Below, in pieces: positions 1 to 64,000 of a stretch of DNA of 64,000 nt (within the stretch, counting starts at the first letter, position 1; every line of letters starts with the position of its first letter). Source of the stretch: Halorussus caseinilyticus (lineage in GTDB: Archaea; Halobacteriota; Halobacteria; Halobacteriales; Haladaptataceae). A model generated the notes under the pieces. The model was given only the letters and a program-made list of their open reading frames with translations, had not been told where the DNA came from and made no database searches. Both the position numbers and the translations under genes were made by a program. The stretch covers positions 1 to 64,000 of the forward strand of contig NZ_CP119811.1 of NCBI RefSeq assembly GCF_029338395.1. Direction: 5' to 3'.

Positions 1-1830
1 CGGTCGGTATCGTTCACCAAGGTTCGTGCCGAACGCCTGTTCGCGGACGTTCACCAGACCGTCGTTGTCGAGGTCCTCCTGAGCGTCGGTGACATTGTTC
101 CCGCGTTCGGTAGCGTTCGTCGCGGTCGAGTTGCTATCACGACCGAGCGGGTCGGTCTCGGTCGCGTTCACCTCGAAGGAGTCAGTGAGACGGTCGTCGT
201 CGGTGTCGCCGTCGAGCGGGTCGGTCCCGATGGTGAACTCGAATTCGGTTCGCAGGCCGTCGCCGTCTAAGTCCTCGCCGCCGTCGATGCGGCCGTTCCC
301 CGACTCGTTGGTCGGCGTCGTCGTCGCGTTGCTGTCCCGGCCGAGCGGGTCGGTTCCGGTGACCGAGACTTCGTAGTAATCGGGGAGCCAGTCGGCGTCG
401 AGTCGAAGCACGTCCCGGCCGACCGTCCTGTTGTCGCCGCCGTAGTCGGGCGACCATCGCCGGTTCGGGTCCGTCGCCGACACCGTAATCCGGTTGACTT
501 GCCGCGAAAGCGTGACGTTCGTCTCGAAGGTGCCGCGAGCGCCGGGCGTCGTGTTCACCGACAGGTCGAGCGTCCGGTTCGCGCCGTTCAGCGAGAGTTC
601 TAGCGCGAGTTCGTGGCTCCGAACGTCGAAGACGCGCCCGCGAACCGCGTACGTGATGTTGCCGTCGTGAGCCATATCCTCGCGGGTGGTGATGGTGACG
701 TTCGGGGTCGTCGAGAGGTCGAGTACGTCGAGGGCTTGCTGGGCGTGAATCCACGCGACTCGGTACTGGCTGATGGCGGTATGCTGTTGGCCACGGGTGC
801 GGAAGCGTTCGGCGCGGCCGACCGCCGCGCGCGCCGCCGACAGGTTCTCTGCGACGGCCGACTCGTCGAACGAGACGTTCCGGTCGCGCAGGGTCGTGGC
901 GAGACGGTCGGCGTCTGCGATAGCCGTGTGAGCTAATCGCTCGTCGGAGCGAACGAGCAGTTTCGTGACGCTCGGCGCGAACTGCGGCGGGGTACTCGCC
1001 TCTTTGTCGCGCTCGAACAACTGGGCGGAGGTGGTGCGGTTGGCGTCGAGAACGTAGTCGAGCGATTCGTTGAGTTCGCGGAGGGCTTGCCTTTGGTGGT
1101 CGTCGGCAGAACTGCCGGGCGCGTCGAACTCGGTGGTCTGGAGGGCGTCGATGGCGGCGAGCCGGTAGTCGGCGGCCGAGGCGTTCCCGCGGAGAGAGAC
1201 GTTGATGGTCGCGTTCGCCAGTGGTTCACTTCGGTTGGCGAGCGCCGACCGGTTCGAGGCTGGCGGCAGGGTCTTTGCGTTCGTGACCCATTCGGGCGGG
1301 CCGCGTTTGTCCGCGTTCGAGTCTCCGCCCTTGTTCGGCACCCACGACGGAGGTCCCCGGTTTTCCGGTGGTCCAGCGTGCGGTGGCGGTCCCTGACCGG
1401 GGTTCTCCGGCGGACCTTGGCCGGGGTTCTCGGATGGTCCTTGCGTTTTGTTCTCGGGTGGTCCCTGTCCCGGATTCGCTGGTCCCTGTGTTTTGTTCTC
1501 AGGGGGTCCTTGCGGGCCGTTTCCGGGCGGACCGTTCCCTTCGTTACCGCGGGTCGTAGTCGTCTGCGTTCCTTGTGGCGGTGTGGTCGTTTGGTTTCCG
1601 AGTAGCGTCGTGGTCGTCGCGGTGGTCGTCTTCCCCGGTCCGTTCCCGTTTCCGTTACCGGGTGTATCCGGTGTACCGTAGTCCGAGAGGAACTCCGTGA
1701 GCGAGGAAAGCGCGGTGTCGGACGGGGAGTGAGTCGTTGGTTCGAGGGCGGCAGTAGCAGGCGTGACCGTCGCCGTGACGATGAGAATGGAGAAAGCGAC
1801 GGCGAGAACGCGCTGGCGGTGGGTATTCAT
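1..1830 (-). CDS. Secreted Asp-repeat (TSP3-like) giant surface protein, N-terminal part, cut by window edge
   Basis: The reading frame is open from an ATG at 1830 to base 1 (610 codons), so the 3' end lies outside the window. It begins with a signal peptide (MNTHRQRVLAVAFSILIV..., Ala-rich cleavage site near residue 28), then a Gly/Asn/Pro linker with repeated QGPPENPG units, a helical region rich in N-glycosylation sequons, an Ig-like domain (motif NRITVSATDPNRRWSPDYGG) and Asp-rich calcium-binding repeats of the type TDPLDGDTDDD. It is a paralogue of the proteins starting at 12247 and 45179, which are probable polymorphic toxins. At about 13-17 the frame departs from the family pattern: restoring two bases would give the expected ENDTD repeat, so this copy may be frameshifted. 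Its own toxin tip is not visible. Family assignment is secure by internal homology; the toxin role is inferred. Confidence 0.85.
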   Translation of the reverse strand, partial: MNTHRQRVLAVAFSILIVTATVTPATAALEPTTHSPSDTALSSLTEFLSDYGTPDTPGNGNGNGPGKTTTATTTTLLGNQTTTPPQGTQTTTTRGNEGNGPPGNGPQGPPENKTQGPANPGQGPPENKTQGPSENPGQGPPENPGQGPPPHAGPPENRGPPSWVPNKGGDSNADKRGPPEWVTNAKTLPPASNRSALANRSEPLANATINVSLRGNASAADYRLAAIDALQTTEFDAPGSSADDHQRQALRELNESLDYVLDANRTTSAQLFERDKEASTPPQFAPSVTKLLVRSDERLAHTAIADADRLATTLRDRNVSFDESAVAENLSAARAAVGRAERFRTRGQQHTAISQYRVAWIHAQQALDVLDLSTTPNVTITTREDMAHDGNITYAVRGRVFDVRSHELALELSLNGANRTLDLSVNTTPGARGTFETNVTLSRQVNRITVSATDPNRRWSPDYGGDNRTVGRDVLRLDADWLPDYYEVSVTGTDPLGRDSNATTTPTNESGNGRIDGGEDLDGDGLRTEFEFTIGTDPLDGDTDDDRLTDSFEVNATETDPLGRDSNSTATNATERGNNVTDAQEDLDNDGLVNVREQAFGTNLGERYRP

Positions 1831-1905
1831 TTCGTCAGTGTAGAAGTAAGTATCTAAAGTAATTATCGGATATTATGAAATATGATTTTAAGTGGAAGAT
1901 TTAAA
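1831..1905 (-). promoter_or_regulatory. Conserved upstream region of the giant surface gene
   Basis: This AT-rich block (blocks such as TATCTAAAGT and GATATTATGAAAT) resembles the blocks upstream of the two paralogues at 12248 and 45180, with the same order of short motifs but more divergence. It probably holds the promoter for the gene starting at 1830. No mapped start site is available. Confidence 0.5.
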
Positions 1906-2058
1906 TACCAGAGTTAAAACATAATTGTTGTAGAAACGATTGATAGAGACGGACACGTCGCTCGCACTCTCCGGATTTCGACGTTCGAGATGTCAAGCGG
2001 CCACTCCTCGAACGATAGGTCATAGGTGAGTTCCGCCCGACCTGACGCACGTCCATAA

Positions 2059-2088
2059 CGTTCCAGACGAACCCGAGTAGGTTGAAGT
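2059..2088 (+). repeat. Orphan degenerate CRISPR repeat
   Basis: The sequence matches the 30-bp repeat of array 2 except for a C for A near its start, one missing G in the GTAGGG core and a changed last base. No second repeat lies beside it. About 45 bases upstream is CGAACGATAGGTCATA, which also occurs at 2864-2879 in front of array 1, so the relic may keep part of an array leader. Confidence 0.7.
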
Positions 2089-2146
2089 ACGCAGTCTGTT
2101 GGTGGCCGTCGAACTCGTGCCCACAGCTTTTGAAACTGAAGTACAC

Positions 2147-2406
2147 CTTCCGCCACCTATTGCTCGCTGGCGAGACGGGGGCGACGTACTGGCTATGGAT
2201 GGTGTCGCCGTCGCGCCACTGGAGGTAGTAGTAGTCGCGGCCGTCGATGTGCTTCGTCGTGAGCGTCCCCTTCGCACGCGCGAGGTCGCCTTCTCTCGGG
2301 CGTCTTCGACGACCGCCATCCACTCGTCGCCGGATACGTCGCTTTCGAGAGACTCGATATAGCAGTTGAGGATTTACCACGAGTTGAGTTCACCTACGTC
2401 GTCCAT
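2147..2406 (-). pseudogene. Decayed small haloarchaeal gene
   Basis: Read from an ATG at 2406 the frame gives MDDVGELNSW, a stop, then a clearly protein-like stretch (YIESLESDVSGDEWMAVVED). It then needs a frame change to continue as KGTLTTKHIDGRDYYYLQW and on to SQYVAPVSPA. The second half resembles a small domain common in haloarchaeal hypothetical proteins that pairs a KGTL-T-K strand with YYYLQWR and QYVxPV. One nonsense codon plus one frameshift make it non-functional. It sits between the left surface gene and CRISPR array 1, in a stretch of relics. Function unknown. Confidence 0.55.
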
Positions 2407-2860
2407 CACTCGCCGTCCCATCGGTATCCGAGAGGCGTCCGGCAGGACGGTCGAATCGACTGATACTCACGGTCGTCGCCTCGACTACGGCGCAACCATC
2501 TTTCGACGCGGATGCTGGCCCCGCCGTCGAGTACCGCGAGAACTACCGTGACTGCGAGGCGTGTGGAGTCCGGGAGCGAGCATGTTCGGCGTCCGAGTCA
2601 GCGTCGTCCGCGTGGTCGTTTACGAGTCGCTTTGTCTTGGCCGGTTTGGTGGCTGAAATTGGGCGGTAGCGGGCGTGCTTCGGCGACCCCGGATTCAGAA
2701 GCCGTGTGATTTTGCGGCGGAGCGCGTTCCAATCAATTGTTTGAGTATTTGTCTGGCAGATTTTTCGCGGAGGGAAACCCAGAACAGACAATTCTCGGGA
2801 GAGACTAGCCGTGAACTCATAAATTACATTACGGTATATAGAAGTTCGGCGGTTGGGGTG
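2407..2860. other. Gene-free stretch
   Basis: No convincing reading frame was found on either strand. The 5' half is G+C-rich and protein-like only in short pieces, consistent with relic DNA. The 3' half (about 2700-2840) is AT-richer. Confidence 0.4.
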
Positions 2861-3033
2861 GTCTCGAACGATAGGTCATAGAGAGCGGTGGGTGGCTCAG
2901 CGAGACATAGACGCAGAGAGAGGCGGGAAACGCGAGAATCGAGTCGCTGAAAACGTATGAGTCGTTTTGGTGAGTAATTTGATGGCTTCGCGGGGGTTAT
3001 GAGGGCGGCCGATATATGCTGTTTTGATGTCCA
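2861..3033 (+). promoter_or_regulatory. Candidate leader of CRISPR array 1
   Basis: The array 1 repeats end in the haloarchaeal 5' handle GTTGAAGC when read on the plus strand, so the leader should lie to the left. This 173-base stretch carries CGAACGATAGGTCATA (also next to the orphan repeat at 2059) and AT-rich GATATATGCTGTTTTGATG immediately before the first repeat. Inferred from position and orientation. Confidence 0.5.
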
Positions 3034-3908
3034 GTTACAGACGAACCCCAGTAGGGTTGAAGCGAGGGCGTGGTCGCCGCGCCCATCGAGGGCATCGACG
3101 TTACAGACGAACCCCAGTAGGGTTGAAGCGTCGCGGTCCTCGCACAGTCCGGTCTCAGCATTGCAGTTACAGACGAACCCCAGTAGGGTTGAAGCCATCA
3201 GTTGATGGGCGCGAAGTCGGGCTGGGGAAGTTACAGACGAACCCCAGTAGGGTTGAAGCCCGCCACTGCCGTCCGGGTCGGTCGCCTCTTTGCGTTACAG
3301 ACGAACCCCAGTAGGGTTGAAGCGGTCTGGGTCCACTGTCCATGGTCTGGTGTCTCGGCGTTACAGACGAACCCCAGTAGGGTTGAAGCGATGATGGCCA
3401 GTACGCCAGCGGCTACTCCGCCGAGTTACAGACGAACCCCAGTAGGGTTGAAGCTCAACACGTTCACGCTTGAGGACCTGACGGGAGAATAGTTACAGAC
3501 GAACCCCAGTAGGGTTGAAGCTCGAACTCGTGGTTGGGCACGTCGAGGGCGTCTCGGTTACAGACGAACCCCAGTAGGGTTGAAGCCTGCTGGCTTGGCG
3601 AGCCTACCAAGATGAAGAGAGGTTACAGACGAACCCCAGTAGGGTTGAAGCTCGGCATCGACAAGGGGACGCCGTTCGCCCCGGTTACAGACGAACCCCA
3701 GTAGGGTTGAAGCGACGGCCGCGGGTCGAGGAGCGCGACGTGCTGGCGTTACAGACGAACCCCAGTAGGGTTGAAGCACCGCCGTCGTCGGCGGGATGCA
3801 GGTCCGGCCGCGGTTACAGACGAACCCCAGTAGGGTTGAAGCACGGGCACCGTCAGACGCGCCGAAGAAGGGGCGACTGTTACAGACGAACCCCAGTAGG
3901 GTTGAAGC
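3034..3908 (+). CRISPR. CRISPR array 1 (14 repeats of 30 bp, 13 spacers)
   Basis: Fourteen identical 30-bp repeats (core ACGAACCCCAGTAGGG, ending GTTGAAGC) start at 3034, 3100, 3166, 3230, 3294, 3360, 3425, 3492, 3557, 3622, 3684, 3748, 3813 and 3879. The 13 spacers are 32-37 bp and all different. The GTTGAAGC end is close to the 8-nt crRNA handle of haloarchaeal type I-B systems, so transcription should run left to right. No cas gene is present in the window. The last repeat is perfect, where a decayed terminal repeat is usual, and is fused directly to a broken coding sequence at 3909. This suggests the trailer end was lost by recombination. Confidence 0.97.
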
Positions 3909-4180
3909 AACCGCCGCCGAGAGGTTCGATTGCCGCACCCGCCGGACGCCCGTCGTCGCCGAGAGATTCACCATCTCGCCCTCGACGCCGCCGACCAGCC
4001 CTCGAACCCGGACAGTCGGCGCGAACTCGTCGGCACACACCGCGAGCGTCCGCGTCGTCTCGTACTCGCCCGCAACCACGTCCACATCCACCGTGTCCGG
4101 GAGCATCCCCGCGGTCTCACCGTTAAGGACTGCCTCCACCACAACCCCCGATCCCGACCCAGTGTCGGTATTCGTGTTTC
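3909..4180 (-). pseudogene. Internal fragment of the secreted 627-aa protein gene
   Basis: The minus-strand frame reads DTGSGSGVVVEAVLNGETAG... to ...TGVRRVRQSNLSAAV and is a close copy of the middle of the intact protein at 32357-34237. Its start is lost where it joins the gene at 4181, and its end is cut at 3909 where CRISPR array 1 begins. It has no start signal of its own. It marks the left locus as a deletion derivative of the right one. Confidence 0.85.
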
Positions 4181-4800
4181 GCACGCCACGCCAGTACCGC
4201 GTCTCGCGCGCTCGCCCGCGACGAGAAGAAGTGTGGTGTCCGCGTCACGTTCCCCGCCGGAGTGAGATAAACGACGGTACCGTGTAGGTCGCCGGTCACG
4301 ACGTACGCGCCGCCGTAGCCGTACACCGTCCAATTACCCATCTCGTCCGAGACGGTGAGGCTGGCGTCGGCCGTCGAGAGATTCTCGTAGGGTGCATCCG
4401 ACGCGCTCGCCGTCCCGCCCAATCCGAGGTCGACCGACAGCGACAGGCCGCCAGACGCGAGTACGGCCGCGACGACCAGCAGGCCGACCGCCGCGACCAT
4501 CGCGGCCGTCCGCAAACTGAACTCGCGGACCACACCCGCAAGGTCGAAATCGAACCCAACGCCGACGCCGACGCCCGACGAGAGTTGACGCCGCACCTCC
4601 TCGGGCGGCACGCGCTCGACTTCGCAATCGTCGTTCGGACACTGTGTCGCGTACACGTACTCCTCGCGCCTCGTGTCGTACTGGCCGGTGATACGGTCGA
4701 TACTGTCGAGTCCGGTCGTAAAACACGCCGGACACTGTAACTCCGTTCTGTCGCTCGCCTCGCCGTCTGGATAACTTCCTGTCATACCCTCGATAGTCAC
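4123..4800 (-). pseudogene. Truncated N-terminus of zinc-ribbon membrane protein
   Basis: The first ~205 residues are nearly identical to the N-terminus of the 1123-aa protein at 34908-38279: zinc ribbon CPAC...CPNDDC (residues ~23-58), one membrane helix (~95-115), then an Asn-rich extracellular part up to AWRAKHE. After about 4181 the frame runs out of frame into the adjacent 627-aa-protein fragment and stops after ~19 unrelated residues. About 90% of the protein is missing. Start: GTG at 4800 or ATG at 4785. Upstream sequence matches that of the right copy, so it may still be transcribed. Confidence 0.85.
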
Positions 4801-4816
4801 TCCGCTCGTACTGCAT

Positions 4817-5063
4817 TAGTTGAACTATCTATACAGCTAACTTTGGTAGTGTATCTAGCGTATAGAGACGTAGCGTCACTAATACGTTCTGCTCGGCGAA
4901 CGCTAAATCCAGATCTACCAAGTCGAGAAACGAGACCTCGGAATAGGGTGGATAGCCGAGTCTCGACACGTAAGTTAGAGTGTAGAGACGGGTAGGTAGG
5001 CGACTAATCGGGGAGATATGGAATAGATTAATGGCGGGGCGGCGAGATGGTCGGGTAGAGCGC
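4817..5063. promoter_or_regulatory. Divergent promoter region, duplicated at 38296-38541
   Basis: This region lies between the divergent zinc-ribbon membrane gene and PhiH1-like regulator. It is almost identical to 38296-38541. It holds TATA-like TGTATAGATAG (minus strand) and GGAATAGATTAA (plus strand), plus repeated units TATAGAGACGTAG and TGTAGAGACGGGTAG and GTCTCGACAC that could be operators for the regulator. Conservation of the units in both copies is seen; regulator binding is inferred. Confidence 0.5.
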
Positions 5064-5336
5064 ATGTACCGGAAAATCGACTGGATGAAACCGGCAGACC
5101 AAGTTATCCTCCAAGAACTCGCACGCTACGGCGGCTGGATGAAACCCGCGTCGCTCAAACTCAACGTCCACTTCTCGGGCGATTGGGTCGGCCAGCGCTG
5201 TCGCACCCTCACCGACCACGGCCTCCTCGAACGCCACGAGGATGCATCGGAAGGCGCGTATCGCATCACCGACCGCGGACAAGAATACATTGAGGGGGCG
5301 CTTTCTGTCAGCGACCTCGAAGCGAGTGACGGATAA
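5064..5336 (+). CDS. PhiH1-repressor-like winged-helix regulator
   Basis: A 90-aa winged-helix protein. MYRKIDWMKPADQVILQEL begins the domain, followed by a recognition helix (WVGQRCRTLTDHGLLER) and the typical tail ITDRGQEYIEGALSVSDLEAS. The family is named after the haloarchaeal phage PhiH repressor and occurs in many mobile elements. I chose ATG 5064, not 5031, because the paralogues at 19897, 26903 and 27572 all start at the equivalent residue, 6-8 residues before the conserved Trp. It is convergent with the immunity gene and divergent from the zinc-ribbon membrane gene. A near-identical copy is at 38542. It likely controls the toxin-locus promoters. Confidence 0.85.
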   Translation: MYRKIDWMKPADQVILQELARYGGWMKPASLKLNVHFSGDWVGQRCRTLTDHGLLERHEDASEGAYRITDRGQEYIEGALSVSDLEASDG

Positions 5337-5365
5337 TTATTGGAGGATAGTAATCGACCCGTCTG

Positions 5366-5985
5366 TTACTGAATCTCATCGAACGCCTGTTCGATGTTCT
5401 GCATCGCTTCGTAGACGGCATCCGCGTCAGTAACCTCCATTGTAGTAATAACCAGCAAGCCACCGTCATCAAGCGAGTCAATACGAGCGGCGGGCAAGCT
5501 CTTCAACCACTCACGGCCGTACGCCTCTACCATCTCTGGCGGGAACAACATTAGCCACGTCGGATGGTTAATCCGGTTCTCGGCCAACTTCTTGTCGCTA
5601 ATCGGTGGCGGAACTTCAACATCAATTGCTTCAAGTCGATACGAGAGCATCCCGAAACCGTACAGCGGATCGGTCGCGTGATAGATGAGCGTCACAAATT
5701 CGAGAAACGAGGCCAACCTCTTGTCGCCGTCATCCCGACGAAGTTCATCTAAACCGATTCCCATCGATAAAATTTGTTTGTTGTACGGGAATACATGGGA
5801 CATTTTCTCGGGCGAGAGATAGGTGTGGATTGAATTGGATTTTAGCCTAAGCTTGTCTTCCTTTCTGAAACATATGTAAGGTCGTTAGAGGAGTCTTCGT
5901 CAAGATAGTTCTGAACCTGTGAGATTGACTCGACAGGATTAGTTTCTTCGCAGAGAAATCCAGCGAGCAAATGAAACTCCGTCAT
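5366..5985 (-). pseudogene. Immunity-protein-like gene, frameshifted
   Basis: The start codon ATG at 5985 overlaps the stop of the toxin gene (ATGA overlap at 5982-5985), the usual arrangement for translational coupling of toxin and immunity genes. The first frame gives MTEFHLLAGFLCEETNPVES... for about 47 codons and then stops. The rest continues in another frame (KLRLKSNSIHTYLSPEKMSH... to ...NIEQAFDEIQ). One base missing near 5855-5862 explains both. Restored, the protein would be about 206 aa, acidic and without a signal peptide, as expected for a cytoplasmic immunity protein, possibly of the Imm52 type (weak guess). A shorter product could start at ATG 5803 (145 aa). Immunity role inferred from position. 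Confidence 0.65.
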
Positions 5986-8900
5986 ATTGTAACTGGTTCT
6001 TTGAGTTCGTTTGATATTTCTTTTGGTTCGACAACCGCCGCGCTTAACGCTGAATTCCGATCCGAGGATGGTCGTAGTTGGACAGTGTATGTTCTAACAG
6101 TAAACCAATCCTTGTCAATCTTCGTGGCTATCTGTTGAGTTGCTTCCTCATTTCCGGAGTATAGCACCATCCGTACGTCGTCAACATCACTGCTGAGCTT
6201 GTCAAGTGCAAACATAAACGTTGCTTTCTTTTTGAGTTCTTCTTCCCGTAATGTTTTTACATTCTTTGCCTCGTAGTAGACATCACCGCCATCGCTATCG
6301 ATTTTGAAACCATCGAACTCAGGGTCTTTATTATTCGATGAGTCCAGTCCGAGATCGTCTCGAACCTCTTCGACATCGTTCTTGCTTCCATAGACCTTCT
6401 TTGCGATGTCCTCAAGTTGCGCATCGCTAAGACGACTAAAGTCAAGGTCTGGCGTATAATCTAACCTGAGGGTGTCTCCTGAATCAAGCTTAGGACGCAA
6501 TTTGTTGCGGGCGAACCGTAGTTCGTACGTACTACCTTTAATCCGATTGTAAGCTAATGTCGGTGTAGCCGGTAGATTCGTGATGCCATTAGGATCACCG
6601 TACAGGACTTCAGGAACACCTTCGATTCGCTCATCGCCATCTAAGACTCTTATATCGTCAGTGACTCGGCCAGTGTACTCCGCGCTGATGTGGTTGTACC
6701 CATACGACGTTGCAAGTGAATTCCGAACGTCGTCTTCTAAGTCGCTTGGAACATCGTAGCCACTCTTGTCAACGGTGAACGTCAAGAACTCCTGTACTTC
6801 AGACGCATCGTCGAAGCCACGGAGTAACGAAATACCGTCGCCGCCCGTCGTAGCAACTAATTGGACCAGATTTCTCTCTCCATAGTAGTCCAGCGACCCC
6901 ATGCGCTTAAGAACATAGTCTACGTCGGCGGTTGACACATCCATACTCTCCGACCGCCACGCTTGAACGAGCAACCGCTGAGACTCGGTATCCAGCTTAA
7001 CGAACTGGTTGAGTGCTTCGTCGTCGAGGTCGCTGGCCATCCGGACACCGTAGCGACTCGTCTGCGCGAAGGCTAGCCGGGCGTTGGCGTCTTTCACGTC
7101 GGTCGTGTCTAACCGTGCGCCGAACTCGCTCGGGTCCACGTCCGTCTCCGTGACTGCATCGCTGTACGCTCGTTGCTTGCGGTCGGATAGCTCCGTACAC
7201 CCTCCGCCAGCGAATCGCTGTGTCCCGAGACCACTGCCGCACAGTCGGCCGAACAACGCCTCGAAGTCCGCGTCGTCCATCCGTCGGAGGTCCTCAGCCC
7301 CGTCCGCGCCATGGCGCGCGAGGTACCGCACGACCCGGTCGCGCTCAATGTCTGACAGGTCGCTCGTGTCCACCTCGCCTTCGCGTTGCAACCGCCAGAG
7401 TCGATAGGCCGCACCCGCCGACTTCGCCCGCCGGAGTAGCGGTCCCGACGCTCGCTCGGTCGCTCGCGCCAACCCGGTCGCCACCCGCGCTTTTCCGCGG
7501 TCGTAGGGTGCTTTCACTCGCATCGCGGCCTTGCCTGCGCGCGTGGATTTGGCGAAGTTCGAGACCTTCTGGGCGTACGTCGAACTCTTGATGACTTTCG
7601 TGGCTTGTGCGCCTGCAATCGCTTTCGTGATGAACGCGACGGTGTAGCCCGCATACCAGCTATTACGGTACTCGTCGTAGAGCGCCGACCCCTCTGCGTA
7701 GGGGTTGTTCGTCTTCTGTTTGTCTTGGAGGCTCGACACCATCGCGTCGAGGAACATCCCGAGCAGGCCCGACTCGTCGAGTAGGTCGATGAGGCCGGTC
7801 AGTCCTTTGACGAATCCGAGCGGGTCGTTGACCAACCCGAGGAGCGACTTGATGGTGCCGCCCATCCCCGCCGAAAAGCCAGAGAGCGCCCCAAGTTTCT
7901 CGGCGGCCCCCGTCGCGTACATCGTGTCCGCGTCGAGTTTCCCGGCGAGACGCCCCACAGCGTTGGCTTTCCGGATGCCGACCGTTTTCTTCCGGTTGCC
8001 GTGGCTGTCGGTCGCGGTGACTTCGACGGTCGCGCCCGCGAGTTCGTCCGCGACGGCGCTCACGCCCGACACCGAGAACGACCCGTCGTGGCGACTGAAC
8101 ACCGCGTTCGGCGACGCCCGGTAGCGCGTCTTCCCGTTCTTCTCGACGGCGGTGTGTTCGACGCCGCTGGGGTCGAACAGGAGGTACTCGAGGATGTACT
8201 CGATTTCCATCTCGCTGTAGTTGGCGAGATAGCCGTATCTGGCCAGACGGATGTCCGGCGGCCGATAGTCGTAGAGTGTCGGGTCTTCGCCGACCGCGCG
8301 TTCGCGGCCGTCAAGCAGGCCGTCGCCGTCGCTGTCGGGATTGTTCGGGTCGGTCTTGTGAAGCCACTCTTCGCGGTCCGAGAGGCCGTCGTTGTCCGAG
8401 TCGTACGCGAAGGGGTTGCTGTTGGTCCACTCCGTCGTGAGATGTTCGGCTTTGTCCGAGGGCGACTCGCCGTTGAGATACTTCCGGGAGGCGTCCGGAC
8501 TCCGGGTGACCGCGGTGTCGAACCCACGTAGCTCTTGGGCGTCCGAGAGGCCGTCGTGGTCGGTGTCCCGGACCGTCGGGTTGCTCCGCAGGCGGTTGTA
8601 CACCCGACCGTGAACCTGCTGGCGCTCGCCCACCTCGTAGCTGTCGCTCAACCCGTCGCCGTCGGTGTCCGCCAGCCGCGGGTCGGTGTCTAGACACTGC
8701 CCCCGGCCGTCCCGCAGGCCACACGTCCCGCGTTCGACCGCGTCGTACAACGTGTCGCCGTCGGTGTCGTAGCCGAGTTTCAGCGCGTCAATCTCGAACG
8801 TGGCGCGGCCGACCGTCTCGATTTTGATGGTGACTTGCTCGCCCGCGTACTCCGAGAGGTCGTGTTCGACCGCCTCGAAATCCCCGTGAGCGTCACCCCC

Positions 8901-9929
8901 GCCGCCGGGGAGGACAGCCTCCGCGCCGAGTTGGGATTCGCGGACGCTCTCGGTACTCGCGTACGTGTTGTCCTCGCCGTAGACCCGAGTGCGTTCGCCG
9001 TCCGGCCCGATGACCACGAGTTCGGCCACTGACCGATAGCTGATGGCGTTGGCTTTCGCCACCACGCCGAGCGTGACGGTTTCGGCGTCGCGTAAGGTGA
9101 CGGTGCGTTCTAAACTCGACTCTCGCGGGCAACCGTTGGGTTTCCAGCCGGGGAACTGGGGGCAGTCGTCGTAGTAGTTGCGGGTGTTGTCGCCGTCGTC
9201 GTCGGTGGGACAGCCGTTCGAGAGCGTCCCCGGTTCGTCCGGACAGTCGTCGAAAAAGTCGTTGTAGTCGTCGCCGTCGGTGTTTTTCGCACACCCGTTC
9301 TCGCGGACTCCCGGCGTGTTCGGACACTCGTCGTGGAAGTCCGACACCTCGTCGGCGTCGCTGTGGGTCGGGCACCCGTCGCCGTACCCCTCCTTGTTGT
9401 CGCACTCGTCGTTGTAATCTTTGATACCGTCGTTGTCGCTATGCTGGGGACACCCGTTGTTCTCACCCGGCGTCGCCGGACAGTCGTCGTAGCGGTCGTA
9501 CGTTCCGTCGCCGTCCGAGTCGACCTTCGGGTCCGGGTTCGACACTTCCTCTTCGGTCGTCTCCGAGGGTTCCTCGGTCGGCTCACATCCCCAGTTGCTC
9601 TCCGGCCCGGACTGCTCGCAGTATTCGTAACCTGACACCGTTTCCGTCGTCGTCGCCGTCACTGTGGTCGTCGTTTCGGACCCCTCCGATGTCGTAGTCG
9701 TCTCGCTCTCGGTCTCAGACGGCTTCGACCAGTTGCGCTCGGTCTGCTCGCGCGTGAGCGACCCGACTACCGCCGCCGACTCCTCGCTGGCGGCGTCGCT
9801 CGTGGCGACTCCGGCGCGGTCGACCGTCGCCGTCGAGACGTTGCCGTCCTCTTCCTGCCGTCGAGGGTGCTGAAGTTGTCCGTGTTCGACCACTTGTCCG
9901 GGAGCGCGCGGTCGAACCGCGATTCCCAC
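5982..9929 (-). CDS. Polymorphic toxin, C-terminal part with PD-(D/E)xK-like nuclease tip (downstream of a frameshift)
   Basis: This frame continues the protein that starts at 12247. The junction is near 9855, where one base appears to be missing, so residues before about QEEDGNVSTATVDRAG (codon ~25) are not authentic. In order it has a Thr/Ser-rich linker, Cys-containing thrombospondin-type-3 repeats (DDCPATPGENNGCP-like units, ~130-270), a beta domain, Asp-rich calcium repeats (~390-550), a hydrophobic pre-toxin segment (~690-790), long charged helices, and a C-terminal ~220-residue tip with EFDGFKIDSD...YYEAKNVK. That pattern fits a PD-(D/E)xK nuclease core (D, then E-x-K). The architecture is that of polymorphic toxins, which are secreted and deliver a variable tip to neighbouring cells. 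The tip is unrelated to that of the 40027 copy. Nuclease activity is inferred. Confidence 0.75.
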   Translation of the reverse strand: MGIAVRPRAPGQVVEHGQLQHPRRQEEDGNVSTATVDRAGVATSDAASEESAAVVGSLTREQTERNWSKPSETESETTTTSEGSETTTTVTATTTETVSGYEYCEQSGPESNWGCEPTEEPSETTEEEVSNPDPKVDSDGDGTYDRYDDCPATPGENNGCPQHSDNDGIKDYNDECDNKEGYGDGCPTHSDADEVSDFHDECPNTPGVRENGCAKNTDGDDYNDFFDDCPDEPGTLSNGCPTDDDGDNTRNYYDDCPQFPGWKPNGCPRESSLERTVTLRDAETVTLGVVAKANAISYRSVAELVVIGPDGERTRVYGEDNTYASTESVRESQLGAEAVLPGGGGDAHGDFEAVEHDLSEYAGEQVTIKIETVGRATFEIDALKLGYDTDGDTLYDAVERGTCGLRDGRGQCLDTDPRLADTDGDGLSDSYEVGERQQVHGRVYNRLRSNPTVRDTDHDGLSDAQELRGFDTAVTRSPDASRKYLNGESPSDKAEHLTTEWTNSNPFAYDSDNDGLSDREEWLHKTDPNNPDSDGDGLLDGRERAVGEDPTLYDYRPPDIRLARYGYLANYSEMEIEYILEYLLFDPSGVEHTAVEKNGKTRYRASPNAVFSRHDGSFSVSGVSAVADELAGATVEVTATDSHGNRKKTVGIRKANAVGRLAGKLDADTMYATGAAEKLGALSGFSAGMGGTIKSLLGLVNDPLGFVKGLTGLIDLLDESGLLGMFLDAMVSSLQDKQKTNNPYAEGSALYDEYRNSWYAGYTVAFITKAIAGAQATKVIKSSTYAQKVSNFAKSTRAGKAAMRVKAPYDRGKARVATGLARATERASGPLLRRAKSAGAAYRLWRLQREGEVDTSDLSDIERDRVVRYLARHGADGAEDLRRMDDADFEALFGRLCGSGLGTQRFAGGGCTELSDRKQRAYSDAVTETDVDPSEFGARLDTTDVKDANARLAFAQTSRYGVRMASDLDDEALNQFVKLDTESQRLLVQAWRSESMDVSTADVDYVLKRMGSLDYYGERNLVQLVATTGGDGISLLRGFDDASEVQEFLTFTVDKSGYDVPSDLEDDVRNSLATSYGYNHISAEYTGRVTDDIRVLDGDERIEGVPEVLYGDPNGITNLPATPTLAYNRIKGSTYELRFARNKLRPKLDSGDTLRLDYTPDLDFSRLSDAQLEDIAKKVYGSKNDVEEVRDDLGLDSSNNKDPEFDGFKIDSDGGDVYYEAKNVKTLREEELKKKATFMFALDKLSSDVDDVRMVLYSGNEEATQQIATKIDKDWFTVRTYTVQLRPSSDRNSALSAAVVEPKEISNELKEPVTI

Positions 9930-12247
9930 GTCTCAGTTGACAGCACCGTGTACGTCGAGAAGTGCGGCGTCTCGGCGGTCACCGTGTCGTTGCGGGTGTC
10001 TACCGTCGAGTTGGTGACGGCGACGAACGTCTGGAGCGTCTCGTTGTACCGATACGCGCCGAGCGTCGTCTCGTTCTCGGCGCTGACCCGCGAGTCGTTG
10101 TACGGCAACGAGATGGTCGCCGTCGAGAAGTTCGCCTCCGCCTCGAAGTCGTAGGCCCTCGACGCGCTGGCGTTCCGCACGCTCGCGGTCTCCAGAATCG
10201 TCCGCGAACTCGTGTTCACCGACACCGCGCCCGCGACGTTGCCTTCGCCGGTGACGTTGACGGTGACGCCGGTCTCTTCGTCGGTGGTCTCGGTCGCAAA
10301 CGTCTCGTCGCTGTCCAGCACGCCGTCACCGTCGGTGTCGGGGTCGGTCGGGTCGGTGCCGACTTCGTACTCGTCGGGGTCACGCAGACCGTCGCTGTCG
10401 GTGTCGGGCGACAAGGGGTCGGTCTCGTTGGCGAGTTCCGCCGAGTCGTTCAACGTGTCGCCGTCGGTGTCGTTTTCGACCGGATTCGTACCTGCTGTCT
10501 GCTCGCGGCGGTTCGACAGCGAGTCGTTGTCGAGGTCCTCGGCGGGGTCCCGAACCGTGTCGTTGTCGGAGTCGGTGTCCAGCGGGTCGAGCGCTTGGAA
10601 CTGGAGTTCGAAGCCGTCCTGTAGGCGGTCGCCGTCGGTGTCGTTGTCCAGCGGGTCGAGGTCGAACCAGTAGGCTTGCGCGGCGGTCTCCCCGTCGTTG
10701 TCGAAGTCCTCCGCCCCGTCCGTGATGTTGTTGCCCGACTCGTTGAACGAAGTCCGCGAAGCGTTGCTGTCCGGCCCCAAGGGGTCGGTTCCCGTCACGT
10801 TCAACTCGTAGAAGTCCGGCAACCCATCGCCGTCGAGTCGAAGCACGTCCCGGCCGACGGTCGCGTTCTCGCCGCCGTAGTCGGGCGACCATCGCCGGTT
10901 CGGGTCGGTCGCCGACACCGTAATCCGGTTGACCTGCCGCGAAAGCGTCACGTTCGTCTCGAAGGTGCCGACCGCGCCCGGCGTCGTATTCACGGCGAGG
11001 TCGAGCGTCCGGTTCGCCCCGTTCAACGACAGCGACAACGCGAGTTCGTGGCCTCGAACGTCGAAGACGCGGCCGCGAACCGCGTAGGTGACGTTCTCCT
11101 CGTGGGGCATGTCCTCGCGGGTGGTGATGGTGACGTTCGGGGTGGCGGCGAGGTCGAGTACGTCGAGGGCTTGCTGGGCGTGAATCCACGCGACTCGGTA
11201 CTGGCTGATGGCGGTATGCTGTTGGCCGCGCGCCCGGAACCGCTCGGCGCGCTCGACTGCTCGGCGCGCCCCGGAGATGTTCTCTGCGACGGCTTGCTGG
11301 TCGAACGAGACGTTCCGGTCGTTCAGAGTCGTGGCGAGACGGTCGGCGTCCGCGATAGCCGTATGAGCTAATCGCTCGTCCGACCGCACCAGTAGTTTCG
11401 TGACGCTCGGCGCGAACTGCGGGGGTGTACTCGCTTCTTTGTCGCGCTCGAAGAGTTCCGCGGAGGTGGTGCGGTTGGCGTCGAGAACGTAATCGAGTGA
11501 TTCGTTGAGTTCGCGGAGGGCTTGTCTGCGGTGGTCGTCGGCGGAGCTACCGGGCGCGTCGAACTCGGTAGTCTGGAGGGCGTCGATGGCGGCGAGCCGG
11601 TAGTCGGCGGCCGACGCATTCTCGCGGATAGAGACGTTGAAAGTCGCGTTCGCCAGTGGTTCGCTCCGGTTGGCGAGCGCCGAGCGGTTCGAGACTGGTG
11701 GCGGGGCTTGGCCGTTCTTCGCCCATTCTGGCGGGCCGCGTTTGTCCGTGTTCGAGTTCCCGCCCTTGTTCGGCACCCACGACGGCGGCCCCGCGTGCGG
11801 TGGCGGTCCCTGACCGGGGTTCTCGGGTGGTCCCTGTCCGGGATTCTCCGGTGGGCCTTGCGTCTTGTTCTCCGGCGGTCCCTGTCCGGGGTTTTCGGGC
11901 GGTCCCTGCGTTTTGTTCTTTGGCGGTCCCTGTCCGGGGTTTTCCGGTGGGCTTTGGCCGGGCGTGGTCGTCTCATTCCCGGCCGTCGTCGTGGTCGCGG
12001 TCGTGGTCGTGGTCTTCGACGGTCCGTTCCCCTTGCCGTTCCCCGGTCCGTTTCCGTTGCCGTTGCCGGGGGTGTCGGGGAAGAGTTCGTGGCCTGCGAT
12101 GGTGGTGGCGAGCGACGAGAGTGAGGGGAGGTCGGCGTCGGACTGGGAGGGTGGCGAGTCAAGGGCGGCGGTGGCGGGCGTGACCGTCGCCGTGACGATA
12201 AGGATGGAGAAGGCGACGGCGAGAATCTGCTGGCTCCGAGCGTTCAT
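9767..12247 (-). CDS. Polymorphic toxin, N-terminal part (secreted stalk)
   Basis: This part starts at ATG 12247 with a signal peptide (MNARSQQILAVAFSILIV, cleavage near Ala28). It is followed by Gly/Asn repeats, QGPPENPGQGPP repeats (~85-150), a helical region (~190-380), an Ig-like domain (~395-465), EF-like Asp repeats (~475-660, units such as TDGDGVLDSDE) and a beta domain ending in TPHFSTYTVLS. After FSTLDG (near 9855) the frame runs into 30 Arg-rich junk residues, while the +2 frame continues the protein to 5982, so one base seems to be missing. Intact, the protein would be ~2090 aa. The DUF7504-CHAT operon diverges from it. N-glycosylation sequons are frequent, as in haloarchaeal surface proteins. 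Confidence 0.8.
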   Translation of the reverse strand: MNARSQQILAVAFSILIVTATVTPATAALDSPPSQSDADLPSLSSLATTIAGHELFPDTPGNGNGNGPGNGKGNGPSKTTTTTATTTTAGNETTTPGQSPPENPGQGPPKNKTQGPPENPGQGPPENKTQGPPENPGQGPPENPGQGPPPHAGPPSWVPNKGGNSNTDKRGPPEWAKNGQAPPPVSNRSALANRSEPLANATFNVSIRENASAADYRLAAIDALQTTEFDAPGSSADDHRRQALRELNESLDYVLDANRTTSAELFERDKEASTPPQFAPSVTKLLVRSDERLAHTAIADADRLATTLNDRNVSFDQQAVAENISGARRAVERAERFRARGQQHTAISQYRVAWIHAQQALDVLDLAATPNVTITTREDMPHEENVTYAVRGRVFDVRGHELALSLSLNGANRTLDLAVNTTPGAVGTFETNVTLSRQVNRITVSATDPNRRWSPDYGGENATVGRDVLRLDGDGLPDFYELNVTGTDPLGPDSNASRTSFNESGNNITDGAEDFDNDGETAAQAYWFDLDPLDNDTDGDRLQDGFELQFQALDPLDTDSDNDTVRDPAEDLDNDSLSNRREQTAGTNPVENDTDGDTLNDSAELANETDPLSPDTDSDGLRDPDEYEVGTDPTDPDTDGDGVLDSDETFATETTDEETGVTVNVTGEGNVAGAVSVNTSSRTILETASVRNASASRAYDFEAEANFSTATISLPYNDSRVSAENETTLGAYRYNETLQTFVAVTNSTVDTRNDTVTAETPHFSTYTVLSTETWESRFDRALPDKWSNTDNFSTLDGRKRTATSRRRRSTAPESPRATPPARSRRR

Positions 12248-12370
12248 TGCAGTGCAGTAGAAACTAGCATCTAAAGTGTCTATTGCGTATTATAAAATCT
12301 GATACTGAATGGAAGATTGAAATAACAGAGACGAATGAGACCTGTTATAGCAGGTAGTTAAATACTGAAA
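12248..12370 (-). promoter_or_regulatory. Toxin promoter block, near-identical copy at 45180-45300
   Basis: From the toxin start codon outward, about 120 bases (AGTAGAAACTAGCATC, TATTATAAAATCTGATAC, CCTGTTATAGCAGG) are nearly identical to 45180-45300. The TATTATAAAAT element and the hairpin CCTG-TTATAG-CAGG are conserved. This identity is higher than in much of the coding sequence, which suggests recent duplication or gene conversion. The remaining bases up to 12556 hold no other gene. Confidence 0.6.
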
Positions 12371-12556
12371 GACTGTTACTCGGTTGCTCGGTTACTGATA
12401 GCAATTCACGGACTAAGCGGCGGTCATTCCGACGACAAACCGTCTCTCGGTGTTGGCTCCGGCATCCCTGCGGTTCTTCAGACCGATATGTTGGCGGGGG
12501 ATTGCGGAAACTGGAACGGGGGGTTCTCTCGCGGGTGAAGCGGATAGAATTAATGT

Positions 12557-13249
12557 GTGTACGATGAAATGGCTGGTATGAGAATGATTGGAGATGTCTC
12601 GCGTTTGTTTCGGGGGAGCGGACGGGAGACAGTGCGAGTGTTCGCACAGCGACTCGCGGAGTTGAAACAGACGGGGTGTAGTATCCTCGTGACGGGGACC
12701 GTGGACGAAGATGGGTTCGGCGAGCAACTGGCGTTGTCGTTCGGAGGTCCCGACCGGAAACAGGTTCTCGTCACACCCCACGAACCCCGGAACCCCGGCC
12801 GTGTCCTCCCCGACGGGGTGACGGCCGACATGGAGAGCGTTCGACTCGTAAGCGGCGAGCAGGCGCGTCGAGCGGCGACCGCCGAACCGGGGATGGCGGA
12901 CGGGCTTGGAGTCGTGAGCGACGACATATTGGCCGCGGTCAACGAGTTAGGTGACGAGTACGACCTCGCCGCGAACGACCTGCGGGTCGGAGTGACGGCG
13001 TTGGACCAATTGGGGACCGATGTTGGGTCAGAGTCGGTTCGGCGGTTCGTGCGGACGGCCTCGCAGTGTGTGAGTCTGGTGAATGGGACGCTGTACTGTC
13101 AGTTCCGCGATGACCCTGAGCGTGCCGCGTACTTGCTCGACGGAGAGTTGTTCGATGCGCGTGTCGAATTACGGTCACAGCCGGAGCAGGTCGAACAGCG
13201 CTGGCATCTGCCCGCCGACGACATCACCACGGACTGGATTCCGGTGTAA
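12557..13249 (+). CDS. DUF7504-family haloarchaeal protein
   Basis: A 230-aa acidic protein without membrane segments. It has a core like the haloarchaeal DUF7504 family: CSILVTGTVDEDGFGEQLALSF resembles a degenerate P-loop/RecA-like strand-loop-helix, and strands VGVTALDQL and LVNGTLYCQF follow. The start could be GTG 12557 or ATG 12569 or 12578; an AT-rich element lies just upstream. It ends 2 bases before the CHAT protease gene, so the two are translationally close and almost certainly co-transcribed. In other haloarchaea DUF7504 proteins are often signalling or conflict-related, but the function is not known. The family call comes from memory of sequence patterns, not from a search. Confidence 0.65.
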   Translation: MYDEMAGMRMIGDVSRLFRGSGRETVRVFAQRLAELKQTGCSILVTGTVDEDGFGEQLALSFGGPDRKQVLVTPHEPRNPGRVLPDGVTADMESVRLVSGEQARRAATAEPGMADGLGVVSDDILAAVNELGDEYDLAANDLRVGVTALDQLGTDVGSESVRRFVRTASQCVSLVNGTLYCQFRDDPERAAYLLDGELFDARVELRSQPEQVEQRWHLPADDITTDWIPV

Positions 13250-13251
13250 GC

Positions 13252-15195
13252 ATGGAACCGACCGTCACACTACGCGACGACGGCCGTGGTATCCGGATTT
13301 TCGACCCGATAGAGAACGCCTACTTCGAAGTCGAGACAGCCACGCCGGTCGCCCCGGACACGGTGGCGTGCGACCACTTCCGATTCCCAGTTGAAACCGC
13401 GGTCGAACTCGTAACGACCGCGCTCCAGATTCCCGAGTTGACGAGTATCTTTCTCCACACCGACGATGGACTTGCAGACGCGTTCGACCCGTCAGACGGC
13501 CAGCTTCAGACGGACGGGCCGCGGACGCTCGAAGTGAATATCGCGCCGACGAAACTCTACCTCCGAGTCAACCAGCCCGTGACGATTCACCGCGACGGCG
13601 ATGTCGTCCGCCTCGACTTCGATGGGGAGACGGTGGTCCGGGTGGGCGTGCGGTCGCTCCACGACCGGCCCGCAGGCACGATTACGACGACGCCGAATCC
13701 GGAGGGCGCGATGCGGGCGGTGTCGCTTCTCGGGTCGGCGCTCAAAACGACGAGTCCGGAACGGTCGTTCCCGACCCTCCGCGGGCATCCACCACTGATA
13801 GAAGTCGGCGACGAGTTCGACGCGCCCGACGGCATCAACCGTCCGGATACTGGCGTCCGTATCGAAGTCCCACCGGAGTACGAGTACGTCTATCCCGTGT
13901 CGTCGCTCGCCTACTACCTCGGCGCGGAAGTCGTCCCCGGCGACCGGCCGCGACTCGCCACCGACGACGGCTTCGCGTACAGCCTTGACGGGCCGGAAGG
14001 GTTCGAGCAGACGGTCGGCCGCGTCCTCCGACAGACGTTCCTGCTGGATTGCGTGACGCGAACCGAAGGCTACTATCAGGTCGACCTCCACGAGCGACAG
14101 CTAGTCGAATCCGAGGTAGACCTTGAGTTCACCGCGCTCTACGACCGGCCGCTCGCCGACCGCCTCTCGGCGTACCTCGGCGTGTCGTTCGAGACGGTCG
14201 CGGACGTAATTCCCGACTGGCCGCTGACGGTGGACGTGGACCCGACGGTGGAGAGTCTCGACGCGATTCCGTTCGTCGCCAACGATTTAGCGGTCGTGCG
14301 GACGACGCCCAACCCCGACCCGAAGTCGGTGAAAGAGACGCCGGAGGTGATTACGGACTTCCTCGGCGCAAAGAACGACGAACCAGTCACCACCGAGTTC
14401 GTCACACCAGAGCCAGTCCCGTTCGAGACGATTGGGCATGCGTGGGTGGGCGACCGGCCGCCGGTCGGCGCGAACAAACTCACCGTCGAGTCGCTCCGCC
14501 GGAGTCTCGACGTGGACCCCGACGAGTCGCCGATACGGATTCACGTCGTCTGCAACGACACCGCAATGCAGGACGAACAGGTCGTTTCGGAGTACTACCA
14601 GTTGAACGAACACCACCGGTTCGACATCTCGATGCACACGGAACTCTCGGTCGCGGAGTTCCGCGAGTTGCTCGCGGACCCGGCGGATTTCCTCCACTAT
14701 ATCGGCCACGTTGACGACGACGGTATCGTCTGTCCCGACGGCCACCTCGACACCACGACGCTCGTGGACGTGAACGTCAAAGCATTCCTGTTGAACGCGT
14801 GTGACTCCCACGAGCAAGGCATGGGACTCGTCGAAGCGGGAAGTCTCGGCGGCATCATCACCCTCTCGGACATCGCCGACTCAATAGCCACCCGTGCAGG
14901 CCTCCACTTCGCCCGCCTGCTCGCCGCAGGCCACACCCTCCGCACCAGCGTCCACGTCCTCCGCAAACAACTCCTCGCCGGAACCCGCTGGATGACCGTC
15001 GGCAACGGCGGCCTCTCACTCTGCCACTGCAAAAGCGGAAATCCGCTCTACCTCAGAATTTCTTGCCCTGACAAGGAAACATGGCGGACTGAAGTAGAGG
15101 GGTTCCCGTCACCGACTCACGGCCTTGGCACTGCGTTTAGTCTGTATCTCGATTCGGACACCCGTTACCTCGTCGGTGGTCAACTGCTACCTTAG
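13252..15195 (+). CDS. CHAT-domain (caspase-like) peptidase
   Basis: A 647-aa protein with no signal peptide. The first ~400 residues are beta-rich sensor or scaffold sequence. The C-terminal ~200 residues form a CHAT domain of clan CD cysteine peptidases: catalytic His in HYIGHVDDDGIVCPDGH (about residue 485) and catalytic Cys in FLLNACDSHEQGMGL (about 517), followed by the GS-LGGIITLSD segment. CHAT proteases act as executioners in several prokaryotic defence systems. Its partner here is the DUF7504 protein encoded 2 bases upstream. The stop at 15193-15195 appears premature: a +1 change there would add ~38 residues ending at 15304. Peptidase fold is well supported; target and trigger are unknown. 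Confidence 0.85.
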   Translation: MEPTVTLRDDGRGIRIFDPIENAYFEVETATPVAPDTVACDHFRFPVETAVELVTTALQIPELTSIFLHTDDGLADAFDPSDGQLQTDGPRTLEVNIAPTKLYLRVNQPVTIHRDGDVVRLDFDGETVVRVGVRSLHDRPAGTITTTPNPEGAMRAVSLLGSALKTTSPERSFPTLRGHPPLIEVGDEFDAPDGINRPDTGVRIEVPPEYEYVYPVSSLAYYLGAEVVPGDRPRLATDDGFAYSLDGPEGFEQTVGRVLRQTFLLDCVTRTEGYYQVDLHERQLVESEVDLEFTALYDRPLADRLSAYLGVSFETVADVIPDWPLTVDVDPTVESLDAIPFVANDLAVVRTTPNPDPKSVKETPEVITDFLGAKNDEPVTTEFVTPEPVPFETIGHAWVGDRPPVGANKLTVESLRRSLDVDPDESPIRIHVVCNDTAMQDEQVVSEYYQLNEHHRFDISMHTELSVAEFRELLADPADFLHYIGHVDDDGIVCPDGHLDTTTLVDVNVKAFLLNACDSHEQGMGLVEAGSLGGIITLSDIADSIATRAGLHFARLLAAGHTLRTSVHVLRKQLLAGTRWMTVGNGGLSLCHCKSGNPLYLRISCPDKETWRTEVEGFPSPTHGLGTAFSLYLDSDTRYLVGGQLLP

Positions 15196-15304
15196 ACCTA
15201 AACGCGTCTGAATTGGACAAGATACTAGAGAGTGACCTGATACCCATCGATTTCAACGATGAGCGATACTGGAGTAATGAGGTTGCCGCGTCAGACCTAC
15301 GTTA
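15196..15304 (+). pseudogene. Probable out-of-frame C-terminal tail of the CHAT protein
   Basis: Directly after the stop, a different frame reads DLNASELDKILESDLIP then DFNDERYWSNEVAASDLR and a stop at 15304. It has no start codon and its composition matches the preceding protein, so it is most simply the displaced native C-terminus after loss of one base near 15190. Confidence 0.5.
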
Positions 15305-15610
15305 GGGTCCGGGATGACCGTCTCCAGTTGGTGTGATACCATATTCGAAAAGGCGATGGGTCAGGAGGGTCGCGGTAAAGACTGCGCCGAGTGCTTTCGG
15401 GTGGTTGCGTCCGAGGGTGGTGAGTTTCTCTTTCATTGCAGGTGGAGTGTGTCGGTCGATTGTAATACTTTTAATGGTACGATTCTGGAATTTGTCAATA
15501 GGTACCGATTCCGGAGGAACGGACTACGATGTAGTCTCAATCCCGGTTAACGCCGTAGAAGTCTTCGACGGCGGCTTCAATGTCGGCGGCTATCGCGTCG
15601 AGACGGTCGG
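15305..15610. other. Gene-free stretch
   Basis: No supported gene was found. An AT-richer part (15440-15500) is followed by G+C-rich relic sequence leading into the orphan CRISPR repeat. Confidence 0.35.
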
Positions 15611-15640
15611 GTTCCAGACGTACCCGAGTAGGGTGGAGGC
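15611..15640 (+). repeat. Orphan degenerate CRISPR repeat in front of module Y1
   Basis: The sequence matches the mini-array repeat at 22716 (core GACGTACCCGAGTAGGG) with C for A at the fourth base and two A/G changes in the final GTTGAAGC. It has the same position relative to module Y1 as the two-repeat array has to module Y2. Confidence 0.7.
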
Positions 15641-15649
15641 TCGGACGCG

Positions 15650-15740
15650 GCACGGACGGTCTTCGGCGCGTACGCTCGGGCAAGTAAGCGTCGAACTCGC
15701 CACTAACGCGGACGTATTCCCGAGCGACCGGACGGCCGGA
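15650..15740 (+). pseudogene. Relic of the PadR-like gene of module X
   Basis: The bases around CGTCGAACTCGCC and TTCCCGAGCGAC align with the 3' part of the regulator genes at 20226 and 27903 (region encoding ILDAHVRARAEQAGVELA). It is degenerate and short. The same relic follows the mini-array at 22812, so both Y modules are preceded by a remnant of an X module. Confidence 0.55.
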
Positions 15741-15827
15741 GATGAGGCAGAGTCGCTTCTGGCGATGCGTTCGGACCTCGGGTATATCGGACACGATTCC
15801 GAGGGCGGGACAGACAGGTCAACCCGG

Positions 15828-15870
15828 CTAACCAACACATCGTTATCCGAGAACTGGATTGTTGGTTAGC
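15828..15870. repeat. Inverted repeat IR1 (CTAACCAACA family)
   Basis: Arms GCTAACCAACA (15828-15838) and TGTTGGTTAGC (15860-15870) pair perfectly over 11 bp around a 21-base loop. It is one of seven such elements in the window; the loop (ATCGTTATCCGAGAAC) is shared with IR4. Confidence 0.8.
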
Positions 15871-15949
15871 GGCCGGACTCCCCGAACGTCTTGCTTCGAC
15901 GCCGACCGGGACGCCCGTCGGTTTCGGTCGGAATACGGCCGGACCCGTA

Positions 15950-15993
15950 GTTAACCAACACGTCGCTATCCGGGAGTCGGGTTGTTGGTTAGC
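15950..15993. repeat. Inverted repeat IR2
   Basis: Arms TTAACCAACA (15951-15960) and TGTTGGTTAG (15983-15992) pair with one mismatch. Its loop (CGTCGCTATCCGGGAGTCGG) is the same as in IR5 at 23136, so the pair IR1-IR2 is repeated as IR4-IR5. Confidence 0.75.
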
Positions 15994-16036
15994 GACTCGA
16001 ACGCCCGAGCGCCCCAAACGTACAGGTGGAATCGTG

Positions 16037-16080
16037 GCTAGCCAACGCGAGCGAACGAGCGACGGCTATCGTTGGTTAGC
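16037..16080. repeat. Inverted repeat IR3 (degenerate)
   Basis: Arms GCTAGCCAACG and CGTTGGTTAGC pair with one mismatch. It has no counterpart at the Y2 module, where the sequence at the same place is diverged. Confidence 0.6.
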
Positions 16081-16269
16081 GGCCGTCGTGTCGTCGCTCC
16101 CGGCCGCGAAGAGGGGTCGGCGACGGTAGCAAGTTGTGCTAACCACTGGTTGCTCGGCGGCGGTGTGTCTCGCCCCCGGTTGTCCGCCGGTTTAAGTACT
16201 ATTGCGGTGGTCTGAAAGTCCGGTTTTCTAGGGGTAGCGGCGCTATAGCTTGCGTATTGCTTCCAGTAG

Positions 16270-16403
16270 TTTTAAGTTACATCCGTGTCTACGAATAGAT
16301 AGGAAAGCCGAGGCTCATCGGGCGTTCTCTACTTTTGTGGAGAACGGTCACGGGTGTTCCAGCACCCGCGAACCACGGCTTCCTGAATCAGGTGTGAAAG
16401 CCA
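16270..16403 (+). ncRNA. Structured RNA leader of module Y1 (candidate)
   Basis: A TTTTAAGT box at 16270-16277 predicts a transcript start near 16300. The next 100 bases can fold into three hairpins: CGTTCTC/GAGAACG (16323-16346), CGGGTG/CACCCG (16351-16368) and GGCTT/AAGCC enclosing CCTG/CAGG (16377-16402). In the Y2 copy the loop of the second hairpin is different but its stem is kept, and the inner stem of the third reads CCGT/ACGG: two base pairs changed on both sides. That is covariation from only two copies, but it points to a conserved RNA structure upstream of the micro-ORF. It could be a cis-regulatory leader or a separate RNA. Confidence 0.55.
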
Positions 16404-16478
16404 ATGTACGCTACGAACGCAGTCTGTGAAAAGTGTAACGCTCGTAAAGCAAGTGCGGCCCGGACGGAGGGGGTGTAA
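16404..16478 (+). CDS. Micro-ORF MYATNAVCEKCN (24 aa)
   Basis: ATG 16404 to TAA 16478 encodes 24 residues with a CEKC pair. The Y2 copy (23592) has the same length and first ten residues but CEKR, so the Cys pair is not conserved. It starts 2 bases after the structured leader and is followed after 2 bases by the zinc-ribbon gene. It may be a leader peptide or half of a zinc-binding protein. Two analogous micro-ORFs beginning MYAI precede the X modules. Confidence 0.5.
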   Translation: MYATNAVCEKCNARKASAARTEGV

Positions 16479-16480
16479 GG

Positions 16481-16660
16481 ATGGGGTGTCGCAAGTGTGG
16501 TTGTCGCACGCCGAACCGTCTCTGTCGAGACTGTGAACTCATGGAGCGCGCGGAAGAGGCCGCGCGCCGAGAGTCCGACCGAGAGCTATTCCCCGCCGAC
16601 TGTCCCGAGTGTGGCGGCCCAACCAGTGGCGAAGGCGTCGTCTGCGCGGGGTGTCGCTAG
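16481..16660 (+). CDS. Small double zinc-ribbon protein (59 aa)
   Basis: The protein opens with GCRKCGCRTP and RLCRDCE, then has a charged helix, then CPECGGPTSGEGVVCAGCR at the end. That gives four CxxC-type pairs, enough for two zinc sites. Its stop TAG directly abuts the ATG of the next gene (16661). A paralogue (16 or so substitutions, all Cys kept in the ribbon ends) is at 23669. Such tiny zinc proteins are frequent in haloarchaeal plasmids and viruses; the role is unknown. Confidence 0.75.
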   Translation: MGCRKCGCRTPNRLCRDCELMERAEEAARRESDRELFPADCPECGGPTSGEGVVCAGCR

Positions 16661-17065
16661 ATGGCGTCGAACACGCACGAGACCGACGCCGAGACCGAGA
16701 CCGACAGTGAGGTGGTGCGCGTCGAGGCGGCCGTCGAACAAGTCTTGAACGGCTTGCAGGTCGGACTTCCCGGCGCAACCACAACCTGCGCCTACTGCGG
16801 ACGACAGCTGCACGACGGCGACTGTATAACCGTCTACGCCTACCGGAAAGCCGGACACCACCACTGGAACTGCCCCAGAGTGTACTGTCGCAGCTGTCGG
16901 AACAGCGACGACGGCGTACCGACGCCCACCCTCGGCACCACCGAGATTCTCGCCACCGCCTTCCTCGGCATCATGCAGGTCGCCGCCGCACAAACCACAC
17001 GGTTAGCGTTAACGGACGTAGAGGTGCAGAGCTACAGTCACCCAAGCGACGGAAGCGAAGGATAA
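16661..17065 (+). CDS. Zinc-binding protein of module Y (134 aa)
   Basis: The acidic N-terminus is followed by CAYCGRQLHDGDC, YRKAGHHHWNCPRVYCRSC (a Cys/His cluster that could hold one or two zinc ions), then the hydrophobic TLGTTEILATAFLGIMQVAAAQTTRLAL and a tail SYSHPSDGSEG. No known family is recognised. The start codon directly follows the upstream stop, so the pair is co-translated. The last ~30 bases (encoding SHPSDGSEG) recur at 24226 and, as a scar, at 25634. The paralogue is at 23849. Confidence 0.75.
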   Translation: MASNTHETDAETETDSEVVRVEAAVEQVLNGLQVGLPGATTTCAYCGRQLHDGDCITVYAYRKAGHHHWNCPRVYCRSCRNSDDGVPTPTLGTTEILATAFLGIMQVAAAQTTRLALTDVEVQSYSHPSDGSEG

Positions 17066-17185
17066 CTACTTCCGGAGGTAATTTTTACCTACTATTATTA
17101 TTTTATTCATTTAATCAAAGCTCGGTGGATAGTTGGCAAGTGAAGATAATCCTTATACGGCATTAGGAGCGATGTAAGCTTACAG

Positions 17186-18079
17186 ATGGGCAAGATGCTT
17201 CCAATTCGCTGGTACGGCGGTAAATACTCACACTTAGATTTCATTCTACCACAGCTCCCTCAAACACACCAGTACATCGAACCATTTGGTGGAAGTGCCG
17301 CGGTTCTGTTGAATCGTGACCCCAGTCCTGTGGAAACATATAACGACATTGATGGAGATGTTGTCAATTTCTTTAAAGTTCTGCGAGAGAATCGGGACGA
17401 ACTGCTGGAGAAAATCTCACTTACACCATTTTCCAGAGAAGAACTCGCTGAAGCGGTCGAAAAAAAGCAAAACGATGATTTGAGCGAGCTTGAACGGGCT
17501 CGCCTGTTTTTTGTCCGAGCGGGACAAACACGAAGTGGTCTTGCACAAGAAGCGACCCCCGGACGATGGGCATACTGTAAGTCCACATCACGACGAAACA
17601 TGTCGGGGGCGGTTAGCCGATACCATGGCCGTCTTGAACAATTGTACGACGTAGCAGACCGTTTACGACGTGTTCAAATAGAGAACAAGGACGCAGTTGA
17701 AGTAATTGAACGGCATGAGGATGAAGACGCTTTGTTCTACTGTGACCCTCCTTACCCTCATGAAGTACGTGGCGATACAAACAGCTATGGTCACGAGATG
17801 ACAGACGAAGACCATCGTGAACTCGCTGAGACTCTTCGGAATTGTGAAGGTAAAGTCGCGGTCTCAGGGTACTGTTGTGACCTCTACGAAGAAATTTTTG
17901 AGGATTACGGGTGGAACCGAGTAGACGCGGAGTCGAAAACGATGCACACGACCAAGGATGAGCGACAGGAATCGCTCTGGTTGAATTACGAACCGCCAAA
18001 TCGAAATGTTGAACCCGGCGTGGATGTCGATGAAATTGATAATCAGCAACAAACTCTTGTGGATGCTACTGACGAGTAA
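17186..18079 (+). CDS. DNA adenine methyltransferase, Dam/D12 class
   Basis: A 297-aa N6-adenine methyltransferase that uses S-adenosylmethionine. Motif I is IEPFGGSAAVLLNRD (~31-45), an N-terminal RWYGGK motif (~8-13) is typical of the D12 class, and the catalytic motif IV is FYCDPPYP (~185-192). Its length is normal for the family. It carries lower G+C than its neighbours, suggesting separate acquisition. It precedes a SacI-like endonuclease by 83 bases, forming a type II restriction-modification pair; the methylase would protect the host site. Start ATG 17186 or 17195. Recognition sequence cannot be read from the protein. Confidence 0.92.
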   Translation: MGKMLPIRWYGGKYSHLDFILPQLPQTHQYIEPFGGSAAVLLNRDPSPVETYNDIDGDVVNFFKVLRENRDELLEKISLTPFSREELAEAVEKKQNDDLSELERARLFFVRAGQTRSGLAQEATPGRWAYCKSTSRRNMSGAVSRYHGRLEQLYDVADRLRRVQIENKDAVEVIERHEDEDALFYCDPPYPHEVRGDTNSYGHEMTDEDHRELAETLRNCEGKVAVSGYCCDLYEEIFEDYGWNRVDAESKTMHTTKDERQESLWLNYEPPNRNVEPGVDVDEIDNQQQTLVDATDE

Positions 18080-18162
18080 CTCATAACCCCACTAGGATTT
18101 TTCCTATACATTCGGTTTTTCGCTTATATAGCTTTTTACCTGACTCTTAGACTCTTTTCTCG

Positions 18163-19263
18163 GTGTCTACATTGGCGGAAAGCGTTGACAATAGCGAAGC
18201 CAAGGAACTTCTAAACCAGGAATGGAATCGCGTTTTGAACAACGACCAAAACACATACGTTGAAGATGGTTTCGTACGGCAGAAAATCGGCGAGGTTCTA
18301 AACGCTTCCCAACTCACATATAAGTATATTCTCACGACGAATATACTTGCAAAGGCTGTTAATCCTCGAATTCATTACCGAGCAATGCAGGCACAGTGGG
18401 ACCATCCCGGTGCATACAACGCTCGTTCACTCGGACATGACGTACTCGTAGAATGGGAGAAAGACCATGGTGAGCGCCTTGGTGGTTCAAATGAACCGTT
18501 TCTGAATAAACCTGCTCGGTACCCCAATTTCTCGATGGAGAATCCCCATCGGTCCGAGAAGGCACATAGTCGTCTCTACGAGCTTCTGGAACAACTCCAA
18601 GAGAAGACTGAATCCGGCGAAATTGAACCGGTAGATATTCTTCGCCAGACCTTATCCGAAATAGAGGAACTAGAATCTCAAACCGTTGATTTTGTTTCAC
18701 CATCGGATGTCCCGTACCAGTCTCTCCGAAATCAGGTAGAGAAATATATTCGTAAATCTGGAGGTGGAGAGCGTCTTGCGTCAATCACAGCAGGCGTGAT
18801 GAAAGCGTACTATTCTCATACAGATGGGGAAGATTGGACTATTGAGGCAGAACATCCAAATGTTCCAGACGAATTCAGTAATGCGGCCGGTGACGTAGAA
18901 ATAAAGCGTGGGGGTGACGTTGTACGGGCGATAGAGGTTAAAGACAAACATAGCGAGCGAAGTGATATTCAACATGCAATTACGAAAGCCCGTGAAAATG
19001 AACTCGGAGAGTACCTCTACGTCGTCGGTAGCGGTTGGCGGAATAAAACCGAAAAAGAGAGAGCCCAAGAAGAGATTGAAAACGCTCCTATCGAATTAAT
19101 TCTCATCTATCCGGATGAGTTACTCAACCTTCTGAAATTCATTACGGATGCTGGACGAAAGCAATTCGTGGAAGCTGTCGGTGAGTATCTAAACAAGATG
19201 CGCGCGAGCGAGGAAAACAAACAAAACTGGAAGGAGTTAGTGACTGAGTTAGGAGATAGCTAG
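18163..19263 (+). CDS. Type II restriction endonuclease, SacI-like
   Basis: A 366-aa protein starting at GTG. The segment NPRIHYRAMQAQ...GAYNARSLGHDVLVEWE and GGSNEPFLNKPARYP is characteristic of the SacI endonuclease family. A nuclease core D-V-E-I ... IEVKDKHSE (about 245-265) fits PD-(D/E)xK. It cleaves DNA at sites left unmethylated by the methylase encoded just upstream. The gene is AT-richer than the surrounding DNA and ends in a T-rich stretch. The known SacI partner is usually a cytosine methylase, so pairing with an adenine methylase is slightly unusual. Confidence 0.8.
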   Translation: MSTLAESVDNSEAKELLNQEWNRVLNNDQNTYVEDGFVRQKIGEVLNASQLTYKYILTTNILAKAVNPRIHYRAMQAQWDHPGAYNARSLGHDVLVEWEKDHGERLGGSNEPFLNKPARYPNFSMENPHRSEKAHSRLYELLEQLQEKTESGEIEPVDILRQTLSEIEELESQTVDFVSPSDVPYQSLRNQVEKYIRKSGGGERLASITAGVMKAYYSHTDGEDWTIEAEHPNVPDEFSNAAGDVEIKRGGDVVRAIEVKDKHSERSDIQHAITKARENELGEYLYVVGSGWRNKTEKERAQEEIENAPIELILIYPDELLNLLKFITDAGRKQFVEAVGEYLNKMRASEENKQNWKELVTELGDS

Positions 19264-19329
19264 CATTTTTGCTATACATAGCAATTTTGCGTTATAAAGT
19301 AAAAATAGCAAAGATGGGTACATCATCCC

Positions 19330-19569
19330 GTGTCGTTAATCGGCGAGACGAAAATGGAAATCCTACGTCGGCTTGCAGAAGCACCTAGCTACGGTTATCA
19401 ACTCCACAAAGATGTTGGTGTATCAACACCAACCATCTACCGTCATCTTAATGACTTAGAAGACGCAGGAATGGTCAAATCAACGCCAATAGAAGATGAT
19501 AGCCGAGACAAGACGGAGTATCACATCACTGACGAAGGCCAACAGCTATTAGAACTATTAGGAGACTAA
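19330..19569 (+). CDS. Small winged-helix regulator
   Basis: A 79-aa single winged-helix domain: LIGETKMEILRRLAEAPSYGYQLHKDVGVSTPTIYRHLNDLEDAGMV, then a wing and ITDEGQQLLELL. It resembles the PadR/ArsR type. The start is GTG 19330, with ATG 19351 as an alternative. It lies 66 bases after the endonuclease gene on the same strand and shares its lower G+C, so it may be the control protein of the restriction-modification system (inference). Confidence 0.8.
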   Translation: MSLIGETKMEILRRLAEAPSYGYQLHKDVGVSTPTIYRHLNDLEDAGMVKSTPIEDDSRDKTEYHITDEGQQLLELLGD

Positions 19570-19615
19570 CTCTTTTCTGATTTATCGGCGTTCTACTAAG
19601 CGAAAACACGTCGCT

Positions 19616-19897
19616 CTACTTCTCGCCCTCTAGTTCGGTCGCGTCGAGTTCGCCAGCCAGATACGCACGACCTTTCTCGGAGATGGCGTAGTAGCCTTCT
19701 TTGTCACGTACCTTCTCTACAAGTCCGTTCTGCTGTAGCTTCTTCAACCGTCGCAGAATTGTCGAGTAGGACACATCAATTCCTTCTCGCTCAAGGTTAA
19801 TTTCTAATCCCGTCGGCGGAAGGGCTACATCGTGTTCGTGGAGATATTCCAAGATAGAATCGTCGTTTCCGGTCATCCACGAAACACGCGGGCGCAT
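19616..19897 (-). CDS. PhiH1-repressor-like winged-helix regulator
   Basis: A 93-aa protein starting MRPRVSWMTGNDDSILEYL, with the recognition helix VSYSTILRRLKKLQQNGLVEKV and the family tail ISEKGRAYLAGELDATELE. I chose ATG 19897 over the upstream 19993 start by alignment with its paralogues; the upstream extension is not conserved. It diverges from module X1. It resembles the protein at 27291, which lies at the equivalent place upstream of X2, so it is probably the regulator or immunity repressor of the X element. Confidence 0.85.
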   Translation of the reverse strand: MRPRVSWMTGNDDSILEYLHEHDVALPPTGLEINLEREGIDVSYSTILRRLKKLQQNGLVEKVRDKEGYYAISEKGRAYLAGELDATELEGEK

Positions 19898-20072
19898 CTT
19901 ATACTCGGCATTACCAAACAGAGTTTTAGTTACTCTGATACTCAGCATTTTGAGGGCATATGCAGCTATTTTGAAAGCATATACTGCCAACATTTATTAC
20001 CTTGCTACGGTATATCCGTGGTTAGGAAGCAACTCGCGGACCTACAGCTACTGAATCCGGTCGCGGAAGGAA

Positions 20073-20103
20073 GCGGACCGATGGTAGGGACATCGGGTCC
20101 GCG
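20073..20103 (+). promoter_or_regulatory. Hairpin upstream of module X1
   Basis: GCGGACCGATG pairs with CATCGGGTCCGC with one bulge, around a GTAGGGA loop. The X2 copy at 27746 keeps the stem. It lies 27 bases before the micro-ORF start and so would be in its leader RNA. Confidence 0.6.
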
Positions 20104-20130
20104 AAACGCTTCCACCATCACAGCAGAAGC

Positions 20131-20229
20131 ATGTACGCAATCAGAGCGCGGGGACTTGAATCTCCCGCACGGTTAGCGGCGCGTATCGCATTCAGAACCA
20201 ACCCGTTCGCTGGAGGTGCCGAAGCGTGA
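20131..20229 (+). CDS. Micro-ORF MYAIRARGLESP (32 aa)
   Basis: ATG 20131 to TGA 20229. It is highly similar to the X2 copy at 27808 (MYAIRTRGLESPARIAARIAF). Its stop overlaps the GTG start of the regulator gene by four bases (GTGA), so the regulator is probably translated by coupling. The basic, small product may be a leader peptide. The ATGTACGC start is shared with the micro-ORFs of module Y. Confidence 0.55.
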   Translation: MYAIRARGLESPARLAARIAFRTNPFAGGAEA

Positions 20230-20651
20230 CGGCCGAGGCTCTGCCGTCGCTGGTGGACCTGCACGGGTTCCAACGGGACGTACTGTTCGCCGTTCGCGCG
20301 CTGGAACGCGGCGGCGACCCGCCGAGGGGCCTTCGGGTGAAACGCCGGTTGGAAGCGACGTATTACGAGGAGGTGCATCACGGCCGTCTGTACCAGAACC
20401 TCGACACGCTCGCCGACCAAAACCTCATCTCGAAGGGCGCGAAGGATGGCCGCGCGAACGAGTACGCGACGACCGACGCGGCGCGCACTATCCTCGACGC
20501 GCACGTCCGGGCGCGCGCCGAGCAAGCGGGCGTCGAACTCGCCAACAACGAACCCGACGCCTTCCCGAGCGACGAGACCGAGACCGAGACGCGAAGCCGC
20601 GGTGAACAGACGGAACTGGGCGACACCCCGGCAACGGAGGGCGAAGCGTAG
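20226..20651 (+). CDS. PadR-like winged-helix regulator of module X1
   Basis: A 141-aa protein from GTG 20226. Residues ~8-90 form a winged helix (VDLHGFQRDVLFAVRALERGG, VKRRLEATYYEEVHHGRLYQNLDTLADQNLISKG) as in archaeal PadR-type regulators. An acidic Glu/Thr-rich tail follows. The N-terminus overlaps the micro-ORF stop, and the stop shares one base with the GTG of the next gene. It is about 90% identical to the X2 copy at 27903. Relics of its 3' half lie at 15650 and 22812. It is a likely regulator of module X. Confidence 0.8.
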   Translation: MTAEALPSLVDLHGFQRDVLFAVRALERGGDPPRGLRVKRRLEATYYEEVHHGRLYQNLDTLADQNLISKGAKDGRANEYATTDAARTILDAHVRARAEQAGVELANNEPDAFPSDETETETRSRGEQTELGDTPATEGEA

Positions 20652-21154
20652 TGACCGCCCGCGACGAGTTCGGGCCGGACCTCGACACCGCAATCCCGGA
20701 AACGTTCGACGTGTGCCCGGACTGTGGCACGCCGACGGTGAAATTGGGGAGTCACGACTGTCCGGCCGACGAGTCCTTGCAGGACCCGACGCGGGAGGAA
20801 CGCGACCGGCGTATCGAGAACGACCCCTACTCGGACGACGAGACCGTGCTGGTGCGTGACCGGCCGCGGCCGTGGGCCTACGCCTATCACGAACGCGGTG
20901 ACGACCGCCAAACGTTGTGTCCCGCCCACCAGAACTCCGAGTTCTACGAATGCCCGCGCTCGAAGGCGAAAGAACGCGGGTTCTCGCCGTGCCAGTTCTG
21001 CCGCCGCATCCGCGACGCCAACAGCGACGACGCCGACCGCGACCGGGACGGAAAGAGTTCCGACCGGGACGACGACGCCGAGAGTTCTGACCGAGAGCGC
21101 AACGACCGGGACGACGATGCCGACCGTGAGCGCGGGGTGGTTGCGTGTGAGTAG
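20651..21154 (+). CDS. Zinc-ribbon protein of module X1 (167 aa)
   Basis: The GTG start overlaps the upstream stop by one base. It contains CPDCGTPTVKLGSHDC (zinc site 1) and a second set around LCPAHQNSEFYEC...PCQFCRRIRD (zinc site 2), then a long Asp/Arg/Glu/Ser-rich disordered tail that varies in length from the X2 copy. No known family is recognised. It ends 8 bases inside the next small gene. Confidence 0.7.
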   Translation: MTARDEFGPDLDTAIPETFDVCPDCGTPTVKLGSHDCPADESLQDPTREERDRRIENDPYSDDETVLVRDRPRPWAYAYHERGDDRQTLCPAHQNSEFYECPRSKAKERGFSPCQFCRRIRDANSDDADRDRDGKSSDRDDDAESSDRERNDRDDDADRERGVVACE

Positions 21155-21269
21155 CGCGCGCCCGGCGCTTGCGGACGGCCGGTGTCCGGAATGCGGCCGC
21201 TCTATCACCGCGCTCTCGGCGACCGGCCCGGACGCCCATACCGCCGACCCCTGCGGTTGCACCGTCTAA
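21147..21269 (+). CDS. Tiny zinc-ribbon protein (40 aa)
   Basis: It starts at GTG 21147 inside the end of the preceding gene and ends at TAA 21269. It contains CPECGRSITALSATGPDAHTADPCGC, four Cys that can bind one zinc ion. The X2 copy (28812-28940) keeps all four Cys despite several changes around them, which supports it as a real gene. Confidence 0.65.
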   Translation: MSSARPALADGRCPECGRSITALSATGPDAHTADPCGCTV

Positions 21270-21293
21270 CAACCAACCAGACTCTCGAAACCA

Positions 21294-21653
21294 ATGAGCG
21301 ACAACATCGAAGACACGACTGACAGTACCGCCAACAAAGCACTCGACGCGACCATCGCGCCCGCCGCGACGAAAGCGGACAAGCAAGACATCGTGTACTA
21401 CCTCGAACGCTTGTTCGTCGGGGCGTACCCACCCGGCACCACGCTCCAGTACTACGACTACGAACTCACCCACACCACGGAGGGCGTGTGGAGCGTTCAA
21501 CACCGCGACGACGCCAACCCTATCGACGTGCTGAATCCCGACGCCTTCCGGAGCGCCACCGAACTACAGGCGTACCTCGACGCGCTCGCCGACTACGCGC
21601 CCGACGACCGCGACGACTGGTACGCCCACCGTGCGGGAGGTGACGGACAGTGA
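21294..21653 (+). CDS. Conserved 119-aa acidic protein of module X
   Basis: An acidic N-terminus (~30 aa, variable between copies) is followed by a well-conserved part: ADKQDIVYYLERLFVGAYPPGTTLQYYDYELTH, then ELQAYLDALADYAPDDRDDW. No known domain is recognised. Its stop overlaps the GTG of the next gene (GTGA), so translation is coupled. Confidence 0.7.
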   Translation: MSDNIEDTTDSTANKALDATIAPAATKADKQDIVYYLERLFVGAYPPGTTLQYYDYELTHTTEGVWSVQHRDDANPIDVLNPDAFRSATELQAYLDALADYAPDDRDDWYAHRAGGDGQ

Positions 21654-22381
21654 GCGCCGACGAGTTCGACCAGCCAATCGACGCGCTCGACCAGCAAGCA
21701 CTCGCCCGCGAAGTCCGCCAACTCCGCGAGGAAGTCGAACAACTCCGCGCGAAGGTTGACGGGCAAGAAACAGAACTCGAACAACTTCGCGGCGACCTGC
21801 AACGCGAACGCCGTGAACGGAAGGACGCCGAGGAAGAACTCAGAAAAGAACGCACCCAACAGATTGCGAACGCGAAACTCTCCATCCACGACGACATCGA
21901 AGACCTCCACGACACGGTGGTCTCGGAGCAACAGACGCGAAGCCGTGCGGACGCCCGACTCAAGCATCGCGTGAACGAGGTTGCTGAAGCGGCCGACGTG
22001 GAAGTCACCGACGCCGACCTCATCGAGAAAGACCGTCTCGTCCGCCTCGTCCGGAACGGCCCGGAAGACGTGACGGACCGTATCTATCCGGTTCACGAAC
22101 GCGCCCAAGCTCTACTTGAACACGCCGAGGATTGGGGGCGGGTCGTCTCGGACGCCAACGGCTACCGCGTCGTCTACACCGCCCCCGACGCACGACCGTT
22201 CTTGAACGCGTACTTCGGCCGGACGTTCAAGTCGAGCGAAATCAAGCGCATCTTCGAGAAAATCCGGGACCTCGCCGAAACCTCGCCCCGCACCGTCCGC
22301 AGGGACAAAACGCGGAAGGGTGAACACGTTCTGACGGTCGAAATCACCGCAGAGGACGGCATCCTCGCCGCCGACGGCTAG
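21650..22381 (+). CDS. Coiled-coil protein with C-terminal winged-helix-like domain (243 aa)
   Basis: Residues ~15-75 are heptad-rich (LREEVEQLRAKVDGQETELE..., LRKERTQQIA). The C-terminal half (IYPVHERAQALLEHAEDWGRVV, FLNAYFGRTFKSSEIKRIFEKI) looks like a helical DNA-binding domain of the kind seen in plasmid partition or replication proteins, but no family is recognised. It is the most conserved gene of module X (copy at 29326). A fragment survives in reverse at 45515-45550. It is the last gene of the operon, just before a strong hairpin. Confidence 0.7.
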   Translation: MSADEFDQPIDALDQQALAREVRQLREEVEQLRAKVDGQETELEQLRGDLQRERRERKDAEEELRKERTQQIANAKLSIHDDIEDLHDTVVSEQQTRSRADARLKHRVNEVAEAADVEVTDADLIEKDRLVRLVRNGPEDVTDRIYPVHERAQALLEHAEDWGRVVSDANGYRVVYTAPDARPFLNAYFGRTFKSSEIKRIFEKIRDLAETSPRTVRRDKTRKGEHVLTVEITAEDGILAADG

Positions 22382-22400
22382 CCACGCTCCCCGACTCATA

Positions 22401-22604
22401 GGTGGTGTTAGCACAACCACCGCGGGCGGGGTGTCAGCGACACCCCGCCGTCCCTCGAAACACCGCTCTCACGACAACCACACTTGCACACACGGTCTAG
22501 CGGACTTGTACAAGCCGGTATGGGTAGTCGTGGATGTAGTTGGAAGTGTGGTCGTCGGTGGTCGTCTAGCGGACAGACGCGGACCTGATTCTGCTAACAC
22601 CACC
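22401..22604. repeat. Palindromic tail of module X1
   Basis: Inverted 12-mers GGTGGTGTTAGC (22401-22412) and GCTAACACCACC (22593-22604) enclose ~180 bases. Inside are a perfect 11-bp hairpin with a 3-base loop (22426-22450, GGCGGGGTGTC-AGC-...), a likely terminator, and the palindrome CTTGTACAAG (22505-22514). All three are conserved in X2 (30074-30277). The tail could be an origin, a resolution site or a non-coding RNA. The GTTAGC ends recall the GTTAGC ends of the IR1-IR7 family. Confidence 0.65.
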
Positions 22605-22715
22605 TGTTCGGCCGACGGCGGGGCCGAGTAGCGGTCGAGAAACGACCGAGATGTTGGCCGGATAGCGTCCCGTCGGTCGCTTCCGGCCGAGTAGCCGTCG
22701 AGGAACGACCGAAAC

Positions 22716-22811
22716 GTTACAGACGTACCCGAGTAGGGTTGAAGCTCGCTGATAGCGGCCCCGCCGACTTTCTTCACGTTGGTTACAGACGTACCCGAGT
22801 AGGGTTGAAGC
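22716..22811 (+). CRISPR. Minimal CRISPR array (2 repeats, 1 spacer)
   Basis: Two identical 30-bp repeats (22716-22745 and 22782-22811, core GACGTACCCGAGTAGGG, ending GTTGAAGC) enclose one 36-bp spacer. They differ from array 2 only by T for A in GACGAACCC. It sits after the X1 tail in the same place as array 2 after X2, and so seems to be a shrunken or founding version of that array. Confidence 0.85.
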
Positions 22812-22925
22812 TGGACGCGCACGGTCCTCGACGCGCACCTTCGAGCAAGTGAACGTCGAACTTCTCACCAACTCGGACACCTTCCCGAGCGACGAAACCA
22901 CCGGGGAGTGAATCGGAGTTGCTTC
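22812..22925 (+). pseudogene. Relic of the PadR-like gene
   Basis: Bases coding TVLDAHLRASE in one frame, then CGTCGAACTTCTCACC and TTCCCGAGCGACGA, align with the 3' part of the regulator gene at 20226. Several small indels break the frame. The relic at 15650 has the same position relative to module Y1. Confidence 0.6.
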
Positions 22926-23013
22926 TGGCGACGAGTTCGAACCTCGGGTATATCGACCGAGACCCCGACTTGGACGGCAAGAGTCCGAGCATGCGTCGTC
23001 TCAGCCAACCCGA

Positions 23014-23055
23014 CTAACCAACACATCGTTATCCGAGAACCGGTGTGTTGGTTAG
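23014..23055. repeat. Inverted repeat IR4
   Basis: Perfect 12-bp arms CTAACCAACACA (23014-23025) and TGTGTTGGTTAG (23044-23055). The loop is nearly the same as in IR1. Confidence 0.8.
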
Positions 23056-23135
23056 CGGCCGGACTCCCCGAGTGTCTTGCTTCGACGCCGACCGGGACGC
23101 CCGTCGGTTTCGGTCGGAATACGGCCGGAACCGTC

Positions 23136-23179
23136 GTTAACCAACACGTCGCTATCCGGGAGTCGGGTTGTTGGTTAGC
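23136..23179. repeat. Inverted repeat IR5
   Basis: Arms GTTAACCAACA and TGTTGGTTAGC pair with mismatches only at the outer end; the loop is identical to that of IR2. Confidence 0.75.
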
Positions 23180-23458
23180 GACTCGAACGCCCGAGCATCT
23201 TTAGACGGCGTACGGGCGGAACCGCGGCGACCGAATACGGACGAACGAGGAACAGCCAGCGTTGGGGAGCGACCGACGTGTCGTCGTTCCCGGCCGCGAA
23301 GAGGGGTGGGTGACGGTCGTAGCGTGTGCTACCCACCGGTCGCTCTGGAGGCTAGTTCTCGCCCGCGGTTGTTCGCCCGTTTAAGTACTGGTATGGTGGT
23401 CTGAAAGTGTGGTTTTCTGGCGGTAGCGGCGCTATAAGTTGCGTACTGCTTCCAGTAG

Positions 23459-23591
23459 TTTTAAGTTACATCCGTGTCTACGGATAGACAGGAAAGCCGA
23501 GGCTCACCGAGCGTTCTCTACTTCTGTGGAGAACGGTCACGGGTGCGCCAACACCCGCGAACCACGGCTTTCCGTTGGACGGTGAAAGCCA
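23459..23591 (+). ncRNA. Structured RNA leader of module Y2 (candidate)
   Basis: It has the same arrangement as 16270-16403: a TTTTAAGT box, then three hairpins. The second loop is changed (CGCCAA instead of TTCCAG) with the stem kept. The inner third stem is CCGT/ACGG (23572-23582) instead of CCTG/CAGG, and the outer GGCTT/AAGCC stem is kept. An upstream second promoter-like TTTAAGTACT (23380) is also shared with the Y1 copy (16191). Confidence 0.55.
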
Positions 23592-23666
23592 ATGTACGCT
23601 ACGAACGCAGTTTGTGAAAAGCGTAACGTTCGCCAACTAGTTGCGGCCTGTTCGGAGGGGGTGTAA
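23592..23666 (+). CDS. Micro-ORF MYATNAVCEKRN (24 aa)
   Basis: It has the same length and start context as the Y1 copy at 16404; the second half diverges (VRQLVAACSEGV). The conserved start, length and EGV end, together with a changed middle, suggest that translation itself matters more than the peptide. Confidence 0.5.
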   Translation: MYATNAVCEKRNVRQLVAACSEGV

Positions 23667-23668
23667 CG

Positions 23669-23848
23669 ATGGGGTGTCGCAAGTGTGGGTGTCGGACGCC
23701 GAAGCGTGTCTGTCGGGAGTGCGAGCGGATGGAGCGCGCCGAGGAAGCCGCGCGGAACGGTTCGCCGTGGGCGGTGTGTAAGGCTGAGTGCCCGGAGTGT
23801 GGCGGCCCGACCAGTGGCGAAGGCGTTGTCTGTGCGGGGTGTCGCTAG
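23669..23848 (+). CDS. Small double zinc-ribbon protein (59 aa), Y2 copy
   Basis: GCRKCGCRTPKRVCRECE opens the protein and CPECGGPTSGEGVVCAGCR closes it. The middle (NGSPWAVCKAE) differs from the Y1 copy. All Cys of the two sites are kept. Its stop abuts the next start codon as in Y1. Confidence 0.75.
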   Translation: MGCRKCGCRTPKRVCRECERMERAEEAARNGSPWAVCKAECPECGGPTSGEGVVCAGCR

Positions 23849-24256
23849 ATGGCGTCTCGGACCGGCACGGACGCCGACGGCGACGTGGACGGCGCGGACG
23901 GTGAGGTGGTGCGCGTCGAGGCAACGGTCGAACAGGTGTTGAACGGCGTACGGGTCGGACTCGACGGTGCGAGCGGTGTCTGTGCCTACTGCGGCCGCGA
24001 GCTACACGACGGCGACTGTGTGACGGTGTACGCCTACCGGAAGGCCGGACACGATACGTGGAACTGTCCGAGAGTCTACTGCCGCGACTGTCGCAGTGGT
24101 GATGGTGTTTCCACGCCCACCCTCGGTACGACCGAGGTGACGGCGACCGCCTTCCTCGGCGTCATGCAGGTCGCCGCCCAAACCACACGGTTAGCGTTGA
24201 CCAACGTCGAACTCGAAAGCTACAGTCGGCCGAGCGACGGAAGCGAGGGTGGGTAA
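23849..24256 (+). CDS. Zinc-binding protein of module Y2 (135 aa)
   Basis: Paralogue of the protein at 16661: acidic N-terminus, CAYCGRELHDGDC, YRKAGHDTWNCPRVYCRDC, hydrophobic segment TAFLGVMQVAAQTTRLAL and tail SYSRPSDGSEGG. The acidic N-terminus is the most variable part. The gene is followed by toxin-antitoxin cargo in the opposite orientation, where the Y1 copy is followed by a restriction-modification system. Confidence 0.75.
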   Translation: MASRTGTDADGDVDGADGEVVRVEATVEQVLNGVRVGLDGASGVCAYCGRELHDGDCVTVYAYRKAGHDTWNCPRVYCRDCRSGDGVSTPTLGTTEVTATAFLGVMQVAAQTTRLALTNVELESYSRPSDGSEGG

Positions 24257-24412
24257 TTCCCAGAGCGTTTTTGGATTATAGCGGTCGCGTAGGCGGGTGA
24301 GGCGTTGAATTAGTTGCTCGGGTTTTCGAGGACTTCGCGGAGGGGAAGGCGTTCGATGTCTCGAATCTCGCCTTCGGACGCTATTGACCGGAATTTGTCT
24401 TCGTGGCGTCGT

Positions 24413-24871
24413 TCAGAACTGGCCGTAGAGTTCAGTCGGGTTATCCCACTTCACTGCGTCGTCGTTCACGTAGACACCGTTGCTGTCTTTTAATGCTGAA
24501 TGGAGGCGGGCGGATTCTGACGCCGGTATCGCCAGTTCGAACCGTTTCATCGCTATCTTGGGGTCGTCGCTCCCGGTCCGGGCGTTGGCTTGGTTGTCGT
24601 GTTTGGTGACGCCTCGAAATTTGATTTCGTCTACGTCCTCTTTGTCGTATGCTGTCGGGACGTTTTCGTAGATAATCGCGTACGTCTGTTTCCGTAGGTA
24701 TACAGCACGACAGTCTGCGATTGGCCCGCCAATTTTCCGTTCACCCTTCATCGGGTTGTCTTCGATAGCCTCGCACTGGGTGATGATTTCTTCCCCCAGT
24801 GACGAATCAGACTGTTGCCATCTTCGAATATCGTTTAGGAATCCCTGATAGCGTGTGATTTTCCAACTCAT
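24413..24871 (-). CDS. RelE/ParE-like toxin of a Panacea toxin-antitoxin pair
   Basis: A 152-aa protein: WKITRYQGFLNDIRRW, then a RelE-like core EDNPMKGERKIGGPIADCRAVYLRKQTYAIIYENV, with the pattern of basic residues on adjacent strands typical of mRNA interferases and ParE toxins. It starts 14 bases after the antitoxin gene, in the same operon. After the stop (24413) another frame continues SERRHEDKFRSIASEGEIR...ENPSN to about 24311. Removing one T at ~24416 would join it, so the native toxin is probably ~190 aa and this copy is frameshifted. Toxin family is inferred from pattern only. Confidence 0.65.
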   Translation of the reverse strand: MSWKITRYQGFLNDIRRWQQSDSSLGEEIITQCEAIEDNPMKGERKIGGPIADCRAVYLRKQTYAIIYENVPTAYDKEDVDEIKFRGVTKHDNQANARTGSDDPKIAMKRFELAIPASESARLHSALKDSNGVYVNDDAVKWDNPTELYGQF

Positions 24872-24885
24872 GTCTTGGATAGTGG

Positions 24886-25452
24886 TTACTTCGCTAGTGC
24901 TTCCCGAAGGTCGGCGTCACTCTCGGCACGACAACCGTCGCGTTCCGCGACGCGCTCGCGTTCGCTCTGCGGGATAACGACTTCATCACGGTAGTACTCG
25001 AAGTCCATCGATTCTGCCTCGTCCGTGTTTTGATAGAGCCACGTTTGTTTGCTGAACTTCGCGAGGTCCTCGGTGGACATCGTGTTCGTCTCGTTGTGGA
25101 TGTGTTCGATAATTTCTTTCTTGCCGGGGGATAACTCGCCGCCGTCCTCGTGGTGTGAGTATTCGTACGTCGGACCGTCCGGTTTGACGACGGTCTCGTA
25201 CTCGACTTCCTCGTCGTTGCGCATCTCTTCGAGCGCGTCGGCGATGTCGTCCGAGAAGCTTCCGTAGTGGTGTGCTTTGAACGTTGCGTCGGTGAGACGC
25301 CGCCCGTAGGTTTGCAGACACCAGATTTCGCCGTAGTATACGAGCTTCTGTAGCCGGTAGTTGTAGGCGAAATCTAAGTGGTTCAGGAACTCTTTGATGA
25401 TTTCTTTTAGTTCCCGTGTGTCCGTTCGTTCGACGGACTCTGAATCGGGCAT
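24886..25452 (-). CDS. Panacea-domain (SocA-like, DUF4065) antitoxin
   Basis: A 188-aa protein from ATG 25452; an AT-rich promoter (TTATTAATCTTATTAATG) lies just upstream, so the longer frame from 25626 is rejected. Residues ~20-75, RLQKLVYYGEIWCLQTYGRRLTDATFKAHHYG, fit the Panacea domain (pattern LQKLxYY...G..L....F.A..YGP). Panacea antitoxins neutralise diverse toxins; here the partner is the RelE-like protein downstream. The operon is flanked by copies of the 3' end of module Y's last gene, consistent with insertion as cargo. Confidence 0.8.
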   Translation of the reverse strand: MPDSESVERTDTRELKEIIKEFLNHLDFAYNYRLQKLVYYGEIWCLQTYGRRLTDATFKAHHYGSFSDDIADALEEMRNDEEVEYETVVKPDGPTYEYSHHEDGGELSPGKKEIIEHIHNETNTMSTEDLAKFSKQTWLYQNTDEAESMDFEYYRDEVVIPQSERERVAERDGCRAESDADLREALAK

Positions 25453-25633
25453 AGTGTTATCCTCGTACCATATCCACAACGGCCAACCCTTATTAATCTT
25501 ATTAATGTTCAACACGTCGAACAAATCATAAGACGCGGAAAAACGTGTAAAAACACGTCTCGAACAACTCAAACAACACCTACCAAATCTATAGTTATGC
25601 CAACCCAACATCGAACAGATAGACAAAATCAGT

Positions 25634-25668
25634 AGCCACAGTCACCCAAGCAACGGAAGCAAAGGGTA
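25634..25668 (+). repeat. Scar of the 3' end of module Y
   Basis: ACAGTCACCCAAGCAACGGA and the following AGCAAAGGG match the end of the gene at 16661 (codons for SHPSDGSEG) with G-to-A changes. With the intact end at 24226 it forms direct repeats around the toxin-antitoxin operon. Confidence 0.65.
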
Positions 25669-25720
25669 GAGAACGGAAGCAGATTTTTTCGGGGGAGTAC
25701 TGGTAGTGGTGGTTGGTGTT

Positions 25721-26005
25721 TTACAGGTCGTCTTGGGTGAAGATTAGCTTCGCGCTGTTCTGGTTGAGCCAGTTGGATTTTTCTTGATAGTTGGGGATTT
25801 GGTCGGCAACTTGTTGCCAGAAGGCTTCGCCGTGGTGTTGTTCGGTGAGATGTGCGAGTTCGTGAACGACGATGTAATCAACTACGTCAGGTGGTGCCAT
25901 GATGAGTCGCCAGTTCAGACTGAGTGTGCCGCCTGTCGAACAACTTCCCCATCGGGTTCGTTGGTTACGGAGTTCAATGTCGGTTCTTCCATTCTCCTTG
26001 GTCAT
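25721..26005 (-). pseudogene. YgjP-like (DUF45) metallopeptidase, C-terminal fragment
   Basis: The 94 residues hold the family signature RTRWGSCSTGGTLSLNWRLI followed by the zinc-binding HELAH motif (VVHELAHLTEQHH, ~47-60) and FWQQVADQIPNYQEKSNWL. Members of this M48-like family are ~230 aa, so the first ~60% is missing. The break is exactly where CRISPR array 3 begins (26006). It is probably inactive: the zinc site remains but the N-terminal domain does not. ATG 26005 is likely accidental. Confidence 0.8.
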
Positions 26006-26478
26006 GTTTCAATCCCGGTGTGGGTTTTCTGGGTTCTGCGACATTACGGACATGGCGACAAGCGGCCCGCACGCCGAGTTTCAATCCCGGTGTGGGTTTT
26101 CTGGGTACTGCGACCTGTTTCACGTTCTGGAAGTCTGACTGGGCCAGTGTTTCAATCCCGGTGTGGGTTTTCTGGGTACTGCGACGCTCCGACTCCCCTC
26201 GCGGCCGACCAAAACGTGACCGTTTCAATCCCGGTGTGGGTTTTCTGGGTACTGCGACCACGGACATCTAAATTAGTTGTGAACAGGCCGGTAAGCGTTT
26301 CAATCCCGGTGTGGGTTTTCTGGGTACTGCGACAAACTTCAATGAACCCTGCAAGCTCCCTTTCAAGGTTTCAATCCCGGTGTGGGTTTTCTGGGTACTG
26401 CGACGAGTCCACAGGACGCTGTGGTCGTGGCGGACGTCGTTGTTTCAATCCCGGTGTGGGTTTTCTGGGTACTGCGAC
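26006..26478 (-). CRISPR. CRISPR array 3 (7 repeats of 37 bp, 6 spacers)
   Basis: Repeats start at 26006, 26078, 26149, 26222, 26297, 26368 and 26442 (plus-strand core CCGGTGTGGGTTTTCTGG). Spacers are 34-38 bp. The leftmost repeat has one change (TTCTGC for TACTGC), marking it as the old, trailer end. Read on the minus strand the repeat ends in ATTGAAAC, a common crRNA handle, so transcription runs right to left and the leader is at 26479 onward. The repeat family differs from arrays 1 and 2, and no cas genes are present. Confidence 0.97.
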
Positions 26479-26645
26479 CGGGGGTGAAAATCCGGCGAAC
26501 GACCCAATAAAGCTTGCTCTTGCGCTCGTTGAACCGGCGTCGTTCGTGGACCCCTGCTGTACAGAGACTTTAAAAAGGTCCACGAAGATAACCGAGAATT
26601 GTTCTGCGACCGCGCTCGCGCGTCATGGCTTCGACCGAACTCGTC
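26479..26645 (-). promoter_or_regulatory. Candidate leader of CRISPR array 3
   Basis: It lies at the young end of the array by orientation. It carries GACTTTAAAAAGG (around 26567-26579), a possible TATA box for minus-strand transcription. Confidence 0.45.
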
Positions 26646-26903
26646 CTACTTGTCTTCTAGTTCGCTCGCGTCGAGGTCGCCAGCGAGGAACTGCTCACCT
26701 TCTTTGGAGAGTTCGTATTTGCCTCGTTCGACCCGATTAACGAGACCATGGTTCGTTAATTCTTGTAGGCGTCGAGAGACTCCTTCTCGGCTTGAACCAA
26801 GATTATAAGCGATAATTGAGGGTGATAGGACGAGACCTGCCGACTGGAGCAGTTCTAAAACTCGCTCGTCCATCGGTGTCATCCAGTCAGCCCGATAGCG
26901 CAT
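26646..26903 (-). CDS. PhiH1-repressor-like winged-helix regulator
   Basis: 85 aa: MRYRADWMTPMDERVLELL, then SREGVSRRLQELTNHGLVNRV and tail SKEGEQFLAGDLDASELEDK. It is the first of three tandem paralogues on the minus strand (26646, 26912, 27291), ~45-60% alike by eye. It sits next to array 3, where it may be a remnant of a former element's repressor. Confidence 0.85.
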   Translation of the reverse strand: MRYRADWMTPMDERVLELLQSAGLVLSPSIIAYNLGSSREGVSRRLQELTNHGLVNRVERGKYELSKEGEQFLAGDLDASELEDK

Positions 26904-26911
26904 CGCTGAAT

Positions 26912-27193
26912 CTACTCGCCTCCAGTTTCTAAGTCGCTCGCGTCCAACTCGCCAGCCAGATACTCACGGCCTTTCGCTGTAATCTGATAGAGAGACCCGT
27001 GAGGTTGTGCGACAAGACCGACTTCGCGTAATCCTTTGAGCGCCCGTGTGACAGTTGCTTGAGACGGGGGACGTTCCAACTTCTGCTGTAGGTTATAGAA
27101 GATACCTGTCGCAGAGAGGGCTAAATCGTGTTCTGCAAGAAGTCTTAGCGTAGGCCTTGTTGCGCTATTCTCCCAGTCCGGCCCTCTCGTCAT
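26912..27193 (-). CDS. PhiH1-repressor-like winged-helix regulator
   Basis: 93 aa: MTRGPDWENSATRPTLRLL, PPSQATVTRALKGLREVGLV, tail ITAKGREYLAGELDASDLETGGE. It ends 8 bases upstream of the start of the next paralogue (26903) on the same strand, so the two are likely co-transcribed. The N-terminus deviates from the usual WMT motif. Confidence 0.85.
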   Translation of the reverse strand: MTRGPDWENSATRPTLRLLAEHDLALSATGIFYNLQQKLERPPSQATVTRALKGLREVGLVAQPHGSLYQITAKGREYLAGELDASDLETGGE

Positions 27194-27241
27194 TGTTGGT
27201 AAATCTCATATCTCGGTTTATTACCTCTGACGATGGAAGCA

Positions 27242-27290
27242 ATGTACGCAATCGGAACGTGGGAACCTGACCAGCGAGTCAGTTATCATC
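27242..27290 (+). other. Decayed start of an X-like micro-ORF
   Basis: GCAATGTACGCAATCGGAACG matches the micro-ORF start of module X (MYAI...), but the frame then runs antisense through the 27291 regulator. It seems to be the scar of another module copy. Confidence 0.4.
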
Positions 27291-27572
27291 TTACTCGTCT
27301 TCAAGGTCGCTTGCGTCCAACTCGCCAGTTAGATACGCACGGCCTTTCTCCGTAATTCGATAGTACGACCCTTTCTGCCGTACTTGTTCGACAAGGCCTA
27401 TCTCTTCGAGCATAGGGAGTCGGCGCTTGATTGTCGAGTAGGAGATGTCTTCGCCTTCAAGCTCAAAGTTGACTTCGAGGGCTTTCTTATTTAGAGCGAC
27501 ACCGCTCTCTGCCAGAAGCTCAAGGATTCTATCGTCACTTCCGGTCATCCACGATGCTCTGCGGCGTCGCAT
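27291..27572 (-). CDS. PhiH1-repressor-like winged-helix regulator
   Basis: 93 aa from ATG 27572 (MRRRRASWMTGSDDRILELLAESG); the extension to 27620 is not conserved. The recognition helix is ISYSTIKRRLPMLEEIGLVEQV and the tail ITEKGRAYLTGELDASDLEDE. It is closest to the protein at 19616. Both diverge from an X module, suggesting they are its dedicated repressors. Confidence 0.85.
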   Translation of the reverse strand: MRRRRASWMTGSDDRILELLAESGVALNKKALEVNFELEGEDISYSTIKRRLPMLEEIGLVEQVRQKGSYYRITEKGRAYLTGELDASDLEDE

Positions 27573-27745
27573 TGACCGAGACTCGCAAGACGAGATTATT
27601 AACAGCACCGAATACGTCACTTAAAGAACAAATATCAGTCCACTATAGCCCAATATTTGGGCAAGTTTTATTGTAGTGCCATATTCAGTGAACAGTACGG
27701 AGCAAATCGCGGACCCGTCGCTCTTCGATGGGTCCACTAGAGAAA

Positions 27746-27777
27746 GCGGACCCCGATGCTAGGGTCATCGGGTCCGC
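27746..27777 (+). promoter_or_regulatory. Hairpin upstream of module X2
   Basis: GCGGACCCCGATG pairs with CATCGGGTCCGC around CTAGGGT with a single bulge. A second small hairpin (CCGTA/TACGG) follows before the micro-ORF start. Confidence 0.6.
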
Positions 27778-27807
27778 GTGAGCCTCCGTAATCAGGCTAC
27801 GGAAGCC

Positions 27808-27906
27808 ATGTACGCAATCAGAACGCGGGGACTTGAATCTCCCGCACGGATAGCGGCGCGTATCGCATTCACAACCAACCCGTTCGCTGGAGGTGCCGGA
27901 CGGTGA
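27808..27906 (+). CDS. Micro-ORF MYAIRTRGLESP (32 aa), X2 copy
   Basis: It has the same length as the X1 copy; its TGA overlaps the GTG of the regulator gene. About 27 of 32 residues are identical between the copies. Confidence 0.55.
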   Translation: MYAIRTRGLESPARIAARIAFTTNPFAGGAGR

Positions 27907-28325
27907 CGGACTCGCTCCCGTCGTTGGTAGACCTGCACGGGTTCCAACGGGACGTACTGTTCGCCGTTCGCGCGCTGGAACGGGACGGCGACCCGCCGAG
28001 GGGCCTTCGGGTGAAACGCCGGTTGGAAGCGACGTATTACGAGGAAGTGCATCACGGCCGTCTGTACCAGAACCTCGACACACTCGCCGAACAGAACTTG
28101 ATAGCGAAGGGCGCGAAGGACGGCCGCGCCAACGAGTACGCGACGACCGAGGCGGCGCGCACTATCCTCGACGCGCACGTTCGGGCGCGCGCCGAACAAG
28201 CGGGCGTCGAACTCGCCACCGACGCGAACGCCTTCCCGAGCGAGAACGGGACCGGGACCGAGACGCGAAGCCGTGGTGAACAGACGGAACTGGGCGATAC
28301 GCCAGCAACAGGGGGCGAAGCGTAG
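27903..28325 (+). CDS. PadR-like winged-helix regulator of module X2
   Basis: A 140-aa paralogue of the 20226 protein. The winged helix (VDLHGFQRDVLFAVRALERD, LYQNLDTLAEQNLIAKG) is almost unchanged; differences cluster in the acidic tail (DANAFPSENGTGTETRS). It has the same overlapping gene junctions on both sides as in X1. Confidence 0.8.
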   Translation: MTDSLPSLVDLHGFQRDVLFAVRALERDGDPPRGLRVKRRLEATYYEEVHHGRLYQNLDTLAEQNLIAKGAKDGRANEYATTEAARTILDAHVRARAEQAGVELATDANAFPSENGTGTETRSRGEQTELGDTPATGGEA

Positions 28326-28819
28326 TGACCGCCCGCGACGAGTTCGGCCCGGACCTCGACACCGCCATTCCCGAGACGTTCGACGTATGTCCGGACTGTG
28401 GGACGCCGACGGTGAAACTCGGGAGTCACGACTGTCCGACCGACGACTCCCTCCAAGACCCGACACGGGAAGAGCGCGACCGGCGTATCGAGAACGACCC
28501 CTACTCGGACGACGAGACGGTTCTCGTGCGTGACCGGCCGCGGACGTGGGCGTACGCCTACCACGAGACCGACGCGGACGAGAACACGCTCTGTCCCGCC
28601 CACCAGAACGCCGACTTCTACACGTGTACCCGCGCGAAAGCGAAAGAACGCGGGTTCGCTCCCTGCCAGTTCTGCCGCCGCATCCGCGACGCCAACAGCG
28701 ACGACCGAGACCACGACCACGACGACCACGAGCGCGGCCGGGACCGAGATACGTCGAACCCGAGCGCCAACGCCGACCGCGACGGAGAGCGCGAGCGTGG
28801 GGTGGTGGCGTGTGAGTAG
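28325..28819 (+). CDS. Zinc-ribbon protein of module X2 (164 aa)
   Basis: Same zinc sites as the X1 copy (CPDCGTP...HDC; LCPAHQ...CTRAK...PCQFC), with a His/Asp/Glu-rich tail of different sequence (DRDHDHDDHERGRDRD). The tail has clearly evolved faster than the zinc domain. Confidence 0.7.
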   Translation: MTARDEFGPDLDTAIPETFDVCPDCGTPTVKLGSHDCPTDDSLQDPTREERDRRIENDPYSDDETVLVRDRPRTWAYAYHETDADENTLCPAHQNADFYTCTRAKAKERGFAPCQFCRRIRDANSDDRDHDHDDHERGRDRDTSNPSANADRDGERERGVVACE

Positions 28820-28940
28820 CACTACCGCGTGTTCGGCGCTCGCGGACGGCCACTGTCCGAAATGCGGGACGCCGATTACGGCGCTGTCGGCGGACGGCCC
28901 GGACGCCCACCATGCCGACCCCTGCGGTTGCACCGTCTAA
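28812..28940 (+). CDS. Tiny zinc-ribbon protein (42 aa), X2 copy
   Basis: It runs from GTG 28812 to TAA 28940 and contains CPKCGTPITALSADGPDAH and PCGC. It overlaps the end of the upstream gene by 8 bases as in X1. Confidence 0.65.
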   Translation: MSSTTACSALADGHCPKCGTPITALSADGPDAHHADPCGCTV

Positions 28941-28966
28941 CAACCAACCAGAGACTCTCGAAACCA

Positions 28967-29329
28967 ATGACTGACAACACCAACACCGACGACACGGACT
29001 GTACCGACACGCAAGCACTCGACACCACCATCGCGCCCACGAAAACGAAAGCCGACCGGCAAGACATCGTGTACTACCTCGAACGCCTCTTCGTCGGCGC
29101 GTACCAACCCGGCACCACGCTTCAGTACCACGACTACGAACTCACCCACACCACCGAAGGCGTCTGGACCGTTCACCACTGCGACGGCGCGAACCCCATC
29201 GACGTGCTGAACGTCACCGCCTTCCACAGCGCCACAGAGCTACAGGCGTACCTCGACGCGCTCGCCGACTACGCCCCGGAGGACCGCGACGACTGGCAGA
29301 CCCACCGCGCAGGAGGTGACGGACAGTGA
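28967..29329 (+). CDS. Conserved 120-aa acidic protein, X2 copy
   Basis: It starts at ATG 28967 (MTDNTNTDDTDC), matching the X1 start at 21294; the longer frame from 28829 overlaps the previous gene and is rejected. The core DRQDIVYYLERLFVGAYQPGTT is conserved. The stop overlaps the next GTG. Confidence 0.7.
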   Translation: MTDNTNTDDTDCTDTQALDTTIAPTKTKADRQDIVYYLERLFVGAYQPGTTLQYHDYELTHTTEGVWTVHHCDGANPIDVLNVTAFHSATELQAYLDALADYAPEDRDDWQTHRAGGDGQ

Positions 29330-30054
29330 GCGCCGACGGGTCCGACCAGCCAATCGACGCGCTCGACCACCACGACCTCGCCCGCGAAGTCCGGAAACTC
29401 CGCCAAGAAGTCGAACAACTCCGCGCGAACTACGAAAGCCAGCAGGTCGAACTCGAACAACTGCGTGGCGACCTCCAGCGCGAGCGCCGCGAGCGCAAGG
29501 ACGCCGAGGAAGAACTCAGAAAAGAACGCACCCAACAGATTGCGAACGCAAAACTCTCCATCCACGACGACATCGAAGACCTCCACGACACGGTGGTTGA
29601 CGAACAACAGATGCGGAGTCGCGCCGACGCCCAACTCAAACACCGCGTCAACGAGGTTGCTGAAGCGGCCGACGTGGAAGTCACCGACGCCGACCTCATC
29701 GAGAAAGACCGTCTCGTCCGCCTCGTCCGGAACGGTCCCGAGGACGTGACCGACCGTATCTATCCCGTCCACGAACGCGCCCGCGCCCTCCTCCAGCACG
29801 CCAACGACTGGGGCCGGGTCGTCTCCGACGCCAACGGCTACCGCGTCGTCTACACCGCGCCCGAGGTCCGACCGTTTCTGAACGCCTACTTCGACCGCAC
29901 GTTCAAGTCCAGCGAAATTAAGCGCGTCTTCGAGAAGATTCGCGGTCTCGCCGAAACGTCGCCGCGGACGGTCCGGAAGGATAAGACGCGGAAGGGCGAA
30001 CACTTGCTCGTGGTGGAACTCACCGAAGACGGCCACATCCTCGCCGCCGACTAA
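29326..30054 (+). CDS. Coiled-coil protein with C-terminal winged-helix-like domain, X2 copy
   Basis: A 242-aa paralogue of 21650; the coiled coil is (LRQEVEQLRANYESQQVELEQ) and the C-terminal domain (FLNAYFDRTFKSSEIKRVFEKI) is near-identical. It is the last gene of the X2 operon, followed by the conserved hairpin at 30099. Confidence 0.7.
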   Translation: MSADGSDQPIDALDHHDLAREVRKLRQEVEQLRANYESQQVELEQLRGDLQRERRERKDAEEELRKERTQQIANAKLSIHDDIEDLHDTVVDEQQMRSRADAQLKHRVNEVAEAADVEVTDADLIEKDRLVRLVRNGPEDVTDRIYPVHERARALLQHANDWGRVVSDANGYRVVYTAPEVRPFLNAYFDRTFKSSEIKRVFEKIRGLAETSPRTVRKDKTRKGEHLLVVELTEDGHILAAD

Positions 30055-30073
30055 CCACGACAGCGAACTCATA

Positions 30074-30277
30074 GGTGGTGTTAGCACAGCCACCACGGGC
30101 GGGGTGTCAGCGACACCCCGCGCCCTCCCGCAATCACGCTCTCACGACAACTACACTTGCACACACGGTCTAGCGGACTTGTACAAGGCGGTATGGGTAG
30201 TCGTGAGTGTGTTTTGAAGAGTGGTCGTCGGTGGTCGTCTAGCCCGCAGTGACGAACCTGATTCTGCTAACACCACC
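30074..30277. repeat. Palindromic tail of module X2
   Basis: GGTGGTGTTAGC (30074-30085) and GCTAACACCACC (30266-30277) enclose the hairpin GCGGGGTGTC-AGC-GACACCCCGC (30099-30121) and CTTGTACAAG (30178-30187), as in X1. Confidence 0.65.
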
Positions 30278-30662
30278 TGTTCGGCCGACAGTGGAGTCGA
30301 GTAACGTTCGAGAAACGACCGAGATGTTGGCCCGGATAGCGTCCCGTCGGTCGCTTCCGGCCGAGTAACCGTCGAACAACAACCAAGACGGTCTCGTCCG
30401 ACAGACGAAGGGGGCGACGAACAACCGAGTTCGGCGGTCGGAAGCGCCCCGTTGCTCGGAAAGTCAGTCGACCCCCTTCTCTCGCGGTCGCTAACGGCGC
30501 TCGCTCCCACCCCCGGTGACTCGGTATCGTCGTGTTCAGGCGCTCTCGACCGTGGTATCGCGGCGTAATCGACCCCCGGTCAACCCCGGACTCGGCAGGG
30601 TCGACTGAAACACCGGTCGATGAACGCCAGATACAAGGCCTCTCCCCCGCGATACACCCATG
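30278..30662. other. Gene-free stretch before CRISPR array 2
   Basis: The first ~120 bases continue the X tail (GAGAAACGACCGAGATGTTG, as in X1). The rest is G+C-rich without a clear gene or an AT-rich leader. By orientation the array 2 leader should lie here. Confidence 0.4.
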
Positions 30663-31698
30663 GTTACAGACGAACCCGAGTAGGGTTGAAGCCTCTTTGG
30701 TCACGTAGTCGTCGGCGTCGCCGTCGTTGCGTTACAGACGAACCCGAGTAGGGTTGAAGCGACCGAGACGCCCGAGACGCCGACGGCGAGATGACCGTTA
30801 CAGACGAACCCGAGTAGGGTTGAAGCCGTTCCGGTCGCTGGAGGATGGCAGTGAGAAGGCGTGTTACAGACGAACCCGAGTAGGGTTGAAGCGCTCGAAC
30901 CGACCGCGAAGACAGTCTTAACGAGCGCGGTTACAGACGAACCCGAGTAGGGTTGAAGCCAGCACTTGGGAAGTCAGTCGGGGCCGGATGTGCCCGGTTA
31001 CAGACGAACCCGAGTAGGGTTGAAGCTCACGATCGACGGGACGCTCCAGTTCGTCCCCCACAGCGACCGTTACAGACGAACCCGAGTAGGGTTGAAGCTA
31101 ACCTCGAAGCCCGCCCCCGGAATCGAACCGGAGAAGTTACAGACGAACCCGAGTAGGGTTGAAGCCGGGTCACCGCGTCAGCAAAGTTCTCGGCTTGAGC
31201 GCGGTTACAGACGAACCCGAGTAGGGTTGAAGCACCGTGTTCTCAAACGCTACTGACACAGAACCGTCGCGTTACAGACGAACCCGAGTAGGGTTGAAGC
31301 TCTGTCTCATCGCGGGCGAAACTCCCCATCTCAGCCGCGTTACAGACGAACCCGAGTAGGGTTGAAGCGCCGCCGTCGTCCTGCTGGCAGGACTCAGCCT
31401 GAGTTACAGACGAACCCGAGTAGGGTTGAAGCGACAGACCGACCGGCGGTCAATCGCGTGTTGGACCGGAGTTACAGACGAACCCGAGTAGGGTTGAAGC
31501 CCGACTCCCGGCCCAGTTGTCTCGACTCGCTCCGTGTTACAGACGAACCCGAGTAGGGTTGAAGCGAGGTAGTGAACCGCCAGTAGCCGCCCCACGTCGC
31601 CGTTACAGACGAACCCGAGTAGGGTTGAAGCAAGGTCGCTGTTGCCCTGCTCGGCCCATTCGAGGAATGTTACAGACGAACCCGAGTAGGGTTGGAGT
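30663..31698 (+). CRISPR. CRISPR array 2 (16 repeats of 30 bp, 15 spacers)
   Basis: Repeats (core ACGAACCCGAGTAGGG, ending GTTGAAGC) start at 30663, 30731, 30797, 30863, 30930, 30997, 31069, 31136, 31204, 31271, 31339, 31403, 31471, 31536, 31602 and 31669. Spacers are 34-42 bp. The last repeat ends GTTGGAGT, a decayed trailer repeat, so transcription is left to right. The repeat differs from array 1 by a single G for C in the stem. It lies between the X2 tail and IR6, matching the position of the two-repeat array after X1. Confidence 0.97.
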
Positions 31699-31841
31699 TC
31701 GCTCAGGAGTGCATCGTAGAACCGTGTCTGGGGTTATAGATGCGTGACGACTGCGCGCGGGGAACGCCGCCAGCGTCTCGACCAAACTCGGCCTCGGATG
31801 ACGAGGGCGAGAGATAGGCCGGGAGAGAACAGTCTACCCGA

Positions 31842-31883
31842 CTAACCAACACACCACTACCTGAGAACTGTTGTGTTGGTTAG
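31842..31883. repeat. Inverted repeat IR6
   Basis: Perfect 12-bp arms CTAACCAACACA (31842-31853) and TGTGTTGGTTAG (31872-31883) around an 18-base loop that resembles the loop of IR4 (CTACCTGAGAAC). Confidence 0.8.
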
Positions 31884-31951
31884 CGACCGAACTCCCGACC
31901 GCGACCCCGACCCCACCGACCTCGACGCCGCGCCGTCGTCGCCGAGATGGG

Positions 31952-32215
31952 TCAGGGAGCGTCTACGTCGTCGGGGACGAGTGTGAAATCGAACGTGCGG
32001 AAGTCGCTGTCGAACGCGAAGATGTGGTCGATGTCATGGCGGTCGGCGAGACCGCTACTGGTGTGGTCAACGAACGAAATCTGGTGGTCGTCGTACCGAG
32101 CGAACTCCTCGCACGCCGCATCGAACACAGGCTTATCCACGGGAAACACGGTGAAACTCCCGTCCCCCGAACGAGCGTGAGCGTCTCGACGCCGACCGGG
32201 ACGCCAGCCACACCC
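31952..32215 (-). pseudogene. PIN-domain (VapC-like) toxin, C-terminal relic
   Basis: The frame ...VFPVDKPVFDAACEEFARYDD then ISFVDHTSSGLADRHDIDHIF, AFDSDFRTF...LVPDD is the C-terminal half of a haloarchaeal PIN-domain RNase. It keeps acidic residues of the active site (FVDH, FAFDSDF), but the N-terminal Asp (usually in LDTS) is absent. An upstream piece (GVPVGVETLTLVRG) lies in another frame. It lies between IR6 and IR7, where modules elsewhere carry defence cargo. Not functional. Confidence 0.6.
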
Positions 32216-32249
32216 TCACCGTTGGTCTCGGACAGAACGCGAATCCGGG

Positions 32250-32292
32250 CTAACCAACAGTGGTGACTGGGGGAACGGCGGTGTTGGTTAGC
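32250..32292. repeat. Inverted repeat IR7
   Basis: Arms GCTAACCAAC (32250-32259) and GTTGGTTAGC (32283-32292). The loop differs from all others. It is the last element before the right toxin locus. Confidence 0.75.
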
Positions 32293-32356
32293 GGCGCGTG
32301 GTGAGACTGTCCCGACGCCTCGCCGTCCCGGTCGAACTCTCGGTGTGTCCGAGCGT

Positions 32357-34237
32357 CTACCGACGGCGCGACCACGGCGGCCACGTCTGCGCGCCCGGTA
32401 GTTGGTCGACGAGGTACAATACGAAGACGACGGGCGTCAGAAAGCCGAGAATGCGCGTCCACAACTCGGCCTGCACCTGTATCGAGAAGAAGCGACTGCC
32501 GGGATGCACGCGCACCCGGCTTCCAGTGAACGCGGGCGTCTCACTCCACCACGGCGCGGGTCGATAGCGGACGCCGACCGACGGCGCTTTTTCGACCGAC
32601 ACCAGCACGACACCCGACGCGTTCGTGTTGACCCGGTGGCCCGCGACTACGACGTGGCCGTCGCGGTCCCGGAGGTCTATCGGCCGCCCCGTCGCGTTCC
32701 CCCGTAACTCCACCCGCACCGTCGCGTGCGTCGCGTTACTCTCGACTACCGCCGCCGAGAGGTTCGACCGCCGTACCCGCCGGACACCCGTCGTCGCCGA
32801 GAGGTTCACCACCTCGCTCTCAACGCCGCCGACCAGCCCGCGAACTCGGACGGTCGGCGTGAACTCGTCGGCGCGCACCGCGAGCGTCCGCGTCGTCTCG
32901 TACTCGCCCGCAACCACGTCCACGTCCACCGCGTCCGGGATCGCCGCGGCGGGACTCCCCGCGGTCTCACCGTCGAGGACCGCCTCGACCACAACACCCG
33001 ACCCCGACCCAGTGTCGGTGTCGCTGTAGCCGCGCGGATGTACGTCCGCGGGGAACGCATACGTTCGGACCGGCCGGACCCCGGACTCCCAGTAGGCCAC
33101 GCCGTCGCTGGTTGCGGTCTGGAACTCGTCCCATGCCGGGTTTCGCGCGGTGTAGAACCGCCAGCGCGTCGGCACCACGCCCTGCCCCGACACGTTCACG
33201 CCCGTCCAGCGATGCGAGGATTGCACCACGACGCCCATGTCGCCGTCGGGGTAGCGGGCGTACCGGACCGCCGACCGAAGGCGGTAGAACGACACTTCCG
33301 ACATGCTGTCGGTCACGACGACCTCTTGGGTCGGCCGGGTAGTCGTCTCCGTCCACCACGTCTGCGTCTCCTCGTCGCATTTCGTCACCGTCCCCGCGGG
33401 CGTCCGCACCTCTCGACACTCCTCGTAGGTCTCGCTGTGGCGCTCGCGCACCGTCTTCACGTACTCCACGTCGATGCGCGCGGCGAGAACGACCGTCGTG
33501 TTCCGGCCGCCGTACCCGAGCGCCTCGTAGCTCACGTTCACGACGTGCGACCCGTCCGTGCGGCCGATTCGTGACCCCGGCCGGTCGCAGGACGCCCGTG
33601 ACTCTGCGACTCCCTGCAACACGCACACTGCCGCGATTTCGTGCGATGCGACCGTCCATTCGACCGTCCGGCCGTCGCTCGCGTCCGTGTCGTCCGTGGG
33701 TGGCTCGACGCGGTAATCGACGAGACCGAACACGCGGCCGTCGCGCGCGAGCATCGTCCGCCGCGTCGCCTCGTCTACGAACACGTGGGTCGCTGGCTGG
33801 ACGCGCGCTATCGTCGCGTGGGCGTCCCGGACGCCGCCGGTCCCTGCGACCGACACCGACTCACGACTAGCGTTCGACGGCGCAACCGACCGACTCCGAG
33901 TCGTCGAAAAGTTCCGCGCCAGCGCCGCCCACGCCCGTCGATTCCACTGTCGCGGCAGGTCGGGTGACTGTGACCACGTGTAGTCGGTTGCGTTCACCAT
34001 TGCCTCGACCATCGACTGGTTCCCCGCCGCGGTCCTGTTCGAGACCGTCGTGTCGTTGCTCACGTTCGACGCCGTGGTATCGGTGTCGAGCGACCACAGC
34101 ACCGCCGTCTTGTTGCCGAGACCGTACGTCTCGTTGCCAACTGGCTGGTCGAACCCACCGCCGACCGCGCCAGTCGCCACGGCGGTCACTGATGCGACAA
34201 GTACGAGAGCGACCAATAGGATACGGCCCGAATGCAT
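32357..34237 (-). CDS. Secreted, C-terminally anchored beta-rich protein (627 aa)
   Basis: ATG 34237 opens a signal peptide (MHSGRILLVALVLVASVTAV). The body is Asn/Thr-rich with many glycosylation sequons and beta-strand patterns (VVVEAVLDGETAG, VRVRGLVGGVESEVVNL), with a Cys pair region (YEECREVRTP...TKCDEE). One membrane helix (TRILGFLTPVVFVLYLVDQL) lies near the C-terminus, followed by a short Arg-rich tail. The topology is outside with the C-terminus inside. Its start is 10 bases after the stop of the small two-helix membrane protein gene (34248), so they are co-transcribed. A fragment occurs in the left locus (3909-4180). No known family; it could be part of a toxin export or surface assembly. 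Confidence 0.75.
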   Translation of the reverse strand: MHSGRILLVALVLVASVTAVATGAVGGGFDQPVGNETYGLGNKTAVLWSLDTDTTASNVSNDTTVSNRTAAGNQSMVEAMVNATDYTWSQSPDLPRQWNRRAWAALARNFSTTRSRSVAPSNASRESVSVAGTGGVRDAHATIARVQPATHVFVDEATRRTMLARDGRVFGLVDYRVEPPTDDTDASDGRTVEWTVASHEIAAVCVLQGVAESRASCDRPGSRIGRTDGSHVVNVSYEALGYGGRNTTVVLAARIDVEYVKTVRERHSETYEECREVRTPAGTVTKCDEETQTWWTETTTRPTQEVVVTDSMSEVSFYRLRSAVRYARYPDGDMGVVVQSSHRWTGVNVSGQGVVPTRWRFYTARNPAWDEFQTATSDGVAYWESGVRPVRTYAFPADVHPRGYSDTDTGSGSGVVVEAVLDGETAGSPAAAIPDAVDVDVVAGEYETTRTLAVRADEFTPTVRVRGLVGGVESEVVNLSATTGVRRVRRSNLSAAVVESNATHATVRVELRGNATGRPIDLRDRDGHVVVAGHRVNTNASGVVLVSVEKAPSVGVRYRPAPWWSETPAFTGSRVRVHPGSRFFSIQVQAELWTRILGFLTPVVFVLYLVDQLPGAQTWPPWSRRR

Positions 34238-34247
34238 AGGGCCGGGG

Positions 34248-34682
34248 TTAGAAGGGGACGAGTTTGATGCAGCTAGCAATCGGGACGCCGGTCATGTCCA
34301 CGAAGATGGTGAATGCGGGTCCGGCGAGGAACACGGTGAGTCCGGCGCGAATCGACCGTCCGCGCGTGTTCTTCAACAGTTTCCGTTGTTCTTGGCCGAG
34401 ATACGGCAGGCTCTCCAGTGCCTTCGTGACCATGACGGTGGCGAACCCGCCAGCGCCGCCAATCCAGACACTGAACTGAATCAGGAAGTTGAACACGCCA
34501 CTAATCACCGTCCCACACATCGGGTTCTTCTCCTTCTCGCCGTCCGCCGCCACCGGCGTCGCTACCAGCGACGCGACGACCAGAACCACCACGGCGGCCA
34601 CGCCAACCTGCCGGAGTCGGAGTCGGTTCGTTGTCGATACACTTGCTGAATGCTCGTCGCTCGACGCGTGTCTCTGAATCAT
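34248..34682 (-). CDS. Small two-helix membrane protein, VirB2-like topology (144 aa)
   Basis: It has a long signal-like segment (VGVAAVVVLVVASLVATPVAAD, ~27-48), then two hydrophobic segments, VFNFLIQFSVWIGGAGGFATVMV (~62-86) and GLTVFLAGPAFTIFVDMTG (~112-132), separated by a basic loop (EQRKLLKNTRGR). Two Cys (MCGT and ASCIK) could form a disulfide. This layout, cleaved leader plus two helices with a short basic loop, is that of type IV secretion pilins (VirB2), but sequence identity to them is not visible. It is absent from the deleted left locus. Start ATG 34682. Confidence 0.7.
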   Translation of the reverse strand: MIQRHASSDEHSASVSTTNRLRLRQVGVAAVVVLVVASLVATPVAADGEKEKNPMCGTVISGVFNFLIQFSVWIGGAGGFATVMVTKALESLPYLGQEQRKLLKNTRGRSIRAGLTVFLAGPAFTIFVDMTGVPIASCIKLVPF

Positions 34683-34907
34683 GTCTCACTGTTACTGTGA
34701 CTGGTTCGTGCGTCACGCCCGGTCCGAGGATGCGGCCATCCCCGACGCCCGAGCAAAGAAGAGGTCGCTTGTACTGCGCCTCCGACAACCACACTCGTAT
34801 CATTCCGAGAATAACTTTATAGCCTTTACGGATACCCACAGACATCCAAACGCACGAGAACACGACTCGAAAAACGCAGAAGGTCCGGCGGGCTTCGAGG
34901 GAGCGTG
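34683..34907. other. Intergenic region
   Basis: It contains AATAACTTTATAGCC (around 34810-34824), a likely promoter for the 144-aa and 627-aa genes on the minus strand (CTATAAAG box). No gene seen. Confidence 0.4.
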
Positions 34908-37900
34908 TTAGGCGGTGGTGTTGAACGTTCGGACCTGCCGGGTGAGGCCCGACGACTGGACGACCGCCCGGACCTGCGACGCGTCCGCCGTCTCGACACG
35001 CACCACGTTCCGGCCCCGACCGAACCACTCCGCCGGAACCACCACGTCGTACGTCCCGGTCAGCGTCCCGTCCCGTCCAAGCACCGCCTCGGGCACCGCC
35101 TTCCGATGGGTGGTGCCGTCGGGCGACTCGACGACAACACTGGGCTTGGTAGTCTGGCGGGCCTCGCCAGCGTACTGGAGCGTCGCGGTCACGGTCGGCC
35201 GCAACCCATCGACCTCGGGGGTCGCAACCTCGACCGTGTTCGCGCCGAGCGCCAGCGCCGACACGTTCCGCGACACCATCCCGTCGGTGAGCGGTCCGCG
35301 ACCGTCGAACTCGCTCGGATACCGATAGGTCTCACCGTTGACCGTGACCGTCGCATTCGTGGGCGCGGCCCGCGCCCGATAACTCACGTCGTACGCGACC
35401 GGCCCGCTCGCCGTCGTAATCTCGAAGTCCGCCGACTCCCCGTCGAGCAACGACTGGGGCACGTCGCAGGTCCGAGTACCGTCGAGAACGCCCGTGAACG
35501 AACACACCGTCTCACCGCCCACCCGGACCACGGGACGCCGGGTGCCGGTGCGTTCGGTGTACGCGAGGTCGAACCCGACCTGCTTCCCGCCCGTCGTCTC
35601 GACCTCGATTTGGTTCGTGCCGTTGTGGAGCGAGAGAGTGAGGGTCTCGGATTCGCCGGGTGCCAGCGCCGAGGTCTGGTACGTCCGGCCGTTGACGGTG
35701 ACTTCGACGCGGCCGGTCGGCGCGGTCGTAACGACGCCCGCGTCCGTCCCCGACACCCGGACCGTCGCCGCGTCCGCCGCCTCCATCTCCGCCCGAACCG
35801 TCTCACCAGCGTCCAAGTAGACCCGCTCGCGGTAGGTGCCGGAGTCTACGTCGCGGCCGCCGGGCGCGGTCTCGGCGGTCTTCGACAGCACGGTTTCGCC
35901 GCCGACGTGGAGCGCGAGGTCCGCCCGCCCGCCGTGTTCGTCGCCGTACGTCGTCGCGGTCGTCGCTTTCACCACCCACGGCAGACGCAACGTGTAGTAG
36001 CCCGACTCACGCGCGTAGAACAGCGTCCGCGTCTTCTCCCGCGAGACTGACCCGTAGTCTTCGGGGTTGCCGTGGACGTTCACCCGCGGCGTCCCGTACC
36101 GCGTCTCCACCCCGTCGTTCCCCGTGAGTGTGAGTGATGCGTTCGCGGGCGGGAGGTTCCCGCCGACCGTGACCGTCTCGGTCGCCGGCGTGCGCTCGCC
36201 CTGATAGGTGGTGACGACCTGCGCGGGTATCTTCGTCTTCCCCCACCCACTCTCGGCAACCTCGATTTCGAGACGTTCGCCCGCGTCCAACGCGACCGTC
36301 GCCCGGTAGGTCCCCGACCGCGACGCCCGATACCGGCCGCCACCGAACCGTCGCTCGACCGTCGTCAACTGGCGACACCCCGACTCGTCGCACGCCGAGA
36401 CCGTGAACCGGCCGTGCATCCCGCCGTACTGGGTGTTGCGCATCTTCCACTCGACTGCGACCTCGTAGGTGCCGTTCCGCCGCACCTCGACCACGCCGGT
36501 CTCGCCGTCAGTCAACTGCGACACCACCGCCCGCGTCGGCCGCGCATCCAACCCCAGCGTCTCACTATCAGTCACGCGGTTCTCTGAGAGGTTCGCCGCG
36601 AGGTCGACGCGCACGTCCCGCGGCGGCATGTTCCCTCGAACCGGGAGTGTCGGAGCCGACCCCGACCCCGTATAGGTGCCCGACGTAGCCACGCGCTCGC
36701 TCGCAACCTGTCCGGAGAGTCGAAGACGTTGGCGGTCGGGTACGCGATTCCCGTCGATAGGGACCGTTTCGGCCGTGTTGTGGCCCGAAACAGTCTTGGT
36801 CTGCTCGCCCGCCGTGTACAACCCCGTAAGCGAGACCGACGTATTCTCAGCATTCAGTGGTTGGGCGAACTGTATCGTGGACGCCAGCGCCGACCCGGTG
36901 CCCGTGATTTCGATACGCTGACTCGGCCGCGTCAACAACCGGAGCGAGTTCTCCGCGACCGTCCCGTCCGCGGTCTCGAAAAACACCACGTTCTCCGGAC
37001 TCCCCCACACGCGGAGGTCGCCCGCCTCTGTCACCGTGACGTTCACCGGCCGACTCGCCGCCAGCGAACTCCCGGCGGGTGGCTCGACGAACAGCGTGTC
37101 GTTCCCCGGCGTGACGTTCCCGAACTCGAACGTCCCGTTCGCGCCGGTCGTCGCCGTCCGCCCCGCACGCTCCAAGTAGACGGTTGCGCCCGCGACCGCG
37201 TGGTCGGCGTCGTCGTAGACCGCCCCGCGAATCACGTCGGTGGTCGCCGTCTCGGAGGTGTTGGTCGGGTCGTACTCGTCGCTCGGCCACTGCCAGTCGT
37301 AGTCGCCCGACGCGGGCGTCTGGGTCGGCCAGTCGATACCGTCCGGGTCCCACTCCCGCAAGTCCGACTTCACGTCTTCAAGCGGCACTGGCTCGACCGC
37401 GGGAAGCTGGTTGCCGTACTCGCCAGCGTGAACCTCCCAGTTGACTATCGCCCGCCGCGCATCCGAACCGTTCTCGTAGACGTACGGGCGCTCGGCATAC
37501 GTCCCATTCGGATACAGATAGACCAAGGAGTCGTTGATTCGTCCGGCGACGACGTAGCTACCGTTGAACTCGAACGCCGTCCAATTACTCGACTGATAGA
37601 GCGCCGTACTGTTCGGTGCGTCCGGCCGCGGATACTGTGACGGGTCCGTCTCGTGTTTCGCACGCCACGCCAATACTGCGTCTCGCGCGTTCGCCCGCGA
37701 CGAGAAGAAATACGGCGTCCGCGTCACGTTCCCCGCCGGAGTGAGATAAACGACGGTACCGTGTAGGTCGCCGGTCACGACGTACGCGCCGCCGTAGCCG
37801 TACACCGTCCAATTACCCATCTCGTTCGAGACGGTGAGGCTGGCGTCGGCCGTCGAGAGGTTCTCGTAGGGTGCATCCGACGCGCTCGCCGTCCCACCCA

Positions 37901-38279
37901 ATCCGAGGTTGACCGACAGCGACAGGCCGCCGGACGCGAGTACGGCCGCAACGGCCAGCAGGCAGACCGCCGCGACCATCGCGGCCGTCCGCAAACTGAA
38001 CTCGCGGACCAAACCCGCAAGGTCGAAGTCGAACCCAACGCCGACGCCGACGCTCGATGAGAGTTGACGGCGTACCTCCTCGGGCGGCACGCGCTCGACC
38101 TCGCAATCGTCGTTCGGACACTGTGTCGCGTACACGTACTCCTCGCGCCTCGTGTCGTACTGGCCGGTGATACGGTCGATACTGTCGAGTCCGGTCGTGA
38201 AACACGCCGGACACTGTAACTCCGTTCTGTCGCTCGCCTCGCCGTCTGGATAACTTCCTGTCATACCCTCGATAGTCAC
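34908..38279 (-). CDS. Zinc-ribbon membrane protein with large extracellular region (1123 aa)
   Basis: A cytoplasmic zinc ribbon at the N-terminus (LQCPACFTTG ... CPNDDCEVERV, ~22-62) is followed by one membrane helix (~95-118) and about 1000 extracellular residues. Within these, residues ~315-385 (DVIRGAVYDDADHAVAGATVYLER...GTFEFGNVTPG) are a carboxypeptidase-regulatory-like/CNA-B beta sandwich. Many further beta repeats follow (VTVNGETYRYPSEF, VEVRRNGTYEVAVEW). There is no second anchor. The start is GTG 38279 or ATG 38264. The gene diverges from a PhiH1-like regulator. A truncated copy is at 4123-4800. Always beside the toxin genes here, it may link cytoplasmic control to surface structure; the role is unknown. 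Confidence 0.8.
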   Translation of the reverse strand: MTIEGMTGSYPDGEASDRTELQCPACFTTGLDSIDRITGQYDTRREEYVYATQCPNDDCEVERVPPEEVRRQLSSSVGVGVGFDFDLAGLVREFSLRTAAMVAAVCLLAVAAVLASGGLSLSVNLGLGGTASASDAPYENLSTADASLTVSNEMGNWTVYGYGGAYVVTGDLHGTVVYLTPAGNVTRTPYFFSSRANARDAVLAWRAKHETDPSQYPRPDAPNSTALYQSSNWTAFEFNGSYVVAGRINDSLVYLYPNGTYAERPYVYENGSDARRAIVNWEVHAGEYGNQLPAVEPVPLEDVKSDLREWDPDGIDWPTQTPASGDYDWQWPSDEYDPTNTSETATTDVIRGAVYDDADHAVAGATVYLERAGRTATTGANGTFEFGNVTPGNDTLFVEPPAGSSLAASRPVNVTVTEAGDLRVWGSPENVVFFETADGTVAENSLRLLTRPSQRIEITGTGSALASTIQFAQPLNAENTSVSLTGLYTAGEQTKTVSGHNTAETVPIDGNRVPDRQRLRLSGQVASERVATSGTYTGSGSAPTLPVRGNMPPRDVRVDLAANLSENRVTDSETLGLDARPTRAVVSQLTDGETGVVEVRRNGTYEVAVEWKMRNTQYGGMHGRFTVSACDESGCRQLTTVERRFGGGRYRASRSGTYRATVALDAGERLEIEVAESGWGKTKIPAQVVTTYQGERTPATETVTVGGNLPPANASLTLTGNDGVETRYGTPRVNVHGNPEDYGSVSREKTRTLFYARESGYYTLRLPWVVKATTATTYGDEHGGRADLALHVGGETVLSKTAETAPGGRDVDSGTYRERVYLDAGETVRAEMEAADAATVRVSGTDAGVVTTAPTGRVEVTVNGRTYQTSALAPGESETLTLSLHNGTNQIEVETTGGKQVGFDLAYTERTGTRRPVVRVGGETVCSFTGVLDGTRTCDVPQSLLDGESADFEITTASGPVAYDVSYRARAAPTNATVTVNGETYRYPSEFDGRGPLTDGMVSRNVSALALGANTVEVATPEVDGLRPTVTATLQYAGEARQTTKPSVVVESPDGTTHRKAVPEAVLGRDGTLTGTYDVVVPAEWFGRGRNVVRVETADASQVRAVVQSSGLTRQVRTFNTTA

Positions 38280-38295
38280 TCCGCTCGCACTGCAT

Positions 38296-38541
38296 TAGTT
38301 GAACTATCTATACAGCTAACTGTAGCCATGTATCTAGCGTATAGAGACGTAGCGTCACTAATACGTTCTGCTCGGCGAACCTGAAGCACTGTCTACCGAG
38401 TCGAGAAACGAGACCTCGGAATAGGGTGGATAGCCGAGTCTCGACACGTAAGTTAGAGGGTAGAGACGGGTAGGTAGGCGATTCACCGGAAGGATATGGA
38501 ATAGATTAATGGCGGGGCGGCGAGATGGTCGGGTAGAGCGC
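38296..38541. promoter_or_regulatory. Divergent promoter region (copy of 4817-5063)
   Basis: It shares TGTATAGATAG, TATAGAGACGTAG, GTCTCGACAC and TAGAGACGGGTAGGTAGGCG with the left copy. The main differences are two short blocks (at ~38380-38395 and ~38480-38495), which leaves the shared blocks as candidate promoter and operator elements. Confidence 0.5.
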
Positions 38542-38814
38542 ATGTACCGGAAAATCGACTGGATGAAACCGGCAGACCAAGTTATCCTCCAAGAACTCGC
38601 ACGCTACGGCGGCTGGATGAAACCCGCCTCGCTCAAACTCAACGTCCACTTCTCGGGCGACTGGGTCGGCCAGCGCTGTCGCACCCTCACCGACCACAAC
38701 CTCCTCGAACGCCACGAGGATGCATCGGAAGGCGCGTACCGCATCACCGACCGCGGACAAGAATACATTGAGGGCACGCTTTCCGTCAGCGACCTCGAAG
38801 CAAGTGACGGGTGA
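38542..38814 (+). CDS. PhiH1-repressor-like winged-helix regulator (right locus)
   Basis: 90 aa, differing from the 5064 protein by only a few residues (DHNLLERHEDAS for DHGLLERHEDAS, EGTLSVSDLEAS for EGALSVSDLEAS). Near-identity of these regulators and their promoters in two loci with very different toxin tips suggests a shared regulatory circuit or recent conversion. Confidence 0.85.
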   Translation: MYRKIDWMKPADQVILQELARYGGWMKPASLKLNVHFSGDWVGQRCRTLTDHNLLERHEDASEGAYRITDRGQEYIEGTLSVSDLEASDG

Positions 38815-38965
38815 GTTTGGTGGTACGTCCGACCGAAGACACTCAACTGAACCACTGGCCAAGAGAAGCGACTAGTCCGAGTTCTTTTCCGCAATGTTGG
38901 AACGTATTGGGTTAAAGTTGTGAGATTCAGCTGTAGTTGCTAGATTCTGACGTAGTAGAATATCT

Positions 38966-39412
38966 CTATGCAGTGTCACTGATACCAGTAAGATCGGAGC
39001 GATTTGTCTGGACACGCAAAAACTGGCCTTCCGTTAGTGGCGTGTCAACTAACTCGTGTACGTCACTATCAACTCGAACGGTCCCGTATCCCACATCAAG
39101 GACAAGAGTTCCATCTGAATCAATCTGCGTGATAAGACCACGATAGGTGTGATGTTTCCAACCACGCGGATTCGAATTCGAGGGTTCGATGCCGGGTTCG
39201 CTATCCATTACCACGTCTACTTCAGTTGGCATATATGCAAGTATCGAGAGCTGTCTCTTCGTTCCAACCATATCAGAGGTTGCGTGCAAGTCGTAGTCAA
39301 AAAGCCCAATTTGGGTATCGGTAGGAAGCGCAACTACGACACGTTGTTCATATACGACTCCTTCGTACTCTACGTCAGGGATAATTTCGATGATTTTCGC
39401 TGTGAGAGACAT
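38966..39412 (-). CDS. Immunity-protein candidate 2 (148 aa)
   Basis: An acidic cytoplasmic protein without signal or membrane segment: SLTAKIIEIIPDVEYEGVVYEQRVVVALP, then VDVVMDSEPGIEPSNSNPRGWKHHTY, then GLITQIDSDGTLVLDVGYGTVRV. The beta-rich pattern suggests an OB- or SH3-like barrel. It lies 89 bases downstream of the first immunity candidate in the same direction and is AT-richer than its surroundings, typical of immunity genes. It may protect against another toxin tip (orphan immunity gene). Family not recognised. Confidence 0.55.
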   Translation of the reverse strand: MSLTAKIIEIIPDVEYEGVVYEQRVVVALPTDTQIGLFDYDLHATSDMVGTKRQLSILAYMPTEVDVVMDSEPGIEPSNSNPRGWKHHTYRGLITQIDSDGTLVLDVGYGTVRVDSDVHELVDTPLTEGQFLRVQTNRSDLTGISDTA

Positions 39413-39501
39413 AGAAATTAGTCATTCGAGGTCTGGTACCGTTTGACCTTCAAGAATCGTCTGTTCCGGCTAAGGTGGTCTGACTATGGAGACTCGTATT
39501 C

Positions 39502-40023
39502 TTATGAAATTTCGATTTCTTTCAATCGTCTTTTCGCGCCTTCGATTTCCTCATGAAGTCGTCGAAGCATTGAATCGTCTTCCAAGTCCGGATTTAAATC
39601 TGTAACTTTTCGATAAAATTCCTCTGCTGTCTCAATAAGTTCCCGTATCCACGATTCTTTCGAGACGACTGCACTCTTCTCAATAGAGAGACGTTGCTCC
39701 GGATTATTCACCCCTTCAATAGTTGGGCATTCTGTTATTCTAATAGAATTTTCGTCCTCTGATTCGATTACCAACCACATCGGTCCATTCGCGTACTCAA
39801 CAACTACGGTTTCATTCGTGAGTATTTTCTCGGTTGCTTCCAATTGGACCGTGAGATTTGTCGTCATGTAATCACTATTAACGTGATTTTCGTCACCAAA
39901 CACATACAAATCTCCCACTTTAATTTTCATCCCAACAAGTGGGTCTGGCCGTTCACGCTCGGTGATAGACTGCTTAAAGCTAGAATCGTATCGTAATTCA
40001 ATAGATGGATTTTGAGTCGCCAT
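39502..40023 (-). CDS. Immunity-protein candidate 1 for the right toxin (173 aa)
   Basis: ATG 40023 follows the toxin stop (40027) after 3 bases. An acidic cytoplasmic protein: MATQNPSIELRYDSSFKQSI, KIKVGDLYVFGDENH, VVEYANGPMWLVIESEDENSIRI, then a helical tail (IRELIETAEEFYRKVTDLNPDLED). Low G+C against the toxin stalk, as is common for recently swapped toxin-tip/immunity pairs. No known immunity family is recognised. Role inferred from position. Confidence 0.65.
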   Translation of the reverse strand: MATQNPSIELRYDSSFKQSITERERPDPLVGMKIKVGDLYVFGDENHVNSDYMTTNLTVQLEATEKILTNETVVVEYANGPMWLVIESEDENSIRITECPTIEGVNNPEQRLSIEKSAVVSKESWIRELIETAEEFYRKVTDLNPDLEDDSMLRRLHEEIEGAKRRLKEIEIS

Positions 40024-40026
40024 CTT

Positions 40027-43000
40027 TCATTCCACCCATTCGCCGTTGGCCCACTTAGTATGCGCGCTACCGCTCATAGGGTACGAAGTTTCTATTTTCC
40101 CGCTTGGGAAGACGTAGACTCGCATCCCACTAATCCCCGAATCTGGATACCCCTGTTCAGTTGGCTTGAAGTAGTATTTCCACTTTTCACCCTGTGGTGT
40201 CCGCTCACCGTTCTTAACCGCCTGATAGATAAGCTCACGAACCTCGTATTGATCCAGCGTATCTGGAAGTGGACGCCCCTTCACCTTCTGACCAAGTGGC
40301 CAGAACGACGTTCCACCTTCGTCATCTAAGTCCGTCCCGATGATGTGTCTTGCCGTTATATGTATCCAACTTTCTTCATCGTTTCCGGACTCAAGCCACA
40401 TGACATCGCTTGTTTCATCTTTCACCACCAAGCCAGTTTTACTAATATCACCACCCTCGCTTTCGATTTCGACTAGCTCTTCGACACTCACCGCATCGTC
40501 GTAGAGATACTCGTCGTTACTCTCGTCCAACAGCTTCGAGACGCGGCGAAGGTCCTCGTTATCAACCCGCCCGTTCTCGTATGCCTGTAGCAGTCGTTTC
40601 CGCTCGGCGACCGTTAGTTCGTCGTCGCGCTCTAGTTTGGCGAGTCGCTTGGCGACATCGGGGTCGATGTCGTCGGCCTGCCGCATGATAGCGACGAAGT
40701 TGTCGCCGCCGTCCGCGATGATCTCGGGGTCGTCGGTCCGCGCGAGAACCCGCCCGACCACTCGCTGGTCGCCTGGACTCAGCGCGTCGATTTGCGAGTG
40801 CGTACTCGCCTCTGCGTTCGAGAGTCGCTGGCGTGCGTCGTACTTCCCGGCGGCGGTCTTCACGCCCGCCACCACCCGGCGTCCGCTCTTCTTGCTCAAG
40901 TGCCAGCTTCCCTTCGCCGCTCGCCCGCCGAGTTCGAACGTCACCTGTTTCGCGCGCCCAGTCGTCCGCCCCTTCGCCACGTCGTAGTACCGTTTCGCTT
41001 CCGAGAGGCGTCCGTTGCGGTCGAGGCGGTCAACGAGGTCGGCGAACCGGTCGGAGTTTTTCACCGCGGTCTGGGCTTGTCCGCCGACCACCAGTTGGAC
41101 GGCTTGGAACGCCACGTAGCCCGTGTACCAGCCAACGCGGAACGCATCGTACTCAGCTTGCTCGCTCGGGTCCGACCTGTCGTAGGGATTGTTCGTCGCT
41201 TGTTTCGCTTCGAGACTCTCAACCATCCGGCGGGGGAGTGTGGCGAGAATCTTGTCGATGAGTCCGAGTCGGTCAACGAGAGTGGCGAGTTGCTCGAACG
41301 CTCCGAGGAACGCGAGTGGCTGGTCGGTGAGCGCTTTGACCGTCTGCGCGGTGGAACCGGCTCCGACGGTGAATCCCGAGAGCATTCCGGCGAACATCGA
41401 GGCGCGTTCCGGGCCGAGGTCAGACTGGGTGGTGAGTTCTTTGACGGTCGCGCCGTAGACGTTCGCGCGTTCCATCGCCACCTGCTGGCGGCGGTTGTCG
41501 TGGGTGTCGCGGGCGTGAACCACGACGCTTGTCCCGGTCAATCCGTCGAGAATCGTCTCGGGCAGACCCGTCTCGAACGCGCGGGACTGACTCCCGTGGC
41601 GGTCGCCACCCCACGTCGTCCGCGTCTGGATCTCGCCGTTTTTCGTGAGCCGTGAGGACGCCACCCCGCTCGGGTCGTCCACCCGGTAGCCGACCGCGTA
41701 CGACGTATCCCCGCTGAACGCGTCTTTGCCGAACTCGGCGCGGAACACGTCGATGGTCGGCCCCTCGTAGTCGGCGAGCGTCGGGTCCGACCCGCCACGT
41801 CTCTCCTCGGCGTCGGCGATACCGTCGCCGTCCGTGTCGGCGCGCGTCGGGTCGGTGCCCAGGTCGAGTTCTCGGCCGTCGTCGAGGCCGTCGTCGTCCG
41901 AATCCTGCCGCATCGGATCAGGGTCGACCGTCCGCGACACTAGTGCGTCACCGGGGTCGCCGCCGTCGTATAGTGCCGCGAGGAACTGCTCGGAGTCGGC
42001 ACTCGATTTCGTGTATCGGACGGTGTAGCCGCCAGCCCATTCCTCGGCGTCACTGAGACCGTCACCGTCCGAATCGACCGCGGTCGGGTTACTCCGAAGC
42101 TCGAAATACCCACCGTCAACGTACCGCGGGATGTAGCCCGCCACTTCCGCGCCGTCGGTGATGCCGTCGCCGTCAGTGTCGGCGTCGTACGGGTCGGTGG
42201 ACACGCGCCCGGTCCCGGTCTTGACGCCGAGTTGCTCTAACCCGTTCGTCAGGCCGTCGCCGTCACTGTCGCGTTTCACCTCGACACTCGCCTTTCCGGG
42301 ACTCGTGCCTGCGAGGTTCTCGGTGTGAATCCAGACGGATACCTGCTGGCCGTCGGGATTCTCGAACGTCTCGTCGATGTAGGCGTGGTCGGTGTTTCGC
42401 TCGCCGTCGTCGCCCGACAACTCCAAGACAGTCCGGGTCTCGGACCCGACCGACACAGCGACTTCCACACTCGCGTTCGATTCTTCCGCGAACGCGATAA
42501 TCGGCATCGTGAACGTGACTTCGACCGTATCTGACGGAATCGTGAGCGACTTCTCGTTATCCGAGGGGTCGAACTGCTTGGGCGGCGACGGGTCACTCGT
42601 TCCCTCGTCGTCATCGTCATCATCGTCGTCACTGTCGTCATCGTCGTCGCCGTCTCCACCGTTCACGGGACATTCGCCGTTATCCGGGAAGTGCGGACCT
42701 GTACACGCCGCGCTCACGTCGTCGGAGTAGAACAGCGACGAGTTCTGGCCGATGACTGCGCGGCCTGCGCCGGTCGAACACGACCCCGTGCAGTTCCACC
42801 CTGAGAGGTCACTGAACGACTCGTTCAGCGCGTATTTGGGCTTGGGTTTCGCACGTTTCTGCATGTAGTTCTGCCATGCGGTCTGGTTCATGGCGACGAA
42901 CGTCGAGAAGTGCGGGGTCGTCCCCGTCACCGAGTCGTTTTCGGCGTCCACTTCCGAGGGGAGTTTGACGTACGTCTGCAGTTCGGGGTCGTAGGTGTAG

Positions 43001-44049
43001 ACCGCTAAGTCCGACTCGTCGCCGACCGCCTGCTCGTCGTAGTCGATGGAGAGGTTTGCTTGCTCGAACTCGGCGTCCGCGTCCACGTCCAACACTTCCG
43101 ATGCGGAGGCGTTGGCGACCGTTCCGGTCTGAATCCGGTCGTTGGTCTCGTTCTGAATCGTTACCGTGTCCGCGACGTTGCCTTCGCCCGAGATGTTCAC
43201 CGCCGCGCCCACCGACTCGTTTGTCGTCTCGGTCGCAAACGTTTCGTTCCCGTCCAACACCCCGTCGCCGTCGGTGTCCGCCACAGTTGGGTCGGTGCCG
43301 ACTGCGTACTCGTCGGGGTCGCGCAAACCGTCGCTGTCGGTGTCCGGTTCCAGTGGGTCGGTCCCGTTGGCGAGTTCCGCCGAATCGTTCAACGTGTCGC
43401 CGTCGGTGTCGTTTTCGACGGGGTTGGTGTTCGCGGCCTGTTCGCGGCGGTTCGACAGCGAGTCGTTGTCGAGGTCTTCGGCCGGGTCCCGTATCGTGTC
43501 GTTGTCGGTATCATTCGTGAGCGGGTCGATACCCCGGAACTGGAGTTCGAAACCGTCCCGCAAGTCGTCGCCGTCCGTGTCGTTGTCCAGCGGGTCGAGA
43601 CCGAACCGGTACGCCTCGTAGACCGTCTCCCCGTCGCTATCGAAGTCCTCCGCCCCATCAGTCACGTTGTTCCCCGACTCGTTGAACGAAGTCCGCGACG
43701 CGTTGCTGTCCGGCCCCAAGGGGTCGGTTCCCGTCACGTTCAACTCGTAGAAATCCGGCAACCCATCGCCGTCGAGACGGAGTACATCCCGGCCAACCGT
43801 GGGGGCCTCGTCGCTGTAGTCGGGCGACCACCGCCGGTTCGGGTCGGTCGCCGACACCGTAATCCGGTTGACCTGCCGCGAAAGCGTCACGTTCGTCTCG
43901 AAGGTGCCGACCGCGCCCGGCGTCGTATTCACGGCGAGGTCGAGCGTCCAGTTCGCACCGTTCAGCGACAGCGCCAGCGCAAGTTCGTGGCCTCGAACGT
44001 CGAAGACGCGGCCGCGGACCGCGTAGGTGACGTTTTCCTCGTGGGGCAT
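40027..44049 (-). CDS. Polymorphic toxin of the right locus, C-terminal part
   Basis: This frame carries the protein begun at 45179 after a frameshift near 44270; ATG 44049 is internal (MPHEENVTYAV lies in the Ig-like domain). Order: Ig-like (~1-75), EF-like Asp repeats (~85-265), TPHFSTF domain, a Cys-containing insert and poly-Asp linker (~470-490), more Asp repeats (~580-760), a hydrophobic pre-toxin segment (~840-960), helices (LSPGDQRVVGRVLARTDDPE), and a tip of ~150 residues. The tip has ESWIHITARHIIGTD, GTSFWPLGQKV and WKYYFKPTEQGYPDSGISGMRVYV; the His-containing beta pattern could be a BECR-fold (EndoU/barnase-like) RNase. The stalk matches the left toxin; the tip does not. Catalysis is inferred with low certainty. 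Confidence 0.75.
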   Translation of the reverse strand: MPHEENVTYAVRGRVFDVRGHELALALSLNGANWTLDLAVNTTPGAVGTFETNVTLSRQVNRITVSATDPNRRWSPDYSDEAPTVGRDVLRLDGDGLPDFYELNVTGTDPLGPDSNASRTSFNESGNNVTDGAEDFDSDGETVYEAYRFGLDPLDNDTDGDDLRDGFELQFRGIDPLTNDTDNDTIRDPAEDLDNDSLSNRREQAANTNPVENDTDGDTLNDSAELANGTDPLEPDTDSDGLRDPDEYAVGTDPTVADTDGDGVLDGNETFATETTNESVGAAVNISGEGNVADTVTIQNETNDRIQTGTVANASASEVLDVDADAEFEQANLSIDYDEQAVGDESDLAVYTYDPELQTYVKLPSEVDAENDSVTGTTPHFSTFVAMNQTAWQNYMQKRAKPKPKYALNESFSDLSGWNCTGSCSTGAGRAVIGQNSSLFYSDDVSAACTGPHFPDNGECPVNGGDGDDDDDSDDDDDDDDEGTSDPSPPKQFDPSDNEKSLTIPSDTVEVTFTMPIIAFAEESNASVEVAVSVGSETRTVLELSGDDGERNTDHAYIDETFENPDGQQVSVWIHTENLAGTSPGKASVEVKRDSDGDGLTNGLEQLGVKTGTGRVSTDPYDADTDGDGITDGAEVAGYIPRYVDGGYFELRSNPTAVDSDGDGLSDAEEWAGGYTVRYTKSSADSEQFLAALYDGGDPGDALVSRTVDPDPMRQDSDDDGLDDGRELDLGTDPTRADTDGDGIADAEERRGGSDPTLADYEGPTIDVFRAEFGKDAFSGDTSYAVGYRVDDPSGVASSRLTKNGEIQTRTTWGGDRHGSQSRAFETGLPETILDGLTGTSVVVHARDTHDNRRQQVAMERANVYGATVKELTTQSDLGPERASMFAGMLSGFTVGAGSTAQTVKALTDQPLAFLGAFEQLATLVDRLGLIDKILATLPRRMVESLEAKQATNNPYDRSDPSEQAEYDAFRVGWYTGYVAFQAVQLVVGGQAQTAVKNSDRFADLVDRLDRNGRLSEAKRYYDVAKGRTTGRAKQVTFELGGRAAKGSWHLSKKSGRRVVAGVKTAAGKYDARQRLSNAEASTHSQIDALSPGDQRVVGRVLARTDDPEIIADGGDNFVAIMRQADDIDPDVAKRLAKLERDDELTVAERKRLLQAYENGRVDNEDLRRVSKLLDESNDEYLYDDAVSVEELVEIESEGGDISKTGLVVKDETSDVMWLESGNDEESWIHITARHIIGTDLDDEGGTSFWPLGQKVKGRPLPDTLDQYEVRELIYQAVKNGERTPQGEKWKYYFKPTEQGYPDSGISGMRVYVFPSGKIETSYPMSGSAHTKWANGEWVE

Positions 44050-45179
44050 GTCCTCGCGGGTGGTGATGGTGACGTTCGGCGTCGTAGCGAGGTCGAGTAC
44101 GTCGAGGGCTTGCTGGGCGTGAATCCACGCGACTCGGTACTGGCTGATGGCGGTGTGCTGTTGGCCGCGCGCCCGGAAGCGCTCGGCGCGGTCAACCGCC
44201 GCGCGCGCTCCGGAGATATTCTCTTCGACGGCCGACTCGTCGAACGAGACGTTCCGCTCACGGAGCGTGCTGCGAGGCGGTCGGCGTCCGCGATAGCGGT
44301 CGCCGCGAGGCGTTCGTCCGAGCGAACGAGCAGTTTGGTGACGCTCGGCGCGAACTGCGGGGGTGTACTCGCTTCTTTGTCGCGCTCGAAGAGTTCCGCG
44401 GAGGTGGTGCGGTTGGCGTCGAGAACGTAGTCGAGCGATTCGTTCAACGCACGGAGAGCTTGGCGGCGGTGGTCGTCGGCAGAGCTACCGGGCGCGTCGA
44501 ACTCGGTGGTTTGGAGGGCGTCGATGGCGGCAAGCCGGTAGTCGGCGGCCGACGCATTCTCGCGGATAGAGACGTTGATGGTCGCGTTCGCCAGTGGTTC
44601 GCTCCGATTACGGAGCGCCGACCGATTCGTAGGCGGTAGCGGGGCTTGCCCGTTCTTCGCCCATTCTGGCGGGCCGCGGTTGTCCGCGTTCGAGTCTCCA
44701 CCCTTGTTCGGCACCCACGACGGCGGCCCCGCGTGCGGTGGCGGTCCCTGTCCGGGGTTCTCGGGTGGTCCCTGTCCGGGATTCTCCGGTGGGCCTTGCG
44801 TCTTGTTCTCCGGCGGACCTTGGCCGGGGTTCTCGGGCGGTCCCTGCGTTTTGTTCTTTGGCGGTCCCTGTCCGGGGTTTTCCGGCGGGCCTTGGCCGGG
44901 TGTGGTCGTCTCATTCCCGGCCGTCGTTGTGGTCGCGGTCGTCGTCTGGCCCGGTCCCTTCCCGTTTCCATTGCCGGGTCCATTTCCGTTACCGTTGCCG
45001 GGTGTGTCGGGGAAGAGTTCGTGGCCTGCGATAGTGGTGGCGAGCGACGAGAGTGAGGGGAGGTCGGCGTCGGACTGGGAGGATGACGAGTCAAGGGCGG
45101 CAGTCGCGGGCGTGACCGTCGCCGTGACGATGAGGATGGAGAAGGCGACGGCGAGAATCTGCTGGCTCCGAGCGTTCAT
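43962..45179 (-). CDS. Polymorphic toxin of the right locus, N-terminal part
   Basis: It starts at ATG 45179 with the same signal peptide and QGPPENPG stalk as the left copy. At LAATAIADADRLA (near 44270) the frame departs into Ser/Arg/Pro-rich junk. Against the left copy, one base is missing between CTCACGGAGCGT and GCGAGGCGGTCGG. The continuing frame (DQQAVAENISG..., VEEN in this copy) joins the 40027-44049 part. Intact, the protein would be ~1715 aa. As read it would yield only a secreted ~300-aa stalk fragment. Confidence 0.8.
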   Translation of the reverse strand: MNARSQQILAVAFSILIVTATVTPATAALDSSSSQSDADLPSLSSLATTIAGHELFPDTPGNGNGNGPGNGNGKGPGQTTTATTTTAGNETTTPGQGPPENPGQGPPKNKTQGPPENPGQGPPENKTQGPPENPGQGPPENPGQGPPPHAGPPSWVPNKGGDSNADNRGPPEWAKNGQAPLPPTNRSALRNRSEPLANATINVSIRENASAADYRLAAIDALQTTEFDAPGSSADDHRRQALRALNESLDYVLDANRTTSAELFERDKEASTPPQFAPSVTKLLVRSDERLAATAIADADRLAARSVSGTSRSTSRPSKRISPERARRLTAPSASGRAANSTPPSASTESRGFTPSKPSTYSTSLRRRTSPSPPARTCPTRKTSPTRSAAASSTFEATNLRWRCR

Positions 45180-45398
45180 TGCAGTGCAGTAGAAACTAGC
45201 ATCTAAAGTGTCTATTGCGTATTATAAAATCTGATACTGAATGGAAGATTGAAATACCAGAGACGAACGAGACCTGTTATAGCAGGTAGTTAAATACTAA
45301 GAGACTGTTACTCGGTTGCTTGGTCTGTGGTGGCGAGTAACGAACCAAGCGGCGGTTTCGCTGAGGGTGATAGTCACGGCCGGGTATCGTCCCGCCAG
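45180..45398 (-). promoter_or_regulatory. Toxin promoter block (copy of 12248-12370) and flank
   Basis: The first ~120 bases are nearly identical to the block before the left toxin, including TATTATAAAATCTGATACTG and CCTGTTATAGCAGG. The rest, up to 45398, holds no gene. Confidence 0.6.
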
Positions 45399-45560
45399 TG
45401 CCGAACAGGTGGTGTTAGCAGAATCAGGCTCGGCGCTATGGGCGGGACGACCACGCTTCAAATACATCTACGACTACCCGTACGTCTGTCAACACGTGTT
45501 CGCACTTCGCGTCTTGGTCGGCCGCTTCAGCAACCTCGTTGACGCGATGCTTGAGTTAGG
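45399..45560 (-). mobile_element. Internally deleted remnant of module X, inverted
   Basis: Read on the minus strand, 45550-45515 matches the coiled-coil gene (AACGAGGTTGCTGAAGCGGCCGA, as at 21974). It then jumps to the module tail (GGGTAGTCGTAGATG..., 45490-45460) and ends with CCTGATTCTGCTAACACCACC (45427-45403) and TGTTCGGC. About 0.6 kb between gene and tail is missing. It preserves one end of the element and so helps to define its boundary. Confidence 0.65.
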
Positions 45561-45588
45561 TCGTCCCGACCTCTGGGGGTAGACGGAG

Positions 45589-47058
45589 TTAGTCGCGGAT
45601 GGCGTCGTACCGACCGGCCCACGGTCGAACTCGCTCGAACGCGGCGCTGGCGGCGATGACGGTTTCGTCCGCGAAGCGTGGTCCCACAATCTGCATCCCG
45701 ACTGGAAGCCCTCCATCGACCGTTCCTGCGGGAACCGACGCAGCGGGATGCCCCGTGAAATTGAGTAGATAGGTCGGACACCACCCGATTCGAGGGTCCA
45801 CCGATTCGCCATCGACTTCCTCCGGCCCGAGCGTGGATTCCTCGGTCGCGTTCTCGACGGGAGGGTGACAGACGGTCGGCGAAACCAGCAGGTCGTACTC
45901 CTCGAAGACATCCTCGATTGCGTCGTGTACTGCCGTACGGACGACGTGGTTGTGGAGGTACTCCGTCGCGGTCGTCTCCGCACCGGATTCGAGCAGTTCG
46001 ACTACTCCGTCCGTCATCTCCTCGCGGTACTCTCCGAGCAGGTCGAGGTTCTCGTGTCGCGCCAGCCACTCGCTCATCGCCGCGAGATTGGCGGCCACGA
46101 GGTCCAACCACGTATCCGTGAGTTCCGCGTGAGAGTATCCGAGTTGCACTTCGACGCGTTCGACCGTCGCTCCCGCGCGACCGAACGCCTCGGCCGCGTC
46201 CGCGACCGTCTCTCGTACCTCGGTCTCTACCGGAAACGTACCGTAGTCTGGAGTGTACGCGATTTCGAGTCCGTCGATTGGGCGCTCGACCGCATCGCGG
46301 TAGCAGTCGTCGCTGTCCGGGAGACTGGACGGGTCCCGTGGGTGGTGGCCCTCGATGACATCGAGAACGAGGGCGGCGTCGCGGACGCTCCGCGTGATGG
46401 GGCCGTGGCTGGACCGGACGCCGAGGTCGTCCGCGAACCCGTCCGGTCGAGTCACGTCCGGCACCCGTCGGAACGTCGGTTTGAAGGCGTACACGCCGGA
46501 CCACGCCGCCGGGACTCGAAGCGACCCGCCCGCGTCTTTCCCGTGTGCGACGGGTGTGAGACCGTCGGCGACCGCTGCGGCACTCCCACCGGAGGAACCA
46601 CCCGCGTTCCGCGACGGGTCGAACGGGTTCCGAGTCGGTCCTCGTAGCGGATTGTCGGTCGTCGTCTTGTGGTCTAACTCCGGCGTGTTCGTCGTTCCGA
46701 CGATTACCGCACCCGCTAGCTCCAGTCGAGTGACGAACGTCGAGTCGGTCTCCGCGACGGAATCCCGAAACGGAACCGACCCCATCGTCCGCCGCAGGCC
46801 CGTCTTCGACGCGGCGGACTCTTTGACCGCTACGGGGACGCCAGCGAGCGGACCGACCGGGTTCCCGTCGCCGACGGCGCGTTCGATTTCGGCGGCCCGC
46901 TCCCGAGCGTAGTCGTCCGCGATTTCGGCGTACGCGTTCAGCTCGTCGTTCCGCCGTTCGATGCGTGTCAACGTCTCCTCGACGACCGTGACGGGCGAGA
47001 GGTTCCCCCGACGGACGTTCGTCGCAATCTCCGTGGCGGACGCGTACGCCGTGTTCAT
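45589..47058 (-). CDS. Amidase-signature enzyme
   Basis: 489 aa from ATG 47058; a longer start at 47094 would place the iron-box palindrome almost at the start codon, so it is less likely. The Ser-Ser-Lys triad is visible: Lys in GVPVAVKES (~77), cis-Ser in HGKDAGGSLRVPAAW (~177) and nucleophile Ser in NAGGSSGGSAAAVADG (~153). Full length for the amidase-signature family, which hydrolyses amides (Glu-tRNA amidotransferase A-like fold, acetamidase, aryl amidases). Substrate not predictable. It diverges from the GNAT gene across two iron-box-like palindromes. Confidence 0.9.
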   Translation of the reverse strand: MNTAYASATEIATNVRRGNLSPVTVVEETLTRIERRNDELNAYAEIADDYARERAAEIERAVGDGNPVGPLAGVPVAVKESAASKTGLRRTMGSVPFRDSVAETDSTFVTRLELAGAVIVGTTNTPELDHKTTTDNPLRGPTRNPFDPSRNAGGSSGGSAAAVADGLTPVAHGKDAGGSLRVPAAWSGVYAFKPTFRRVPDVTRPDGFADDLGVRSSHGPITRSVRDAALVLDVIEGHHPRDPSSLPDSDDCYRDAVERPIDGLEIAYTPDYGTFPVETEVRETVADAAEAFGRAGATVERVEVQLGYSHAELTDTWLDLVAANLAAMSEWLARHENLDLLGEYREEMTDGVVELLESGAETTATEYLHNHVVRTAVHDAIEDVFEEYDLLVSPTVCHPPVENATEESTLGPEEVDGESVDPRIGWCPTYLLNFTGHPAASVPAGTVDGGLPVGMQIVGPRFADETVIAASAAFERVRPWAGRYDAIRD

Positions 47059-47097
47059 AGCCGCAGATACGACGGACCGAGACCGTATATCCATCGC

Positions 47098-47113
47098 TTT
47101 AGGCCCGCCTAAA
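47098..47113. promoter_or_regulatory. DtxR-type iron-box-like palindrome 1
   Basis: TTTAGGCCCGCCTAAA is a palindrome except at its two central bases. It matches the TTAGG...CCTAA pattern of DtxR/IdeR family operators; haloarchaea have DtxR-family iron regulators. It lies 40 bases upstream of the amidase start. Confidence 0.65.
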
Positions 47114-47132
47114 ATCGGTGGCCTTATTACTT

Positions 47133-47148
47133 TTTAGGGTGGCCTAAA
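47133..47148. promoter_or_regulatory. DtxR-type iron-box-like palindrome 2
   Basis: TTTAGGGTGGCCTAAA, centred 35 bases from palindrome 1, lies between the divergent amidase and GNAT genes. It is less perfect in the centre, with the same TTTAGG/CCTAAA half-sites. Confidence 0.6.
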
Positions 47149-47292
47149 TCACGTTGGCATCGGTAAGAAGACATCGGCCCGACAACTCTCGCCCACTTCA
47201 CGGGAGACTACGACCGCGAACGCCAGAACGAGAGACCGGCCCGGTGTACGCGAACGCAACCAGTCCCCCGTGACCGAACTCACCGTAGACAA

Positions 47293-47988
47293 ATGACATC
47301 GACAGACGAGACCCACGACCCGAGAGACGATAGCGACGACGCGACCCTCCCCACACTTGGCCCGGACGCGACCATCAGGTCGAACTACATCTTCCAGCGC
47401 TACGACCGGACGATAGACCGAACCATCTCGTTTCGGCCTGCAACGATGGAGCGTGACCTCGGCAGACTCCACACGTGGCTCGGCTACGACCACGTAACGG
47501 AGTTCTGGGAACTCGACCTCTCGTTGCCAGCGTTCCGCGACCACCTCGCCGAGAAACTCGCGGAAGACCACTTGACGCCGTGCATCGGCTACATCGACCA
47601 CGTACCGATGAGTTACTGGGAGTTCTACTGGCCCAGCGAGTACGAACTCGACGCGTACTACGACGCCGACCCGACCGACCGGGCCGCACACCTGCTCATC
47701 GGCCCGCCGGAGTACGTGGGGAACGGCTACGCCGAAGCACTCATCCGCGCTATGGGCATCATGCTGTTCTCACACCCCGAAACGGACCGGGTGGTCGGCG
47801 AACCCGACGCCGGACACGATGTCGTCATCCACATCTTGGAACAGTGCGGCTTCGAGGCCCGCGAGGAGTTCTACTTCGAAGAAGCCGACAAAGACGCGCT
47901 ACTGATGGTCTGCGAACGCGACGACTTCGAGAAAGCACTGCTCGCAGACTCGCCAGCGACGGTCGCTCACGGTTCGACGGACGGGTGA
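47293..47988 (+). CDS. GNAT acetyltransferase, siderophore-biosynthesis (IucB/RhbD) type
   Basis: 231 aa. A disordered N-terminus is followed by ISFRPATMERDLGRLHTWLGYDHVTEFWEL, IGYIDHVPMSYWEFYWPSEYELDAYYD, and the acetyl-CoA segment IGPPEYVGNGYAEALIRAMGIMLF. This is the pattern of N-hydroxylysine/N-hydroxydiaminobutane O-acetyltransferases (IucB, AcsB). It would acetylate a hydroxylamine in hydroxamate siderophore assembly. The other core siderophore genes (iucA/iucC/iucD) are not in this window. The iron-box palindromes upstream agree with an iron role. Confidence 0.85.
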   Translation: MTSTDETHDPRDDSDDATLPTLGPDATIRSNYIFQRYDRTIDRTISFRPATMERDLGRLHTWLGYDHVTEFWELDLSLPAFRDHLAEKLAEDHLTPCIGYIDHVPMSYWEFYWPSEYELDAYYDADPTDRAAHLLIGPPEYVGNGYAEALIRAMGIMLFSHPETDRVVGEPDAGHDVVIHILEQCGFEAREEFYFEEADKDALLMVCERDDFEKALLADSPATVAHGSTDG

Positions 47989-48062
47989 GACGGCCGTCGC
48001 CGTCCTCGAAACCGACACTGAACTTCGGCAGTCCCCGTCCGATTGCTCGGCCGGGACCGTCG

Positions 48063-48902
48063 TCACTCCGCCGACCCGAACTGCTCGGCGAGGAGTCGAC
48101 GGGTGTCTTCCATCCGGGCCTCTCGCTCGGCGGGCGTACACTCGAACGACAGTCGTTCTTCTTTCACCGCCTCGCGGATGCGCTCGATTCGCTCGTCGGA
48201 GACATCGTGGTCGTCGGGAAGCGTCGAATCGACCCACTCGTCGAGGCGGTCGTGCCACTGCTCGCCGCTGTACGTTCCGGTCTCGACCGACCAGTCCCAG
48301 TAGTCCGCGATTCCGTCCCAGTATCCACGTTCCCTTCTCCGGTCGTGGACGAGCGACTTGGCGACGCGAGCGCCGTGACCGGCGGCGATGAGGACCTGAT
48401 GCGGTTGGCCGGAGAGCCATCCCGCGACGTAGAGACCGTCTACGGGCGTGCGTCCGGTCGCCTCGTCGCACTCGACCGGATGCTCGCCCTCGTCGTGGAA
48501 CGCCCCGCCGTCGAGTTCGGTCAGGTAGTCGGCGTTGTACGCGGAAGCGGCGACGACGTATCGCGCGCCAACGTCGGTGCCGTCTTCGGTCCGGACGCGG
48601 AACCCGTCGTCGCGCTCGACGACCGATGTCACGAGGTCGTCGACGACTTCGGCACCCTCGTACCGTGCGTGCGCGCGGCCGAGTCGGAGGAACGTCGCCG
48701 GGTCGACTGCGAGGAACCCGAGGTAGTTCTCGATGGAGTACGACCGTCGGATGGCCGACCCGCCGCGGTCGAACACGACGGTATCGAGTCCGTAGCGGGC
48801 GGCGAACACGGCCGCCGCGAGTCCCGACGCGCCGCCGCCGACGACTACGAGGTCGTAGTCGTCCGCGTCCGGCCGGGCCGCTCGTTCGTGACGTGTGTTC
48901 AT
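48063..48902 (-). CDS. NAD(P)/FAD-dependent oxidoreductase
   Basis: 279 aa from ATG 48902. A Rossmann FAD motif is near the N-terminus (YDLVVVGGGASGLAAAVFAARYGLDTVVFDRG, ~13-45). The second GxG-like site GLYVAGWLSG is near residue 170. Resembles thioredoxin-reductase-like flavoproteins of haloarchaea but lacks the CxxC redox pair. The GTG start at 49073 would add 57 poorly ordered residues and is disfavoured, leaving a ~190-base leader below the third iron-box palindrome. It may be a redox partner in the iron-responsive cluster (inference). Confidence 0.8.
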   Translation of the reverse strand: MNTRHERAARPDADDYDLVVVGGGASGLAAAVFAARYGLDTVVFDRGGSAIRRSYSIENYLGFLAVDPATFLRLGRAHARYEGAEVVDDLVTSVVERDDGFRVRTEDGTDVGARYVVAASAYNADYLTELDGGAFHDEGEHPVECDEATGRTPVDGLYVAGWLSGQPHQVLIAAGHGARVAKSLVHDRRRERGYWDGIADYWDWSVETGTYSGEQWHDRLDEWVDSTLPDDHDVSDERIERIREAVKEERLSFECTPAEREARMEDTRRLLAEQFGSAE

Positions 48903-49088
48903 GTTCGGAAAGTATCCGGTCGCGTATCGCTTTCGGAGCAAGCGGTGATGGAGGGAGCCGAGACGTATCGGGCCGCCGCGGAACGCTGTTCCGGTCTCGA
49001 CCGTCCGAAGTTCGGGCGTGATGTCGGGGGTCTTCGGTTCTGGCTCATACAACGTAGGCCCGTTTAAACCCACATAAGGGCGTCGGAA

Positions 49089-49104
49089 TTTAGGCGCGCC
49101 TAAA
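49089..49104. promoter_or_regulatory. DtxR-type iron-box-like palindrome 3
   Basis: TTTAGGCGCGCCTAAA is a perfect 16-bp palindrome, upstream of the FAD oxidoreductase. It has the same half-sites as the two palindromes at 47.1 kb. Confidence 0.7.
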
Positions 49105-49217
49105 AGAGTAGTTCTTCACGTTGACTCTCGGACGCTGTGGTCCCGGAGACCGGGCGAACAGCAACGGTACGAACTCCCCACGAAAACGACTCGACGCACC
49201 ACAGCCAACCGCGAACG

Positions 49218-50561
49218 TCAGCGTTCGTGGACGCGCATCGGCATCCCGTTCCGGGGGTGCATCGTCAGCGTCGGCCACAACTCGGGTTCGCCCTCGCGGG
49301 TGTACTCCAGACGGTACCGTTGGGCGGTGCGCGCGAGGATGAGTTTGGCTTCGAGTTTGGCGAGGTGCTTGCCGATGCAGTGGCGCGGCCCACCGCCGAA
49401 CGGGAAGTACGCGAACCGCGGCCGGTCCACGTCGCGGGTCCACCGGTCGGGGTCGAACGCGTCGGGGTTCTCCCAGTGGCGCTCCGACCGGTGCATCGCC
49501 CACTGCGAGAGCATGATGGCGGCCCCTTCGGGGACGCGGTAGCCACCGAGTTCGACGGATTCTCTCGCTTCGCGGAACATCGTGTACACCGGCGGGTAGA
49601 GGCGCATCGCCTCGTCTACGACCCGTTCGACGTAGGTGAGGTCACGCACGTCGGCCATCGTCGGCGGGTCGCCGTCCAGCACGTCCTCGATTTCCTCGTG
49701 GACGCGCCGCTCGACTTCGGGATGTTGAGACAGCAGGTACCACGTGTAGGTCAGCGTCAGCGCGGTGGTGTCGTGGCCCGCCAACAGCATCGTCATCACC
49801 TCGTCGCGTATCTGGCGGTCGGACTGCTCGCCGCGGTCCTGCGCGCGCAGGAGAATCGACAGCAGGTCGTTCGGCCCCTCGTCGGTTTCGGGGTCGCCGT
49901 GCGTGCCGCGCCGGTCGGCCACGATGTCGGCGATGACGCCCTCTAGGGTCTCGACGGCGGTCCGGTACTCGCTGTCGCCGGGCATCGGAAGCCACTGCGG
50001 GGCGGCGAACCGAACCGGGTCGGGTTCGAAGCGCGCCCCGAGAGGCATCAGCGCCTCGCGGATGGTCTGGACCCGCCGGTCGTCCAAGTCGGTGCCGAGC
50101 ATCAGGTCCACGATGACCGCGAGCGTCACCTGCGTCATGTCCTGTTCGACATTGACCGTCGCGCCGTCGGACCAGTCGGCGAGCAAGTCGTCGTTGTGGG
50201 CGACGATTCGGTCGGCGAACGCCATCACCCGGTTCACGTCGAACGCGGGGTTGGCGAGTTGGCGCTGTTTGCGCCACTGCTGGCCCTCGCTGAGCAAAAG
50301 CCCCTTACCGAGCAAGTCGCCGAGGGCGTCGTTCTGGAAGTCGGGCTTGCGGAACGTCTCTACTTCCGAGACCAACACGCGTTCGATGTCGGCGGGGTCG
50401 GTCAGCAGGTAGGTGTTCAGCGGACCGAGGTCGAACTGCACCACGTCGCCGTACGCCTGTTCGAGCGCCGAGAGAAACCGGAACGGGTCGCGGGCGTACC
50501 GACGGCTACTCCCGAACAGCGGTTCTCCCCGTGGGCCGGGCGGTGACGAACTCATCGTCAA
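49218..50561 (-). CDS. Cytochrome P450 (CYP174-like)
   Basis: 447 aa, soluble type. I-helix oxygen-binding motif LLAGHDTTALTLTYTW (~262), ExxR in VVDEAMRLYPPVYTMFRE (~315), PERF-like FDPDRW, and the heme-thiolate loop FPFGGGPRHCIGKHLAKLE with the Cys ligand near 395. All hallmark residues are present, so it should bind heme. Haloarchaea carry one related group (CYP174). Substrate unknown; redox partners (ferredoxin) are not encoded nearby. It is separated from the flavoprotein gene by ~300 bases. Confidence 0.93.
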   Translation of the reverse strand: MTMSSSPPGPRGEPLFGSSRRYARDPFRFLSALEQAYGDVVQFDLGPLNTYLLTDPADIERVLVSEVETFRKPDFQNDALGDLLGKGLLLSEGQQWRKQRQLANPAFDVNRVMAFADRIVAHNDDLLADWSDGATVNVEQDMTQVTLAVIVDLMLGTDLDDRRVQTIREALMPLGARFEPDPVRFAAPQWLPMPGDSEYRTAVETLEGVIADIVADRRGTHGDPETDEGPNDLLSILLRAQDRGEQSDRQIRDEVMTMLLAGHDTTALTLTYTWYLLSQHPEVERRVHEEIEDVLDGDPPTMADVRDLTYVERVVDEAMRLYPPVYTMFREARESVELGGYRVPEGAAIMLSQWAMHRSERHWENPDAFDPDRWTRDVDRPRFAYFPFGGGPRHCIGKHLAKLEAKLILARTAQRYRLEYTREGEPELWPTLTMHPRNGMPMRVHER

Positions 50562-50584
50562 GTCTTAGGGTTGGGGCAGGATGA

Positions 50585-51631
50585 ATCCAGCGGCGTATTG
50601 TCCATCCCTATTTTAAAACGATTGGGGCGGTGGAGTCCGACGATAATACTGCGGAGACGTTCCGCCGAAATTTCGATGGTGAAGTAATCGAAAAAGACAT
50701 TCGGAACGTTCCTTCTTTCGAGATGTGGGACGACGCGGACGTGGTTGTCGGCGGACCGCCGTGTCAGGGGTTTTCTAATCTCAACAAGACGAGTACGGAA
50801 GCGTTGAGCGACGAACGTAACGAGCTATGGCGTCACTTTCTGCGTGCTGTCGAAGACATCGACCCGGACGTTTTCCTTATCGAGAACGTCTCGCGCTTTT
50901 TGAAATCTCGGGAAGGCGCACGGGCCGTCAAAATTGCAGAAGAGTTAGGTTACACAATAGTCGTGGACACGCTCTGGGCGCACGACTATGGAGTTCCACA
51001 GAAACGAAAGCGGGGGTTCGTGCTGGGTAGTAAGCTTGGTGTACCGTTCTTCCCGGAAGAGACAGACGAAGAAACACGCACAGTTCGAGACGCGTTCGGT
51101 AGCTTACCGCACGAACCGTCCGAAGAGAACTGGCACGTCAGTCGGAAGCGCGTTACGGAACTCAGCAAAAGGCGCTTCCAAGAAGTCCCTCCCGGTGGAA
51201 ATCGGTTTGACCTTCCGAAAGAACTCATGCCGGACTGCTGGAAGAACAAAGAGCGCGGTGGTACCGACTTGTTCAGCCGCCTGTGGTGGAATCTCCCGTC
51301 AGTTACCATTCGGACCGAATTCTACAAACCTGAAAAGGGAAGGTATCTCCACCCCGAGGCAAACCGCTCGATTACGATTCGGGAGGGTGCCCGTCTTCAG
51401 ACGTTCCCGGACGACTTCGAGTTCGTCGGGGCACGAACGCGGGTCGCACCCCAAATCGGGAACGCAGTACCGCCGAAGTTAGCGTACCATCTCGGACGAG
51501 CAATCAAATCCCATTTAGAAGGGAAAAAAAGCCGAATCAATCCAGAGGCGGAAACCGAACATGATATCTTCAAGAAATCGTTCCGGATTGGGAAGCAAAA
51601 GCAGTCCCAACTTGCCACGTTCAGCAGTTAG
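50585..51631 (+). pseudogene. 5-methylcytosine DNA methyltransferase lacking its N-terminus
   Basis: The open frame (first usable start GTG 50630) has FKTIGAVESDDNTAETFRRN (motif II), GGPPCQGFSNLNK (motif IV with the catalytic Cys), FLIENVSRF (motif VI ENV), QKRKRGFVLGS (motif VIII), and RLQTFPDDF...QIGNAVPPKLA (motifs IX-X). Motif I (the FxGxGG SAM-binding loop) would lie ~20 residues before the first visible residues, but the frame is closed by TGA at 50582. The enzyme should therefore not bind SAM. It converges on, and overlaps by ~100 bases, the HNH gene, its likely restriction partner. Confidence 0.85.
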
Positions 51632-52372
51632 TAATCTGTAATCCCTTGTTGGGACGATTGTTCGTCTGATTCCCCCGTATCGTTTATCACTGTTTTCAGC
51701 ATCTACCGCACCCGTATCGCCGTCTCGACGTTGATTTGCGATGTCTTCACGAGCGCTCTTTCCGTCGTGGTATCGATTACGGAGTGTTTGAAGATTTTCC
51801 CGTTTGTGGGTCTCTTTTGCGGTGCCGAATTCGACATAGGGTTGGATGTGGTCTACGTCAACCCAATTGACCTTTTTGTCGTTTACGTTACGCCCACAGA
51901 GTTCACACTCGTAATTAGTTTCTTCTAAGTAGTTTAACCGTTGGTCATTTGGAAGACGAGTTTTCTGATTCACATCACGTATTTCCTTAATATAATACTC
52001 ATCGTTAGAGAGTTCAGACCGGGTGCGGGTCGAATCGGCGATAAATCCTTCTTCGTTCCGAAGTTCGCGTATTCGCCGTTGGTAATCTTGTATCCCGCTA
52101 ATTCGGGCAAGAGTTTGAGTGGTAACAACTTCGCCTACGTTGTCACGCATGAATTCCCGGATTCGGCCCTTTCCACTGGTAGCGTCGAATAATTCTGCAA
52201 AGAGTTCGGCTTGTGTTTCTTCGAATTCATCCAGAGAATCGTTGAAGTCCGAAAACTCACTCGTCCAGTTCTCTCTCGTAACTTCGTCCGAGTCGATGTC
52301 TTCGAGTTCTTCGACGACAGTCCCTGCTTGAGCAAGGAGTCTTCGGTAAATCTGTTCGAAATCAGATGCCAT
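51515..52372 (-). CDS. HNH endonuclease (restriction-type), possibly extended past its native end
   Basis: 285 aa from ATG 52372. A helical N-terminus (LAQAGTVVEELEDIDS) is followed by a winged-helix-like part (VGEVVTTQTLARISGIQDYQRRIRELRNEEGF), then the HNH core YECELCGRNVND (~153-165), DVDHIQPYVEFGT and NLQTLRNRYHDGKSARED. The first CxxC is present, but the usual second pair is replaced by Arg and Tyr (LRNRYH), so the zinc knuckle is incomplete. The last ~45 residues are antisense to the methylase gene, so the native stop may be lost. It was probably the nuclease of a cytosine-methylase restriction system. Confidence 0.8.
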   Translation of the reverse strand: MASDFEQIYRRLLAQAGTVVEELEDIDSDEVTRENWTSEFSDFNDSLDEFEETQAELFAELFDATSGKGRIREFMRDNVGEVVTTQTLARISGIQDYQRRIRELRNEEGFIADSTRTRSELSNDEYYIKEIRDVNQKTRLPNDQRLNYLEETNYECELCGRNVNDKKVNWVDVDHIQPYVEFGTAKETHKRENLQTLRNRYHDGKSAREDIANQRRDGDTGAVDAENSDKRYGGIRRTIVPTRDYRLLTAERGKLGLLLLPNPERFLEDIMFGFRLWIDSAFFPF

Positions 52373-52482
52373 ACGATTTTCATACAGATACATACAACTC
52401 GTAACTTTGTTACTTGGAAACGAATCTTGTTACAAATACGAGTAACAAACAATAATTCTCATCATGGAGTTACTTAGAAGTG

Positions 52483-52755
52483 ATGGAAATAACGAAAATC
52501 GGAAAAGCACTTTCGAACGAGACGCGAATCAAAATCCTCGGCCTAATTTCTCAAGACGACCGTTCGTCAATTGAGACGTATCGGGAATATCAAAACGAGT
52601 TCGCGGACGACAAGCACCGAGAAACGATATATCGAGAACTCGAACACCTCGTTGAGGTAAATTTAGTAGAGAAATACTACGACGACGAAGAGAAATACTA
52701 CGACGACGAAGACCAACAACTGAATACTCGTTGTGCTGTAACAAACTCTTGGTAG
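52483..52755 (+). CDS. ArsR-like winged-helix protein
   Basis: 90 aa: MEITKIGKALSNETRIKILGLISQDDRSS is the classic ArsR-type start, then YREYQNEFADDKHRETIYRELEHLVEVNLVEKYY. The tail contains a tandem repeat (KYYDDEE-KYYDDED), a local 18-base duplication. It lies just upstream of and divergent from the HNH gene, so it may control the restriction system. The last residues (QQLNTRCAVTNSW) look degenerate. Confidence 0.75.
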   Translation: MEITKIGKALSNETRIKILGLISQDDRSSIETYREYQNEFADDKHRETIYRELEHLVEVNLVEKYYDDEEKYYDDEDQQLNTRCAVTNSW

Positions 52756-53030
52756 ACCTAAACATAGGGGAAGTCGAGTTTGTAGACGGGAGCTAATAAC
52801 TCGTTAGACCCTTACGTCGTGGTCGGCCGTCGCGTCGGTTGCCACCCCTCTCTCGTCTCCTTCGAAATCGGCGAACGTTACGAACTAGACTCCGAAGGAC
52901 AGTGCAGTCGCACACTCCCAGCAGCGAACGCAAGCCCCGAGAGAGGACTCACGACCCCGCGAGTCGCACGTCGATGAGGTGCTACTCGCCCTCTTCGGCG
53001 AGGGCGATGGACGACCCGACGGCTCAGTCG
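52756..53030. other. Intergenic region
   Basis: 275 bases without a supported gene. AGACCTAAACATAGG at its start holds one iron-box-like half-site only. Confidence 0.35.
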
Positions 53031-53924
53031 TTACAGCAGTCGGCCTTCGAGAACGTTCGAGACCCGTCCGCCGACCCGAGCGACCACGCTGTCGTCGGTC
53101 CGGTCGGCGCGGAGGTGGAGCGTCGAAGGCCGGTCCATCTCGTAGCCCTGTTCGGCCGTCAGTCGGAGTTCGCTGGCCGACGTTCGCTCGCGCAGGAGAA
53201 GGGCCGCGAGACTGGTGTTGGCCGACCCGGTCGCGGAGTCCTCGGGGATGCCGTGGGCCTCCACGAACACGCGGACGTTCAGGTCGCTCTCGGACTCGTA
53301 GGTCTCACGGGCGAACACCAACACCGCCTTCACGCCGAGACCGTCCACGACGTGTTCGTAGTAAGGGGTCTCGTTCGTGGTGGCCCGCCGGACCGCATCG
53401 AGGCTTTCGAGCGGAACCATCAACTGGGGTAGTCCGGTCGAGACGACCTGACAGGGCAGGTCGCGGGCCACGTCTCCGGGAGCCACGTCCACCACGTCGG
53501 CGGCGACTTCGGGGTCGAGCGTTTCGAGGAATGACGCGGAGCGGTCTTCGAGCCAAAAAATCGGTTCGTCGCCGTCGGTGTCGGCCGTCACCGTGACCGA
53601 CCCCTCCGACAGCGAGAGGGTAATCTCGTCGGGGTCGCCGTCGGCAATCGCGTCTCGAATCACCGACGCCGTACCGAGGACCGCGTGTCCGGCGAAGGGC
53701 ACCTCGGCTTCCGGGGTGAAGAGGCGGACGCCGTACCCGCCGTCCGCTGGCGACTCGTCGGTGACGAACGCCGTCTCGGAGTAGTCCATCTCCCGAGCGA
53801 TGCACCCCATCTCGTCGGCCGACAGTCGGTGGGCGTCCCGAACGACCGCGAGTTGGTTGCCGGTGTACCGGCCCTGCGAAAACACGTCTACGACGTGAAC
53901 CGGCGTGGATAGGTCGTCAGCCAT
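53031..53924 (-). CDS. PhzF-family isomerase/epimerase-like protein
   Basis: 297 aa. PhzF fold: HVVDVFSQGRYTGNQLAVVRDA at the start, the conserved Glu in MDYSETAFVTDE, FTPEAEVPFAGHAVLGTA, and DSATGSANTSLAALLL near the end with the duplicated diaminopimelate-epimerase-like halves. Full length. PhzF enzymes isomerise trans-2,3-dihydro-3-hydroxyanthranilate in phenazine synthesis; most family members have unknown substrates. ATG 53924 is 2 bases after the stop of the DUF4268 gene, so the two are one operon. Confidence 0.9.
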   Translation of the reverse strand: MADDLSTPVHVVDVFSQGRYTGNQLAVVRDAHRLSADEMGCIAREMDYSETAFVTDESPADGGYGVRLFTPEAEVPFAGHAVLGTASVIRDAIADGDPDEITLSLSEGSVTVTADTDGDEPIFWLEDRSASFLETLDPEVAADVVDVAPGDVARDLPCQVVSTGLPQLMVPLESLDAVRRATTNETPYYEHVVDGLGVKAVLVFARETYESESDLNVRVFVEAHGIPEDSATGSANTSLAALLLRERTSASELRLTAEQGYEMDRPSTLHLRADRTDDSVVARVGGRVSNVLEGRLL

Positions 53925-53926
53925 GC

Positions 53927-54814
53927 TCAGATGCGGTCGCGGAACACGTCGTAGAATCGCTCGCCCGCGTCCAGCATCCACTCCTGATACTGGGCCCACG
54001 AGTCTTCGGCGAACAGGTCGCCCTCGCGCCGGAGCGTTATCCGTGCGCGGTTGCCCTCACCTTTCGCCTCCTCGGGCGGAAGCCAGACGAGGTCCTCGCC
54101 GATGTCGCGTCGGATGGCTTCCCGGTCGTCGGCGAGGGCTTGGAAGCCGTCGGGGTCGTCACGGACCACGAGTTGGGTCAGTATCACGGACTGATAGCTG
54201 TTGATGGCGAACTGGAGTTTGTACCCGATTTTCCCCATCGAGTTGTTGTACCAGTTGTTCGGTTGGGGTTCACACGAGTCCAGACAGGTGTCGCGGTTCT
54301 CGATTCGGTCCCGAAGTTCGGCCCAGTAGCGCAACTGGAGGAGTTGTTTCTCCGTGAGGTTCTGTTCGGACTGGTCGGACCATCCCGGTGGTTCCACGAG
54401 TACGTTGGGGTCGACCCCCGAGTCGGGAGCGTCATTTCCGACCGACACGCCGAACACGTTGGCGTGAGTCGCGTCGTTCAACCACTCGAGGATTCCAACG
54501 TTGTCGTCGTCGAACGCCGTTCCGACGAGTACGAGGAAGTCCGGTTTGTATTTCGATGCGGACACCAACGTCCGGTCCCACCGCTGGCGGCCGTCGCCCA
54601 TCGCTTCGATGGCGACGGTTCGACGCGCCGCGGTCGTAGCGACGACATCGAACGACAAATCGTCCGGAGTGGAAACAGTCTCGAAGTCGAAACCGAGTTC
54701 GGTCTCCAATTCGGATGTCTCGTCAGACCGTAGCGTTCCGGTGAGATAGGAGGAAAATCCGGCACCATCGCGTCGGTTGGCGTCATCGGAGTCAGACGAG
54801 CCGGTTTCAGGCAT
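53927..54814 (-). CDS. DUF4268-domain protein
   Basis: 295 aa, cytoplasmic, acidic. The N-terminal half has strands and helices like a PD-(D/E)xK-related domain (DVVATTAARRTVAIEAMGD, FLVLVGTAFDDDNVGILEWL). The C-terminal half has LLQLRYWAELRDRIENRD...NNWYNNSMGKIGYKLQFAINS and WMLDAGERFYDVFRDRI, matching DUF4268. Function unknown; such proteins often occur in defence contexts. It is the first gene of the operon with PhzF. Confidence 0.75.
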   Translation of the reverse strand: MPETGSSDSDDANRRDGAGFSSYLTGTLRSDETSELETELGFDFETVSTPDDLSFDVVATTAARRTVAIEAMGDGRQRWDRTLVSASKYKPDFLVLVGTAFDDDNVGILEWLNDATHANVFGVSVGNDAPDSGVDPNVLVEPPGWSDQSEQNLTEKQLLQLRYWAELRDRIENRDTCLDSCEPQPNNWYNNSMGKIGYKLQFAINSYQSVILTQLVVRDDPDGFQALADDREAIRRDIGEDLVWLPPEEAKGEGNRARITLRREGDLFAEDSWAQYQEWMLDAGERFYDVFRDRI

Positions 54815-54990
54815 CTTTTCGTGTAATGAATTTACTACATACTTATCTCTTTCATATTGATATTACAATAGGAATTTGTTATCAATACGCAAATTTGCCG
54901 GGCGAGACGTTACGACTCGTTTACCGCCAGAGGGAGGTCCCCGGACAACGACGCTTTTTTTGCGTTCAATAGTTCTCTGTCTGCACGATA

Positions 54991-56439
54991 ATGGTTGATT
55001 CTAGCCTCCCTCCTGGGAAAGATACCGACCGTCCGCTCGAGTTCTCTCGCGACGAGAAGAACGAGATGATCCAAGAGGCGGCCGAGCGCGTACTCGACCA
55101 CCTCGAAGGCGTCCCGGACGGTCCCGCGGCCAACCTCGACGGTGCCCACGAGAAAGCCGCGGAGTTGCGCGAACCGCTCCCGGAAGAGCCGACGGCCTAC
55201 GACGACCTGCTGGACACCCTGTTCGAGGAGGCTATCGTCCACTCCAGTACCAACGTCCACCCGGGCTACATGGCGTACACGCCGGGCGGCGGTCTCTTTC
55301 ACGCGGCACTGGCGGACTTCGTGGCGGACGCGACCAACCGCTACGTCGGGACGTGGTTCGCGGCCCCGGCGCTCGTCGCCCTCGAGACGAACGTCGTCAA
55401 CTGGTTCTGTGAAATCATGGGCTACCCGGACGAGTCGTTCGGCCTGCTCACGTCCGGCGGGTCGATGGCGAACCTCGTCGCCACGATTACCGCTCGGCGC
55501 GAACGCCTTGACGACGACTTCCTCGACGGCATTATCTACACCAGCGACCAGTCGCACCACTCGGTGTCGAAAGCCACCGTCCTCGCCGGGTTCCCGCCGG
55601 AAAACGTGCGCTCTATCGAAACCGACGAGCGGTTTCGGATGGACGTGGACGCCCTCGAATCGGCAATCGAGGAGGACCGAGACGCCGGAAAGGACCCCCT
55701 CCTCGTCGTCGGGACCGCGGGCACGACGAACACGGGCGCGGTGGACGACTTCGAGGCCCTCGCGGACCTCTGTGACCGAGAGGACCTCTGGCTTCACGCC
55801 GACGGTGCCTACGGCGGGTTCTTCTCGCTGACCGACGACGGCCGAGAGAAACTCTCCGGACTCGACCGGTGTGACTCCATCACGGTAGACCCCCACAAGG
55901 GTCTGTTCCTCCCGTACGGTACGGGGGCGGTCCTGATGCGAGACGGGGACGCGCTCGCTCGCGCCCACTCCGTCGAGGCCGACTACATCCCAGATTGGGA
56001 ACCCGAGTCCGGGACGGTGGACTTCAGCCAACTCGGGCCGGAACTGTCGCGGGACTTCCGGGGTCTGCGGGTGTGGCTACCGCTGAAGATGCACGGTATC
56101 GATGCCTTCCGGGACACCCTCGCCGAGAAGTTGGAACTCGCCAACCAAGTCGCCGATTGCCTCCGGAACATCGACGACGTGAAACTGGTCGCGGAACCCC
56201 AACTGTCCATCCTCGCGTTCCGGGTCGAACCGGAGGGCATCGAGGGCGAGGACCTCGACGAACTCAACCAGCGAGTACTAGAGGAAATCAACGCTCGGAA
56301 CCGAATCTACCTCTCGGGGACGACGCTAAACGGCCGGTTCGCCATCCGAATCTGCGTTCTCTCGTTCCGGACCCACCGCGAACACCTCGCCGACGGTCTC
56401 GAAGACATCGAAGCGGTCGTCTCGGAAGTCACCGAGTGA
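54991..56439 (+). CDS. PLP-dependent group II decarboxylase, aromatic amino acid decarboxylase-like
   Basis: 482 aa. Features: VHSSTNVHPGYMAYTPGGG, TWFAAPALVALETNVVNWFCEIMGYP, LLTSGGSMANLVA (phosphate binding), HHSVSKA, DGAYGG with the PLP-ring Asp, and Schiff-base Lys in SITVDPHKGLFLPYG (~303). It removes CO2 from an L-amino acid. The ALADFVADATN/WFAAPA layout is closer to tyrosine/DOPA/tryptophan decarboxylases than to diaminobutyrate decarboxylases. It may supply an amine for the ligases downstream. It is divergent from the DUF4268-PhzF operon and convergent with the exporter. Confidence 0.88.
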   Translation: MVDSSLPPGKDTDRPLEFSRDEKNEMIQEAAERVLDHLEGVPDGPAANLDGAHEKAAELREPLPEEPTAYDDLLDTLFEEAIVHSSTNVHPGYMAYTPGGGLFHAALADFVADATNRYVGTWFAAPALVALETNVVNWFCEIMGYPDESFGLLTSGGSMANLVATITARRERLDDDFLDGIIYTSDQSHHSVSKATVLAGFPPENVRSIETDERFRMDVDALESAIEEDRDAGKDPLLVVGTAGTTNTGAVDDFEALADLCDREDLWLHADGAYGGFFSLTDDGREKLSGLDRCDSITVDPHKGLFLPYGTGAVLMRDGDALARAHSVEADYIPDWEPESGTVDFSQLGPELSRDFRGLRVWLPLKMHGIDAFRDTLAEKLELANQVADCLRNIDDVKLVAEPQLSILAFRVEPEGIEGEDLDELNQRVLEEINARNRIYLSGTTLNGRFAIRICVLSFRTHREHLADGLEDIEAVVSEVTE

Positions 56440-56481
56440 CGAACGCGACGACAGAAGTTTCTCGGAAACGGAGCGGTCCGA

Positions 56482-57717
56482 CTACGCGGTACTGGGGGAC
56501 GCGAAGTTGCCGGACTTCATCAGAACCGTAATCAGGAGTCCGACGCCACCGAAGGCCGCACCGACGGCGCCGAGATTGCCGTAGGACTCGACTTGCGTCA
56601 GCGCGGCACTGCCGATAGTGGACCCGAGCGCCAACCCGAGGAAGACCGCAGAGACGGTCAGCGCGAGGACGACGTTCCGCGAGTCGGGCGCGATTTGGAG
56701 CAGACGGCTCTGTTGAATCGGAAGCAGTGCGAACAGCGACCCGGCACCGACGACCGAAGCGAAGATTGCCGTGGCGATTGCCAGAAGCGACCCGGAAACC
56801 GGTTGCACCAACCAGAGCGGGAGCAGGCCGAGGATGACGCCGATAGCGATGCCGATGAGCATGTTGCTGGTGTCCCAGTTGTCCGACCCGTACCCGCCGA
56901 GCATGGTTCCGACGATACCGCCGATACCGAGGAGGAACTGGATTATCGTGACGCCCCGCGTGCCGAACCCGGTGATGCTACGCAGGAGGGGACCGACGAA
57001 CGAGACGGCGACGAACGTACTCGCGAATTCGAGGACGATGAGTCCGACGTTGATGGCGATTGCGGGGCGGCGAAGCGCGGCCACCGACCGGAGACCGGCC
57101 GCCTCGGACGTCGTCTCGATTACCGGGAAGAACACTTGGAGTCCGAGGAACGCGAGGAGACCGGTGATGCCGACGAACGCGAACGTCGCGCGCCATCCGA
57201 AGTACCCGCCGATGGCGGTGCCGAGCGGGAGACCGACGACGAACGCGACTGTCAGTCCGCTCATGACGAGCGAAATCGCCTGTCCGCGCTTTTCGGCGGG
57301 TGCCAAGTCCGCGGCGACGGCGACGGCGACGGGGGTGTACAGCGCCGACCCGACGCCCATCACGGCCCGGTCAAGGACGAGTAGTCGAAACGTCGGTAGG
57401 ACGGCGGCGGTCAAGTTCGTAATCGCGTAGACGAGGACGGAACCGAGGAGGAGGCGTTTGCGAGTGACCGACCCCGTAACCGAGACGAGAATCGGCGACC
57501 CGACGACCACGGTGGCGGCGTACACCGTCACTAGTACGCCAGCAGTGCCCTCCGTGACGCTGAGGTCACTGGCGAGTTCGCCGAGGACGCCGATGAAGAC
57601 GAGGTTCCCTGTACCGACCATGAACGTTCCCAACGTCAGTACGACCAACCGTATATCCCAGACCGAACCCCCGGTATCGGCGAGTTCATCTTGGCTCTCG
57701 GTAATGTCAGCTGTCAT
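56482..57717 (-). CDS. MFS transporter, DHA1 family
   Basis: 411 aa with twelve predicted membrane helices. Motif A-like region (VTGSVTRKRLLLGSVLVY) after helix 2 and motif C-like GLTVFAFVVGLPLGTAIGG-type sequence in helix 5 (LTVAFVVGLPLGTAIGGYFG). Best match by pattern is the AraJ-like drug-proton antiporter group. It likely exports a small product of the neighbouring pathway. The gene is convergent with the decarboxylase gene (42-base gap). Confidence 0.88.
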   Translation of the reverse strand: MTADITESQDELADTGGSVWDIRLVVLTLGTFMVGTGNLVFIGVLGELASDLSVTEGTAGVLVTVYAATVVVGSPILVSVTGSVTRKRLLLGSVLVYAITNLTAAVLPTFRLLVLDRAVMGVGSALYTPVAVAVAADLAPAEKRGQAISLVMSGLTVAFVVGLPLGTAIGGYFGWRATFAFVGITGLLAFLGLQVFFPVIETTSEAAGLRSVAALRRPAIAINVGLIVLEFASTFVAVSFVGPLLRSITGFGTRGVTIIQFLLGIGGIVGTMLGGYGSDNWDTSNMLIGIAIGVILGLLPLWLVQPVSGSLLAIATAIFASVVGAGSLFALLPIQQSRLLQIAPDSRNVVLALTVSAVFLGLALGSTIGSAALTQVESYGNLGAVGAAFGGVGLLITVLMKSGNFASPSTA

Positions 57718-58095
57718 TACACCCGAGAGGGACGCCGCAGTGACACATTTACCTTTTCATATTGAATTCTTATTCAAGTGTCTTGGTAACAAGAATCAAC
57801 TATCAATCTCAGAAAACGTAACCGCTCGGAGGAATTCGTTCGACCGGGTTACCGGGTCGGTACGCCGACCACGGGAGTACTGCAAACAGAAACAGTTGGA
57901 GATATTTGTGCGGGAGTAGCGGAACCGCCGACGGCACGGACGGCGACGAGTCGCGAATCGGTGGCCCGACGGCGCTCTACGCCCGGAAAATCGGGAGATA
58001 CGGACCGCCCACTACCGAGCAACTATGAATCATCATCCTAGTCAATGAGATAAAAGCCGATACAATTTTATATCATACTTTTATAACGTGAAAGC
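57718..58095. promoter_or_regulatory. Divergent promoter region of exporter and ligase
   Basis: 378 bases with no gene. ATTCTTATTC and AACAAGAATC near 57765-57798 form an imperfect inverted repeat close to the exporter start. AATTTTATATC (58063-58073) and CTTTTATAACG (58079-58089) are TATA-like elements for the ligase gene. Confidence 0.45.
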
Positions 58096-59622
58096 ATGTG
58101 GGACGTTCCTCAGTTGTTTCAAAATACGGTGAAGAGTGCGCCCGAACGGACTGCTATCGTAGACCCGATAGCCGAACAGCGGTTTAGCTACGCCGAAGTA
58201 GACGAGAAGGTAGACCGAATCGCCGCGGGTCTCCAGTCGTTCGGTATCGAGAAGGGTGACAGAGTTGGAGTGGCCCACCGCAACTCGCCGGAGAACGTCT
58301 TCGTTCTGCTCGCCATCCAGCGAGTCGGTGCCGTCGCCGTTCCCTTCAACTTCGACATCAACAACGACAAACTCCGCTACTTCGTCTCGGACGCCGACAT
58401 GTCGATGCTGGTGTTCGGGGACGTGATAGCCGACCAAGTGATGGACCTCCGCGAAGAGTTGGAGTGCAACACGTTCGTCACGACGGCCGACGTGTCGGCA
58501 CCCGACGTGACCGACTACGAGGCGTTGCTCCGGGAGTCCGACGCGCCGGACCCGGTGTCGATAGGTCCCGACGACACCAGCATCATCCAGTACAGTTCGG
58601 GGACCACCGGCGACCCGAAGGGCATCGAGATTACCCACCGCGGCGGCATCAACCGAGTCTTTCTCAACATCCACAGTCAGCGAGTCTTCGACAGGGAGAC
58701 CGTCCTCGGCCGGATACACCTCTATCACACGCTCGGATTCCACGGACTGCTCCTCTCCGCGTTCGTGACGGGCGGCACCTTCATCCCGTTTCCCGAGTTC
58801 GACCCCGACCTGTACCGTCGCGTGATAGCCGAGGAGGATGTCACGGTCCTCCACGAGGCACCGGTCATCTACCAGCGACTGCTCGACCCGAAAGACGAAT
58901 TCGAGCAACCCGACGCGGACGAGGACCGCGAGACGTTCGAGTCCGTCGAGACGGTTAGCTTCTCGGCGGCACCGATGAGCGGAGAACTGTTCGGCGACAT
59001 CAAGCGAATCATCGACCCCGACCAACTCTACAACATCTACGGGATGACCGAAATCTTCTCGTCGTACACGAAGGTCAACCTCCGGGAGAAGAACAACCCG
59101 GCGATATTCGCGTACGCCGAGACTGCCGAGGACATGCGAATCGTGGAAATCGACGAGCGCGACCCGTCGGCGGAAGTCGGCGTCGGCGAGGAAGGAGAAC
59201 TCATCGTCCGCCACGACACCCCCGGCGCGTTCGAGGGCTACCTGCGCGACTACGAGACTGCTGGCGACTCCTTCGAGGGCGACTGGTACTTCACGGGCGA
59301 CGCCTGCCTCGAAACCGAGGACGGATACTACAGGCTGACCGGCAGACTCAGCAACCGCATCAAGTTCATCGGAGAGAACATCTACCCGAAGAACATCGAG
59401 GCAGTCCTCCGGTCGCACCCGGCAGTCGAAGCGACCACCGTCGTCGGCATTGAGGACGACGAGTGGGGCGAGGTTCCGAAAGCCTACGTCGTCGCCGACG
59501 GCGACGTGACCGCCGAACAACTCCAAGACCACTGCGTCGAGAGCGAAGCGATAGAGGACTACAAGAAGCCACGCGAATTCGAGTTCGTGGACACCCTCCC
59601 GAACAGCGGTAGCAAGATATAA
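58096..59622 (+). CDS. Class I adenylate-forming enzyme (acyl/aryl-CoA ligase type)
   Basis: 508 aa. ATP-binding A3 motif IIQYSSGTTGDPKGIEITH (~162-180), NIYGMTE (A5), YFTGDACLETEDGYYRLTGR (A7-A8), and FIGENIYPKNIEAVL. It ends at PNSGSKI, with the A10 catalytic Lys as penultimate residue; most relatives continue ~10-15 residues. It would adenylate a carboxylic acid and pass it to CoA or an amine. With the decarboxylase and a second ligase at 63484, it suggests amide or thioester formation. Substrate not predictable. Confidence 0.9.
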   Translation: MWDVPQLFQNTVKSAPERTAIVDPIAEQRFSYAEVDEKVDRIAAGLQSFGIEKGDRVGVAHRNSPENVFVLLAIQRVGAVAVPFNFDINNDKLRYFVSDADMSMLVFGDVIADQVMDLREELECNTFVTTADVSAPDVTDYEALLRESDAPDPVSIGPDDTSIIQYSSGTTGDPKGIEITHRGGINRVFLNIHSQRVFDRETVLGRIHLYHTLGFHGLLLSAFVTGGTFIPFPEFDPDLYRRVIAEEDVTVLHEAPVIYQRLLDPKDEFEQPDADEDRETFESVETVSFSAAPMSGELFGDIKRIIDPDQLYNIYGMTEIFSSYTKVNLREKNNPAIFAYAETAEDMRIVEIDERDPSAEVGVGEEGELIVRHDTPGAFEGYLRDYETAGDSFEGDWYFTGDACLETEDGYYRLTGRLSNRIKFIGENIYPKNIEAVLRSHPAVEATTVVGIEDDEWGEVPKAYVVADGDVTAEQLQDHCVESEAIEDYKKPREFEFVDTLPNSGSKI

Positions 59623-59882
59623 CTCGCCGCCGATAGCTGAACGGCCCACACTCTCCGTGGTCCCCGCGGCGACGGATTCGCTCGCACTAGCGTATCGAAT
59701 CTCAGACATTTGAACCACATACCTTATTTTATTAAATTTACGAAGATATAGGAGTTATTTTCTTGAGGAAACGTTATAAGTGCCGGGTGAAAACGCGCTC
59801 CCGTACACGTCCGTCCGTGAGCAGGGTCGAGAGTTCGCTCGGCGCGCACGGGCGGTATCGTGTCGAAGGACAACTATCAGTC

Positions 59883-60413
59883 ATGAACGTCAGACGATTC
59901 TTCGAGGACGACGGCGCGGTCAGTCCCGCCGTTAGCGTCGTTCTGATGGTCGCGGTTACGGTCGTCTTAGCCACCACCATCGGAACGTTCGTCCTCGGGT
60001 TCGAGGACCGAGTGAGCGAACCGCAACCGAACGCCCAGTTCGCGTTCGAGTATCGGGAGGACGCGATGGACGCCGACGGCGACCACGGGCGGGTGGACGA
60101 GGCGGTCAACATCACCCACGACGGCGGACAGGCGGTTGAAGCCACGCAGTTGCGGGTGACGATAGACGGCGTGGTCGCTTACGAGAACGGCCGAATCAAC
60201 GAGTCCGGACCGAGCAAACCGTACCCACAGCACTTCACCGGGTCGAACGAGGGATGGACCGGCGAGATTACCGCCGACGACCGCATCGTCATCACGGAGA
60301 ACGAAGAGACAGTCTACGACTCGATTCGGGACGGCGACGTGGTGCGAGTCGTCTGGACCGCGCCCGGTAGCGACGACACCGCCGTCGTCGGCGAGTCCGA
60401 GGTCAGCCTCTGA
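59883..60413 (+). CDS. Archaeal type IV pilin-like protein
   Basis: 176 aa from ATG 59883; the longer frame from 59763 lacks the class III leader. The short basic N-terminus MNVRRFFEDDGAVSPAVSVV is followed by the hydrophobic LMVAVTVVLATTIGTFVLGF: the archaeal pilin N-terminal (Pilin_N) signature, cleaved by prepilin peptidase before the hydrophobic stretch. The rest is a beta-rich surface domain (VTIDGVVAYENG). Stand-alone pilin; no assembly genes nearby. Confidence 0.88.
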   Translation: MNVRRFFEDDGAVSPAVSVVLMVAVTVVLATTIGTFVLGFEDRVSEPQPNAQFAFEYREDAMDADGDHGRVDEAVNITHDGGQAVEATQLRVTIDGVVAYENGRINESGPSKPYPQHFTGSNEGWTGEITADDRIVITENEETVYDSIRDGDVVRVVWTAPGSDDTAVVGESEVSL

Positions 60414-60434
60414 GTCGCCGCGGGTCGCCACCAG

Positions 60435-61052
60435 TCAGAGGACGCGAAACACCCGGACGGTATCGCGCTTGCCCGGTTCACAGAGGAGTTGGGCGAGACC
60501 CAACTCCGAGAACACTTGCTTCCAGTCGCGGTGGTACAGCGGAAAGTCGTCGTGGACGCAACTCACCTCGGCACCCTCGCGGCCGCGATTAGGGCTGTTA
60601 CCCTCGTTTTCGGCGGTTATCAGCAGGTCGGACGTGACGCGGGCCAACTCCTCGAACGCCCACGCGTTCTCGGGGTGGACGTGTTGGAGCGTCTCGACGG
60701 AGTAGACGACATCGAACTCGTCGTCGGGGAAGTCGGGAACGATGTCCTCGATTGCGCCCGTGTGGAACGTTCCGGTTTCGGCGAGTCGCGGGTAGTGGTC
60801 GGCCATCACGTCGAAGGAATCGTCGTTGATGTCGATGCCGGTCAGGTTCTCGAACCCCTCGTCTAACAGGTGGGCGAGATGTCTCCCGGAACTGCACCCG
60901 ACTTCTAAGATTGCGGCGTCGACGGCGGCGTAGTGGTCGAGTACCGCCGCGAGCGTCTCGGTGACTTCGTTCTGTCCGATTTCGGCGTAGTGGGTCGGCG
61001 AGAACTCCGCCGAGCGGTTGGCCCAGTAGCGATGGTTGTCTTCCGGTTCCAT
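60435..61052 (-). CDS. Class I SAM-dependent methyltransferase
   Basis: 205 aa from ATG 61052 (MEPEDNHRYWANRSAEFSP). SAM motif I is AAILEVGCSSGRHLAHLLDEG (~47), motif II GIDINDDS with the acidic ribose ligand, then DEFDVVYSVETLQHVHPENAW (motif IV/post). Methyltransf_11/25 type, small-molecule class. The upstream extension to 61319 is Arg-rich and not credible. It is convergent with the pilin gene and divergent from the PPC gene. Confidence 0.88.
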   Translation of the reverse strand: MEPEDNHRYWANRSAEFSPTHYAEIGQNEVTETLAAVLDHYAAVDAAILEVGCSSGRHLAHLLDEGFENLTGIDINDDSFDVMADHYPRLAETGTFHTGAIEDIVPDFPDDEFDVVYSVETLQHVHPENAWAFEELARVTSDLLITAENEGNSPNRGREGAEVSCVHDDFPLYHRDWKQVFSELGLAQLLCEPGKRDTVRVFRVL

Positions 61053-61150
61053 GCCCGACGGTACGGGGTCGGAGAGTAAAGAGGCGATGAAGTTCCGGCC
61101 GACAGCAAGCAGTACTACGAAGTGCGCCGTAGTCGTCGTGGCGAACGCAC

Positions 61151-61558
61151 GTGGACCACGTACGCGAAGACGACCGAATCGTCGTCCGCCTCGAACCGGG
61201 CGAGGAAGTCCTCGAATCGCTCGACGCGGTGCGCGAGGAGTACGACATCGAGAACGGCTTTCTGACGGGTATCGGCGCGGTGGACCGGGTGACGCTCGGC
61301 CACTACGACACCGACGCACAGAAGTACAGCGAAGAGGAGTTCGCGGGCCAGTTCGAAGTGACGAACTTTTCGGGCAATATCGGACCGGACAAGATTCACA
61401 CCCACATTCAGGTGGCCGACGACTCCTTCGAGGCGTTGGGCGGTCACTGCTCGGGGGCCAGAGTCTCGGGCACTTTCGAGATACTCGTGACCCTCGGCGA
61501 GACGCCGCTGACCCACCACCTCGACGAGCGGACCGGTCTCGACGTGTTCGACATCTGA
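61151..61558 (+). CDS. PPC-domain (DUF296) protein
   Basis: 135 aa from GTG 61151. A single PPC domain: VVRLEPGEEVLESLDAVREE, NGFLTGIGAVDRVTLGHYD, then HTHIQVADDSFEALGGHC with the His cluster typical of bacterial and archaeal PPC proteins (possible metal site), and VSGTFEILVTLGETPL. These form trimers and are often annotated as DNA-binding, though without an AT-hook here. Role unknown. Confidence 0.88.
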   Translation: MDHVREDDRIVVRLEPGEEVLESLDAVREEYDIENGFLTGIGAVDRVTLGHYDTDAQKYSEEEFAGQFEVTNFSGNIGPDKIHTHIQVADDSFEALGGHCSGARVSGTFEILVTLGETPLTHHLDERTGLDVFDI

Positions 61559-61692
61559 CTGCGGTTCGAGTGCAGGGCCACAGACCACCGCTTCGTCACC
61601 CGTCGTTCGTCGGGGGTTGGTTTTTCTTCGTCGGGAGTTCGACGTAGTGAGGAACGTACGCGGGGGATTGGGCGGCCGAGGGGTCGGTTCGT

Positions 61693-61794
61693 TCAGTAGT
61701 AGAAGGCGTTCAAGGCGGCTTCGAGGCTCGTTTTCTCCGGAATTGGCTGGGTGTCTGTAGATTCTGGCCGCGACAATTTCTCTGCATCCGACAT
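61693..61794 (-). CDS. Unannotated 33-aa peptide gene
   Basis: ATG 61794 to TGA 61693 encodes a peptide that begins MSDAEKLSRPESTDTQPIP and ends ALNAFYY. About 30 bases upstream of the ATG, on the minus strand, is TTATCTATAAGG, a good haloarchaeal TATA box at the right distance for a leaderless mRNA. The acidic/polar N-terminus and hydrophobic aromatic end (AALNAFYY) recall a leader-core layout of peptide precursors, but no modifying enzyme (radical SAM, YcaO, LanM) is seen in the window. It could also be a small regulatory protein. Confidence 0.5.
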   Translation of the reverse strand: MSDAEKLSRPESTDTQPIPEKTSLEAALNAFYY

Positions 61795-61859
61795 AATAGA
61801 CCCGTCTAACACCACGCCCTTATAGATAAGCCGTTAATACGCTGTCAGAAACGCCAATT

Positions 61860-62214
61860 ACAATATCACAAATAGGTGAAATATATTTTCGAGAATGTAT
61901 TTTCGAACAGGATTTCGAGCGTCGGCGCGTTCGTAAGCGCCGGATTGTCCGCCGTGACGACTTCGGGGACCGAGAAGGCTACGGGGCGATTCGGAACCAC
62001 GCGATAGTGTCAATCCGGATGCGCCAATCCGTCCAAGAGATAAATATAGTTATCTTTCACAACTATTTGTATGGCTATAAGACTTCTATCTATTTTCTTA
62101 AAAATTATGTTCCTATTTTTCCGGCGTCACGGCTTCGGCGCTCCGATTTCGGTCGTCGGACTCGGAACATCCGGACAGAGTTGCTTCGCTCACCGACGCG
62201 GCCGAGCCGTCTGT
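61860..62214. other. AT-rich gene-free stretch
   Basis: It has AT-rich flanks (61855-61905, 62038-62120) around a G+C-richer core. On the minus strand 62006-61875 has a short open frame (ending ...LEILFENTFSKIYFTYL) without a good start, possibly a gene relic. Confidence 0.35.
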
Positions 62215-63303
62215 CTATTCGTTCGGCGTTGGGGGTTCGGAAGCCGGTTTCGTGTCCGGCGTCCACTCGAATCCGCGAGGGTCCGACGGCGGGGAGAGGG
62301 GACTCCCCGGCAGGTCCGTGGCGAGTCCCGGGTCGTTGTACGCCCGCGGAGCGGTGTCGTTCGGCGCGTCGGGGTAGAACAAGGACGCGAGCGCCTGAAT
62401 GTGCTGACGGCCCACGTCGAGTTCGAACTGGCCGCCGCCGTACATCCGGATGTCCCGTTCCCGACAGTACTCCACCGTGTCGAGGAGCGACTCAACCGTG
62501 CCGAAGCGCGAGGGCTTGACGTTGAGATACTCCGGTTCGAAAGGGAGGGCTTCGACGCTCTCGACGCCGGTAATCGGATGGTCCCACGTCACGCGGCCCT
62601 CGATGCCGTCGAACGTCGGACGGGTCTCGTCTGTCAACGCGGGGTCTTCGAGCAGTGCGTCGGGGAACGCCTCGGCGACTTGCTCGTAGACCTCGGGAAG
62701 CGGAGGTTGGGCCACCGGTACTTTCTCGTACTGGCCTTTGAAGTCGAGGATGCGTACGGCGTCGGTAGCGGCGAGTTCGTCCATCAGTTCGGGAGTCCAC
62801 TCGGGGTTCGGGTCGAGTTTGAACTCCAAGTCCGGGTCGTCGTCGAGCAACCCGCGCACGCGGTCCGTACTCGGTGGGTCGCCGAGACCGGTGCTGACGA
62901 CGAATCGCAGGGGGTCGTACTCCTCGTCGAGGGCCTCGGCGAGCGTCAGGTCCGATTGCTTGAGCGCGAGGTCCAGCGCGGCACTCTCGAACGCCCATCG
63001 CCGGAAGCGGTAGTCCGAGTCGCGCGGCGGCGTGCGGTCGGGAAATAAGTCGGTCTCGTCTAACAGCGCCGAGAACTCGTCGAAGGTGTACTCGCCCGCG
63101 AACGGGAACTCGACCGTCGTCTCGCGTAACGCGCGGTGGTCCTCCTCGGTGTAGATAACGTCTTCGCCGCGGCCGGTCTCTCCGTCGCCGTGGAGCGAGA
63201 CGGTGGTGGTCACTCGAGGAAATCCGGTGTCTTGGTGGTTGCGCGCGAACTCGTAGCCCTCGATGTCGAGCGAGAGGTCGGCGATTCGGTCGTAGAGCGT
63301 CAT
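62215..63303 (-). CDS. Enolase-superfamily (mandelate racemase/OSB synthase-like) enzyme
   Basis: 362 aa from ATG 63303 (MTLYDRIADLSLDIEGYEF). N-terminal capping domain, then the barrel: LEFKLDPNPEWTP (strand 2 Lys), VRILDFKGQYE (metal-ligand Asp), LLEDPALTDETR (Glu/Asp), VTWDHPITG, and LNVKPSRFGTVESLL with the second-half catalytic Lys. The Pro-rich C-terminal ~40 residues are extra. The exact ligand set differs from muconate cycloisomerases, so the reaction (racemisation, dehydration or cyclisation via an enolate) cannot be named. It is divergent from the second ligase gene. Confidence 0.82.
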   Translation of the reverse strand: MTLYDRIADLSLDIEGYEFARNHQDTGFPRVTTTVSLHGDGETGRGEDVIYTEEDHRALRETTVEFPFAGEYTFDEFSALLDETDLFPDRTPPRDSDYRFRRWAFESAALDLALKQSDLTLAEALDEEYDPLRFVVSTGLGDPPSTDRVRGLLDDDPDLEFKLDPNPEWTPELMDELAATDAVRILDFKGQYEKVPVAQPPLPEVYEQVAEAFPDALLEDPALTDETRPTFDGIEGRVTWDHPITGVESVEALPFEPEYLNVKPSRFGTVESLLDTVEYCRERDIRMYGGGQFELDVGRQHIQALASLFYPDAPNDTAPRAYNDPGLATDLPGSPLSPPSDPRGFEWTPDTKPASEPPTPNE

Positions 63304-63483
63304 GGACCAGAAGGCACGTCGCCGAACCATATCTTTTTTGCACTAAAATTCTCTGCCGGAGCAAATCGCACTGACGGCGACTGTCGGGGACAGTCAGCGG
63401 GACTCGACGCGAGACTGCGATTGTTATTTGTATTGTCAAAAAACGATGCTCTTATATATTATTTTCAAATACGAAGTTAATAA

Positions 63484-64000
63484 ATGAACGTCTGTGAGAG
63501 ATTCGATAGAGTTGCGGAAAACAACGACGACATCGCTATCGAAAATCCCACCGGCGAGGACAAGTCCTACCGACGACTCCGCCGGGAGTCCGGATACGTC
63601 GCCGCGTTGTTGAGAGACGAGGGCGTCGAGGCGACCGACCGAATCGCTCTCCACCTCCCGAACGACCCGGCTTACCTGTCGGTCGTGCTGGGGATTTGGC
63701 GAGTCGGCGCTATCGCCGTTCCGATTGACGGCCGATGGGACGCCGACGTGACCGACCACGTGGTCGCGGACTTGGAGCCGGAGATGGCGATTACCACCGA
63801 CGAGTACGCCGAGAAACTCCGAGTGCAGACGAGCGACGACACCTTGACGGACGTTCCCCTCGAACAGATCTGCATCGGTGCGGACGGGGACCTCGGACTG
63901 TCCACCGTCGAACGGCCCTCTTTCGAAATCGAGAAGCAACTCGACGAGGACATCGCAAAAGTGGTGTACACCTCGGGGACGACCGGCGTCCCGAAGGGCG
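63484..64000 (+). CDS. Class I adenylate-forming enzyme, N-terminal part, cut by window edge
   Basis: From ATG 63484: MNVCERFDRVAENNDDIAIE, then RIALHLPNDPAYLSVVLGIWRVGAIAVPIDG, and the A3 motif KVVYTSGTTGVPKG as the window ends. It is the second acyl/aryl-CoA ligase-type gene of the region and is only distantly like the one at 58096. The upstream stretch is AT-rich (TTATATATTATTTTCAAATACG), a likely promoter. Confidence 0.88.
   Translation, partial: MNVCERFDRVAENNDDIAIENPTGEDKSYRRLRRESGYVAALLRDEGVEATDRIALHLPNDPAYLSVVLGIWRVGAIAVPIDGRWDADVTDHVVADLEPEMAITTDEYAEKLRVQTSDDTLTDVPLEQICIGADGDLGLSTVERPSFEIEKQLDEDIAKVVYTSGTTGVPKG

What the first reader, a model, noticed from the sequence alone, without database searches (positions are those of the whole stretch)
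12557..15304. DUF7504-CHAT protease operon diverging from a toxin gene
A caspase-like CHAT protease with an intact His/Cys dyad is coupled (2-base gap) to a DUF7504 protein with a degenerate P-loop-like strand. CHAT proteases execute cell death or activate effectors in several bacterial defence systems. Its position between polymorphic toxins and the defence scaffold suggests an undescribed two-gene haloarchaeal system.
Basis: partly seen in the sequence, partly recalled or inferred. Interest (0 to 1): 0.62.

Follow-up and report, generated by a model that had tools for sequence, protein, structure and literature searches.

The report
Haloarchaeal caspase-like protease with swappable tail
Almost every salt-loving archaeon tested carries one to about twenty copies of a caspase-like (CHAT) protease, often paired with a KaiC-like protein, and in most close relatives compared only the last ~90 amino acids have been replaced by recombination while everything around them is conserved, which suggests an exchangeable recognition part on a cell-internal protease.

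Summary
DUF7504 (12557-13249) is followed after 2 bases by a CHAT-fold protease (13252-15305) with an intact His486/Cys517 dyad. The window's frame break near 15185 is very probably a sequencing error. The neighbourhood argument fails. The family occurs in 223 of 242 class genomes, up to ~20 copies each, mostly among housekeeping genes, without PADLOC enrichment; the toxin is adjacent only on this species' plasmids.

The unexpected result is that the C-terminal tail (codons ~596-684) is an exchangeable 3' cassette. Between close relatives, DNA identity is ~90-97% upstream, through the protease and downstream, but collapses in the last ~250 bp: 72% of 50-bp bins are low-identity against 4-7% elsewhere. 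Tail synonymous divergence is near-saturated in 11 of 14 pairs. Haloferax species share tail alleles across species. DUF7504 tracks the protease, not the tail.

Best explanation: a cytosolic protease with a recombining recognition tail under diversifying or balancing selection, scaffolded or regulated by a KaiC-like pseudo-ATPase. Ligand and substrate are unknown. Haloferax carries exactly one copy, so its role in the unassigned caspase-like activity of H. volcanii can be tested directly.

The parts
12557..13249 (+). DUF7504 protein: KaiC-like fold, no Walker A lysine (pseudo-ATPase); GTG start, alternative in-frame ATG at 12578
   Evidence: Pfam PF24336 3e-21; AF2 pLDDT 90.1; Foldseek best matches all KaiC, E to 4.5e-8
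13252..15305 (+). CHAT-fold cysteine protease, 684 aa in the intact frame; the window copy carries an apparent one-base deletion at 15185 that gives a false stop at 15195
   Evidence: Pfam CHAT in 6 of 11 paralogs; AF2/Foldseek
14707..14709 (+). Catalytic His486 codon (motif HYIGH)
   Evidence: sequence; invariant in 73 of 73 homologs
14800..14802 (+). Catalytic Cys517 codon (motif LNACxS); Asn515 at the Cys-2 position also invariant
   Evidence: sequence; invariant in 73 of 73 homologs
15037..15305 (+). Exchangeable C-terminal tail (codons ~596-684), beta-rich, well-modelled; differs from the C4 paralog (about 52% aa) while the rest of the protein is about 90%
15185..15185 (+). Probable sequencing frameshift (CTAG context) relative to the second copy of the plasmid stretch
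12248..12556 (.). Divergent intergenic region between the TSP3-repeat gene and the DUF7504-CHAT pair

Best explanation
The pair belongs to a core, expanded haloarchaeal family: a soluble CHAT (clan CD) cysteine protease with a fused C-terminal recognition module that is exchanged between alleles, often co-encoded with a KaiC-like pseudo-ATPase (DUF7504). Shown here: fold, invariant dyad, near-universal occurrence in the class, co-divergence of DUF7504 with the protease, and precise recombinational replacement of the tail between conserved flanks. Inferred: the tail binds a variable partner (a virus or mobile-element product, an inhibitor, or a self/kin marker), this releases protease activity, DUF7504 is the constant scaffold or regulator, and cleavage of host proteins causes arrest, stress response or death. 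Which ligand and which substrate are unknown. Confidence is about 0.9 for the anatomy and tail exchange, and about 0.45 for the recognition-triggered protease reading as a whole.
For: Fold and dyad. Ubiquity: 223 of 242 class genomes, 27 of 27 family genomes with 4-20 matches, 15 of 15 Haloferax with exactly one. Tail exchange: at core identity 0.90-0.985 (33 pairs) tail identity is 0.3-0.5 in 17 pairs and above 0.8 in 7, while every other 79-aa window stays at or above 0.6. pS in the tail is 0.51-0.86 against 0.07-0.31 in the N-terminal part in 11 of 14 pairs, so this is replacement rather than only fast amino-acid change. Low-identity 50-bp bins: 47/65 in the tail, 18/483 in the rest of CHAT, 10/180 upstream, 31/420 downstream (profiles). 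Haloferax: L217/L218 rest 99%, tail 75%, while L218/L221 rest 95%, tail 93%. DUF7504 follows the core (rho 0.81) rather than the tail (0.43). Two partial copies with alternative tails lie beside expressed genes in the own genome.
Against: No ligand, substrate or phenotype is known. Neighbourhoods are not defence islands. Almost half of CHAT genes have no DUF7504 within 1.5 kb on the same strand. The copies next to SHMT do not show tail exchange (L019/L182; L140/L147), so the trait is not universal. Partial donor-like copies were found only in this genome. Balancing selection is inferred from between-species data with one genome per species. The comparison pairs for pS and locus profiles were chosen for closeness, not drawn at random.
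Confidence: 0.45

Rival explanations
1. A housekeeping or stress-response protease, possibly the unidentified source of the caspase-like activity of Haloferax volcanii; the tail is a substrate-docking domain whose variation follows substrate or adaptor variation rather than conflict.
For: Near-universal chromosomal occurrence, housekeeping neighbourhoods including HalX-type regulators, single copy in all 15 Haloferax genomes. PMC3615174 reports dominant caspase-like activity in H. volcanii linked to stress, says archaeal genomes lacked clear homologs and calls for identification of the protein(s). Pfam CHAT does not ring in H. volcanii, which would explain why such a protein was overlooked.
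Against: Saturated synonymous divergence confined to the tail, and tail alleles shared across species, are unusual for a housekeeping docking domain. The same paper cites similar activity in Pyrococcus and Sulfolobus, which lie outside the range where this family was found (one search covers only the phylum). P1 specificity of these proteins is unknown.
Confidence: 0.25
2. A dedicated two-gene antiviral defence system of the defence-island type.
For: CHAT proteases act in known defence systems (TPR-CHAT, SAVED-CHAT). The window copy lies on a plasmid with a type II R-M pair downstream. Module exchange fits an arms race.
Against: No PADLOC enrichment against control; housekeeping neighbourhoods; nearly half the CHAT genes are not paired; vertically retained single copy in Haloferax.
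Confidence: 0.15
3. Self/non-self recognition between cells, for example an intracellular incompatibility check after haloarchaeal cell fusion, with tail alleles as identity tags.
For: Polymorphism confined to one module, alleles shared across species, no evident signal peptide in the N-terminus, a death-type protease fold.
Against: No cell-fusion or mating data; the multiple loci per genome in Halorussus would need many tags; no partner antigen gene found nearby.
Confidence: 0.07
4. The tail is a weakly constrained end where recombination is tolerated neutrally.
For: It is at the C-terminus and has the lowest overall conservation.
Against: It is modelled with high confidence (block pLDDT mostly 86-96), keeps conserved motifs in every allele, is maintained at similar length, and downstream DNA is conserved. 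Equally variable N-terminal windows show no such replacement.
Confidence: 0.08

Closest known systems
DGR-diversified conflict proteins with CHAT, e.g. Thiohalocapsa DGR 2 target (PMC10907252)
   Same: A CHAT protease in a protein whose C-terminal part is diversified and proposed to sense invaders
   Different: No reverse transcriptase in the own genome; no CLec domain recognised; tails are replaced as whole modules, not point-mutated; no STAND, TIR or MoxR partner
TPR-CHAT/Csx29 (Craspase) and SAVED-CHAT
   Same: CHAT protease fold with His/Cys dyad; structural matches E 2.8e-7 (8tl0) and 2.7e-4 (7y84)
   Different: No TPR or SAVED domain recognised, no type III CRISPR neighbours; own N-terminal architecture and KaiC-like partner
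Polymorphic toxin systems with C-terminal cassette exchange (PMC3482391)
   Same: Constant body, C-terminal module changed by recombination, stand-alone partial copies nearby
   Different: The constant part is the likely enzyme and the variable part the likely recognition domain; no evident secretion signal, no immunity gene
Caspase-like activity of Haloferax volcanii (PMC3615174)
   Same: Haloarchaeal activity lacking a gene; this is a clan CD-fold protein present in every Haloferax genome searched
   Different: No biochemical link has been made; the specificity of these proteins is unknown
KaiC / DUF7504 (PF24336)
   Same: RecA-like KaiC fold; DUF7504 above the curated cut-off
   Different: Walker A motif lost in CHAT-paired members; other DUF7504 proteins, one with an intact P-loop-like motif, occur without CHAT

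Membership tests
CHAT peptidase (PF12770, clan CD) | Caspase-like fold | tested here: met
   AF2 pLDDT 92.9, Foldseek to gingipain, separase, SAVED-CHAT, TPR-CHAT, E down to 2.1e-7
CHAT peptidase (PF12770, clan CD) | His and Cys catalytic dyad | tested here: met
   His486 and Cys517 invariant in 73 of 73
CHAT peptidase (PF12770, clan CD) | Score above the Pfam cut-off | tested here: inconclusive
   6 of 11 paralogs match with E up to 1, best 1.7e-4; one paralog just over the cut-off; the window member itself has no hit
CHAT peptidase (PF12770, clan CD) | Proteolytic activity | not testable with these tools
   needs biochemistry
DUF7504 (PF24336) | Score above the curated cut-off | tested here: met
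   77.1 bits against 27
KaiC ATPase | Walker A motif | tested here: not met
   no GK[ST] after the conserved strand in the 41 aligned sequences
Type III CRISPR-associated CHAT (TPR-CHAT, SAVED-CHAT) | TPR or SAVED sensor domain | tested here: not met
   no such Pfam match in 11 paralogs; Foldseek matches cover only part of the protein (TMq about 0.2)
DGR-diversified conflict system | Associated reverse transcriptase | tested here: not met
   no RVT_1 match in the whole own genome
Defence-island antiviral system | Enrichment among defence genes | tested here: not met
   136 neighbours versus 136 control proteins, no excess of PADLOC families
Polymorphic toxin | Secretion signal, variable C-terminal toxin domain, adjacent immunity gene | tested here: not met
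   N-terminus has no evident hydrophobic signal; no toxin domain or immunity gene found at CHAT loci

The most novel reading that the evidence does not exclude
Haloarchaea run a family of intracellular, caspase-fold recognition receptors whose binding module is exchanged like histocompatibility or self-incompatibility alleles, an archaeal immune or allorecognition system without a retroelement, and the same proteins account for the long unassigned caspase-like activity of Haloferax.
Probability: 0.15. Interest if true: 0.92.

Novelty: new variant of a known kind. Interest (0 to 1): 0.7.

Why it matters
A clan CD-fold protease present in over 90% of sampled Halobacteria genomes appears not to have been described in the literature held here, and the Pfam CHAT model barely sees it. 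Its tail polymorphism, with alleles shared between species, is a signature usually tied to recognition under frequency-dependent selection and can be tested directly. Haloferax has exactly one copy, so one deletion strain of the genetic model would test both the caspase-activity question and an antiviral or self-recognition role.

Tried and rejected
Toxin as obligate partner: TSP3-toxin homologs beside CHAT only on C3 and C4 of this species, none at the relatives' loci apart from a 61-aa toxC match at L031. Virus carriage: no relative in 50,697 phage records or in IMG/VR. DGR mutagenesis: no reverse transcriptase in the own genome, and divergence is whole-module at DNA level. Solved relatives by sequence: none for CHAT. 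Partial copies as a general donor store: found at 2 loci in the own genome, none at the other flanks examined (116 genes, 40 further Halorussus regions). Tail moved between distant loci: no pair with tail identity above 0.5 that also exceeds core identity by 0.05, so exchange is probably within locus-specific allele pools. Tail co-varying with DUF7504: no, DUF7504 follows the core. The 100% 'paralog' at C3:155567 is the same plasmid stretch assembled twice, not a duplication. My first gene-calling pass was poor in high-GC loci, so pairing was recounted from six-frame HMM hits.

Full report
1. Observation. The two genes are as described. DUF7504 runs 12557 (or 12578) to 13249 and the second gene starts at 13252, a 2-base gap. 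Pfam assigns the first to PF24336 at 3e-21; the second has no Pfam, NCBIfam, PADLOC or PDB sequence match of significance on its own. In the window the second gene stops at 15195 after 647 aa. The contig is assembled with overlapping ends: window 3687-23689 recurs at C3:146001 onward with 99.95% identity, so the apparent 100% paralog at C3:155567 is the same locus read twice. The differences between the two readings are mostly single- or two-base indels, several at CTAG, a motif that is rare here (46 found, 113 expected). The divergent toxin-like gene is likewise one reading frame of about 2,088 codons broken by different indels in the two copies.

2. What the proteins are. Six of eleven own-genome paralogs match Pfam CHAT (best 1.7e-4), one reaching the curated cut-off with neighbours. 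An AlphaFold model from 73 homologs has mean pLDDT 92.9 and pTM 0.92. Foldseek matches it to gingipain R (2.1e-7), the SAVED-CHAT filament (2.8e-7), separases and TPR-CHAT. His486 and Cys517 are invariant in 73 of 73 sequences, as is Asn515 two residues before the Cys. From general knowledge, metacaspases have an acidic residue at that position and caspases a Gln, so an arginine/lysine preference through that position looks unlikely; this is inference only. DUF7504 (model pLDDT 90.1) matches KaiC domains (E 4.5e-8; weak sequence matches to KaiC), with the Walker A lysine missing in the pair members aligned. Own-genome DUF7504 copies without CHAT exist; one lies next to a HalX-type response regulator and one retains a P-loop-like motif.

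3. Distribution. The own genome, Halorussus-like by its closest hits, holds 11 distinct full-length members plus fragments. All 27 genomes of the family have 4-20 matches; 223 of 242 genomes of the class have at least one. Outside, one family of the phylum has single distant members, most with the dyad kept and at least one without. All 15 genomes of the genus containing the Haloferax gibbonsii sequence have exactly one. None were found in phage records or viral contigs. DUF7504 lies within 1.5 kb on the same strand of 79 of 147 CHAT genes: 65 upstream, most within about 100 bp, and 14 downstream.

4. Neighbourhoods. Recurrent neighbours are lineage-specific housekeeping genes and some regulators, notably HalX-type response regulators at 16 loci. 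Pfam on 136 neighbours from 20 loci gives SHMT, FolD, biotin enzymes, TbsP, YcaO and the like. PADLOC families are not more frequent than among 136 proteins from stretches 150 kb away in the same genomes. The toxin occurs next to CHAT only on this species' two plasmids.

5. The tail. Sliding-window comparison of 127 dereplicated proteins showed that the last ~90 residues behave unlike the rest: between close pairs the 601-660 window is 57% divergent against 23% for the remainder, and its correlation with the remainder falls to 0.27 against 0.62-0.87 elsewhere. With 158 sequences, pairs with core identity 0.90-0.985 have tail identities of 0.3-0.5 (17 of 33) or above 0.8 (7 of 33), while every other window of equal length stays at or above 0.6. 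Synonymous divergence in the tail is 0.51-0.86 against 0.07-0.31 in the N-terminal part in 11 of 14 pairs; three pairs, including one at the SHMT-linked locus, show no jump. At locus scale, identity is high upstream, in the protease and downstream, and drops only in the last ~250-300 bp: low-identity 50-bp bins are 47/65 in the tail against 18/483, 10/180 and 31/420 elsewhere. In Haloferax, two genomes 99% identical in the rest have tails 75% identical, while a third, 95% identical in the rest, shares the tail at 93%; some tails look mosaic. DUF7504 follows the protease core (rho 0.81), not the tail (0.43). In the own genome two CHAT genes are followed by partial copies that repeat the catalytic region (95% and 89% DNA identity) and then carry a different tail; their tails resemble those of the same locus type in relatives. 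Such copies were not seen at other loci.

6. Mechanism. Shown: a CHAT-fold protease with an intact dyad, a co-diverging KaiC-like pseudo-ATPase partner at about half the loci, and replacement of a folded C-terminal module by recombination between conserved flanks. Inferred: the module recognises something variable, recognition controls the protease, and selection favours rare or new alleles. Not known: ligand, substrate, outcome. The absence of an evident signal peptide and of secretion or immunity genes argues for action inside the cell. A stress-protease role is the main rival. Seth-Pasricha et al. (PMC3615174) describe dominant caspase-like activity in H. [quoted passage not shown] this family is a candidate not considered in the parts of that paper read here, but nothing here links it to that activity.

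7. Known or new. No paper in the held library combines CHAT domain with haloarchaea or Haloferax volcanii. The nearest concept is the DGR-diversified CHAT protein of Thiohalocapsa (PMC10907252), but the own genome has no reverse transcriptase and the change is whole-module exchange. I file it as a new variant of a known kind: a CHAT protease with an allele-exchanged C-terminal module. Limits: one genome per species, comparison pairs chosen for closeness, no genome-wide control for tail exchange in other genes, and no biochemistry.

Noticed in passing
window 3687-23689 and C3:146001-166000; C4 likewise: Contigs C3 and C4 appear over-circularised: their ends repeat about 43 kb and 34 kb. Indels between copies sit largely at CTAG and break several ORFs.
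   Followed up: partly
window 5982-12247 (-): TSP3-repeat secreted toxin-like gene is a single ~2,088-codon frame split by sequencing indels; related fragments at 1-1341 and around 41-45 kb share N-terminal parts, and a candidate immunity gene lies at 5366-5803.
   Followed up: partly
window 17186-19263 (+): Type II restriction-modification pair: D12-class adenine methyltransferase and SacI-like endonuclease (RE_SacI 1e-51).
   Followed up: no
L010:10170-10632 (-), L011 likewise: On plasmid C4 the DUF7504 partner carries an internal deletion with a frame change in both readings while the CHAT gene stays open in one of them, so CHAT may persist without its partner.
   Followed up: partly
window 20226-22381 and 27903-30054; also 16661-17065 and 23849-24256: Blocks of four small genes plus a zinc-finger-like gene are repeated along the plasmid at about 86% DNA identity.
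   Followed up: no
L014:10834-11583 (+), L015:5716-6390 (-): Partial CHAT copies with catalytic region and an alternative tail, between CHAT and DUF7504; possible silent recombination donors.
   Followed up: yes
L234:3044-3700 (+); L236:2061-3867 (-): DUF7504 relatives without CHAT: one with an intact-looking P-loop (GPPMTGKR), one next to a HalX-type response regulator, suggesting a wider signalling family.
   Followed up: partly
L172: Distant homolog outside Halobacteria with both catalytic residues replaced (IGR, CTDSS), a probable pseudo-protease, while L173-L175 keep them.
   Followed up: no

Follow-up and report, generated by a model that had tools for sequence, protein, structure and literature searches.

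Integrons bring together interchangeable cargo and repeated palindromic sites, and the locus described here resembles them in both respects. It differs in that its palindromes lie beside module Y, one of two recurring modules, and not at the ends of the cargo, and in that no tyrosine-family integrase (PF00589) was found near the cassettes on C3 or C4, the plasmids of the analysed genome that carry the scaffold; the 10 matches to this family in that genome all lie elsewhere. Hotspots of variable content with antiviral systems have been described for P2-like phages and P4-like satellites (PMC9122126), and the core defence hotspots of Pseudomonas aeruginosa hold defence systems at defined genomic places (PMC10250203). 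Set against the parts of these two accounts that are drawn on here, the scaffold shares with the former the variable content and the antiviral systems but sits on an archaeal plasmid, repeats a single flank pair in multiple copies and includes palindromes and an RNA leader; with the latter it shares the defined places of its defence systems, whereas its flanks are multiplied on plasmids and no excess of PADLOC matches was seen in its slots on the one plasmid counted, that of G024. A search of titles and the beginnings of abstracts returned nothing that describes the Y-X layout or its leader RNA. With the general family libraries used, no phage or satellite genes were identified in the Y-X blocks.

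The window, 64,000 nucleotides of a circular plasmid of about 142 kb from a genome that probably belongs to Halorussus, contains twice the order module Y, cargo, module X. Module Y is made up of palindromes, a folded RNA leader, a 24-aa ORF and two Cys-rich genes, and module X of a divergent winged-helix gene, a PadR gene, zinc-type proteins and a coiled-coil protein. A sequence-only reading had described a twice-repeated layout of CRISPR repeat, palindrome, Y, cargo and X, and both copies were recovered when they were aligned for their edges as it had proposed: the Y modules (15610-17061 and 22781-24249) share 80% nucleotide identity and the X modules (20068-22716 and 27741-30390) 85%. Similarity halts at the module edges, where the cargo begins, that between the Y copies ending where the Y134 gene ends.

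In the first Y copy a pattern scan located the palindrome CTAACCAACA-N22-TGTTGGTTAG at 15828-15869 and a second one, 123 bp beyond the first, at 15951-15992 (palindromes are given without strand); a third, decayed palindrome (16038-16079) lines up with a 5' palindrome that is intact in Y copies on other plasmids. There follow on the forward strand a TATA-like TTTTAAGTTA seen by eye directly before the folded leader (16270-16279), the leader itself (16296-16386), which is branched with a long basal stem and two hairpins, the 24-aa 'MYAT' ORF MYATNAVCEKCNARKASAARTEGV (16404-16478), the gene for Y59, a small protein of double zinc-ribbon type (16481-16660; the DZR_2 match is weak and below cut-off), and that for Y134, Cys-rich and without a named family (16661-17065). 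The second copy has palindromes from the same scan at 23014-23055 and 23137-23178 and, again on the forward strand, the leader (23485-23575), the 24-aa ORF MYATNAVCEKRNVRQLVAACSEGV (23592-23666), Y59 (23669-23848) and a Y134 of 135 aa (23849-24256), so that the MYAT micro-ORF does occur in both copies as had been claimed. A PadR relic had likewise been noticed ahead of each Y, and the comparison agrees: in copy 1 it is the 3' part of the gene (15677-15740, forward strand), the stretch at about 15.64-15.73 kb being 71-78% like both PadR genes, and in copy 2 positions 22842-22905 are 73% like 28193-28256 within the second PadR gene.

Module X opens with a divergent winged-helix gene (wHphi; 19616-19993, reverse strand) that has its homologue at 27291-27620, within a stack of three such reverse-strand genes in copy 2 (26646-27620, made up of 26646-26903, 26912-27193 and 27291-27620). 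The remaining genes of copy 1 are on the forward strand and encode a PadR-type regulator (20226-20651; Pfam 1.3e-7), the zinc-ribbon type protein Zn167 (20651-21154; Cys pattern judged by eye), an ORF of about 40 aa of zinc-ribbon type (CPECG...PCGC; 21147-21269, start uncertain), a 119-aa protein without family (21294-21653) and CC243 (21650-22381), the model of which is confident for the coiled coil only (residues 11-115) and unreliable for the poorly modelled C-terminal domain. Their counterparts in copy 2, on the same strand, are PadR (27903-28325), Zn164 (28325-28819), an ORF of about 42 aa of zinc-ribbon type (28812-28940, start uncertain), the 119-aa protein counterpart (28967-29329) and the coiled-coil protein (29326-30054). 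NCBIfam gave no name above cut-off for any of the seven Y and X proteins tried. For Y134 the best of five AlphaFold2 models reached a mean pLDDT of 76.7, the other four 41-53, and a fold comparison returned no PDB match at E<=0.001; a search of the genome collection with it found one locus, in Halorussus ruber, on the same 4.6-kb contig as G021. In the viral collection, queries with one Y134 and with Zn167 yielded no confirmed relative.

The two cargoes are of different kinds. Cargo 1 encodes, on the forward strand, a D12-class N6 adenine methyltransferase (17186-18079; Pfam 6e-28), a SacI-type restriction endonuclease (18163-19263; Pfam 1e-51) and a 79-aa winged-helix type protein (19330-19569; below cut-offs), in agreement with its earlier description as a Dam/SacI-like restriction-modification cassette. 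Cargo 2 has on the reverse strand a 152-aa partner of Panacea without family (24413-24871), a SocA/Panacea-domain protein (24886-25626; Pfam 3e-14) and a YgjP-like metallopeptidase fragment (25721-26005; 4e-33), and on the forward strand seven CRISPR repeats of another type (26006-26478). It had been called a Panacea/RelE-like system with CRISPR; the Panacea and CRISPR parts stand, and the RelE-like label was dropped, the 152-aa partner being without a Pfam, PADLOC or NCBIfam match. The label CHAT was likewise withdrawn from a 647-aa protein (13252-15195) that matches no family.

Across the genus the flanks are conserved in several genomes and the content between them differs, the defence types found as cargo being restriction-modification types I, II and IIG, McrBC, OLD/GajA-like, PDC-M11B, GmrSD, Panacea and CRISPR. 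In the window GC3 is 0.40-0.44 in cargo 1 and 0.61-0.66 in cargo 2, against 0.68-0.85 in scaffold genes; on G024 it is 0.32-0.58 in the cargo of intervals S3, S5, S6 and S7, mixed in S4 (0.36-0.73) and 0.84 in S8, against 0.69-0.82 in scaffold genes, so that cargo lies below scaffold in 6 of the 8 measured intervals.

The same order recurs among copies of the modules on other plasmids of the genus. Among 16 Y copies (six plasmids, five genus genomes), 11 have a same-strand X as the next module, against shuffled means of 5.2 with random strands (P 0.001) and 6.8 with strands shuffled (P 0.007), although Y-X pairs on one plasmid may share one duplication and are therefore not fully independent. 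On the G024 plasmid alone the count is 6 of 7, against 2.1 after shuffling (P 0.001). Five Y copies are without a same-strand X next to them, and several X copies are without Y. With cut-offs set after the scores had been seen (X above 200 bits, Y134 above 140 bits), X is found in 5 and Y134 in 6 of the 18 genus genomes, with both in 5, X only in none, Y only in 1 and neither in 12 (Fisher P 0.0007); in all 5 genomes that have both, they share a contig. The proposal that X and Y form a conserved backbone is supported by this recurrence, on one strand, of Y, differing cargo and X, and the scatter without order that would have told against it was not observed.

Of the 4 genus genomes inspected that have a distant Y134, 3 show a neighbouring coiled-coil gene after it: G023, G013, where both genes are broken, and, judged by eye, G017; in G027 there is none beside it. 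X copies from the window genome group together, as do those from three further genomes (100/100), a topology that suggests lineage-wise amplification. One G024 interval has a Dam-type methyltransferase joined to the C-terminal portion of the coiled-coil protein, read as a deletion scar, and in one G024 copy about 2.2 kb of Y-bearing DNA replaces about 270 bp within a methyltransferase gene, which has the look of an insertion and not of cargo exchanged between fixed flanks. Y remnants with palindromes stand in tandem with a further Y on both G019:C4 and C4.

CRISPR repeats accompany the modules in the window, as a decayed repeat with 4 mismatches (15611-15640), two repeats (22716-22811) and an array of 16 (30663-31698; Rfam CRISPR-DR24 for 15 of 16), all on the forward strand; pattern-scan palindromes lie after the array at 31842-31883 and at 32250-32291. 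The statement that X tails lead into CRISPR repeats and palindromes is accurate for both window copies. Only 5 of 19 X copies have CRISPR repeats at most 1 kb from their tail (two on C3, one on C4, one on G024 and a single repeat in H. pelagicus), three repeat types having been searched and one further tail being only partly readable. The array on C4 is oriented, relative to X, opposite to those on C3, and together with the 5 of 19 this speaks against an element that brings CRISPR arrays with it. The X tail was also considered as a CRISPR leader and rejected because the repeats run with X on C3 and against it on C4. The single Cas1 match of the window genome (C4:106544-107383) lies between CRISPR arrays, which does not fit a casposon.

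Covariation marks the Y leader as a structured RNA, and it has no Rfam match here: nothing exceeded the gathering score at the leader, and CRISPR-DR24 was the only family found in 15500-32500. In a 32-row alignment fitted to the model, 97.0% of paired cells are paired and 19 of 25 pairs show double changes, with a score of 0.393 against 0.115 for shuffles and 0.03-0.07 for slid versions; the 11 genus copies alone contribute next to none of this (double changes in 1 of 25 pairs). Haloarchaeal messages are often leaderless. Among 242 sampled class genomes, 19 have weaker relatives of the leader, none of these 19 belonging to the genus, and an ORF of zinc-binding type lies downstream at 15 of 20 loci, against 1 of 20 in the opposite direction, by a Cys-pair rule written after inspection of the same loci; one G012 match of the leader pattern, inside a winged-helix gene, was left out. 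Small Haloferax proteins known as C(P)XCG zinc-finger micro-proteins (PMC11241148, PMC10716476, PMC6562870) have Cys pairs like those of Y59 and of the proteins that follow the leader RNA, but the portions of these reports used here do not mention a structured leader RNA, which Y59 has.

Over 993 kb of DNA, a tally that includes a few contig-end duplicates, the palindrome arms are spaced by 26 bp in 41 cases, 27 in 12, 25 in 3, and 28 and 42 in one each. Since this spacing is nearly fixed and a reversed control pattern gave 0 matches in all 18 genus genomes, the palindromes exceed chance. Upstream of Y59 they stand at 326-361 bp (6 copies), downstream of Y134 at 90-111 bp (10 copies) or 228-237 bp (5 copies), and their arms are nearly plasmid-specific. 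Six viral stretches bear a CA/TG palindrome, and a TSP3-type protein was the sole query to match one of them, weakly. In scans for ParA and orc1/cdc6 neighbours, which allowed a spacer of N18-25, a ParA gene or partner lay within 3 kb for just 4 of 80 palindromes, and a general role as ParA/ParB-type centromeres was rejected. Of 49 loci from class genomes, 11 have a palindrome no more than 1.2 kb from an orc1/cdc6-like gene, the smallest distance being 15 bp; the 11 include near-duplicates, and the class-wide loci were chosen by a pattern with a spacer two bases shorter and so represent the shorter variant by selection, except in G015, where both this and the right-spacing pattern were used. 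Haloarchaeal ORBs and Cdc6-titrating ORB clusters are likewise inverted or dispersed repeats, some near orc1/cdc6, with ends described as bearing a G-string (PMC3528665, PMC3936714). On the portions of those papers drawn on here, the Halorussus palindromes seem to differ: the listed ones contain no constant G-string (flanking bases were seen unsystematically), and most lie kilobases away from any orc1/cdc6-like match.

Collectively these results lead us to favour, with a probability of about 0.5 for the whole, a split and multiplied Y-X operon with recombination between modules and interchangeable defence modules under plasmid control. Y and X would be the halves of an old plasmid operon for a zinc ribbon, Y134 and the coiled-coil protein, which would have been split by inserted genes on Halorussus megaplasmids and then multiplied. 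Repeated similar modules would permit plasmids to exchange the intervening DNA by homologous recombination with no recombinase of their own, a route that is favoured because C3 and C4 are without a tyrosine integrase. The claim of a mobile element lacks support in this form, as neither clean ends, nor a target duplication, nor an own recombinase (PF00589) was found around the modules. Y may be controlled through its RNA leader and a palindrome-binding protein with plasmid-specific arm preference, and X through the divergent winged-helix gene; the outcome would be interchangeable defence modules that the plasmid controls. More tentatively, and with the odds against it, the leader could be an RNA family that controls small zinc-binding protein genes across families, the Halorussus operon being the left flank of an integrase- and transposase-free scaffold that swaps defence and CRISPR content under plasmid regulators.

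Other readings account for parts of the evidence. Each Y...X block might be what is left of its own small plasmid or provirus after fusion into a megaplasmid, with palindromes as Orc1/Cdc6-related replicon-control sites and cargo as the ancestor's accessory region. The 11 of 49 class loci close to orc1/cdc6-like genes, the relatives of Y134 or the coiled-coil protein a few kilobases from such genes in G017, G027 (annotated there) and Haloarcula JP-L23, and the plasmid-specific arms agree with this, but it is unlikely, given that G024 carries seven Y and seven X with just two orc1/cdc6-like matches, neither of them within a Y-X interval, and by eye one ParA gene pair, and that the eleven intervals of about 2.4-15 kb contain no full-length orc1/cdc6-like match (fragments in two). 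That there is no special slot, Y and X being duplicated regulatory modules on plasmids where defence genes and dispersed repeats abound and the intervals contain what the rest contains, is rather improbable: the order and strand of Y and X are non-random, and in the window similarity ends at module edges, where cargo starts. It draws on the PADLOC count at 1e-10 on G024 only, the richest plasmid, with matches in at least 4 of the 22 ORFs in slots and in about 12 of the 56 elsewhere (distinct family names; hard bounds 2 to 20), a per-ORF rate no higher inside the slots than outside that also weakens the earlier notion of defence genes in a fixed slot. Least probable, and hardly to be expected, is an integron-like, site-specific system in which the 42-43 bp palindromes would serve as recombination sites, with Y units or cargo moved between them by a recombinase encoded elsewhere. 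Its attraction lies in the near-fixed distances of the palindromes around Y, the tandem Y remnants with palindromes and the Y-bearing DNA within the G024 methyltransferase gene; that stretch, however, does not terminate at palindromes, the window has none between Y134 and the cargo start, the 22-bp spacer exceeds the shorter cores usual for tyrosine recombinases, and the absence of PF00589 from C3 and C4 counts here as well.

To our knowledge, few studies have dealt with the gathering and reshuffling of defence systems on archaeal plasmids. With its defined flanks, a multi-copy scaffold makes such reshuffling testable by strain sequencing, and its leader is a candidate regulatory RNA before proteins of zinc-binding type in several haloarchaeal families.

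The window's plasmid C3 is a circle of ~142.3 kb written past its own end, its start recurring at ~+142.3 kb, and the sister plasmid C4, a circle of ~116.45 kb, is likewise untrimmed; because each sequence runs through more than one full circle, the raw assembly overstates the number of copies. Two copies of module Y (palindromes, a folded RNA leader, a 24-aa ORF, zinc-ribbon-type Y59 and Cys-rich Y134) lie in the window at 15610-17061 and 22781-24249, and two of module X (a divergent winged-helix gene, PadR, Zn167/Zn164, a 40-42-aa ORF, a 119-aa protein and the coiled-coil protein CC243) at 20068-22716 and 27741-30390. The layout proposed by the sequence-only reading, two Y and two X with differing cargo between them, is borne out. 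Within X, the 40-42-aa ORF (CPxCG...PCGC; 21147-21269 and 28812-28940) appears by eye to be of the same kind as ORFs that follow the leader RNA in other families. At 26646-27620 three different divergent winged-helix genes are stacked upstream of one PadR gene; in other X copies one or two were found, or none.

The same reading had taken Y, cargo and X to form a repeated scaffold, and this arrangement on one strand is real and recurs in the genus, which includes H. aquaticus (G012), H. pelagicus (G019), H. vallis (G027), H. limi (G016) and H. ruber (G021). A same-strand X is the next module for 11 of the 16 Y copies on the six plasmids whose neighbourhoods were read (G024 6/7, C3 2/2, H. pelagicus 1/1, H. 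aquaticus 1/3, G026 1/2, C4 0/1), a count that includes broken copies as well as a weak Y at G026:C6:174175 (31% identity); shuffles gave means of 5.2 or 6.8 such pairs, and 11 were reached in 0.1% or 0.7% of shuffles. Left out of the count were a Y on the 4.6-kb contig G021:C24, where the contig ends, the distant Y134 copies of G013, G017, G023 and H. vallis, and one additional Y134 remnant apiece on G019:C4 and C4, as were the X copies on G026:C11 and C12. The richest plasmid, G024:C7 (unit ~199.7 kb), has seven Y and seven X, with a same-strand X after five Y; after a sixth Y comes a fusion of a methyltransferase with the C-terminal portion of the coiled-coil protein, counted here as an X remnant. 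With bit cut-offs chosen after the scores had been seen, X (>200 bits) occurs in 5 of 18 genus genomes and Y134 (>140 bits) in six, both being present in five (Fisher 0.0007). When weaker and partial matches are included, Y134 is found in 14 and CC243 in eight of 28 family genomes.

More distant loci bear on the ancestry of the scaffold. The gene after Y134 in G023 and in G013 (both genes broken in the latter) encodes a coiled-coil protein resembling the one in X, and by eye G017 has zinc ribbon, Y134 and coiled coil in order near an orc1/cdc6-like gene, while the H. vallis locus has no coiled-coil gene after Y134. Three successive genes on pHTUR03 of Haloterrigena turkmenica are a divergent winged-helix gene, one of 100 aa and Y134. 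The G024 and window types of the coiled-coil protein share ~24% identity over their full length and are alignable along the C-terminal part. On these gene orders, X and Y may once have been one operon that was split later.

The palindrome CTAACCAA(YR)-N22/23-(YR)TTGGTTAG is found in 7 of 18 genus genomes and, with every match listed, on none of their chromosome-size contigs. In the six genomes with a strong Y the palindromes sit on contigs carrying Y or X, at near-fixed distances around Y; the seventh, G015, has no Y134 match. Each plasmid has nearly a single arm version, CA/TG on C3, C4 and mostly in G015, and TG/CA on the others. Two intact palindromes lie upstream of Y in the window, and a decayed third corresponds in alignment to the one palindrome that other plasmids have upstream; by analogy with the tandem arrangement on G019:C4, the intact pair can be read as the remainder of a preceding Y unit. 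A shorter variant occurs in 25 of 391 sampled haloarchaeal genomes, including two from the genus. Within 800 bp of it in other haloarchaea the commonest ORF family is orc1/cdc6-like (10 loci), with a family of small unnamed proteins close behind (nine loci); an orc1/cdc6-like match lies within 1.2 kb of the palindrome in 11 of 49 loci, near-duplicates being among the 11.

CRISPR arrays, which had been thought a fixed component of the scaffold, are instead a frequent neighbour of X: only 5 of 19 X tails have repeats of any of the three types searched within 1 kb, with a palindrome also there in three of the five. No cas1 for the window's arrays was found on C3, and the genome's only Cas1 match sits on C4, where seven repeats of the window's main CRISPR type are found as well. 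Several plasmids have, next to Y or to a CRISPR array, a pair of genes encoding 230-aa and 647-aa proteins (window 12557-15195; C4 20772-23245; G024:C7 190991-193626); the 647-aa protein has no Pfam or PADLOC match. Large TSP3-repeat proteins are encoded at 9767-12247, 5982-9929 and 40027-44049 of the window and on C4 (one copy below the cut-off), the copies on the two plasmids having long stretches in common and differing elsewhere; small low-GC genes adjoin some of them, an arrangement that by eye resembles polymorphic toxins.

The cargo itself is diverse. Eleven Y-to-X intervals were read, the long ones with their ORFs scanned in part. The window's two hold a D12 methyltransferase with a SacI endonuclease, and Panacea, its partner, a YgjP fragment and seven CRISPR repeats. 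Those of G024 hold a PDC-M11B candidate defence protein (3e-25), an OLD/GajA-like ATPase (1e-31), McrC (Pfam 7e-14) with an AAA_5 ATPase, a C5 methyltransferase (2e-59), two ORFs without a match, and the fusion of a Dam-type methyltransferase with the coiled-coil remnant. A type I RM system (HsdM 2e-274) lies between Y and X in H. pelagicus, and McrBC-like genes (AAA_5 and MrcB_N, 5e-44) and others in H. aquaticus; behind the weak Y of G026 are a type IIG RM (1.5e-69), GmrSD, a helicase with an HKD domain (3e-86) and a HEPN protein. One or more known or candidate defence proteins, recognised by family match or similarity, are present in 10 of the 11 intervals; this is tempered by a control on the G024 plasmid (PADLOC at 1e-10, excluding X, Y and two cas regions), in which 22 of the 23 slot ORFs of 150 aa or more showed no per-ORF excess of matches over 56 of the 59 ORFs elsewhere. 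At least 4 of the 22 have a match, the slot tally showing 25 of 149 families; outside the slots 19 PADLOC families were named, corresponding to ~12 of the 56 ORFs when distinct names are counted (hard bounds 2-20). The G024 plasmid carries defence genes generally. An interrupted Dam-type methyltransferase gene lies at G024:C7 56434-59233, with ~270 bp gone and ~2.2 kb containing a Y unit in their place.

Of the findings that withstood checking, the leader RNA is the most surprising. A stretch of 90-92 nt upstream of Y adopts a branched fold in 11 copies from five plasmids of four genomes (z-scores -4.5 to -5.3 in three examples), and Rfam, run at gathering score on 15500-32500 of the window, gives no match to the leader there. 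Covariation is nearly absent in these 11 copies alone (1 of 25 pairs). With a covariance model built from them, strong matches in the genus occur only before Y (14 including contig-end duplicates; 4 of 18 genomes), the model not finding a leader before the Y of H. aquaticus and H. ruber; in a sample of the class 21 of 242 genomes have matches, 19 of them outside the genus at 29-40 bits. The Y leader (16296-16386) falls within this wider haloarchaeal set, whose consensus by eye is about GGAAGCCAC...CCCCGGGTGCTGGNACACCCGAGAC..GTGGCTTCC. Twenty stretches (L177-L196), representing 21 of 28 weaker matches, were aligned with the Y leaders in 32 rows, fitted to the covariance model, which favours its structure; 97% of pairs are kept, 19 of 25 change on both sides, and the covariation score of 0.393 lies above all 500 shuffles (slid controls 0.03-0.07). 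At 15 of the 20 loci an ORF with paired Cys motifs, by eye of zinc-ribbon or SWIM-like type, begins on the same strand no more than 450 nt downstream, under a rule set once these loci had been inspected; the opposite direction gives 1 of 20, and 4000 random positions give 6.5%.

Beyond the modules, their order, the diversity of cargo, the palindromes and the RNA covariation seen in the wider set, we propose that cargo would be exchanged through homologous recombination between the repeated flanks, that the palindromes may be bound by a putative plasmid-specific protein, and that X would be under repressor control and the Y operon under control at the RNA level.
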